From positions 1 through 32,422 of the forward strand of contig JAAEOP010000450.1 of the NCBI GenBank assembly GCA_024223125.1: DNA of 32,422 nucleotides, in the 5' to 3' direction. The notes under the pieces are model-generated. The model was not told the DNA's origin, ran no database searches, and saw only the letters and a program-made list of their open reading frames with translations. Of this stretch, positions 1 to 32,422 are shown piece after piece. The DNA comes from Chloroflexota bacterium (GTDB lineage Bacteria > Chloroflexota > Anaerolineae > Promineifilales > Promineifilaceae). The translations under genes and the position numbers were made by a program. How positions within the stretch are numbered: the first letter of the stretch is position 1; the number at the start of each line of letters is the position of its first letter.

Positions 1-2
1 AC

Positions 3-164
3 GAAGGCATCATCAGCGATGGACTTATGGATAGCTTTGCCCTGGCTGAATTTGGCGTCTACATCGAGGAAACATTCGACATTTACATCCCCGATGCCGA
101 TCTGACCGTTGCCAAAATGGATACTCTCAATCAGATGGTCGTCCGTGTCATGCGCAACCTCTAG
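3..164 (+). CDS. Acyl carrier protein, C-terminal part (5' end outside window)
   Basis: An open frame runs from the window edge to a TAG stop at 162-164 and encodes about 53 residues. The piece contains ISDGLMDSFALAEFGVYIEE followed by a FDIYIPDADLT segment. This matches helix II and III of phosphopantetheine-binding carrier proteins, with the DSF serine in the place of the DSL/DSM attachment serine. Carrier proteins of this kind hold acyl or aminoacyl groups as thioesters for a partner synthetase. The partner must lie upstream of the window, so whether it serves fatty acid synthesis, D-alanylation or a secondary pathway cannot be told. A strong terminator follows, so it is the last gene of its transcript. 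Confidence 0.75.
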   Translation, partial: EGIISDGLMDSFALAEFGVYIEETFDIYIPDADLTVAKMDTLNQMVVRVMRNL

Positions 165-218
165 ATCCTCCCCGCGACCAACCCCATTTACCTGCGTATA
201 GAGCTTCAGTAAAGTAGT

Positions 219-252
219 AAACCTCCGCGATCTTTGAGACCGCGGAGGTTTT
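219..252 (+). terminator. Rho-independent terminator after the carrier protein gene
   Basis: A perfect 11-bp stem, AAACCTCCGCG (219-229) paired with CGCGGAGGTTT (241-251), encloses an 11-nt loop that can itself close TCT with AGA. The A tract on the left and T tract on the right make it usable from either strand. It separates the carrier protein gene from the LiaF-like gene at 275. Confidence 0.8.
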
Positions 253-274
253 AGAGAATACTGAGGTAATAATC

Positions 275-763
275 ATGCAAAAGAAAAACTCTGTCATCGG
301 CGGCGTCATACTCATAGGTGTCGGCGTTTTAATTTTACTGGGCCAGCTTATTCCAGGGCTGGCAGACCTATTCGATTTCAGCCGCTTGTGGCCTTTGATC
401 TTTGTCGCCATTGGCGGCCTTATGCTGTTAAGCGCGGTGGTTGGTTCTCCCGAATTGGCAATACCGGGCAGCGTCCTGACCGGCTTAGGATTGTTGTTGT
501 TTTACCAAAACACATCTGGCAATTGGAGTAGTTGGGCATATGCCTGGGCTTTGATTCCTGGTTTTGTAGGCATCGGGCAAGTCATAACTAGCAGCTTGGA
601 TAAAACCAAAGCAGATATGCGGTCTACAGGATTGCGGCTCATTTTAATCAGTGTGAGTCTGTTTGCTATTTTTGCTTTCTTCTTTAACTTTTCCTGGAAC
701 TATTGGCCGATACTATTGATTATTGGCGGGTTGTGGCTGTTGCTAAACGGCCGTAAACAATAA
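275..763 (+). CDS. LiaF/LiaI-type transmembrane domain protein (DUF5668-like)
   Basis: A 162-residue integral membrane protein with about five or six hydrophobic segments. It opens with a Gly-rich GGVILIGVGVLILLGQL helix and a LWPLIFVAIGGLMLL helix, and closes with YWPILLIIGGLWLLLNGRK. The W-P-L/I-L-I-x-I-G-G-L-x-L-L pattern appears twice and is typical of the LiaI/LiaF-like transmembrane region. LiaF-type proteins hold cell-envelope stress sensors in check; this one has only the membrane part and no LiaF C-terminal domain. The start is supported by a GAGGT Shine-Dalgarno just upstream. It stands next to pspC and pspA, which suggests a shared envelope-stress role by inference. Confidence 0.7.
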   Translation: MQKKNSVIGGVILIGVGVLILLGQLIPGLADLFDFSRLWPLIFVAIGGLMLLSAVVGSPELAIPGSVLTGLGLLLFYQNTSGNWSSWAYAWALIPGFVGIGQVITSSLDKTKADMRSTGLRLILISVSLFAIFAFFFNFSWNYWPILLIIGGLWLLLNGRKQ

Positions 764-843
764 CCTGCAACCTTTCCCTAACCCACCCGTATTGTGGGGT
801 GATTGATAATAAAAATAAACTCTGACTTTTGGAGGCATAAATC

Positions 844-1092
844 ATGAGAGAAAAACAATTAGTTCGGAACCCTGAAGATAAAATGTTATTTGGTGTTTGC
901 AGCGGGCTGGCAAACTATTTGAGAGTTGACCCGGTACTTGTCCGGTTGGCTTTTGTTTTGTTTGTCATCTTAGGGCATGGCGCGGGCCTGCTAGTTTACC
1001 TGCTGTTGGCAATCCTAATGCCAGAACCGGGTATGCCAGTAGCCAAAGCCAATGCTTTTGATGATGAGGAGATCATTATCAAAAATTCGTAA
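844..1092 (+). CDS. pspC: PspC-domain membrane protein
   Basis: An 82-residue protein that is almost entirely one PspC domain. The N-terminal LVRNPEDKMLFGVCSGLANY motif leads into VDPVLVRLAFVLFVILGHGAG and a second membrane helix ending LAILMPEP. PspC proteins sit in the inner membrane and take part in the phage-shock (envelope stress) response with PspA. A clear GGAGG Shine-Dalgarno lies 8-9 nt before the ATG. The gene follows the LiaF-like protein by 80 bp and ends shortly before a strong terminator, so the pair 275-1092 can form one transcript separate from pspA. Confidence 0.85.
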   Translation: MREKQLVRNPEDKMLFGVCSGLANYLRVDPVLVRLAFVLFVILGHGAGLLVYLLLAILMPEPGMPVAKANAFDDEEIIIKNS

Positions 1093-1117
1093 GCGCCTTT
1101 TTTACCTCTTTTGGACG

Positions 1118-1157
1118 AAACGGCCGTAATCTGTACAGGTTACGGCCGTTTCTTTTT
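1118..1157 (+). terminator. Rho-independent terminator built from two ACGGCCGT palindromes
   Basis: A perfect 12-bp stem, AAACGGCCGTAA (1118-1129) with TTACGGCCGTTT (1140-1151), is followed by CTTTTT. The loop contains CTGTACAG, itself palindromic, so the stem can extend. Each arm contains one complete copy of the octamer that is iterated through the window. It ends the LiaF-like/pspC transcript, and its T tract reaches into the proposed -35 box of the pspA promoter. Confidence 0.85.
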
Positions 1158-1183
1158 GCCACTCTCTCCCCACTCAGTATAAT
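1156..1183 (+). promoter_or_regulatory. Sigma70-type promoter of pspA, probably giving a leaderless mRNA
   Basis: TTGCCA at 1156-1161 (5 of 6 to TTGACA) and a perfect TATAAT at 1178-1183 are separated by 16 bp. Only six bases separate the -10 box from the ATG at 1190, so transcription would begin at or beside the start codon. There is no Shine-Dalgarno sequence before the ATG, which fits leaderless translation. Confidence 0.6.
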
Positions 1184-1189
1184 CTCCCT

Positions 1190-1864
1190 ATGGCATCTCT
1201 ATTCCAAAAATTACGCACCCTCATCAATGCCAAACTGCACGACGCTGCAGACAAGGCATTAGAAAAAAGCGATCTAACCATTTACGATCAATATATTCGT
1301 CAGGCTGAACGGGAATTGGAAACCTTCAAAAAAACCATCGCTCCCATGTATGCCCAGGTCAAAACATCCGGCCGTCGCCGCGAAAACCTGGCTAATGAAG
1401 CCGCCCGTTACGACATACAAATTGACCGGTTCCTCAAATCCGGCCAACGCACCGAAGCTATGGTCACCCAGAAAAAATTCAACTCTACGATGGACTTGAT
1501 CAACACTTATAACGCCTCCTTAGAACGGCAGGTGAGCGCTTTGGAACAATTACACGATGTAGAAGTGAAATTAGAAGGCCGGTTAACCATTGCCAAACAA
1601 GAAAGGCAGGAATTGGGCTTTTTATTGCAGCTTGCCAAATCGAAAGAAATATCCACCAAAGCGATGAAATCGTTAGATTCGTTGATGGGTTCCGGCGATA
1701 TGGAAGTAGCCCAGGCGGCCGAAAATATCCGCCGCCGCCTGGACCATGCCGACGCCGCCTGGGAAGTTCAGGCCGACAGTCTGGACAATCAACTAGATGG
1801 CGCCATGCACAGCCTAGAAGTAGAAGCCGATTTGGCCGCCCGTATGGAGAGATTAGGGTTATAA
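1190..1864 (+). CDS. pspA: PspA/IM30-family envelope protection protein
   Basis: A 224-residue, highly charged protein predicted to be a long helical hairpin, of the usual PspA/IM30 length. The N-terminus MASLFQKLRTLINAKLHDAA is the amphipathic membrane-binding helix, and IYDQYIRQAERELETFKKTI continues the coiled coil. PspA-family proteins (ESCRT-III relatives) polymerise on damaged inner membrane and limit proton leakage. It lies just after a LiaF-like gene and pspC, which are typical Psp/Lia partners. It appears to have its own promoter, with the ATG directly after the -10 region and no ribosome-binding site. No Psp transcription factor (PspF or LiaRS) is seen nearby. Confidence 0.85.
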   Translation: MASLFQKLRTLINAKLHDAADKALEKSDLTIYDQYIRQAERELETFKKTIAPMYAQVKTSGRRRENLANEAARYDIQIDRFLKSGQRTEAMVTQKKFNSTMDLINTYNASLERQVSALEQLHDVEVKLEGRLTIAKQERQELGFLLQLAKSKEISTKAMKSLDSLMGSGDMEVAQAAENIRRRLDHADAAWEVQADSLDNQLDGAMHSLEVEADLAARMERLGL

Positions 1865-1925
1865 GAGATTAGAGATTATCTTCACCGTTCAATCTTCAAT
1901 CTCCCATCCCCAATCTCCAATCTCT
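1852..1925. repeat. Degenerate CAATCTC/GAGATTA short-repeat tract
   Basis: After the pspA stop region the sequence is made of variants of GAGATTA and CAATCTC. The first half reads as GAGATTA-type units and the second as CAATCTC-type units, so the tract is roughly an inverted repeat. Similar tracts occur near 4187-4216, 11575-11612, 11797-11845 and 20092-20119. It fills the gap before the glycosyltransferase gene at 1928. Confidence 0.65.
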
Positions 1926-1927
1926 AC

Positions 1928-3025
1928 ATGATGAATGTCGCTCTTGTACACGATTGGATGAACCAGATAGGCGGTGCAGAAGATGTGTTGGAAGCGCTGG
2001 TCAACCTGTATCCCTACGCCCCTGTTTTCACCTCCATGTATGCCCCCAACAAGATGCCCGCCCACTGGCAAAATTGGGACATCCGCACCACCTTTTTAGA
2101 TAAACTACCCCTCATCCACAAAAAACAACAGCTTTACTTTCCGCTTTATCCTCTCGCTTTTGAACAACATGATTTTCGCGGCTATGATCTGGTAATTAGC
2201 AACAAAAGCGGCTTCTGTCATGGCATTATCACCGACCCGGAGACAACGCACATTTGCTACTGCCTGACGCCAACGCGGTATGTGTGGCGTTACCATCAAT
2301 ATGCGGAGCAGGAAAATTTGGGCCGGATGGCGCGGGGCATGTTGCAGCCCTTTTTAGGTTGGCTGCGGGTGTGGGACCGGCTGGCGGCCGACAGAGTGGA
2401 TCATTTCATTGCCATCTCGCAGGAAGTACGTCGGCGAATCGGCAAGGTGTACCGGCGGGAGGCCACTATCATCTACCCGCCGGTGGATGTCAACCGTTTT
2501 GCGCCCGCCAATCAGGTGGATGATTATTTTTTGATTGTAGGACGATTGGTTCCTTACCGGCGTATTGATTTGCTGATTGAGTCCTTTAACAAAATGCAAC
2601 GGCCGTTACTCATTGCCGGTCATGGTCGAGATAGAGAACGGCTAGAAAGTCTGGCCGGACCAACCATTCAATTTTTAGGCTATGTGCCCGATGAGGATTT
2701 GCCCGATTTGTACGCCCGTTGCCGCGCCTTTATGTTCCCCGGTGAAGAGGATTTTGGCATTGCCCCCATTCAAGCGATGGCTGCCGGACGGCCGGTCATC
2801 GCTTATGCGGCCGGTGGCGCATTGGATACCGTCATCTCCGGACAGACAGGCATCCTTTTTAATGAGCAGACAGGTGTAGGTATTATGCAAGCCGTAGATG
2901 AGTTTGAGGAGATGAAAGTGAACACGGCTATTATCCGCCAACACGCCGAAAAGTTTGACATCGCTATCTTCCAAGAACAGATGACAAACTTCATCCACCA
3001 AAAAATGGACGAAGCATCCCCATGA
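1928..3025 (+). CDS. GT4-family (GT-B fold) glycosyltransferase
   Basis: A 365-residue GT-B glycosyltransferase, probably cytoplasmic and acting on lipid-linked polysaccharide intermediates. The N-terminal domain begins with VALVHDWMNQIGGAEDVLEA, including the GGAE acceptor-side glycine motif. The C-terminal domain has FLIVGRLVPYRRIDLLIESF and the donor-site stretch around GEEDFGIAPIQAMAAG, then RPVIAYAAGGALDTV. The closest recognisable group is the mannosyl/rhamnosyl-transferase type found in capsule clusters, although the sugar cannot be assigned. In the EX7E motif the first Glu is E274 but the second is Gln (Q282), an unusual substitution. The start is ATG 1928 or ATG 1931; neither has a Shine-Dalgarno. 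Its stop overlaps the next start by 4 nt (ATGA), so the two are translationally coupled. Confidence 0.88.
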   Translation: MMNVALVHDWMNQIGGAEDVLEALVNLYPYAPVFTSMYAPNKMPAHWQNWDIRTTFLDKLPLIHKKQQLYFPLYPLAFEQHDFRGYDLVISNKSGFCHGIITDPETTHICYCLTPTRYVWRYHQYAEQENLGRMARGMLQPFLGWLRVWDRLAADRVDHFIAISQEVRRRIGKVYRREATIIYPPVDVNRFAPANQVDDYFLIVGRLVPYRRIDLLIESFNKMQRPLLIAGHGRDRERLESLAGPTIQFLGYVPDEDLPDLYARCRAFMFPGEEDFGIAPIQAMAAGRPVIAYAAGGALDTVISGQTGILFNEQTGVGIMQAVDEFEEMKVNTAIIRQHAEKFDIAIFQEQMTNFIHQKMDEASP

Positions 3026-4206
3026 AAAAAATTGTCCTGGCTGTTTTCGCTCTCATCATTCTCATCTACCTGTTTCTTGGACCTATCCCCATTCCCATCA
3101 ACCTGGGGCGGATAGACTTCACCGCCTATTGGAGTACCGCCTATTTACTGGCTCGTTCTGAAAATTTCAGTGATTCCAATACCTTGCTGACAGTGGAACA
3201 AACATGGGCAATGTGGGACGGGGATTTCCCCATCAAGGCCTGGAATCCACCCTGGCTGCTACCACTGCTCCTGCCCTATACATTGGTTCCTTTTCAGCGA
3301 GCGGTCTGGCTCTGGTTCAACAGTAATATTATTCTGGTGTTTACCGCCTCGGTTATGGCCTGGATAAGTAGCGCCAATAAAGAATCGGTAAGCAAGCGGG
3401 CCTGGCTGGCGCCCCTCATCAGTTTTGTGTTTGCTCCGCTGCTGACCGGACTTTATATGGGGCAAGTTAATACCCTGGTCTATTTTGGATTGGCAGCCAT
3501 GTTGTATTTTGCCGACCGAAATCGGCTACTGCTATCAGGATCAGCTTTGACTTTGACGATAGTAAAACCACATCTAGTTTATGTGACAATACCAATACTC
3601 TTATTGAGTGCGGTCTACAAAAAAGAGTGGCGATTTGTGGCCGGGTTTTTGGGAACGCTGTTGGGATTAACGGCCGTAACCTTTGCTCTACGGCCGTCAT
3701 TCATCGGTGAATATATTGCTTCTTCTACTAGTAACAACTTGTTAAGCTGGCAGACGCCAACATTAGGCGGCATCTTAAATTTTCTGTTTGGCTGGGAAGA
3801 GGCTGTTTTGATGAGCTTACTCGTTTTGCCCCTGTCAATCATCTGGTGGTGGACCCAAAAAGACCGCCTGCTACTGACAGAATTAACCCACATCACTGTC
3901 TTTATTTCCATCATCACCGCTCCCTTTGGTTGGGGGTACGATGCCATCATTTTGATGATTCCCATTTTGCAGATTATCGTTTGGGTTTTTGAGGGACATT
4001 ACAGCAGAACGATGAACATTTTATTGATCGGCAGCCTGGTTTTGATTGATGTTAGCGCCATTTACCAACGTACTCGCATGAATAACGAAGTTTTCGCTTT
4101 TTGGCTACCTATAATCCTGGCTTTCCTCTATCTGCTTGCCAGAAGACAGAAAGGATTGTTTAGTCAATTGAATGTCTTAAATGAGCTTGAGAGATTAAGA
4201 GATTAA
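3022..4206 (+). CDS. GT87-type (DUF2029) polyprenyl-phosphate-dependent glycosyltransferase
   Basis: A 394-residue protein with about ten membrane helices. Near the N-terminus, after the first helix, the segment RIDFTAYWSTAYLLARSENF carries the Asp expected at the active site of GT-C enzymes that use polyprenyl-phosphate sugars. The WNPPWLLPLLLPYTLVPF segment is typical of the GT87/DUF2029 family. Such enzymes transfer mannose or similar sugars outside the membrane. It is coupled to the GT4 gene by a 4-nt ATGA overlap and precedes the chain-length genes, so it probably adds sugars to the same polymer or to a glycolipid. The 3' end and following gap contain a GAGATTA-type repeat. Confidence 0.78.
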   Translation: MKKIVLAVFALIILIYLFLGPIPIPINLGRIDFTAYWSTAYLLARSENFSDSNTLLTVEQTWAMWDGDFPIKAWNPPWLLPLLLPYTLVPFQRAVWLWFNSNIILVFTASVMAWISSANKESVSKRAWLAPLISFVFAPLLTGLYMGQVNTLVYFGLAAMLYFADRNRLLLSGSALTLTIVKPHLVYVTIPILLLSAVYKKEWRFVAGFLGTLLGLTAVTFALRPSFIGEYIASSTSNNLLSWQTPTLGGILNFLFGWEEAVLMSLLVLPLSIIWWWTQKDRLLLTELTHITVFISIITAPFGWGYDAIILMIPILQIIVWVFEGHYSRTMNILLIGSLVLIDVSAIYQRTRMNNEVFAFWLPIILAFLYLLARRQKGLFSQLNVLNELERLRD

Positions 4207-4231
4207 ATCTCCAATCTGGACAATTATTATC

Positions 4232-4660
4232 ATGCACCAAAACCTGGAACAAATTATTCACAAAGCAACAAGCGATTCGGCCGCGGTCTATGCGCCAAGC
4301 CCACCGTTAGAGATACAAAGCAATCAACTTTATGATGTGTGGACACACGGCCGTCAACACATTGACCCTATCCTGCCCGAAAGAGTCCAGTTATATTTGC
4401 TCCTGTTTCCCGTATTTTGGTTAGCCATCTTGCTCAATATTGGCCTAAATCGGGCAAAATCGGGACAATTGGTAAACTGGCATATCAACGAACTACCGGT
4501 CAACAAGCGATTAAACCGCTACCTGATCCGCGCCGAAGCGTGGCCGGCGCAAGATTTTGATAAACAAGAGGCGGGTTTATTTTTCCCAAGCCCCTCAAGT
4601 CCCCGGCACTTTGGAAGTGCCGGGGACTTTGGAAGTGCCGGGGACTTTGGAGCAGATTAA
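4232..4660 (+). CDS. Unknown single-helix membrane protein of the polysaccharide cluster
   Basis: A 142-residue protein I do not recognise. Residues 1-50 are polar, residues about 53-71 (QLYLLLFPVFWLAILLNIGL) form one membrane helix, and a basic segment with NKRLNRYLIRAEAW follows. The last part, about residues 122-140, is encoded by a short repeat and reads as two GDFGSA-like units, so the native C-terminus has probably been replaced or extended by repeat insertion. It has no Shine-Dalgarno. It sits 25 bp after the GT87 gene and 11 bp before a Wzz-type gene, so it is probably co-transcribed with them. No function is proposed. Confidence 0.5.
   Translation: MHQNLEQIIHKATSDSAAVYAPSPPLEIQSNQLYDVWTHGRQHIDPILPERVQLYLLLFPVFWLAILLNIGLNRAKSGQLVNWHINELPVNKRLNRYLIRAEAWPAQDFDKQEAGLFFPSPSSPRHFGSAGDFGSAGDFGAD
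4597..4648. repeat. 15-bp inverted repeat plus tandem 18-mers inside a 3' coding end
   Basis: AAGTCCCCGGCACTT (4597-4611) is a perfect inverted copy of AAGTGCCGGGGACTT (4615-4629), with a 3-nt loop. The right arm is part of an 18-bp unit GGAAGTGCCGGGGACTTT that is present twice in tandem (4613-4630 and 4631-4648). The unit length is a multiple of three, so the host frame is kept. Confidence 0.9.
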
Positions 4661-4671
4661 ACAGTACGATT

Positions 4672-5355
4672 ATGGAACTACAATATTATTGGAAAATCGC
4701 AAAACGACGTTGGTGGCTGATTGTTATTCCAGCGGCCGTCGTTCTCATCCTCAGCCTCATAACCTACCGTCCGGCGCCGGCGGCCGGGTTCAATGTGGGC
4801 ATGAATTTCATCGTCGGTCAGAAACCGGCCGATCTATCCACAAATCCCGATGAAAATCTATATTACAACTGGCTGACTTCAGAATACATCGTCAATGGCC
4901 TGACAGATTGGGTAACTGGGGGGAAATTCAAAACGGCCGTGTCCGACCAACTATCCACAGAAGGATTAGATGTCCCCCCACACACTTTCAACATCGTGGC
5001 TGATAATGTACGCAGCAAATTACAGCTATCCATTCAACATGGGGATGCGGAAACCCTGGCCCAAATCATGAAGGCTGTCATTATTGTCCTGACCGAGCAA
5101 AACGGTGAAGCGCTGCCACAATTAGGAGAGGATACGGCCGTTATCATCCCCGTAGACCAACCCTTCGTTACCCCCATTCCCGGCAGCCTACGCAGCCAGC
5201 TAAACATTCCTCTCAGAATCGCCCTAGCCTTTATTGCCGGCATCGGGCTGGCCTTGCTTGTAGAATATCTTGACACTACAATCCACGACCGCGACGAAGT
5301 GGAACATCTAGGCTTGCGCCTTTTAGGAGAAATACCCAAAAGCCGCAAGTCGTAA
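4672..5355 (+). CDS. Wzz/YveK-type chain-length regulator (first copy)
   Basis: A 227-residue inner-membrane protein with the Wzz topology. A cytoplasmic N-terminus (ELQYYWKIAKRRWWLIV) leads into helix 1 at about residues 14-32. An extracytoplasmic domain of about 145 residues follows, then helix 2 near residues 185-203 (ALAFIAGIGLALLVEYLDTT), preceded by the Pro-rich PFVTPIPGSLRSQLNIPLR. The end DEVEHLGLRLLGEIPKS is the usual tail of YveK/CapA-type proteins, which work with a separate tyrosine kinase to set polymer length. The extracytoplasmic domain is short compared with Gram-negative Wzz. No Shine-Dalgarno is seen. A second Wzz-type gene follows 35 bp later. Confidence 0.82.
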   Translation: MELQYYWKIAKRRWWLIVIPAAVVLILSLITYRPAPAAGFNVGMNFIVGQKPADLSTNPDENLYYNWLTSEYIVNGLTDWVTGGKFKTAVSDQLSTEGLDVPPHTFNIVADNVRSKLQLSIQHGDAETLAQIMKAVIIVLTEQNGEALPQLGEDTAVIIPVDQPFVTPIPGSLRSQLNIPLRIALAFIAGIGLALLVEYLDTTIHDRDEVEHLGLRLLGEIPKSRKS

Positions 5356-5390
5356 GATAAGACGCTGTCTTGTCCGAAAGGAGTAACCCT

Positions 5391-6041
5391 GTGAAACTAA
5401 GCGACTATTTGCGAATCATTCGCCAACGCGGCTGGATTATTATTTTATTGGCTTTACTCACGGCCGCCGCCGCCTTCGCTTTTAGCAAAATGCAAACCCC
5501 CATTTACGAATCCAGTCTAAAACTGCTGGTACGCCCCGCCCGTACCGACTTCGGCCAATCCCAAGCCGCTCGTGAACTGTTAGGAACCTACGAACAATGG
5601 CTCCGCAGCAGCTACCGCTCCCAGGCCGTTATTGACGAATTGCAGTTAGATATGACGGCCGGGGAACTACTTGGCGATGTCAGTGTCGCTTCAGACCGCT
5701 TAGGGTTGGTCTTGCAGGTGGTCGTAGAAAACACAGATGGTGAACTAGCGAATGACATCGCTCGTGTTTGGGGTAATCTGCTCATTCAATGGCAACAACA
5801 AGAAAACGACAAGAACCGGCAAGAAGACCGCATCACCATCGAATTTCAAGATAATCCCCAATATTCTTTGTCCAGTCCGCAAACTAAAATCAACACGGCC
5901 GCCGGCTTTGTTTTTGGTGCGCTCTTGGGCGTCATTCTAATATTTGTTTTAGAATGGTTAGATTCTGGCGTCATGCGCCGCAGTGAAGATGTAGAACGTT
6001 ATCTGGATATTCCCGTTGTGGGGAGTATCCCTAACCAGTAA
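5391..6041 (+). CDS. Wzz/YveK-type chain-length regulator (second copy)
   Basis: A 216-residue protein with the same two-helix plan as its upstream neighbour. It begins MKLSDYLRIIRQRGWIIILL, has a short coiled outer domain (residues about 35-165), and ends with a second helix (AAGFVFGALLGVILIFVLEW) plus the RSEDVERYLDIPVVGSIPNQ tail. GTG at 5391 is chosen as start because AAAGGAG (5377-5383) lies 7 nt upstream; a longer frame from TTG 5370 would place the ribosome-binding site inside the gene. The two Wzz-type proteins are diverged rather than recent duplicates and could form a mixed complex with the kinase encoded at 6102. Confidence 0.83.
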   Translation: MKLSDYLRIIRQRGWIIILLALLTAAAAFAFSKMQTPIYESSLKLLVRPARTDFGQSQAARELLGTYEQWLRSSYRSQAVIDELQLDMTAGELLGDVSVASDRLGLVLQVVVENTDGELANDIARVWGNLLIQWQQQENDKNRQEDRITIEFQDNPQYSLSSPQTKINTAAGFVFGALLGVILIFVLEWLDSGVMRRSEDVERYLDIPVVGSIPNQ

Positions 6042-6087
6042 TCAGTATTCAGTTTTGGACTGCACACTGAAAACTGCAAACTGGACA
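6042..6087. repeat. CAGTTTTCAGT/ACTGAAAACTG intergenic repeat, copy 1
   Basis: The gap between the second Wzz gene and the kinase gene is made of CAGT and ACTG units that fold back on each other. The 17-mer CTGCACACTGAAAACTG (6060-6076) recurs exactly at 6787-6803 on the other side of the kinase gene. Confidence 0.8.
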
Positions 6088-6101
6088 CTTTCAAAAAAAC
6101 T

Positions 6102-6749
6102 ATGGATTTAATAACAATCACCAACCCCCGCTCTCCTGTCAGTGAAGCGTACCGCACATTGCGGACAAATCTCTCGTTTTATAGTTTGGACAACCCTATT
6201 TGTTCGCTGGTTGTTACCTCGCCGGCGCCCAATGAAGGTAAAAGCACAACTGTCGCTAATTTGGCGGTGACGATGGCACAAAGCGGCCGTCGCACCATTT
6301 TAGTAGATTGCGATTTACGACGACCGTCCCTCCATGACCATTTCAATCTCCAGGCCAGCCCCGGTTTTACTGATATGGTCTTGTCCGATTCCATTAATCT
6401 CCCTCTGCAAAAAACCGAAATCGAGAATTTATCGCTCTTAACCAGCGGCGCTAAACCGCCCAATCCGGCCGATATGTTGGGCGCAAAAAAAGTAGACCAG
6501 ATCATCGCCCAGCTGCAAGAAGAAGCGGACATTGTGCTGTTTGACGCCCCGCCTGTGATGGCTGTGACGGACGCGGCCGTGTTGGGAGCCAAAGTAGATG
6601 GCGTCTTACTCGTCATTCAAGCGGGCAAAACCAAACGAGACCACGCCGAACGAGCCAAAGAAACGTTAGAAAAAGCCAAAGTCCGCATCGTTGGCGCCAC
6701 TCTCACCAACGCCCCCAAAGATAGTACGATGAGTGGGTACTATGGTTAG
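6102..6749 (+). CDS. CpsD/CapB-family bacterial tyrosine kinase
   Basis: A 215-residue soluble P-loop ATPase of the BY-kinase family. SEAYRTLRTN near residue 14 is the oligomerisation motif. Walker A is APNEGKSTT (K47), Walker A' is ILVDCDLRRP (D69, D71), and Walker B is DIVLFDAPP (143-151). The membrane activator is not fused, so it should be supplied by one or both Wzz-type proteins upstream, as in Gram-positive CpsC/CpsD. The C-terminal tyrosine cluster is minimal, with only the two tyrosines of SGYYG. Autophosphorylation there would control polymer length or export. The ATG lacks a Shine-Dalgarno, and the gene is flanked on both sides by the same CAGTTTTCAG repeat. Confidence 0.87.
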   Translation: MDLITITNPRSPVSEAYRTLRTNLSFYSLDNPICSLVVTSPAPNEGKSTTVANLAVTMAQSGRRTILVDCDLRRPSLHDHFNLQASPGFTDMVLSDSINLPLQKTEIENLSLLTSGAKPPNPADMLGAKKVDQIIAQLQEEADIVLFDAPPVMAVTDAAVLGAKVDGVLLVIQAGKTKRDHAERAKETLEKAKVRIVGATLTNAPKDSTMSGYYG

Positions 6750-6750
6750 G

Positions 6751-6824
6751 CCAGTTTTCAGCAATCAGTTTTCAGTTAGTCATTCACTGCACACTGAAAA
6801 CTGTATACTGCACACTGAACTCAC
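6751..6824. repeat. CAGTTTTCAGT/ACTGAAAACTG repeat, copy 2, between convergent genes
   Basis: A perfect 11-bp inverted repeat, CAGTTTTCAGT (6766-6776) and ACTGAAAACTG (6793-6803), lies between the convergent kinase and proA genes, with more ACTG-type units on each side. Its position would allow it to act as a two-way transcription stop, but there is no clean T tract. The end runs into the last codons of proA. Confidence 0.7.
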
Positions 6825-8083
6825 GGCCGTACATGCCCATCCCCAATACAAACCCACTTATACGTCGTCAGCTCTGCCAGGCCCATGGGTCCCCGGGCGT
6901 GTAGCTTTTGGGTGCTGATGGCAACCTCGGCTCCCAGGCCGAATTGGCCGCCGTCGTTAAAGCGGGTGCTGGCGTTCACAAATACGGCCGCTGAGTTCAC
7001 CTCATTCACAAAACGAGTGGCGTTGCGCCAATTATTGGTTAAGATGCTGTCACTGTGATCCAGACTGTGGTCTTGAATGTGGGTAATTGCCTCATCGAGT
7101 TCGCAAATTTTTACGCCCAAAATGAGTCCCATCCATTCCGTATCAAAATCATCTGGCCCGGCGGGTACAACTGTGGCTCCATGTCCATTTTGGCTCAATA
7201 TTTCCAGGGCACGGCCGGCAGGACGCAATTCAACATTGTTTTGGGCCATGCGTTCAGCCATTTGGGGTAGAAATTGTTCGGCCACATGGGGATGTACCAA
7301 AACGGTATCGAGCGCATTGCAAACCGACGGCCGCTGCACTTTCCCGTTTTCCACAATATCCACTGCGGCCGCTAAATCGGCGCTCTCATCCACATACGCA
7401 TGGCAAATGCCAATACCGCCAGTGATGACGGGAATGGTGCTTTGTTCACGACATAATTTGTGCAGCCCATGTCCGCCGCGAGGAATCAGCACATCTACAT
7501 ACGCATCCAACCGCAAAAATTCAGCCACCAGGGCGCGGTCTGGATTATCAATGTACTGTACGGCCGCCGAAGGCAAACCCACCTTTTCCAACGCTGCCTG
7601 AATCACATTCACCAACGCCAAATTGCTGCGTAATGTCTCTTTACCGCCGCGCAAAATAGAAGCGTTGCCCGTTTTCAAACATAAAGTGGCAATATCAATG
7701 GTCACATTGGGGCGAGCTTCATAAATAACCCCCACCACGCCAAACGGAATACGACGACGGCTCAGGCGCAGCCCATTGGGCAAAACGCGAGCATCAAATT
7801 CGCCGCCCACCGGGTCTGTCAGCGCAGCCACGTTACGGGCATCCTCGGCTAAGGCGGCAATTCGTTTTTCGGTTAGTAACAAACGGTCTAACAGCGCCTC
7901 ACTCAATCCAGCGGCACGGCCGTATTCAATATCAATCCTATTTTGAGCCAGCACCACCTCTGCCTGTGCTTCTAATTCAGCCGCAATCGCCAGCAGCGCT
8001 TTGTTTTTGGCAGCGGCCGTTAAAGGGGCCAACTGACGACTGGCCGCTTTAGCAGCTTTCCCTATAGCAATTAAATTCGTCAT
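6821..8083 (-). CDS. proA: Gamma-glutamyl phosphate reductase
   Basis: A 420-residue enzyme of the aldehyde dehydrogenase superfamily. It reduces gamma-glutamyl phosphate to glutamate semialdehyde with NADPH, the second step of proline synthesis in the cytoplasm. The catalytic cysteine is C255 in [13 protein letters not shown], and the cofactor-binding region includes [15 protein letters not shown] and [13 protein letters not shown]. The C-terminal part has the family stretch [20 protein letters not shown]. Full family length (about 415-420). The ATG has an AGGAG Shine-Dalgarno (plus-strand CTCCT at 8091-8095). The usual partner proB is not adjacent. The last codons come from the edge of a short repeat. 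Confidence 0.96.
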
Positions 8084-8110
8084 TATTTTTCTCCTAGATG
8101 TAGTACTCTG

Positions 8111-8236
8111 TGAAGAAAGTCTTGACAGGATTTACAAGATTAACAGGATCGCTTTCATCCTGTCTTAAAACTTATTTCACACTGTAGTAGGGCAATTATG
8201 CAAATCGCCACCCGATTTGCAAAATCGGACTACAAC
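8111..8236. repeat. Two intergenic repeats: CAGGATTTACAAGATTAACAGG type and GATTTGCAAAATCG type
   Basis: The gap upstream of proA holds two repeat types and no gene. The first has GACAGGAT at 8124-8131 and its inverted copy ATCCTGTC at 8157-8164, around an internal CAGGAT unit. The second, at about 8187-8236, contains CCCGATTTGCAAAATCGG between GTAGT and ACTAC arms. It is a degenerate relative of the tandem hairpins at 22839-22877. Confidence 0.7.
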
Positions 8237-8252
8237 GACAGCTCACCATTAA

Positions 8253-9455
8253 TTAGATCGGCTTGGGCCAACGAATGAGCAACCCCATGATAACGAAGCC
8301 GACCAACAAGAGCAAAAGATAAAGTCCATTTTCCTGTAAAAATCGGATTGGTGCGGGTTGGGGTCGGTTAGCATCCAACCAATCTTGCTCTAATTGTGAC
8401 GGGGTTGTCTTGAGGGTGTGCTGCACGGCCGTGTTACAATCCTCCCCCGCTAAAAAGTCCACCAACAAACCGGGCAACGCATCATCCCCATAATTGGCCT
8501 GCACATAGCGCGTCAATGATTCACTTTGCACCCTGGCTAAAGCCGAATTGTTGGCCGGGAATTGGGCACATAAATCAGCCAGGGGGACAGTGTTGTTGTG
8601 GGTGACGGCCGTTTGCAGCATCTCCATTTCTGATGGAGAGAAAGCGCCATTTAATTGTTGGGCGATCCCTTCGCTAAACCAGGGCGGAATGGTGTGGGTT
8701 GTTTCTCCGGCCGTTTGATACAACCAAAAATAAAACAATTCTGGAGGCAGGCTGCGGGGTAAATCATTGACTGCTGTGCGGTCATTCACGGCCGTACTCA
8801 ACACCAAACCCAGCGCCGGGTCGGCACGGCCGTTTACCCAATCATGCCCATTCAAACGCAGCGCCGACCGTAAATCGGCTAAAGAGGGGTAAAGAACGAT
8901 GTCGGGGAAACGGTCAGTAGGCAATGGCAGCAGGTTAGCAATTTGTTGGCGTGTTGCCGCTACCGTTTGCTGCGCCACTAACCCAACTTCGGTCTCATCC
9001 CCGGGCCACCGGATGGCAGCCTCATCTTCCCGGACGAGTAATGTGTGCCAACCAAAACGGCCGTCTTGATAAGACAATGTTTGCGGCGGCGTTTCGATCT
9101 GATCGCCGGCCACCGTTTCTAACACCCACCAGTAGGTTACATCGGCAAAAGGGGGTAATTGGATAGCTTGGGCCGCAACTTTGTATTCGGCCGTCACTGT
9201 GCCATCAGCCATTTGTAAAAGATTAGCCGGCGCATAACTGGGGGCAGCCACATTCGGTTTTTGCAGGAAGATGGTTGCTGTTTCGATAGGTTCGTTGGTG
9301 ACGGCCGTTAAATCAAAATGTATTTCCCCCCCAAATGTGTAAATTGCCTCGGCCGTAAACTGTCCTCCTTGCCCATGAACCGACTGAAACCACAACAAAA
9401 TGCCCAAAAATATAAAAGCAAAAGGGAGTTGCCCAAAATTGTACCTGTTCAACAT
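8253..9455 (-). CDS. Exported peptidase-MA-like protein with a degenerate active site
   Basis: A 400-residue protein with an N-terminal signal sequence (hydrophobic residues 10-26, likely cleavage near VHG). It has a beta-rich domain to about residue 135, a helical peptidase-MA-like domain (about 155-345) and one C-terminal membrane helix (about 375-393) followed by RWPKPI. The strongest family cue is IPPWFSEGIAQQLNG (256-270), which in gluzincin peptidase-MA proteins follows the HEXXH helix. At the place where HEXXH is expected the sequence is PPELFYFWLYQTAG (237-250), with no histidine, so zinc catalysis is unlikely. It probably acts at the outer face of the membrane in binding rather than cleavage. 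Its ATG is 3 nt upstream (transcription-wise after) of the AEC transporter stop, so the two are co-transcribed. Confidence 0.6.
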   Translation of the reverse strand: MLNRYNFGQLPFAFIFLGILLWFQSVHGQGGQFTAEAIYTFGGEIHFDLTAVTNEPIETATIFLQKPNVAAPSYAPANLLQMADGTVTAEYKVAAQAIQLPPFADVTYWWVLETVAGDQIETPPQTLSYQDGRFGWHTLLVREDEAAIRWPGDETEVGLVAQQTVAATRQQIANLLPLPTDRFPDIVLYPSLADLRSALRLNGHDWVNGRADPALGLVLSTAVNDRTAVNDLPRSLPPELFYFWLYQTAGETTHTIPPWFSEGIAQQLNGAFSPSEMEMLQTAVTHNNTVPLADLCAQFPANNSALARVQSESLTRYVQANYGDDALPGLLVDFLAGEDCNTAVQHTLKTTPSQLEQDWLDANRPQPAPIRFLQENGLYLLLLLVGFVIMGLLIRWPKPI

Positions 9456-9458
9456 GGG

Positions 9459-10388
9459 CTACAAACCTGCCAGGGTAATGACAGCGGCAATGGTAAAGGG
9501 GCTGAGTAGAGTAGAAATGACGACAATGCCGGTCACGGCCGATGGTTGCAAATTAAACTCTGTCGCCAGAATAATAGTGAACACGGCCGGGGGCATACTG
9601 GCTTCGATGATGGAAGTAGAACGGCTAAAACCGCTCAACCCCACCAGGCCGGCCACAAAAATACCTACCAACGGCCCTATTAACAAACGTAAGGAGATGG
9701 CGGAAATAGAGAGACGGCCGTCGGGACGACCCTGAACACGTGCAATTTGCATACCCAATACCAACAGCATCACGGGAATGGCGCCGGCGCCGGCAATCTC
9801 AATACCACGCAGAAGCGGCCCAGGCAGTTCAATTTGCCAGTTATACACAATGATCGCTAACACGGCCGCGTATACGGCCGGAAATGTGACCAACCGCCGC
9901 GCCGCCTGCCCCAATGAAAGATGTCCGGCAGAAGCGATAAAAATGCCCAATGTATACAAGATCATCGTGCTGGTTAAATAATAGACTACTGCTCGCGCCA
10001 GACCCGCTTCCCCGTACCGCAGCTGATTCAGGGTAAGGCCATAGTTCCCCCCATTCACAAACATAATGACGATGAGTAAAGCGGCCGTGTCTCGCCGCGA
10101 CAACCGCAGCAGCCGAGAAACAAGCAGCCCTATGCCACCCATAATCATAATATTCAACACCGCAAACAAAGCAATATCAGCCAATTCCTGGCCCGGCAAT
10201 TGTGAATTGACCAGGGAGGAAAAGACAAGGGCGGGGCTTAAACAATTCATAACAATGGTGGAAAGAGGCCGTATATCCAACCTTTTCCAACGGTGTAAAC
10301 CGTAGCCAAAAGCAGCTACAATAAAGATAGGCAATATGTTTTGGGTAAGGACGGTGATGATGTTGTTCAAATATTTGCTCCGAGCCAT
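9459..10388 (-). CDS. AEC-family transporter (auxin efflux carrier-like)
   Basis: A 309-residue membrane protein with about ten helices in two halves, the standard AEC layout. The N-terminal half begins ILPIFIVAAFGYGLHRWKRL and contains MNCLSPALVFSSLVNSQL. The central FVNGGNYGLTLNQLRYGEAG carries the conserved N-x-G-x-x-G-L region, and the second half has GAGAIPVMLLVLGMQIAR and EASMPPAVFTIILATEF. AEC proteins export or exchange small organic anions such as malonate, malate or amino acid derivatives; the substrate cannot be read from sequence. It precedes the peptidase-MA-like gene on the minus strand with a 3-nt gap. The 226-bp region upstream is shared with the divergent binding-protein gene. 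Confidence 0.85.
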   Translation of the reverse strand: MARSKYLNNIITVLTQNILPIFIVAAFGYGLHRWKRLDIRPLSTIVMNCLSPALVFSSLVNSQLPGQELADIALFAVLNIMIMGGIGLLVSRLLRLSRRDTAALLIVIMFVNGGNYGLTLNQLRYGEAGLARAVVYYLTSTMILYTLGIFIASAGHLSLGQAARRLVTFPAVYAAVLAIIVYNWQIELPGPLLRGIEIAGAGAIPVMLLVLGMQIARVQGRPDGRLSISAISLRLLIGPLVGIFVAGLVGLSGFSRSTSIIEASMPPAVFTIILATEFNLQPSAVTGIVVISTLLSPFTIAAVITLAGL

Positions 10389-10614
10389 CTGTTTTTACGG
10401 CCGTTACCTCCAAAGTTTACCGGAGTCGGCATAATCAAGCACACCCGTTTACTTCCCATACAATCCGCAGCTTGACGGCCGTAATGGATATCCGCGCCCC
10501 TTCATCCGTCGTTGTTTTGTACATTTTCACACCATCACCGCTTCATTCATGGCAAAATAGGGTCGTTTAGTAAAAACTTATTTAGAATAGTTTTGTTTGA
10601 CTTGTGGAGGAATA

Positions 10615-11541
10615 ATGTCAAAAAACATGCTCTTTATTCTGATGTTCTTATTCTGTTCACTGGCGGCGTGTAGCGGCGAGGCAGTTCCGGCTACAGAAAC
10701 CTCGGCCGAAGAAGGTCAGGGTGGCGTTTTAGTTGTGGGCGATATTTCAGATGAAGTGGCTGAAACCATCAAAGGCACCCAACCCTTAGCCGATTATCTG
10801 GCTACCCGGCTTTCTGCCTACGGTATTGACCAGGCGGAGGTAAAAATTGCCCCCAATTTGGATACAATGATTCAGATGATTGAAAATGGAGAGGTAGATT
10901 TATACTTTGACAGTCCCTATCCCATTTTGGTTATTAGCAAAGCAACCGGCGCAGAACCGATATTACGCCGTCTGAAATATGGGGTCTCTGAGTATCATTC
11001 ACTTTTTTTTGTGCAGGCAGATAGTGAATTGGAGTCACTGGAAGATTTGAAAGGAAACATGGTGGCCTTTGAGGAATCCTTCTCCACATCAGGCTATATG
11101 CTGCCCCTTTCTTATCTGGTTGAACAGGGAATGAATCCGGTGGAGAGGGAAGGATTGGACACGGCCGTATCTAACAACGAAATAGGCTACACTTTTAGCA
11201 CGGCCGACGACACTACAATCCAATGGGTCATCAGCGGCCGTGTTCCAGTAGGCGTGATAGACAATGTGACTTTCGGCCGTTTGCCTGAAGAAACTCAGGC
11301 CGAACTAAAAATCATTGCCGCCACCGAAAATGTACCCCGGCAGTTGGTGTTGGTGCGGCCTGGTCTAAACCCAGACCTGGTAACAGCTCTGGAAACGGAA
11401 CTGTTGGCCATGGATGAAAATGAAGAAGGACAACAAGCTCTGGAAATCTTCCTGACTACTGAGTTTGATACCTTTCCCGAAGGGCCGGAAGCTGCTTTGA
11501 GCCGAATGGATGCCCTTTACGAATTGGTACAAGACCGGTAG
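10615..11541 (+). CDS. PhnD-like substrate-binding lipoprotein
   Basis: A 308-residue lipoprotein of the PhnD/SsuA/transferrin-like periplasmic-binding group. The signal ends in a lipobox SLAAC with C19 as the lipid-modified residue. The mature part starts with VLVVGDISDEVAETIKGTQP, then PLADYLATRL, MIQMIENGEVDLYFDSPYP and ESLEDLKGNMVAFEESFSTS. These are the family signatures for phosphate, phosphite or phosphonate-type ligands, though the ligand here is not certain. ATG 10615 is chosen because GGAGG lies 5 nt upstream; an in-frame TTG at 10597 would precede it. No ABC permease or ATPase is adjacent. Instead a sensor kinase and a REC-kinase follow, so a sensing role is likely by inference. 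Confidence 0.82.
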   Translation: MSKNMLFILMFLFCSLAACSGEAVPATETSAEEGQGGVLVVGDISDEVAETIKGTQPLADYLATRLSAYGIDQAEVKIAPNLDTMIQMIENGEVDLYFDSPYPILVISKATGAEPILRRLKYGVSEYHSLFFVQADSELESLEDLKGNMVAFEESFSTSGYMLPLSYLVEQGMNPVEREGLDTAVSNNEIGYTFSTADDTTIQWVISGRVPVGVIDNVTFGRLPEETQAELKIIAATENVPRQLVLVRPGLNPDLVTALETELLAMDENEEGQQALEIFLTTEFDTFPEGPEAALSRMDALYELVQDR

Positions 11542-11853
11542 CATTCCAATTTAGGGATTTAAGAAACCGTGATTTATTAACTGTTCATTCTCTTAGATTG
11601 AATCTCTCAATCTCAGTAGATCCAATTTTCAACCAATTGATGTGGATTGGAAATCTACATCTGAGACAAGAAGTGCGTTAAAAATGCACTATAATCTTAA
11701 GCTGAACGGTTTTCAACCCGCTTTCAGCGGGTTTCGTATCTCAGACGTGCATTTGCAATGCACGATGATAAATAATCAAACGAATTTTGGATCTACTGAA
11801 TCTCTTAATCTCATTTAAGATATTTACTGAATCCCTAATCCTATCCGGAATCT
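11542..11853. repeat. 312-bp gap with short repeats and a run of hairpins
   Basis: No gene is seen. Both ends carry AATCTC/GAGATT-type degenerate repeats (about 11575-11612 and 11797-11845). The middle holds three compact hairpins: GATGTGGATT-GGA-AATCTACATC (11639-11661, one G-U pair), AACCCGCT-TTC-AGCGGGTT (11715-11733) and CGTGCATT-TGC-AATGCACG (11746-11764). A looser AGTGC...GCACT pair lies near 11671-11690. TCTGAGA (11660-11666) can pair with TCTCAGA (11739-11745), enclosing the inner ones. It could be a REP-like repeat, a leader of the kinase mRNA, or a small RNA. The AACCCGCT hairpin is followed by only three Ts, so it is a weak terminator. Confidence 0.65.
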
Positions 11854-14082
11854 ATGCAATCACACTTTTGGCAGAAACGGCCGTTATCTCTCAAACTTAC
11901 CATCATTATCACGATTATTGTGGTTTTGGTAGCTCTTACCATTACTGTTGTCAGCGTACAACGTGAACGACAAACCTTTCAAACAGAATTAGAGCAACAA
12001 GCTGAAATTTTACTCAACACCCTTACTGCCAGCAGCGCCGACGCCCTGTACATTCTGGATGCCGATTTTTTATCTGACCTGATGCGAAACATGGGGGAAT
12101 TTGGGGTGGTCACATTCGGCCGATTTTATGATCGTGACGGCCGTATAGTAGCCGACGCCATTGACGAAAACACCCGCTTTTCGGCCGAATTAGATTCTTT
12201 TGGCAAGCTGCTTTTAGTCAGTGATGAAACCGTCTTCGTTTGGGAAGATGAGCAGCTCATCGCCGGCAAAGTCGTTATTTTGGGCGTCGAACGAATCGGG
12301 GCTGTTTCGGTGGGTTTACCCACCGCCCCTTTAGCTGTTAAGATTATGGCCGTGCGCAACCAGGGCATCATCGTTGCCTTCATCGTCGCTTTTATTGGTC
12401 TGCTGTTAGCCCTCATCGTCAGCCGTTCTATTACCGACCCTCTGCAACAGATGATTTCTGCCACCCAACACATCGAAAAGGGAGATCTGACGCAGCGAGT
12501 AGATATTCACACCGGCGACGAACTGGAAACATTAGGCGCTCACTTCAACCAGATGGCTGCCCAGGTAGAACAAACCCTGCACCAGATGGAGCAAGAAATT
12601 GAGGAACGTAAACGCACAGAAATTGAACTGCAAAAAGCTATAGAAGAAGCTGAAACAGCCAATCGTGCCAAAAGCATATTTCTAGCTAACATGAGCCACG
12701 AACTGCGTACCCCCATGAATGCTATTTTGGGGTTCGCCCAATTGATAGCCCGACGCAAAACCATTTCCCCCCAAGACCAGAACAATTTAGAGATTATCAT
12801 TCGCAGCGGTAACCATCTACTTACTCTGATCAATCAAGTGCTGGATATGTCCAAAATTGAAGCTGGGCGCATGTCTTTGCATGAGCAAGATTTCAACCTG
12901 TACAGTCTGTTAGAAGATTTGGAAGGAATGTTTAAGCTGCGGGCTGAAGAAAACCAGGTTCGTTTTATTGTGGATTGTGGGCCGACCGTTCCCGCTCAAA
13001 TTCATACCGACGAAATGAAGCTGCGCCAAATCATCATCAACATGCTGAATAATGCTCTAAAATTTACCGTGGAAGGGCATGTGATTTTGCGGGTACGGGT
13101 TGAACCGGCAGCGGCCGAAATAGCTGCTAATACCATCCCCCTCGCCTTTTCCATCGAAGATTCTGGCCCCGGCATTCAACCAGACGAACTAGGGAAACTG
13201 TTTGATGCCTTCATCCGCGCCCAGGCGGGCATCGAATCTGGGAAAGGAACTGGTTTAGGTCTATCACTCAGCCGCCAATTTGTCCGCTTGATGGGTGGAA
13301 ACATGACTGTTCGTAACGTCCGTAACGAACCTGGGTATGGCGCCATTTTTGAATTTAACATTCCTGTTGAACTGATTGGCGACAAACAACTGCCAACAAT
13401 AACAAAACAACGGCAAGTGACTGGTCTGGCCCCCCATCAGCCAGAAGTCCGGGCGCTGGTGGTAGATGATAGTTGGGAGAATCGGCAATTTCTAGTGAAA
13501 CTGCTGCAACCATTGGGCTTTGAGGTGAAGGAAGCGACCGATGGTAAAGAAGCGCTAACCGTGTGGAAAGCGTGGCAGCCACATCTCATCTTGATGGATT
13601 TGCATATGCCGGTGTTGGATGGGTATGAAACCACCCGGCAAATTAAAAGTCAGGAAAACGGCCAAGAAACTATTATCATTGCCGTTACCGCCAGTGCCTT
13701 TGCCGAAGAACGAGAAGCCATTTTGGCCTCTGGCTGCCTCGACTTTATCCATAAGCCGGTTCAAATCAATACCGTTCTCAATGCCATCCAAGAACATTTA
13801 GGCGTCCGTTATACTTATGCCGACGAAGCCGAAACAACAGAACCTCTACTGGCCTTCGAGATACCTCTTTCCGCTCAAACCCTGGCCACCTTACCCGCTA
13901 ACTTGCGGGCAAAATTAGAAACAGCTACCATGCAGGCTAACATGAAACATATTGAACAAACCATCTCCCAAATTCGGCCGTATGACCCCATCCTGGCTGA
14001 TGAATTAAAACGGCTGGCCGATGATTTTGAATACGGCAAAATATTGGCCGGACTACAAGCAATCGAGAAACAACATGAGTGA
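11854..14082 (+). CDS. Membrane hybrid histidine kinase (HAMP-HisKA-HATPase-REC)
   Basis: A 742-residue sensor kinase. Helix 1 spans about residues 14-36, an extracytoplasmic sensor of about 130 residues follows, and helix 2 is at about 167-189. HAMP covers about 190-245, then a coiled-coil linker. HisKA contains [20 protein letters not shown] with phospho-acceptor H282. The ATPase domain shows [16 protein letters not shown] (N box), [18 protein letters not shown] (G1) and [15 protein letters not shown] (G2). The REC domain starts [15 protein letters not shown] with acceptor D582 in [13 protein letters not shown]. The C-terminal 100 residues form a helical bundle without a clear HPt histidine. 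It overlaps the next gene by 8 nt and lies after a PhnD-like lipoprotein that may be its ligand-binding partner. Confidence 0.93.
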
Positions 14083-15166
14083 TTCCCGTAATGGCGCCGA
14101 CCCGGCCAACATCTTAATTGTAGATGATACACCCGCTAATTTGCGTTTATTAGCCGGTATCCTAACCGATGCCGGCTATCAGGTACGTCCCGCCCGCGAC
14201 GGCCGTATTGCCCTGACGGCCGCCCAATCCATCCCCCCCGACCTTATTTTGCTAGACATCATGATGCCCGACATAGACGGCTATGAAGTCATCCGCCGCC
14301 TCAAAGCTGACGAACGCACCCGCGACATTCCCGTCATCTTTATTAGCGCCCTGGATGATGTCCATGACAAGATTAAATCATTTTCTCTGGGTGGGGTAGA
14401 TTACATCACCAAACCATTTCAGGCGGAAGAGGTGTTGGCCCGTGTTAAAAGCCACATCACCATTCACCGCTTGCAGCAAGATCTGCGCGACCAGGTGGCC
14501 GAATTGGATGCTTTTGCCCATACCGTCGCCCATGATTTGAAAAACCCGCTGGCCTTTATTGTCAGTATTGCAGACCTGATGCGGATGCAATATGAAGACA
14601 GCGTCCCTCCAGATTTACTGGCCCTGTTGCAAAAAGTACAGAACGCCAGTTACCGGGGTGTGAATATTATTGATGAACTACTGCTGTTGGCCAGTGTGCG
14701 TAAACAAGATGTAACCGTGAACCAGCTGGATATGCCCATGATTGTGGCTAATGTGGAAGGCCGTCTGGCTTTTATGGTTGATGAGTATAAGGCTGAGATC
14801 AATATGCCCAAAAGCTGGCCCTCGGCCGTTGGCTATTCCCCCTGGATCGAAGAAGTCTGGGTCAATTATGTGAGCAATGGTCTAAAATATGGCGGTCGGC
14901 CGCCAAAACTAGAATTGGGTGCGGCCGTGCAGCCCGATGGCCTGGTCCGCTTTTGGGTACGAGACAACGGCCCTGGCCTGACCTTGGAAAAACAAGCGCT
15001 ACTATTTACAGAATTTGGGCGTTTAAGCGAAGTGCGAATTGAAGGATTTGGGTTAGGGCTTTCCATTGTGAAGCGAATTATAGATAAGCTCAACGGCCGT
15101 GTTGGCGTCCACAGCGCCCCCGGTCAGGGCAGCGAATTCTATTTTGAACTACCTGGCATTGATTAA
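14075..15166 (+). CDS. Soluble response regulator-histidine kinase (REC-HisKA-HATPase)
   Basis: A 363-residue cytoplasmic protein. The N-terminal REC domain has [19 protein letters not shown], acceptor D61 in [16 protein letters not shown], and the switch Lys in [15 protein letters not shown] short coiled coil leads to HisKA with H153 in [16 protein letters not shown]. The ATPase domain shows [31 protein letters not shown] and [17 protein letters not shown] 14075 is preferred because its ATGAGTGA overlaps the stop of the hybrid kinase, giving translational coupling; the frame is open further upstream. It has no DNA-binding or other output domain, so signal flow probably goes from the hybrid kinase to this REC, and then by its own kinase part to an unseen regulator. 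Confidence 0.92.
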
Positions 15167-15239
15167 CGCCATCTCCATGAAACTCGTCCCACTGTTTATG
15201 AAGTTGACCTTGAAAGGTTGAAACAATTGCTAATCTAGC

Positions 15240-16541
15240 TCAGAACAGCCGCACCTCGACCCATTCCCCGGCTAATAGTCCTCCTTTATTCAACGGCGCT
15301 TTTATTAAACCATCTGCATTGACCAGCGTATAAATGAGGTTGCTTTTACCGAAAACAGGCACGGCCGTCATCCCCTCTCCCTCGTCCACCAATCTAGCTG
15401 GAATATAATCTTCACGGCCGCTCTCACTGGCAATATTCTGGCTTAGTCTGGCCCAAACGATGCCCCGTTGGGGTATTGTCCGTGCCCCTTGCAATCGGTA
15501 AATGGCCGGGATGCCAAACATATCAAACTGCACCATCGCCGATACGGGATTTCCGGGCAAGCCCAACACCGGTTTGCCCTCCACGACCCCTACAATAGTC
15601 GGTTTACCGGGGCGGGTAGCCACGCCATGCAGCAGCACTCCTGGCTGACCCAACCCCTCGATCACCTGTACTGTCATATCGCGCACACTCACTGAAGAAC
15701 CGGCCGACATGACCAGCATATCATTTTCGGCCAACATGGTGGCGGCCGAATTCTGTAAAGCAGCAAAATCGTCGGGCACAATCCCTCCCAAAACGGGAAT
15801 ACCGCCCGCCTGCAGCGCTAATCCAGCTACTGTGTAACTGTTAATGTCCCGTATTTGTCCGGGGCCAGTTGCTTGCTGTGGGGACACAACCTCATCACCG
15901 GTGGCTAAGATGGCGATTGACGGCCGTCTACTCACCACCACTTCCGAAATCCCCAAAGCCAACAACCCGCCCAAATCTTGCGGCCGTAGCCAATGCCCGG
16001 CCGACAAAATCTGCGCCTGCTCGGCCACATCCTCACCTACTTGCAGCACATTCTGACCAGAAGCGACAGCCTTAAACACCTCGATTTCAAAGGGGAGATT
16101 GTTAATTATCAATTGTGAATTGTCAATTGGGAACGGCCGTTCACCGTTCACCGTCCACCGTCCACCGATCACCTGTGTATGTTCCACTTGCACCACCGCA
16201 TTGGCCGTGTCTGGAATCATACCGCCGGTGTGGACGATGGCTGCCTGTGCAATCCCCAACGTCACATCAGAAGCCTGCCCCATCGCTACTTCGCCGATTA
16301 CTTGTAGGAAAGCGGGAAGGCTCTCTGATGTGCCATGCGTATCGGCTGCGCGGACAGCATAACCATCCATTGTGCTGCGGCGGAATTGGGGTAAGGCATG
16401 GGGGGCGGTCACGGCCGCTGCCGTCACCCGGCCCAAGGCATCTTTTGTGGAAATTGTTTCTGGGGGGAGGACGGCCGTTAAATGATCAAACAGCAGTTTC
16501 CGAGCCTCATCAGGCGGTAACACATTAAAAAATTCAGGCAT
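15240..16541 (-). CDS. moeA: Molybdopterin molybdotransferase with a repeat-derived insertion
   Basis: A 433-residue MoeA, the enzyme that inserts molybdate into adenylated molybdopterin during cofactor synthesis. Motifs include ALPQFRRSTMDGYAVRAADT, the central IAILATGDEVVSP, and GKPTIVGVVEGKPVLGLPGN with the PGNPVSA loop. The typical four-domain order is kept. About residues 126-149 (GGRWTVNGERPFPIDNSQL and the next five) are encoded by short repeats and interrupt domain I/II between VEHTQVI and PFEIEVFKAV, in a region where family members are shorter. ATG 16541 is chosen; a TTG at 16556 would overlap the preceding stop. It is the last gene of a tight minus-strand group with YjbQ and an unknown protein. 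Confidence 0.93.
   Translation of the reverse strand: MPEFFNVLPPDEARKLLFDHLTAVLPPETISTKDALGRVTAAAVTAPHALPQFRRSTMDGYAVRAADTHGTSESLPAFLQVIGEVAMGQASDVTLGIAQAAIVHTGGMIPDTANAVVQVEHTQVIGGRWTVNGERPFPIDNSQLIINNLPFEIEVFKAVASGQNVLQVGEDVAEQAQILSAGHWLRPQDLGGLLALGISEVVVSRRPSIAILATGDEVVSPQQATGPGQIRDINSYTVAGLALQAGGIPVLGGIVPDDFAALQNSAATMLAENDMLVMSAGSSVSVRDMTVQVIEGLGQPGVLLHGVATRPGKPTIVGVVEGKPVLGLPGNPVSAMVQFDMFGIPAIYRLQGARTIPQRGIVWARLSQNIASESGREDYIPARLVDEGEGMTAVPVFGKSNLIYTLVNADGLIKAPLNKGGLLAGEWVEVRLF
16099..16170. repeat. Composite short repeat inserted in frame in moeA
   Basis: Two repeat types lie side by side. At about 16100-16130 is a run of AATTG/CAATT units, including CAATTGTGAATTGTCAATTG. At about 16139-16166 is CACCGTTCACCGTCCACCGT with one more unit. 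An ACGGCCGT octamer joins the two. These low-complexity units look like intergenic repeats of this genome, yet the reading frame of moeA passes through without a stop. Confidence 0.85.
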
Positions 16542-16546
16542 ACTGA

Positions 16547-17044
16547 TTAAACCCAATCGTCTAGTGCAGCGCTTTCTGGTTCATCGGGAAAGGAGCCTTC
16601 CAGGTCTGTCCAGGCTAGTTCCAGAGCGATGGCGCGGAAGGCGGGATCATACAAGTGACTTTGCCAGGTCTGTTTTTCTTTGTCGCGGGAATCAATAGAA
16701 CTATCTACACCACGAATGTTATCGGCCGTCGTATCGCCAAGGATATGTCCGCCAAACTGCCCGGCAAAGATGTCCCCACCCCGGCGGCGTAGTTCCCAAT
16801 AGGTGCGGTCTTTGCCTTGCTGCCATTCTCGTTCAACGGCCGTTTTTGCCTCTATCCAATTCATCTTACTAAAACTGCGGATGAGGTGTTCACGGGAAAG
16901 CGTCTTGAGGCGGCTCATCACTTCCTCGCCGCTGATCCAGGTGTCATAATTTTCACCGTTGGGGTGCGTATAACGCACCTGAATCATGTCGCTAAAATCA
17001 TGGCGCATTTTGGCTTGAGTACAAAATTGAGTAAAAGATGTCAT
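16547..17044 (-). CDS. Unknown 165-residue protein between YjbQ and MoeA
   Basis: A soluble, charged, Trp-rich protein of 165 residues that I do not recognise. It has no signal peptide or membrane helix. The N-terminus has a beta-like stretch (MIQVRYTHPNGENYDTWISG). The middle is helical and basic (HLIRSFSKMNWIEAKTAVER), with YWELRRRGGDIFAGQFGGHI, and the C-terminus is acidic (SFPDEPESAALDDWV). No catalytic motif stands out. Its ATG overlaps the YjbQ stop by 4 nt (ATGA), and it ends just before the moeA ATG, so it is surely co-expressed with both. A structural partner role for either neighbour is possible but unsupported. Confidence 0.6.
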   Translation of the reverse strand: MTSFTQFCTQAKMRHDFSDMIQVRYTHPNGENYDTWISGEEVMSRLKTLSREHLIRSFSKMNWIEAKTAVEREWQQGKDRTYWELRRRGGDIFAGQFGGHILGDTTADNIRGVDSSIDSRDKEKQTWQSHLYDPAFRAIALELAWTDLEGSFPDEPESAALDDWV

Positions 17045-17475
17045 GGTTTGGTTTCAGTTTCTCCAATCAGTTGCACAATCAACTCCCGGCGGCGAGAACG
17101 GTTGTCAAAATCTACGTAAATGATTTGCTGCCAGACGCCTAAAGTGAGACGGCCGTTGACAACAGGCACAGTTAACGATGGCCCCAATAGCGCCGCCCGG
17201 ACGTGACTGTGACCGTTCCCATCTCCCCAACGAGCATTATGAGCATAATGCTCGTTGGGGTTTAAAATCTCATCAAACAAGCGGCGCAAATCACTGATAC
17301 AACCCGGCTCATATTCAATCGTGGTTAAGGCGCTTGTGGCCGAAGGACAAAATATGGTCACTGTACCGTCCTGTAAATGGGTCGCATTGACAGCGCTCAT
17401 CACTTGCTCGGTGATATCCAATATATCTGCGTTTCCCTTCGTCTGCAAAGGGATGGTTTGGGTTTTGACAGGCAT
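17041..17475 (-). CDS. yjbQ: YjbQ/UPF0047 family protein
   Basis: A 144-residue protein of full UPF0047 length. The key family region is HYAHNARWGDGNGHSHVRAA, with the metal-ligand-like GHSHVR, followed by LLGPSLTVPVVNGRLTLGVW and QQIIYVDFDNRSRRRELIV. Members form compact trimers, and E. coli YjbQ shows weak thiamine-phosphate synthase activity; the true cellular role is unsettled. It is the first gene of the YjbQ-unknown-MoeA group, overlapping the next by 4 nt. The codons for its most conserved stretch form a nearly perfect 36-bp palindrome. Confidence 0.9.
   Translation of the reverse strand: MPVKTQTIPLQTKGNADILDITEQVMSAVNATHLQDGTVTIFCPSATSALTTIEYEPGCISDLRRLFDEILNPNEHYAHNARWGDGNGHSHVRAALLGPSLTVPVVNGRLTLGVWQQIIYVDFDNRSRRRELIVQLIGETETKP
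17225..17260. repeat. 17-bp perfect inverted repeat inside yjbQ
   Basis: CCCCAACGAGCATTATG (17225-17241) and CATAATGCTCGTTGGGG (17244-17260) are exact reverse complements separated by AG. The palindrome lies wholly in coding sequence over the NPNEHYAHNARWGD segment, so it would form a 17-bp hairpin in both DNA and mRNA. Confidence 0.95.
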
Positions 17476-17696
17476 CTTTACTTATCTCACTCCTACAAAC
17501 TCAACCTCTCGGAGGCTATAATTGTAGACAACCCTCTTAGACGAAATCCCTGGAAATCTGTTAATTATTACACCAAGCTTGAATTTCTTTGAACCTATCC
17601 TTCTCATGGTTGTACCTCTATTATACATATGATTTCAGTGACGTTATGGATGGCGATTTGACCAAAACAAAAAACTTCAAAAAGGCGTGACGTCTT

Positions 17697-19118
17697 TTAC
17701 GGTTTTAGGATGACTGGCAGCACTGCCTGACGAATGGTATCCCAAATGTAGCGGGTGATGGGAATGGTTTGGATGTCTGTCAATCCGACCGAGGTCGTGT
17801 TGATCTGGATGGCGCTGCTGTAGGTTCCGGTTAGCAGGATGGGGGCATCAATGGTCAAGGGAATGGTCACAATTTCGCCCGGCGTCAGGTTGCCGCTGAT
17901 GGGGGGTGTAAGGGTGATGGTGAGGACGGCCGTTCCCGTCACCGTCATCGTATATTGCAAAGACGCATCCCCACTATTAGTTAAATGCAAATGGGTCGTT
18001 TGGGAATAAGGTTGTTGGCCGGGGGTGATGATGCTAGTGAAGCCAGCCGGGGTCACTTCCAATTGTCTCGCAGAGGGCGGCGGTATCTCTTTGGGCATGT
18101 CAGTGAGGGCAGTTTGAGCGGGACGGCCGACTACCCCATAAAAACGCATCTGTTCACATTCATCCAGCCAGGGAGCGGTATTGAAATTCAGGTTGAAGAT
18201 AAACATCGCCTCCATCCAGGAGTAGTTAGCGGCCGCATACGTAAACGACCCCACCAAATTATCCGCCTGCTTTTGTTCGGACACAATTTGCCATTGGCGG
18301 CCTTGCCAACCAGGGTCGCTCAGGCAGTGGGAAGAGGGCGAGACAATCCAACCATACTCCGTAGCCCACATTGTCTTATCGCTCATGCCCTCACTTTGCA
18401 TCAATTCATACAGCTTTTCCGCGCCCCGAAAGCAAAAGCCGTTGGCACAGTTTTGCGTGGAGTCAGCTGAAGCCACATCCGGTTCAGCATCATAATCAGC
18501 GCTGTAACCGTAGGGATGGTAGCCTACCCCGTCCAGGCAGGCGCTGCCGCCAGCGGCCGCAAACTCCTTGAAGAATTCGCGCTCATCCTGGAACAAACCA
18601 TTGTGGCCGGGATGCCCATTCCAATTGCCTGTCACCCTTCCGGTAGGGGCCAGTCCGGCGGAGATGACTTTGGCGGCCGGGTCTACAGTTTTGATACGGC
18701 CGTAAGCCTCACACAACAGCATGGCATAATCGGCCGCATTAGGAGATGTCGTCCAGCCATAAGAGGCATCCAGATTGGGTTCATTGCCTATTTCGTAAGC
18801 GTCCACAAACCCTTTTTGTTGATTAGCTAACTGCTCGACAAAGTCTCCAAAGCCATTGACATCACTCATCTTGCTGGCATTGGCGTCTATTCGCAGCAAG
18901 ATGTTGACGGGCAGACGGCTACCGGGGCCACTAAACACTTTCATCCAGTTAAAGCCCATCCCTTGCAATGTGGCAATATCCCATTCAGCCACATTAAAAC
19001 CATAACCGATAGGGGTTTGGGCCTGGGCCGGAAATTGTAGGGTGTGAATGACGGCCGTGAGTAAAACCAACGGCAAAAAGAGAGTAAATAAAATTCGGAT
19101 ACGTTTGGAGAAATCCAT
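17697..19118 (-). CDS. Exported glycoside hydrolase-like protein (clan GH-A type)
   Basis: A 473-residue secreted protein with a signal peptide (helix at about 10-25, likely cleavage after AQA near 33). Residues 40-330 form a TIM-barrel-like domain. YEIGNEPNLD puts the likely acid/base Glu at E113 after an Asn, and MWATEYGWIVS puts the likely nucleophile at E254, the clan GH-A arrangement. DGVGYHPYGY (196-205) is the usual histidine strand between them. Residues about 350-455 form a beta-sandwich of the BACON/Ig type (HLHLTNSGDASLQYTMTV). The last residues, RQAVLPVILKP, resemble a short shared C-terminal tag of exported proteins in this phylum. An AGGAGA Shine-Dalgarno lies 7 nt before ATG. 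The polysaccharide substrate is unknown. Confidence 0.75.
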   Translation of the reverse strand: MDFSKRIRILFTLFLPLVLLTAVIHTLQFPAQAQTPIGYGFNVAEWDIATLQGMGFNWMKVFSGPGSRLPVNILLRIDANASKMSDVNGFGDFVEQLANQQKGFVDAYEIGNEPNLDASYGWTTSPNAADYAMLLCEAYGRIKTVDPAAKVISAGLAPTGRVTGNWNGHPGHNGLFQDEREFFKEFAAAGGSACLDGVGYHPYGYSADYDAEPDVASADSTQNCANGFCFRGAEKLYELMQSEGMSDKTMWATEYGWIVSPSSHCLSDPGWQGRQWQIVSEQKQADNLVGSFTYAAANYSWMEAMFIFNLNFNTAPWLDECEQMRFYGVVGRPAQTALTDMPKEIPPPSARQLEVTPAGFTSIITPGQQPYSQTTHLHLTNSGDASLQYTMTVTGTAVLTITLTPPISGNLTPGEIVTIPLTIDAPILLTGTYSSAIQINTTSVGLTDIQTIPITRYIWDTIRQAVLPVILKP

Positions 19119-19137
19119 CGTTGGGTCTCCTGTAAGC

Positions 19138-19175
19138 CACCGGTTGAAATCGGTGTCTGAGATCTGAGATAGGAA
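19138..19175. repeat. REP-like hairpin upstream of the glycoside hydrolase gene
   Basis: CACCGGTT (19138-19145) pairs with AATCGGTG (19148-19155, one G-U) and is followed by the doubled TCTGAGATCTGAGAT. The GTCTGAGAT part is shared, inverted, with TATCTCAGAC near 11737-11746, which suggests one dispersed hairpin family. Confidence 0.5.
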
Positions 19176-19194
19176 ACGCGCTGAAGCACATTGG

Positions 19195-20124
19195 CTACGT
19201 TAATTGATGTTTGAGAACACGTATCCAACCACGTAGTTGAATGCCAGCCAAGACAACGGCCGTTACCCATCTCGGATATTGCTCACTATAAAACTTACGG
19301 TAAAAAATCTTCATCGCCCGCACAGATTCTTTGGCCACTCTTACTCGCGTCCCCTTGGGGGGCTGGGCAATATCGGCCGACTCTTTCCGCAAGCCAGAAC
19401 TGGCCCCCTTGTAATGGAGTACATCTACATGCGGGTAATAAATGATTTCATACCCAGCTTGCCGGATACGATAACAAAAATCAATATCTTCGCCGTAAAA
19501 AAAGTAAGTTTCATCCCAACCTTTTAACTCGCGGCACAGCTTCATAGGCATCATCATAAAAGAACCGGCAATCACCTCTACGGGATGCGTCTCATCGAAG
19601 TTGACATAGCTTTGAAAGTAGCCGTTGTATTTGGGTTTGTGGGGGAACAATTTGCCCAAACCGCTGAAATGGCAAAATGCGTTCCAGGGGGTGGGAAAGC
19701 CGCGATGGTTGTCGGGGTCGCGTCGGCCGTTGGGGTAGATGAGCTTGACGGTAATGGCCCCCGCTTGTGGATGTTCATCCAGATAGGCTAAGGGTTGGGT
19801 CAGGCTCTCCTGGCTCACGCGAGTGTCGGAATTGAGGAAGAGGACGGTACGGCCGCACGCCACCTGCAACCCCCGATTATTCCCGGCCGAAAAACCCACA
19901 TTCTCCTCGCTGGCAATCAGCTTCACCTGGGGATACTGCTCCCGCACCAAAGCCACACTGCCATCCGATGAAGCATTGTCCACCACAATAATTTCCATGC
20001 CGCCGGCCGGTTTAGCGGCCGCTGCCAACGAACCCAAACAATCCGCCAAAAGCTGGCAGGTATTGTAGTTGACAATGATGATGGAGAGAGTGAGATTGGA
20101 GATTGGAGATTGGAGATTGGTCAT
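19195..20124 (-). CDS. GT2-family glycosyltransferase (rhamnosyltransferase-like)
   Basis: A 309-residue GT-A fold enzyme. LSIIIVNYNT opens the domain, IIVVDNASSDGSVALV is the nucleotide-binding strand, and SEENVGFSAGNNRGLQVACG is characteristic of WcaA/rhamnosyltransferase-type GT2 proteins. LFLNSDTR (about 95-102) supplies the metal-binding SDT in place of DXD, and FFYGEDIDFCYRIRQAGY carries the catalytic acidic pair. It likely adds a sugar to cell-surface polysaccharide. Residues 2-11 (TNLQSPISNL) are encoded by a CAATCTC repeat, so the N-terminus and start codon seem to come from repeat sequence. No Shine-Dalgarno is present. Confidence 0.9.
   Translation of the reverse strand: MTNLQSPISNLTLSIIIVNYNTCQLLADCLGSLAAAAKPAGGMEIIVVDNASSDGSVALVREQYPQVKLIASEENVGFSAGNNRGLQVACGRTVLFLNSDTRVSQESLTQPLAYLDEHPQAGAITVKLIYPNGRRDPDNHRGFPTPWNAFCHFSGLGKLFPHKPKYNGYFQSYVNFDETHPVEVIAGSFMMMPMKLCRELKGWDETYFFYGEDIDFCYRIRQAGYEIIYYPHVDVLHYKGASSGLRKESADIAQPPKGTRVRVAKESVRAMKIFYRKFYSEQYPRWVTAVVLAGIQLRGWIRVLKHQLT
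20092..20119. repeat. Four tandem GAGATTG heptamers at the 5' end of the GT2 gene
   Basis: GAGATTG is repeated four times without a mismatch. Read on the minus strand it is CAATCTC and codes for residues 2-11 of the glycosyltransferase. The minus-strand start codon lies directly before it. Confidence 0.95.
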
Positions 20125-20374
20125 AAACTGTCAGGTAATTGAGTAATTGGATAATTGCAAACTTGCCACTTGCATACACACTATATTATGATATTGTGCC
20201 ACAGGTTGGAGATGAGGGCGAGACGGCGTCAAAAGGTAGGCTAGAGATATACGTTAAGTCACTAAATTATATCAGTCAGCAAAAAAGAGTTGGAAATGGC
20301 GTTATCATGAATAGTGTGTGGCCCACATACTTGAAGTTGTCATAAGAGTTATTGAATATGAGATAAAATATTGC

Positions 20375-20566
20375 ATGCACATCATCACTCGTAAACGTAT
20401 TCAAGAATTTACGGCAAAACATCTCGGTAGCGAACCATCACTTGAGAATTGGTATCGGATTGCCAAACGAACGGAATACAACTCTTTCAGCGAGTTAAGA
20501 CAACACTTCCGCAGCGCTGATTATGTTGATAGTTTTGTAGTTTTTAATATCAGTGGCAACAAGTAA
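20375..20566 (+). pseudogene. higB: HigB-type toxin, C-terminally truncated
   Basis: ATG 20375 begins a 63-residue protein, MHIITRKRIQEFTAKHLGSE, that ends in SFVVFNISGNK. It matches the first two thirds of HigB-type ribosome-dependent mRNA interferases of the RelE superfamily, where VVFNIxGNKYRL is followed by about 30 more residues ending near HAEYDK. That C-terminal strand and helix are missing. The stop TAA overlaps the ATG of the HigA-like gene. Because HigA lacks its N-terminal part, one deletion across the gene junction is the simplest explanation. The toxin is probably inactive. The frame is open upstream to 20318, but the ATG at 20375 matches the family start. No gene is seen between 20125 and 20374. 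Confidence 0.72.
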
Positions 20567-20808
20567 TGGATGTCATGGGAGCGCTGATTGAAGATTATGA
20601 GGACGAACATATTTCCGAGCCAGAAGGAGACTCGATTTCAGTTCTCAAATATTTTATGGAAGAATATGAGTTAAAGCAGAAAGATTTATCAGAATTGGGA
20701 AGTCAGGGGGTAGTTTCGGAAATATTAAATGGGAAACGAGACTTGAATTTAAGGCAAGTAAAAGCCTTGAGTGAACGGTTCAAAGTTCCGCCATCACTCT
20801 TTATTTAA
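20566..20808 (+). CDS. higA: HigA-type antitoxin, N-terminally short
   Basis: An 80-residue protein with a short acidic lead (LIEDYEDEHISEPEGDSISV) and an HTH XRE-type DNA-binding domain. The HTH region reads LKYFMEEYELKQKDLSEL, then GSQGVVSEILNGKRDLNLRQ, and VPPSLFI at the end. This is the characteristic HigA C-terminal half; usual members carry about 45-50 more residues upstream, including the toxin-contact region. TAATG coupling to the HigB fragment is retained. It may still bind DNA and repress its own promoter. It could be a free-standing regulator now, but a decaying module is more likely. Confidence 0.7.
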   Translation: MDVMGALIEDYEDEHISEPEGDSISVLKYFMEEYELKQKDLSELGSQGVVSEILNGKRDLNLRQVKALSERFKVPPSLFI

Positions 20809-20827
20809 AAGAGTTTCTAAGCAACGC

Positions 20828-20855
20828 TTGAACGCGGGGGTAACTTTGGTATAAT
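20828..20855 (+). promoter_or_regulatory. Sigma70-type promoter of the LysM gene
   Basis: TTGAAC (20828-20833) and a perfect TATAAT (20850-20855) are 16 bp apart. Transcription would start near 20862, leaving a short leader with a GAGG-type Shine-Dalgarno before ATG 20877. Confidence 0.65.
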
Positions 20856-20876
20856 GCCGCGCTTTGAGGTTGGCTT

Positions 20877-22169
20877 ATGATTGAGAAGGAGACACCCCCC
20901 CCCCCGGAAAAGAATCGCTGCCCGGTTTGTGACGCTGTGGTAGCTGATAACGCCGCCATTTGTTTGATGTGTGGGCAATCGTTGGCCCCTTCATTGCCAG
21001 CGCCAGAAACCGAACGAGAGGAAACGGCCGCCAAAGCCCCCCTACCTGACCACCCCATACCCGATCTCGTTGAATCGGTGATGCACGAACGGCAGGCGCC
21101 ACTCGTTTTGTTGATGACGGCCGTATTCACCATCTTCATCATCATCCTGGGCGGTCTTGTCTGGCAATACCGTCCCGATGAAGTCAGCATAGTCATTGCT
21201 CCTTCCGTTACCCCCATTCCGCCCACCATCACCTTTACCCCCACCTGGACGCCGCTACCTACCGACACCCGTCCCCCCACAGGAACCCCCACCATTACCC
21301 CCACTCCAGCGCCAACAGAAACGCCACGGCCGCCGCGCTCCCACGCCGTCAGCGGCGGCGAGACATTATTCGGGCTGGCCTTTCTCTACCGCGTCTCCAT
21401 CGGCAGCATTGCCGCCGCCAACAGTTTGCCAGCCGATGCCCAGATTCAAGTCAACCAAAACTTGCTCATCCCCTGGCCTACAGCCACTCCGCCGTTGGAA
21501 GTAATTGCCATAGATGTCAACGGTGAAACGGTTATTGCCGACCCGCGGAGATGTGAGCGGTACGAGGTACAGGAAGGGGATTCGATTGTAGGTATTGCCA
21601 CATTGTTTGGTGTTGCTTTTGATTTGCTGGCTCAGGTTAATCGCATTACCGACGCCACAGTGTTACAGCCAGGCGATACAGTTTGTATTCCAGAAGTAGT
21701 GTATGGTAGTATTGCCGATTTGCCACCCACAGCCGGTCCGTCACCAACTCCAACGACCACGCCGCCCCCGGCCGGCCCGCAGCTTCTTTACCCGGTGGCA
21801 GAAGCAGAAATTGATCCGCCTGATGGTATCTTGACACTGCAATGGACGGCCGTAAAAAACCTGACCGCTTCAGAAAAATATATGGTGGAACTGACTGATG
21901 AAAGCGAATTGGACAATCTATCCCAACGCGGCTTTACACGAGACAGTTCGTTCAAAGTGCCGTCTAACTGGCGGCCGGTCGTGCCCGAAGATCATCGTCT
22001 ATGCTGGCGGGTTAGCATTGTGAATGTAACTGGAACACGGGTCGATGGTTTGCCTATCTACACTTTTGGCGGCCGTAGCAGCGCCCCCGACTGCTTCACC
22101 TGGTTAGGCGCTTTCCCCACTCCCACACCAACTGCAACGTTTATGCCCTCGGCGACACCGTTACCTTGA
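20877..22169 (+). CDS. Zinc-ribbon, membrane-anchored LysM-repeat protein
   Basis: A 430-residue protein with a cytoplasmic zinc ribbon (CPVC at 15-18 and CLMC at 29-32), one membrane helix (about 76-98), and a Thr/Pro-rich outer linker. Two LysM domains follow: SGGETLFGLAFLYRVSIGSI with NQNLLIPWP, and VQEGDSIVGIATLFGVAFDL with PGDTVCIPE. After a second Pro/Thr linker is a beta-sandwich domain (about 300-410, LTLQWTAVKNLTASEKYMVE) resembling fibronectin-like modules, and a PTPTPT tail. LysM domains bind peptidoglycan or other GlcNAc polymers, so the protein likely links membrane and wall. A run of eleven C at 20895-20905 encodes the Pro stretch just after the start and could slip. Confidence 0.82.
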   Translation: MIEKETPPPPEKNRCPVCDAVVADNAAICLMCGQSLAPSLPAPETEREETAAKAPLPDHPIPDLVESVMHERQAPLVLLMTAVFTIFIIILGGLVWQYRPDEVSIVIAPSVTPIPPTITFTPTWTPLPTDTRPPTGTPTITPTPAPTETPRPPRSHAVSGGETLFGLAFLYRVSIGSIAAANSLPADAQIQVNQNLLIPWPTATPPLEVIAIDVNGETVIADPRRCERYEVQEGDSIVGIATLFGVAFDLLAQVNRITDATVLQPGDTVCIPEVVYGSIADLPPTAGPSPTPTTTPPPAGPQLLYPVAEAEIDPPDGILTLQWTAVKNLTASEKYMVELTDESELDNLSQRGFTRDSSFKVPSNWRPVVPEDHRLCWRVSIVNVTGTRVDGLPIYTFGGRSSAPDCFTWLGAFPTPTPTATFMPSATPLP

Positions 22170-22184
22170 CAAGATGATACCGTG

Positions 22185-22814
22185 TCACATCAAAAACGGA
22201 TTCCAACCCTTCTCTTGACCAATAGTTGTAGCAGGGCCGTGACCGCTAAGGACATGGGTTTCGTCGGGCAAGGTTAGCAGTTTTTCACGGATGCTTTCCA
22301 TGAGCAAGGCATGATCGCAGCCAGGCAGGTCAGTACGGCCGATACTTTGCTGAAACAACACATCCCCAGAAAATATAACATTGTGATCAGCCAGATAGTA
22401 GGAAACGTGACCGGGGGCATGGCCGGGCGTAAACAAAACATCCAACTTGAGCCTGCCCACTTCAATGACATCTCCTTCATTGATTAGATTATCTGGCGGG
22501 GGGGGTGTGGGGATAGTCATGCCAAAAAAAGCGGCCGACATGGGAGACTGCTGCAACATAGGCACATCTTCAGAGTGCATATAAATAGGCACGGGAACTT
22601 CCTCTTTAAGCTGGGCCAGACCACCGACATGATCAAAATGGGAATGGGTGATGAGAATGTGGGTCAGGTCAACCCCTTTTTCGGTGAGGGTGGCGGCAAT
22701 GTTACGGCCGTCCCACGCCGGATCAATTACGGTCGCCTGCATCGTCTCCTGGCAAATAAGAATATAACAGTTGGTTTGCAAAGGGCCTAAGGGGAGTTGC
22801 AATATTTCAATCAT
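22185..22814 (-). CDS. MBL-fold hydrolase, glyoxalase II-like
   Basis: A 209-residue metallo-beta-lactamase-fold enzyme. THSHFDHVGG (H57, H59, D61, H62) is the metal site, PGHAPGHVSYYL the next histidine, FSGDVLFQQSIGRTDLPGCD the bridging Asp region, and LSGHGPATTIGQEK the final histidine. This set matches short YcbL-type hydroxyacylglutathione hydrolase-like proteins that hydrolyse thioesters; the substrate is not certain. ATG 22814 is chosen: a GAAGAGG Shine-Dalgarno lies just upstream and the family start matches. The frame continues to 22859, but those extra codons are made of the GATTTGCAAAATCG repeat. The gene converges on the LysM gene with only 15 bp between stops. Confidence 0.9.
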   Translation of the reverse strand: MIEILQLPLGPLQTNCYILICQETMQATVIDPAWDGRNIAATLTEKGVDLTHILITHSHFDHVGGLAQLKEEVPVPIYMHSEDVPMLQQSPMSAAFFGMTIPTPPPPDNLINEGDVIEVGRLKLDVLFTPGHAPGHVSYYLADHNVIFSGDVLFQQSIGRTDLPGCDHALLMESIREKLLTLPDETHVLSGHGPATTIGQEKGWNPFLM

Positions 22815-22838
22815 AAGTACCTCTTCTACAAAATGTAG

Positions 22839-22877
22839 GGCGATTTGCAAAATCGCCACCCGATTTGCAAAATCGGG
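22839..22877. repeat. Two tandem GATTTGCAAAATC hairpins
   Basis: GGCGATTT-GCA-AAATCGCC (22839-22857) and CCCGATTT-GCA-AAATCGGG (22859-22877) are two perfect 8-bp hairpins with the same core and loop, one base apart. The flanking closing pairs differ but stay complementary. A degenerate relative is at 8187-8236. They sit between the MATE-like gene and the MBL gene. Confidence 0.92.
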
Positions 22878-22882
22878 CTAAC

Positions 22883-24211
22883 TTAAATTATGGGCCGGGG
22901 TTTAGGGCGACTAAAACTGAACAACCTGATCGGCACAATGCGCTGTGTGCGCCAGGCCAGATAGATAATTTCGCAAAAAACAGCCAGGTTTAAGGCAGCG
23001 GCAGCGGTGGGCAGACCGGGCAGATGCAGCGCCAAACCAATCCCCAAGACAACGACCGTCACCGCCAAATTGATCCCCATGGCCACATTCACGTCGGTAG
23101 TTTGACGACCGTTGATCAACACCCCGCGCAGCCACATCCCCACTACCGTCATACCAGGAAAAAGCAAATAGAAAACTAACGTTAATTGCACCAATTCCCC
23201 CACCGATTCAGTCATATCCTGGATGACAAAAATGTAAAAGCTAGCTAAAGGGGAAAAGGTAAAAAGCACCATAAACAGCGTCACACCCAGGGTGAGCGAC
23301 CCGGTAAAGCGACGCAGGGGGCTAAAGTTGGTTGTACCCTTGCTCAAGGCAATAACCGCTTCAGGCAAGGCAAAGGCGGCCGCACGAGCCATCAGCAAAA
23401 TCTGGAACAGCACCGGCCAGGCGGCTAATGATTGGGTCGGTTTGTCTAGCCGGGCCAGACTGGATGTGATGAGGGGCTGCACCAGCAAAATCATCAGGCT
23501 GGTTCCGGCCAGCGGCAAATGGAACCAGAAAAGCTCGGAGTAGGTCAGAACATCCTCATCGGCAGCAGGAGCGGTAGGGCTGAGTTGGTGATGCAACAGC
23601 GGCCGTACCGCAATTGTGGCAAACAGCGCTTCCGCAACGACCCCTACCATTAAAGCTGTAGCTCCGATAATGACACCCGGCAAATCAAAGTATACCCCTA
23701 GCAAAATAGCCGTCCCTCCCGAAGTCAACAGTCGAATCAATGTGCCCCAGGCCATTTTACTGGGCTGTCCAAAATGGATAAGTACCCCTTGCAAAAAACG
23801 TCGCCAGGCAATGGCTGCACTCCAGAAAGTCATGATTTGCATCCCTGGCCGTACCCAGAAAGCAACTTCCGGCGGCGCACTCATCATCTGCACCACTACC
23901 AGATCAAACACCGGCGTAAAGGCAATCAAAATTGTAATTCCCGTTAACAAAATCATCCAATGAATCGTAAAGCGGCGCACTAGTAAAAAGGAGGCGCGAT
24001 CTTTTACCAGGGCGGTAGATGTGGCCAGCAGGTTAATGATGGGACTTTCAATCATCACCGACAAGGCAACGACGATGCCCTGAGCGGCCAGCATCACCAC
24101 TTCGTTGGGCAGGCGGTTGATGGTGGCGCTGACGATGGGCCCTTCGGCCGTCATTAAAAGCCAACTGGCAAAAAGGGGCAGCCAAAAGCGGAAAATGTCT
24201 CGTTGTTGCAT
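22883..24211 (-). CDS. MATE-like / MOP-superfamily membrane transporter
   Basis: A 442-residue protein with about twelve membrane helices in two bundles. It starts RFWLPLFASWLLMTAEGPIV and has AIAWRRFLQGVLIHFGQPSK in the first half. The second half opens LFWFHLPLAGTSLMILLVQP. The internal duplication, Pro-containing helix 1 and length fit MATE/ANKH-like members of the MOP superfamily. MATE proteins export drugs or small cations by Na+ or H+ exchange, while some relatives move phosphate-linked metabolites; the substrate here is unknown. It is on the same strand as, and just upstream of, the MBL gene, separated by the tandem hairpins. Confidence 0.72.
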   Translation of the reverse strand: MQQRDIFRFWLPLFASWLLMTAEGPIVSATINRLPNEVVMLAAQGIVVALSVMIESPIINLLATSTALVKDRASFLLVRRFTIHWMILLTGITILIAFTPVFDLVVVQMMSAPPEVAFWVRPGMQIMTFWSAAIAWRRFLQGVLIHFGQPSKMAWGTLIRLLTSGGTAILLGVYFDLPGVIIGATALMVGVVAEALFATIAVRPLLHHQLSPTAPAADEDVLTYSELFWFHLPLAGTSLMILLVQPLITSSLARLDKPTQSLAAWPVLFQILLMARAAAFALPEAVIALSKGTTNFSPLRRFTGSLTLGVTLFMVLFTFSPLASFYIFVIQDMTESVGELVQLTLVFYLLFPGMTVVGMWLRGVLINGRQTTDVNVAMGINLAVTVVVLGIGLALHLPGLPTAAAALNLAVFCEIIYLAWRTQRIVPIRLFSFSRPKPRPII

Positions 24212-24271
24212 GGAAAGGAGTATAGAGCATTACGGCCGTGACTCAAATATGTAAAAACATTTAGCCGTGTT

Positions 24272-24290
24272 ATCGACAATTTTTGTCGAT
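24272..24290. repeat. Small perfect hairpin between the M23 and MATE-like genes
   Basis: ATCGACAA (24272-24279) pairs with TTGTCGAT (24283-24290) across a TTT loop. It lies just after the minus-strand stop of the M23 gene and before the MATE-like gene. There is no T tract on the minus side, so it may be a weak terminator or mRNA end rather than an intrinsic stop. Confidence 0.5.
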
Positions 24291-24306
24291 CTTGGTGCGT
24301 AAGCGC

Positions 24307-25488
24307 CTAATCACCGCTATTCGGTGTGGGGGTCTGATAAGGAGCAGTGATAATTTCGGCAATGGTCAGTTCACCAGTGCGGATTTGTACCGGCTGGCGA
24401 TAATCCACCCCCTGCACCCGGACGTGGAGTGTGTAATTTCCCGGAACCATATCAGCAAAGACAAAGTTTTCGGCCACGGCCGCATCCGGGTTTATCATAT
24501 GCTGCGGATCATCCAGGTAGGTAAACGTACTGATGAATTGGGCTTCTTCGCCAGAGCTATCAATGAGCGTGACGCGGATACCTTGCCACGACCGTCCCTC
24601 CGGGTCCACCAATCTGCCCCCCAACACCCCGCTTTCCGCGACCGGCTGTAACCATAGCATTGGGTTGTGTGTGTTGGTAAAACTATTATTGGCTATGCGA
24701 ATTTCAAGATGCAGATGGGGTACAGTGGAAACCCCTTCTATCCCAATCTCAGCCACCGTTTCCCCCTGCTCCACTCGCTGTCCTGGTTCCACCTGAATAT
24801 TGCGAATATGGCCGTACAACACATAGACCGGTTCCCCTTGCCACAAATCATCTAGCTGCAACACAACCAGTTGACCGTACCAGTCACAGCGCCAACCATA
24901 CAACTCTTCGGCGTCGGATTGGGCAACGACGACTGTACCATCAGCCACAGCAAGCACGGCCGTCCCCAACAGTTCCGGCATATCAGCCCCATTGTGTAGT
25001 AGAAAACGACCGTCTCCATCCCAACCATACGGATAGTAAGCCTGGGCAATCGGTTTACGGCCGTCGGCAAGAGGATCTATGAAGGGAAAGTTGGGCGGAG
25101 AAACGGCCGCTTCGGCTCCGCTCAGTGCAGGTGCGGCTGGCGTCGGCCACGGCTGGGCAGCCAGATAGCCATGCAAATAATCTGGCTTCACTAGCGGTGG
25201 ATTGGGGCAAGTACGGTCAACTATTTCTGTGGTGGAGGATGGGTTGGGCGTAGGCGATGAGGTATCCGTTGGTTGAGGGGTTATGGAAGGAGGCGGAAGA
25301 TTGGTTGGTACAGGGGAGGATGTGTTGGTGGGCGTTGAGGTTGGGCTAGGCACGCCTGTCGCTGTGGCTGATACCGTCATGGTAGGGAAAGACGTTTGGG
25401 TGGACGGTACGGCCGTTGCCACTGCCCCACCACACCCCAACAGTAAGAAAAGGTACAGGTTGAAGTATACTATTCGGTAATAATTCAT
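24307..25488 (-). CDS. M23-family peptidase lipoprotein
   Basis: A 393-residue lipoprotein. A lipobox FLLLGC places the lipid-modified Cys at C19. A long Thr/Pro/Ser linker (about 25-90) extends the domain outward. The LytM-type M23 domain spans about 140-275: LLHNGADMPELLGTAVLAVA has the first His and Asp zinc ligands, LYGHIRNI the catalytic His, and VPHLHLEIR the HxH pair, so the active site is intact. Such enzymes cut peptidoglycan cross-links; here cleavage at the cell surface is likely. A C-terminal carboxypeptidase-regulatory-like beta domain (GVLGGRLVDPEGRSWQGIRV) follows. ATG 25488 is chosen over a TTG three codons upstream. Confidence 0.87.
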   Translation of the reverse strand: MNYYRIVYFNLYLFLLLGCGGAVATAVPSTQTSFPTMTVSATATGVPSPTSTPTNTSSPVPTNLPPPSITPQPTDTSSPTPNPSSTTEIVDRTCPNPPLVKPDYLHGYLAAQPWPTPAAPALSGAEAAVSPPNFPFIDPLADGRKPIAQAYYPYGWDGDGRFLLHNGADMPELLGTAVLAVADGTVVVAQSDAEELYGWRCDWYGQLVVLQLDDLWQGEPVYVLYGHIRNIQVEPGQRVEQGETVAEIGIEGVSTVPHLHLEIRIANNSFTNTHNPMLWLQPVAESGVLGGRLVDPEGRSWQGIRVTLIDSSGEEAQFISTFTYLDDPQHMINPDAAVAENFVFADMVPGNYTLHVRVQGVDYRQPVQIRTGELTIAEIITAPYQTPTPNSGD

Positions 25489-25603
25489 AGCGGTCAATTG
25501 TCTGCTGATGGCTATCGGCCGTCAAACAACAGTCACAAATAGCGCAACAGTTGTCATGGATAAGGGAAACAAGGTTGAAAATACAATTCCAGACGCAGGC
25601 GAA

Positions 25604-25650
25604 TTTCACAGATTAAAAGCAAATATCTGCGAAATCTGCGTAATCTTTGA
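25604..25650. repeat. ATCTGCGAAATCTGCGTAATCT-type dispersed repeat
   Basis: CACAGATTAAAAGC is followed by ATCTGCGAAATCTGCG and TAATCT, a run of 8-11-base ATCTGCG/GATTA units. It lies between the divergent M23 and hydrolase genes, close to the start of the latter. It resembles in style the CAGGATTTACAAGATTAACAGG repeat near 8124. Confidence 0.65.
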
Positions 25651-25674
25651 TTGATGACACGGGTCAGGTGCAAG

Positions 25675-28323
25675 ATGACAAATTATCAAACGGCCGAACA
25701 CAAACGATTAGCCGCTTCCGAAGCGCGAAAAGCTGACTGGAAAAACTGGGGGCCTTACGTCAGTGACCGTGCCTGGGGCACAGTGCGCGAAGATTACAGC
25801 GCCAGCGGTGAAGCGTGGGATTATTTCGATTTCTGGCAGGCACACCGCCGCGCTTACCGCTGGAACGAGGATGGCATTGGCGGCGTTTGCAACCGTCTTC
25901 AAAACATCTGTCTGGCGCTGGCTTTTTGGAATGAACAAGATCCCATCTTAAAGGAACGATTTTTTGGCTTGACGGGTTCGCAAGGGAATCATGGGGAGGA
26001 TGTGAAGGAGTATTACTATTACCTGGACAGCGCCCCGACCCACTCTTACATGAAGATGCTATACAAATATCCCCAAGTACGTTTTCCGTATGAGCAATTG
26101 GTAGAAGAAAACGGCCGTCGCCGCAAAGACCAGCCCGAATTTGAACTGATTGATGTGCTGGGAGATGTGTTCCGTGACGGCCGTTACTTCGACATCACCA
26201 TTGAATACGCTAAAGCGGATGAAGAAGATATATTGTGCCGGGTGACGGCCGTCAATCGCGGCCCCGACCCTGCCCCACTGCACATTCTGCCCCATATCTG
26301 GTTTCGCAATGATTGGTCGTGGGGATATGAACGCGAAAAACCGGAACTGCGCCAGATCGACGACGGCGCTATTGTCAGCCACCATCGCCATTTGGGGGAA
26401 CGGTGGTGGTATGTGGCCGACACGCCCAACCTGTACTTCACAGAAAATGAAAGCAACATGGAGTCGCTGTTTGGCGTACCCAACCCATCCCCGTATGTGA
26501 AGGATGGCATCCATGAAGCGGTGGTCAACGGCCGTGCCCATCAAACCAATTCCCAAAAAACAGGCAGCAAAGCGGCCGCCCATTACCAATTCAATATCCC
26601 GCCCGGAGAAAGCGTTGAAGTCCACATCCGTTTTACGACAGTGGCGCAGCGTGAGCCTTTTGCTGATTTTACGGCCGTGTTCGAGCAGCGAATCGAGGAG
26701 GCCAACGCTTTTTATGATACCCTCGCCCCAACCCATTTCAGTGAAGATGAACGGCGCGTACAACGGCAAGCATTCGCCGGGTTGATGTGGAGCAAGCAGT
26801 TTTACCATTACGCTGTTGATTTGTGGTTGCAGGGAGACCCAGCCAGTCTATCACCGCCGGAACAAAGACAACACGGCCGTAACCGCGACTGGACCCATCT
26901 CTACAACCTGGATGTACTTTCCATGCCCGACAAATGGGAATATCCCTGGTTTGCTGCCTGGGATTTAGCCTTCCACACCCTGCCCATCGCCATGATTGAT
27001 CCAGAGTGGGCCAAACGCCAACTCATCTTGCTGCTGCGCGAATGGTATATGCATCCCAACGGCCAGATTCCGGCCTACGAATGGGCTTTTGGCGATGTCA
27101 ATCCACCCGTTCACGCCTGGGCCTGTTACCGCGTCTACCAAATTACCCGTGACCAAACCGGCCAGGCTGACCTGGAATTTCTGGAGAAAGTATTCCACAA
27201 ACTGCTACTCAACTTTACCTGGTGGGTCAACCGTAAAGATGCAGATGGCAACAATGTGTTTCAGGGTGGCTTTTTGGGGCTAGACAATATCGGCGTCTTT
27301 GACCGCAGCCAACCGCTGCCGGAAGGCTTGCATTTGGATCAGGCAGACGGCACAGCCTGGATGGGGATGTACTGCCTGAACATGCTGGCCATAGCTTTGG
27401 AACTGGCCCGCCACAAACCAGCCTATGAAGATGTAGCCACCAAATTCTTTGAGCATTTTATCTTTATTGCCAATGCCATCAATGCACCCTGTACGGAAGG
27501 GGGTTTGTGGGACGATGAAGATGGTTTTTATTATGACATGATTCATCACCGCGACGGCCGTCACACCCCGTTACGTCTGCGTTCCTTTGTGGGGTTGATT
27601 CCGCTGTTTGCCGTCCACACATTTGACCCCCAAATCATGACCCAACTGCCTCGCTTTGCCCGCCGCACCCGCTGGTTTATGCAGTACCGGCCGCAGTTAA
27701 TGACTCAGTTAAACTTCATGCAGAAACGGGGGCAAAACGGCCGTCTCATGCTCTCCCTCCTCAGTCCCGACAAATTACAGCGCATCAGCCAACGGATGTT
27801 TGATCCAGCGCAGTTTTTATCCAATTATGGGTTGCGCTCTTTGAGTCAGGAGTATGCAGAACGGCCGTACCAAATTCAAGAAAGCGGCCAAACATATACG
27901 GTTGATTACCAACCGGCCGAATCCAACACCTACCTGTTTGGCGGCAACTCCAACTGGCGCGGCCCTATCTGGCTGCCGCTGAACTACCTGATGGTGGAAT
28001 CACTGCAAAAGTATCACCATTATTTTGGAGATGATTTCCAGGTGGAATACCCGGCCCACTCCGGCCAGATGATGACTTTAGGCGCGGCCGCACAAAACAT
28101 CTCCCAAAGATTATGTGATATTTTTTTGCGGAGAGAGGGGGGGAAACGGCCGTTTAACGGCGGCGTAGACCTCTTCCAACAAGACCCCCATTGGCGCGAC
28201 CACATCCTCTTTTACGAATACTTCCACGGTGACAACGGGGCCGGCATCGGCGCCAGTCATCAGACGGGGTGGACGGCCGTGGTTGCCCACTTGTTGTTAA
28301 ATAGTGGAGAGGAACCTACATAA
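25675..28323 (+). CDS. Large GH63/MGH1-like glycoside hydrolase
   Basis: An 882-residue soluble protein without a signal peptide, of the glucosidase group related to GH63 and to the MGH1-like domain. The N-terminal half is beta-rich (AWGTVREDYSASGEAWDYFD and EYYYYLDSAPTHSYMKMLYK). The C-terminal half is an (alpha/alpha) barrel with YPWFAAWDLAFHTLPIAMID, LGLDNIGVFDRSQPLPEG and GGNSNWRGPIWLPLNYLMVE. The Asp of AAWDLAFH and acidic residues near the C-terminal GGVDLFQQDPHWRDH are candidate catalytic positions. Family members act on alpha-linked glucosides or glucosylglycerate-type osmolytes; the substrate here is not known. ATG 25675 is taken as start; TTG 25651 and ATG 25654 upstream lie in repeat-like sequence and are less likely. 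Confidence 0.85.
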   Translation: MTNYQTAEHKRLAASEARKADWKNWGPYVSDRAWGTVREDYSASGEAWDYFDFWQAHRRAYRWNEDGIGGVCNRLQNICLALAFWNEQDPILKERFFGLTGSQGNHGEDVKEYYYYLDSAPTHSYMKMLYKYPQVRFPYEQLVEENGRRRKDQPEFELIDVLGDVFRDGRYFDITIEYAKADEEDILCRVTAVNRGPDPAPLHILPHIWFRNDWSWGYEREKPELRQIDDGAIVSHHRHLGERWWYVADTPNLYFTENESNMESLFGVPNPSPYVKDGIHEAVVNGRAHQTNSQKTGSKAAAHYQFNIPPGESVEVHIRFTTVAQREPFADFTAVFEQRIEEANAFYDTLAPTHFSEDERRVQRQAFAGLMWSKQFYHYAVDLWLQGDPASLSPPEQRQHGRNRDWTHLYNLDVLSMPDKWEYPWFAAWDLAFHTLPIAMIDPEWAKRQLILLLREWYMHPNGQIPAYEWAFGDVNPPVHAWACYRVYQITRDQTGQADLEFLEKVFHKLLLNFTWWVNRKDADGNNVFQGGFLGLDNIGVFDRSQPLPEGLHLDQADGTAWMGMYCLNMLAIALELARHKPAYEDVATKFFEHFIFIANAINAPCTEGGLWDDEDGFYYDMIHHRDGRHTPLRLRSFVGLIPLFAVHTFDPQIMTQLPRFARRTRWFMQYRPQLMTQLNFMQKRGQNGRLMLSLLSPDKLQRISQRMFDPAQFLSNYGLRSLSQEYAERPYQIQESGQTYTVDYQPAESNTYLFGGNSNWRGPIWLPLNYLMVESLQKYHHYFGDDFQVEYPAHSGQMMTLGAAAQNISQRLCDIFLRREGGKRPFNGGVDLFQQDPHWRDHILFYEYFHGDNGAGIGASHQTGWTAVVAHLLLNSGEEPT

Positions 28324-28449
28324 CGTTTTTGTTACTGGCGGGCAAAAAAATCCAACCTTTTTTGTATATGACCGCGATCTCACCCGTCCGGTACAACAAT
28401 GAGCATCGTCATTCCAATCTGGGTTTGATGACACCAGCGACCGTGCACT

Positions 28450-28707
28450 ATGGACGAGTCTCAGTTCTATGCCAAGAACAATGTTACGCCAACCTACACC
28501 TTCACACCAACAATGAGCGCCAGCGGAGCGTTCACCATTACCAGTGCGGCGTCAGGCACGTATACAGCGGCCGTAAAACACATCCAATCTTTGCAGTATG
28601 ACTTCGGCGAGCTAAAGATGAGCGACGCTAATGGAGACGATGTAAATGATGACTTAACGATTTTCTGGAATCAAATCTATTTGTTGATTAGCAGCAATAT
28701 CGTCTAG
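28450..28707 (+). pseudogene. Decayed C-terminal fragment of an exported dockerin-like protein
   Basis: The frame encodes TYTFTPTMSASGAFTITSAA, SGTYTAAVKHIQSLQ, then DFGELKMSDANGDDVNDDLT. This resembles the end of exported Chloroflexota proteins in which a beta domain with G-T-Y-x-x-x-V-K-H is followed by a dockerin-like calcium loop (DANGDxVN). About a dozen residues seem missing between SLQ and DFG, and the residues after DVN do not continue the fold. The N-terminal remainder is absent, and the preceding 120 bp (28324-28449) holds no gene. The 3' end overlaps the convergent large gene by about 50 bp. I read it as a remnant, not an expressed gene. Confidence 0.5.
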
Positions 28708-31700
28708 TTGAGCGTTGCTTCCATCAGGCCAACGGACAGTTATTATGGGAACCGTTTCCACATCCCCAAGACCAAAATGAAGACGCGGGTCTTCAGAGGC
28801 AAGATAGCTGCTGCCGGTATGCCATTCACGCATGATTTGCCGCCCATCGGGCAAGGTGAGCATAACGGCCGTGCCCGGATAAAACCCATCAAAGCCAATT
28901 TCCAGCCAGTTACCCGTTTCGCTGCCGCCGTCGTTACGCAGAATAACGGCCGTTTGCCCAATCTGGTTAATCGCTACATCCAGGTCGCCGTCATTGTCAA
29001 AATCAGCCACCGCGCTGCCGCGTGACAGCAGTGTACCAACCTCTTTCAAGCCGACCAACTGCGTCCATTCCCGATATTCGCCAGGATGTCCCTCGGCCAG
29101 CCGATTACCATACAGCCGAACCAATTCAGGGTCGGTTTCCCAATTGCTGACAGGAACACGGCCGTTAACTGTCAACAAATCCAAATCCGTGTCATGGTCA
29201 AAATCTGCCCACGCCGTCCCCCAGCCAGTCATATTATTACCCAGGCCACGCATCCCGATGCGGTAGGTGCTGTAGCGGAAATTGATCGAGTTGTTAGCGG
29301 CCGTTTCATTTCGGTACATCGCATTTAATTCGGCCTCCCAATTGGTAACAAAGAGGTCAAACTGGCCGTCATTATCATAATCGCCGCCCGTGACGCCCAT
29401 GCCGCTGCCAGTATCCCCCACTTCCGCTTCCTGCGTTTTTTCCACAAAGCGAAAGCCGAGATTTTCGGGATCGTTGGGCAGCAGTTCATACAAATAGAGT
29501 CGATTGGCTTGCCCGTCATTGGCAATGTACAAATCCAAATCGCCGTCATTATCTACATCGCTAAAAATGGCGCCCAACGCTCGCTCTTCACGTACAAGGC
29601 CAGCCAGTTCTGTTACTTCCCGGAATGTGCCGTCTCCATTATTCATATACAAATGATCGGGCAGACCAAAATAATCCTGCGGAAACGCGCCGGAAGGACG
29701 GGGAACGGGATTGTCGAGGTCAATGAAACTGCCCACAAAGAGATCAGGCCAGCCGTCTAAGTTTAAGTCAGCTACAACGGCCGCGCTGTTCCATTCCGGT
29801 GTGTCAATGCCCGCAGCGGCGCCCCCTTCGCTAAACGTACCATCTCCATTGTTCCACAATAATTTGTTGGGGACATCGGCCGTGATGTGGATGTCTGTCC
29901 AACCATCCCCGTTAAAATCGGCGGCAACACAGCCGTTACCGCGTAATGCCAGGTTGCTGTTGGATTGGCTGCTGACGTTTTGAAAACGGCCGTTATCATT
30001 CCGAAACAATCCATTGCGGGGCAAGCCGCCATTGTTTTGCCAATAATCAACTTCTTCTTCCGCGTAGCTGTTGATCAGATAGAGATCGAGCCAGCCGTCA
30101 TTGTCGTAATCGAGCCAGCAAAGGCCGCCGCCCATCATCGCTGCCGGGTCTTCATAAAAGGCGTTGGCAAATGCGCCATGCCGGAAGTCGAGTCCAACCT
30201 CTGCGGTGACATTGGCGAACTGCCAGCCAAATGGAGAGGCTGGGTCATCCGGGGTTTCCGTCTGTGAATTGGCAGGAGGTGCATCTCCCCTTTCCAGAGC
30301 ACGGGCCACCTGTTCTAGATCGGGTAATGGGTCAAGCGGTAGGTTGCTGGGAACGGCCGCTGGTACAAAGGCGCTCAAATCTACGGCCGCCGGGTCGGTG
30401 AGCGCATGCAAAAAGGCAACTAAATCGGCTACATCCTGTTCGTTGAGGGGAAGACCATTTTGCAACGGGGGTGCGGCCGAGTGACCTTGTGTTTCGGGAT
30501 TAAACGGCCGTACACTGCTGTAGTAAGAAGGGGGCAAATGGGCGCTGGGATCATAGTTGGCGGCGCTTTCCCATATATTGGCATGATGGCCGATGACAGC
30601 TTCCAGCGTGGCATAAGCGCCGGTGTGAAAATAAGGAGCGGTGAGGGCAACATTCCGCAAGCTAGGGGTGCGAAAGGCGTATTGATCCCGACGGTCGAAG
30701 CTGACGAGACTGCGCCCCCAGTCTTCGCGGCCGTTTTCGCCAAACCCCTTCCCTGGCCCTAACTGCGGCGCGAGCAAATTATGGTAATCCAAATCGGTAA
30801 ACAGGTCGCCGTCGTGACATTGAACGCAGTTGACCTGTAGATTTAACTCCCCATAAAAGAGGAGCGCGCCCCGTTTTTGCTGCTCGTTGAGCGCATCCTC
30901 ATCTCCATTCAAAAAATCATCCCAGGGCGAATTTGTAAAGATAAAACGACGCTCAAATGCGCCAATAGCAGTGGCAACGTGAACGGCCGTTATTTTGTCT
31001 GTGCCAAAAAGTTGCGTAAATCGAGTTTGGTAATCTGGAATCGCCGACAATCGCGTAATTAACACATTCCGAATCTCCTGCGGCGCCAAATCACCCAACG
31101 TCGCTCCCGCCATTTCGTGCATACTGGTGATGGGGAATAACGCCTGCGCCGCCAATGCGTCGCTCATTTCGAAGCTGTTGACCATTGCTTCCTGCGTGGA
31201 AACATCTTCCCCCAACGCATAGCTTTCCACTCGCCCATCCCAAAACTGCATGGGAAGCAAGGCGGCATTTAAGACGGTAGGGCTGTTGCGGGGCACAAAT
31301 TGGCCCATAAATGGGTTGACGACGGTGACATTTCCCGTTGTGGGATCAAGCGTTCCCACTTGCTGACGGGGCATACTTGCATCTGGTCCCAACGTCACCT
31401 GGGTCACAAAATCACGCGCCGGCCCAAGTTCTGCGCCACCTGTGCCAATGGGTAACACACGCGCATCTGCCATTGCCAATGATGGATGATGGCAGGTGGC
31501 GCAGGAGATATTAAGATCGCCGGACAAGATTGGGTCAAAGAACAAATCTTGTCCTAATTTTGCCATTGGCGTGTCTCCTTCAAGCAAATCAAGGCCTGGG
31601 TTTGGGGTGAGATTGTGGCGTTGGATAATGGTCGCTAATGCCTCATCCATATCTGCAATTTCATGGTAGGTTGGCTCATTGATGCCGAGTGTAGGGATTG

Positions 31701-32422
31701 TTGGCGAAATGGCCGTTTCTTCATCGGCGGGGCCAAAAGTGATGTGGAGGATACGGCCGTTGAACACCTCCGTAATGTAAAAACTCCCATCCGGAATAGG
31801 CAGCGCCGACCCTGGAAAATTCAACTCTGTGACCACAGGCTCCAATGTGCCGTCTGCATTCAAGCGGCTGAGTACGCCTGTATTTTGCTGATATCCCATG
31901 CCGGAAAAGCAGGAAGCGTCTGGCGTGAAAGTGGCAAATTCCAGCACCCAAATCACACCCTTCCCATCCTGTATTACATCAATCGGCATGTTCAAATTGT
32001 CAACGACAGTACGCTGTGTTCGCGCTTCGCTGATGGCAACCAGTTCCCCTCCCCCAAGCGGGTACGGGCAGCCGCCAAACAAGGTGACATAATATTCCGC
32101 CTCGACACGAGTAATGCCCGTTGGCACGGGGTCAATCGTCAGTTTTTCATTGTTTGGATTGGTCAACTCATCAAAGCGATGGAAAAAACGGGTCTTCCCC
32201 TGCGGCGTTTCTTTGGCCACCCCATTTGCGGTGGCATCGCTGACAACTGGCACGCCATCGATGTCAAATGTGAGGTCGAACGGGTTGCCGATTTTGACAT
32301 TGTTTAATGGTTCCATGGCTACGCCAAGCTGCTCAGGCATAAATGGCTCGGCTGGCAATGATAAGGTTTCTCCAGGCGTCAATGGCAGCGTCCACAAATG
32401 GCCGGCCCCAAAATTCCCCAGA
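28654..32422 (-). CDS. Giant exported fusion: beta-propeller, di-heme peroxidase, FG-GAP repeats, ASPIC/UnbV (5' end outside window)
   Basis: The minus-strand frame is open from the window edge to TAA at 28654-28656, more than 1250 residues, and the N-terminus is not in the window. From the N-terminal side: a ScyD/NHL-like propeller part (GVIWVLEFATFTPDASCFSG, GSFYITEVFNGRILHI; about 32400-31700). Then a MauG/cytochrome c peroxidase domain with two heme sites, CATCH (31489-31503) and CVQCH (30814-30828), and peroxidase motifs RNSPTVLNAALLPMQFWDGR and FRTPSLRNVALTAPYFHTGA. Then FG-GAP/VCBS repeats with calcium loops (WLDYDNDGWLDLYLIN, DVDNDGDLDLYIAND). Last, an ASPIC/UnbV domain (TLPDGRQIMREWHTGSSYLA) at 28910-28660. 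It should act outside the cytoplasm in oxidation or electron transfer. The upstream signal peptide cannot be checked. Confidence 0.9.
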   Translation of the reverse strand, partial: LGNFGAGHLWTLPLTPGETLSLPAEPFMPEQLGVAMEPLNNVKIGNPFDLTFDIDGVPVVSDATANGVAKETPQGKTRFFHRFDELTNPNNEKLTIDPVPTGITRVEAEYYVTLFGGCPYPLGGGELVAISEARTQRTVVDNLNMPIDVIQDGKGVIWVLEFATFTPDASCFSGMGYQQNTGVLSRLNADGTLEPVVTELNFPGSALPIPDGSFYITEVFNGRILHITFGPADEETAISPTIPTLGINEPTYHEIADMDEALATIIQRHNLTPNPGLDLLEGDTPMAKLGQDLFFDPILSGDLNISCATCHHPSLAMADARVLPIGTGGAELGPARDFVTQVTLGPDASMPRQQVGTLDPTTGNVTVVNPFMGQFVPRNSPTVLNAALLPMQFWDGRVESYALGEDVSTQEAMVNSFEMSDALAAQALFPITSMHEMAGATLGDLAPQEIRNVLITRLSAIPDYQTRFTQLFGTDKITAVHVATAIGAFERRFIFTNSPWDDFLNGDEDALNEQQKRGALLFYGELNLQVNCVQCHDGDLFTDLDYHNLLAPQLGPGKGFGENGREDWGRSLVSFDRRDQYAFRTPSLRNVALTAPYFHTGAYATLEAVIGHHANIWESAANYDPSAHLPPSYYSSVRPFNPETQGHSAAPPLQNGLPLNEQDVADLVAFLHALTDPAAVDLSAFVPAAVPSNLPLDPLPDLEQVARALERGDAPPANSQTETPDDPASPFGWQFANVTAEVGLDFRHGAFANAFYEDPAAMMGGGLCWLDYDNDGWLDLYLINSYAEEEVDYWQNNGGLPRNGLFRNDNGRFQNVSSQSNSNLALRGNGCVAADFNGDGWTDIHITADVPNKLLWNNGDGTFSEGGAAAGIDTPEWNSAAVVADLNLDGWPDLFVGSFIDLDNPVPRPSGAFPQDYFGLPDHLYMNNGDGTFREVTELAGLVREERALGAIFSDVDNDGDLDLYIANDGQANRLYLYELLPNDPENLGFRFVEKTQEAEVGDTGSGMGVTGGDYDNDGQFDLFVTNWEAELNAMYRNETAANNSINFRYSTYRIGMRGLGNNMTGWGTAWADFDHDTDLDLLTVNGRVPVSNWETDPELVRLYGNRLAEGHPGEYREWTQLVGLKEVGTLLSRGSAVADFDNDGDLDVAINQIGQTAVILRNDGGSETGNWLEIGFDGFYPGTAVMLTLPDGRQIMREWHTGSSYLASEDPRLHFGLGDVETVPIITVRWPDGSNAQLDDIAANQQIDLIPENR

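Follow-up and report, generated by a model that had tools for sequence, protein, structure and literature searches.

A highly iterated palindrome in a Chloroflexota contig and its relatives, and a candidate DNA methyltransferase that accompanies it

The palindrome in the window

The DNA analysed here is a single stretch of 32,422 bp (the window), whose nearest relatives are Chloroflexi MAGs. It carries 60 exact copies of the perfect palindrome ACGGCCGT, or one per 540 bp. Two copies form the arms of a terminator-like hairpin, and two ORFs served in the analyses below. Every numbered site in the following list is an exact match to ACGGCCGT and has no strand assigned.

1117..1152, plus strand, hairpin from sites 2 and 3, then a T-run (-27.8 kcal/mol, z -6.1)
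6821..8083, minus strand, ProA-like ORF, which we take to be ProA (tree and second conservation test)
25651..28323, plus strand, 890-aa ORF with 11 sites (ortholog conservation test)
747..754, site 1
1120..1127, site 2, left arm of the hairpin
1142..1149, site 3, right arm of the hairpin
2599..2606, site 4
3670..3677, site 5
3690..3697, site 6
4347..4354, site 7
4933..4940, site 8
5134..5141, site 9
6823..6830, site 10
7916..7923, site 11
8425..8432, site 12
8605..8612, site 13
8788..8795, site 14
8826..8833, site 15
9057..9064, site 16
9301..9308, site 17
9714..9721, site 18
10397..10404, site 19
10475..10482, site 20
11161..11168, site 21
11877..11884, site 22
12137..12144, site 23
14199..14206, site 24
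15093..15100, site 25
15361..15368, site 26
15920..15927, site 27
16133..16140, site 28
16471..16478, site 29
16836..16843, site 30
17149..17156, site 31
17926..17933, site 32
18696..18703, site 33
19051..19058, site 34
19256..19263, site 35
21117..21124, site 36
21846..21853, site 37
22704..22711, site 38
24232..24239, site 39
24956..24963, site 40
25057..25064, site 41
25409..25416, site 42
26111..26118, site 43
26177..26184, site 44
26245..26252, site 45
26528..26535, site 46
26671..26678, site 47
26873..26880, site 48
27554..27561, site 49
27737..27744, site 50
27861..27868, site 51
28146..28153, site 52
28273..28280, site 53
28865..28872, site 54
28946..28953, site 55
29158..29165, site 56
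29986..29993, site 57
30504..30511, site 58
30983..30990, site 59
31753..31760, site 60

An initial annotation had put the count at about 60, far beyond chance, and both parts of that claim hold, since only about 0.5 copies are expected. Dinucleotide-preserving shuffles of the window (n=100) contain a mean of 0.48 copies and at most 3, and the runner-up palindromic octamer, GCGGCCGC, occurs 7 times; CGGCCG occurs 145 times. Trained on the window, Markov models of orders 0 to 6 predict 0.51, 0.50, 1.1, 3.8, 14.2, 37.4 and 51.0 copies. Thus a Markov background, named at the outset as what could overturn the claim, does not reproduce the count at orders 0–4; the order 5 and 6 values do approach 60, because fragments of the word itself are part of what those models learn from.

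As the initial annotation had described, the copies are spread over genes and intergenic DNA in every codon phase, and the hairpin with the word in both arms is real. Fifty-two of the 60 sites lie fully within ORFs of at least 150 aa, which make up 86.7% of the window, with codon phases of 24/20/8, and the other 8 are at least partly outside such ORFs; the density is 1.79 per kb in ORFs versus 1.22 per kb outside. The sites are scattered at random (CV 1.03; variance/mean 1.01 in counts per kb), so their spacing lends no support to the suggested role in chromosome organisation. Variants with one changed end base are common, as had also been noted: ACGGCCGC/GCGGCCGT occur 30 times, ACGGCCGA/TCGGCCGT 15 times and ACGGCCGG/CCGGCCGT 7 times. 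Across 24 relatives, single changes are raised only at the two ends (1.6–5.3-fold at positions 1/8, 0.4–1.04-fold at inner positions), which agrees with highly iterated palindromes (HIPs) generally, where deviations lie mostly at the ends; in the window one inner variant, ACGACCGT, is raised as well (5 copies versus 0.6 expected).

The word in relatives and its imprint on proteins

A count over the genomes of relatives, proposed with the original observation, found ACGGCCGT enriched genome-wide. Of 52 genomes from the family of the closest relatives, 27 carry it at about 990–2100 per Mb, with as many as 15,176 copies; those 27 have the reversed word, of the same composition, at 7–66 per Mb. 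In a sample of the class (n=199) 8 genomes exceed 100 copies per Mb, all from this family, which from the names on related proteins is probably Promineifilaceae. Most members of this family of Chloroflexota thus carry ACGGCCGT throughout their genomes as a highly iterated palindrome, and this one palindrome is far beyond chance in the window and in the relatives' genomes alike. Contigs in a virus collection can also be dense in the word.

In some relatives ACGGCCGT is replaced by TCGGCCGA (G209 and G099), GCGGCCGC (G185), bare CGGCCG (G156 and G240-G244) or TGCCGGCA. At a ProA site, G185 has GCGGCCGC where the A.T genomes have ACGGCCGT, and in the ProA tree octamer and bare-core genomes lie largely in separate parts. 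The word is an alternate HIP, built on a CGGCCG core, whose outer base pair depends on the lineage.

Sites are kept far beyond amino-acid constraint, which bears out the ortholog check that had been suggested. Orthologs of the 890-aa ORF retain 320/334 (versus 31%) and the ProA-like ORF test gives 446/525 (versus 22%); a third test between relatives gives 436/499 (versus 36%), and a fourth 1830/2874 (versus 15–16%), with control words kept in 2/41 and 0/16 cases. An artefact of composition or codon usage, to which the window-trained order 5–6 predictions of 37–51 copies might be thought to point, is scarcely credible: orders 0–2 predict 0.5–1.1, and the artefact is contradicted both by those control words and by the reversed word, which is about 10–200 times rarer than ACGGCCGT across 28 ACGGCCGT genomes.

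The proteins are marked as well. In the two best frames, where the protein permits the word, relatives use ACGGCCGT at 364/382 TAV (95%) and 250/277 [DHNY]GR (90%), and these peptides are at 6.5 and 3.5 times expectation; window occupancies are 24/25 and 20/27. The same test on HIP1 in 22 cyanobacterial loci gave the same signature at lower occupancy (AIA 165/200 or 82%, peptide 4.3-fold; [CGRS]DR 123/175 or 70%, 3.0-fold). A short DNA word thus pushes amino-acid sequence several-fold off expectation, and in many family members genomes and parts of proteins are shaped so that one octamer palindrome recurs every ~500 to 1,000 bases.

Strong conservation, palindromic form and genome-wide occurrence would also suit a site bound by some abundant dimeric protein acting in the nucleoid, segregation or replication, in which case the sites would be selected and the word would follow the protein. 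We consider this unlikely, since the sites are randomly spaced, the near-saturation of two frames and the TAV excess look like drive rather than a fixed number of sites, and the word tracks a methyltransferase (below). A DNA-uptake sequence, raised by biased uptake and recombination as in Neisseria and Pasteurellaceae, is less probable still and we regard it as very unlikely. The short, possibly drive-spread word and its dialects among relatives do resemble DUS/USS, and passages of PMC1939737 hold that uptake drive enriches short words; however, known uptake words as given there are not palindromes and exceed expectation in non-coding DNA, whereas ACGGCCGT is a perfect palindrome and is denser in ORFs.

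A candidate methyltransferase

The outer base pair of the word correlates, in sequence comparisons, with a gene for a predicted ~660-aa permuted amino-DNA-methyltransferase. Of the 31 genomes with a CGGCCG-core octamer 29 have this gene (all but G138 and G235), as against none of 6 bare-core genomes (Fisher 1e-5 without kinship correction; octamer versus all other genomes, 0.0015, uncorrected), in a family of largely MAG genomes of unstated completeness and with few independent gains or losses behind the association. Of 40 strong matches 10 are incomplete, some of these lying at contig ends, and in G099 the copy is split between two frames. In the bare-core genomes no candidate enzyme was found; G244 has no match to PF00145, PF01555, PF02086 or PF02384.

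The association might be an accident of phylogeny, the gene having been gained once, long ago, by the clade in which the octamer also evolved, and we rate this as doubtful. It accords with the largely separate positions of octamer and bare-core genomes in the ProA tree and with 11 genomes that have the gene and lack a CGGCCG-core octamer (G214, G239, G238, which sits among octamer genomes in that tree, and G072, G040, G119 and G230-G234, a GC-rich group). Against it, G215 and G220 lie among octamer genomes in the tree and yet have neither octamer nor strong methyltransferase match; G221 and G237, which are absent from the tree, also lack both. The gene's neighbours point to the same sequence too. 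NotI cuts GCGGCCGC and EagI cuts CGGCCG, and a NotI Pfam match (PF12183) adjoins the methyltransferase in two genomes, G216 (E 8.9e-53) and G185 (E 5.5e-11), the latter with precisely GCGGCCGC as its word. The early guess of a CGGCCG or GGCC methylase is thus supported by correlation, and as a correlation only.

The NotI-family neighbours also recall NotI/EagI-type restriction-modification, whose sites share their core with the word described here. A NotI/EagI-like nuclease might cut unprotected CGGCCG variants so that only the methyltransferase-protected form is kept. This would account for the choice of flanks but not for the huge excess of sites, and we think it quite unlikely. Cores with flanks other than those of the word show no depletion (they make up 422 of the 1213 CGGCCG in 466 kb from 24 A.T genomes, versus ~235 expected for all cores), virus-collection contigs can carry the word densely, and a NotI-like gene (two-sequence profile) adjoins the methyltransferase in only 2 of 20 neighbourhoods, with no adjoining nuclease in the other 18. 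Since it has no family-wide partner gene, the methyltransferase is probably a domesticated, solo enzyme.

A possible mechanism and the relation to HIP1

We give an even chance to the idea that the palindrome is the recognition site of the candidate methyltransferase and is maintained by methylation-coupled repair bias. When mutation turns a near-miss into the exact word, the strand with the new word would become methylated, and mismatch repair would then use it as template; alternatively, the strand choice might be made during heteroduplex repair after recombination. Because the methylated strand would be the repair template, words would be gained faster than they are lost until almost all positions that the protein tolerates are filled. 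The bare CGGCCG of some relatives could arise by the same process with a putative six-base enzyme. A point against this idea is that the published repair model has a GmeC form (described in passages of PMC4390886), and this form predicts neither A..T nor T..A flanks because CGGCCG has a central GC.

More tentatively, a solo NotI-type methyltransferase may be a genome-writing drive that imposes its eight-base specificity on chromosome and proteins, a change in outer-base specificity rewriting family genomes (ACGGCCGT, TCGGCCGA, GCGGCCGC), and cyanobacterial HIP1 may come from this process too, with a different enzyme. If so, the tripeptides imposed would be TAV, [DHNY]GR, SA[DE] or AAA, according to dialect.

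HIP1 was reportedly described in 1995. The window does not carry HIP1 proper, as its word is ACGGCCGT and not GCGATCGC and its nearest relatives are Chloroflexi MAGs. The name "HIP1-like", proposed for it at first sight, is nonetheless apt for a word that is genome-wide in relatives, occurs in coding and non-coding DNA and in every phase, and is kept beyond what the amino acids require: the ACGGCCGT system is HIP1-like, but with another word and another candidate DNA-marking enzyme. In the passages of PMC4390886 drawn on here, HIP1 is GCGATCGC, which most cyanobacteria, one group excepted, carry at 300–2700 per Mb. It is likewise a palindromic octamer that contains a six-base word and deviates at its end bases, and methyltransferases are linked to it; there, however, the inner word is CGATCG and the enzymes are DmtC/DmtA. 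The same passages report alternate HIPs in single cyanobacteria (GGCGCC, GCsGC and rCCGGy, with TCGATCGA a HIP1 derivative), in which the word is also swapped between relatives and a candidate enzyme is present; these are described as sporadic, whereas in the present case much of a family shares a single core with several outer pairs. Among the entries listed in a limited literature search, none described a word of this kind in Chloroflexota. An independent HIP series in another phylum, with outer-pair switches, losses and a candidate enzyme, offers a comparative test of the methylation hypothesis.

Abundance of the octamer in the window and its relatives

The initial annotation claimed that a palindromic octamer, here ACGGCCGT (a HIP1-like word with a CGGCCG core between A and T), occurs about 60 times, above chance, and counting confirms this: there are 60 copies in the 32,422 bp (50.5% GC), 100 dinucleotide shuffles gave a mean of 0.48 and a maximum of 3, and the runner-up palindromic octamer has 7. 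Markov models of order 0 to 2 predict 0.5–1.1 copies; the order-6 expectation of 51 is no argument against the excess, since that model is trained on the word itself. CGGCCG occurs 145 times (12.9-fold the first-order expectation), and the window contains both a strong octamer and a surplus of CGGCCG bearing other flanks. The sites are spread over genes and all codon phases as had been proposed (52 of 60 lie inside ORFs of at least 150 aa, phases 24/20/8), and the terminator said to carry the word in both arms is a hairpin at 1117–1152 made of two ACGGCCGT sites. No regular spacing was found in the window pooled with 21 of the 28 ACGGCCGT genomes; spacing there is random.

Other elements of the window were also seen. 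A 46-nt repeat (8187–8232 and 22835–22880, two copies 87% alike) has hairpin-like halves and GATTTGCAAAATCG in one copy, and is possibly a small dispersed repeat. A 31-nt repeat of ACTGCACACTG-type units (6059–6089 and 6786–6816) flanks the ORF at 6102–6749. The 1247-aa ORF at 28654–32397 we take, by eye, to combine cytochrome-peroxidase-like CxxCH parts with FG-GAP/ASPIC-type repeats.

The 890-aa protein encoded at 25651–28323 is closest to proteins of the Chloroflexi MAGs Dive96_bin1.73 (76%) and J033 (70%). Genome-wide, these have 8,038 copies of ACGGCCGT (4.8 Mb) and 5,641 (4.9 Mb) respectively, against 149 and 201 for the reversed word TGCCGGCA, a control of the same composition. In an even sample of the class (n = 199 genomes), 8 genomes exceed 100 ACGGCCGT per Mb, all of one family; the top densities outside it are 95 (G042, reversed word 56), 79 (G098) and 74 per Mb (G101; G-numbers denote genomes of relatives, L-numbers loci). 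Within the family, 27 of 52 genomes have about 990–2100 per Mb (maximum 15,176 in 7.5 Mb) and 7–66 per Mb of the reversed word. Candidatus Leptofilum, a member of Promineifilaceae according to NCBI, is the name on two homologues with 61% identity to a protein of the family. In a ProA tree the window clusters with G203 and G205–G207, every one a ACGGCCGT genome; ProA matches came from 34 genomes, of which the set used has 30 (all but G156, G221, G227 and G228), and the other 18 genomes gave none.

Variant words and genome classes

Fetched pieces of other family members show different outer pairs on the same core: TCGGCCGA is the word of G209 (O/E 53) and G099 (O/E 62), and GCGGCCGC, the NotI site, that of G185 (O/E 71). 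In G156 and G240–G244 CGGCCG reaches 3.3–5.3 per kb with flanks barely preferred ("bare-core" genomes), G240 showing a half-site preference for A. TGCCGGCA is itself the word of G220 (loci L163, L199 and L294; 3,665 copies in the 4.0 Mb genome, 29 in 27 kb), which came to light solely through its use as the reversed-word control; G221 has 886 in 4.7 Mb. G185 and G220 are nested in a supported ProA-tree group of mostly ACGGCCGT genomes, under midpoint rooting only. The other 14 genomes showed no dominant octamer; many are GC-rich, and some are represented by just a few kb (several of these "low" genomes by <8 kb, and G234 by a piece read as N).

Our octamer class of 31 comprises 28 genomes with at least 430 ACGGCCGT per Mb, of which G212 is the weakest (437 per Mb) and G227 was placed on count alone (its piece read as N), and 3 in whose 40 kb pieces TCGGCCGA or GCGGCCGC dominates. 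The flanks seen in G240 (514 per Mb) and G156 (421 per Mb) placed both in the bare-core class, and G220, with TGCCGGCA, stands outside the CGGCCG-core octamer class. At loci of G072, AATTAGGA and related 8-mers reach 58–66-fold, probably a local repeat array.

Site conservation and saturation of coding sequence

The word is retained between relatives well beyond comparable 8-mers, though the comparisons behind these counts are not independent of one another. In the 890-aa gene (the window and 10 of 20 aligned relative sequences, 11 in all), it survives in 320 of the 334 ordered comparisons with all covering amino acids identical, while other 8-mers survive in 31% and those matched for GC/CpG in 34%; the ProA values are 446 of 525 vs 22% and 25% (20 sequences). 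Nucleotide alignments of 14 chosen close pairs gave 436/499 vs 36%, and all aligned ACGGCCGT-genome pairs 1830/2874 vs 15–16%, with control palindromes at 2/41 and 0/16. CGGCCG is retained in 176 of 289 cases between bare-core genomes (vs 18%) and mildly within a GC-rich group (28/82 vs 22%). One-off forms of ACGGCCGT are enriched at positions 1/8 only (24 relatives).

The word also leaves an imprint on proteins. Across 129,521 aa from 24 of the 28 ACGGCCGT genomes (G212, G224, G227 and G235 omitted), 364 of 382 T-A-V tripeptides use ACG GCC GTx, and the word encodes 250 of 277 [DHNY]-G-R; from codon usage, 14% and 5% would be expected. The tripeptides themselves exceed amino-acid independence 6.5-fold and 3.5-fold; the third reading frame is weaker (79/122, 1.5-fold). 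The variant words leave their own marks, S-A-[DE] at 4.2-fold in both TCGGCCGA genomes and A-A-A at 5.6-fold in G185. The T-A-V excess is absent in controls, namely 12 "low" family members (the word used in 10 of 17 TAV), other bacteria and cyanobacteria, each at 0.8-fold. An identical measurement of HIP1 at 22 cyanobacterial loci gave 165/200 for A-I-A (4.3-fold) and 123/175 for [CGRS]-D-R (3.0-fold).

A candidate methyltransferase

The distribution fits a reading in which a resident NotI-type methyltransferase, mostly solo, would recognise the palindrome and biased repair would drive the word to saturation. The main rival explanation is that selection keeps the word as a binding site. Order-swapped weak PF01555 matches, in genomes without ordinary ones, led to a candidate of about 660 aa that has DPMMGGGTT close to the N-terminus and TDPPYF/Y close to the C-terminus, the part between them being Cys-rich. 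Its structure model is confident (pLDDT 85), with matches confined to the methyltransferase core, and NCBIfam NF042963 matches it only far below cut-off. A profile search (E below 1e-90) finds it in 40 of 52 family genomes, 10 of the matches being partial and the G099 copy split over two frames. It is present in 29 of the 31 octamer genomes (exceptions G138 and G235), in 0 of 6 bare-core genomes and in 11 genomes without a CGGCCG-core octamer, and was not found in G215, G220, G221 and G237. Fisher tests, uncorrected for kinship, give 1e-5 for octamer vs bare core and 0.0015 for octamer vs all others. In the GC-rich group carrying the enzyme no dominant octamer was found, on rough counts from pieces that may overlap.

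Twenty neighbourhoods revealed no family-wide conserved partner gene, the commonest neighbour family occurring in 6; G223, G185, G228 and G209 have a common gene after the enzyme, NurA by Pfam in the G185 copy (the one scanned). A NotI-family nuclease lies directly upstream in G185 and G216, and the G185 enzyme is sister to two from ACGGCCGT genomes (branch 0.66). At L149 (G208:C427, ~14.8–15.7 kb) a third NotI-like ORF adjoins a PF01555 methyltransferase of the ordinary kind (356 aa); the two may form a second NotI-type system, differently built.

The published cyanobacterial HIP model (PMC4390886) needs GmeC and hence G/C beside the methylated base. Because CGGCCG already holds GC, outer pairs of A..T and T..A point to the specificity of the methyltransferase itself, over a GmeC nickase, as the chooser. 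A text search of that paper (Elhai 2015) returned neither "Chloroflex" nor CGGCCG, passages of PMC12772301 yielded no relevant motif, and the one paper in the literature searched that has ACGGCCGT as a literal word concerns DNA encryption.

Other enzyme families were rejected. PF00145 (m5C methyltransferases; 24 of 52 genomes) is missing from many octamer genomes, and the set common to G241, G242, G156 and G072 looks Dcm-like. PF01555 gave weak or partial matches only (best E 9.5e-10; G207, G235, G226, G002, G212, G224, G241–G243) and none in G244. PF02086, a Dam-like family, is not specific (42 of 52 genomes including octamer-less ones, several subfamilies). Vsr (8 of 52) does not track the word over the family, nor does PF02384 in the 12 genomes tried (present in 7). 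The G072 methyltransferase adjoining a Vsr gene (L091/L233) is Dcm-like; its G241 and G242 homologues have an N-terminal extension of helix-turn-helix look by eye.

Enzyme relatives occur at 33 viral loci, those matched over most of the enzyme's length being 25–33% identical, and the 8 of them listed lack word enrichment. Among the matches listed for virus-collection contigs chosen for paired sites, ACGGCCGT reaches 4.2 per kb, and its density in some shows that the word is not avoided in them. Four IMG/VR contigs (L425, L455, L413, L505) have 2.7–3.7 per kb, a density that paired-site choice biases upward; they may be partly host or prophage DNA, and L505 carries a tape-measure gene (phrog_991), a tail component.
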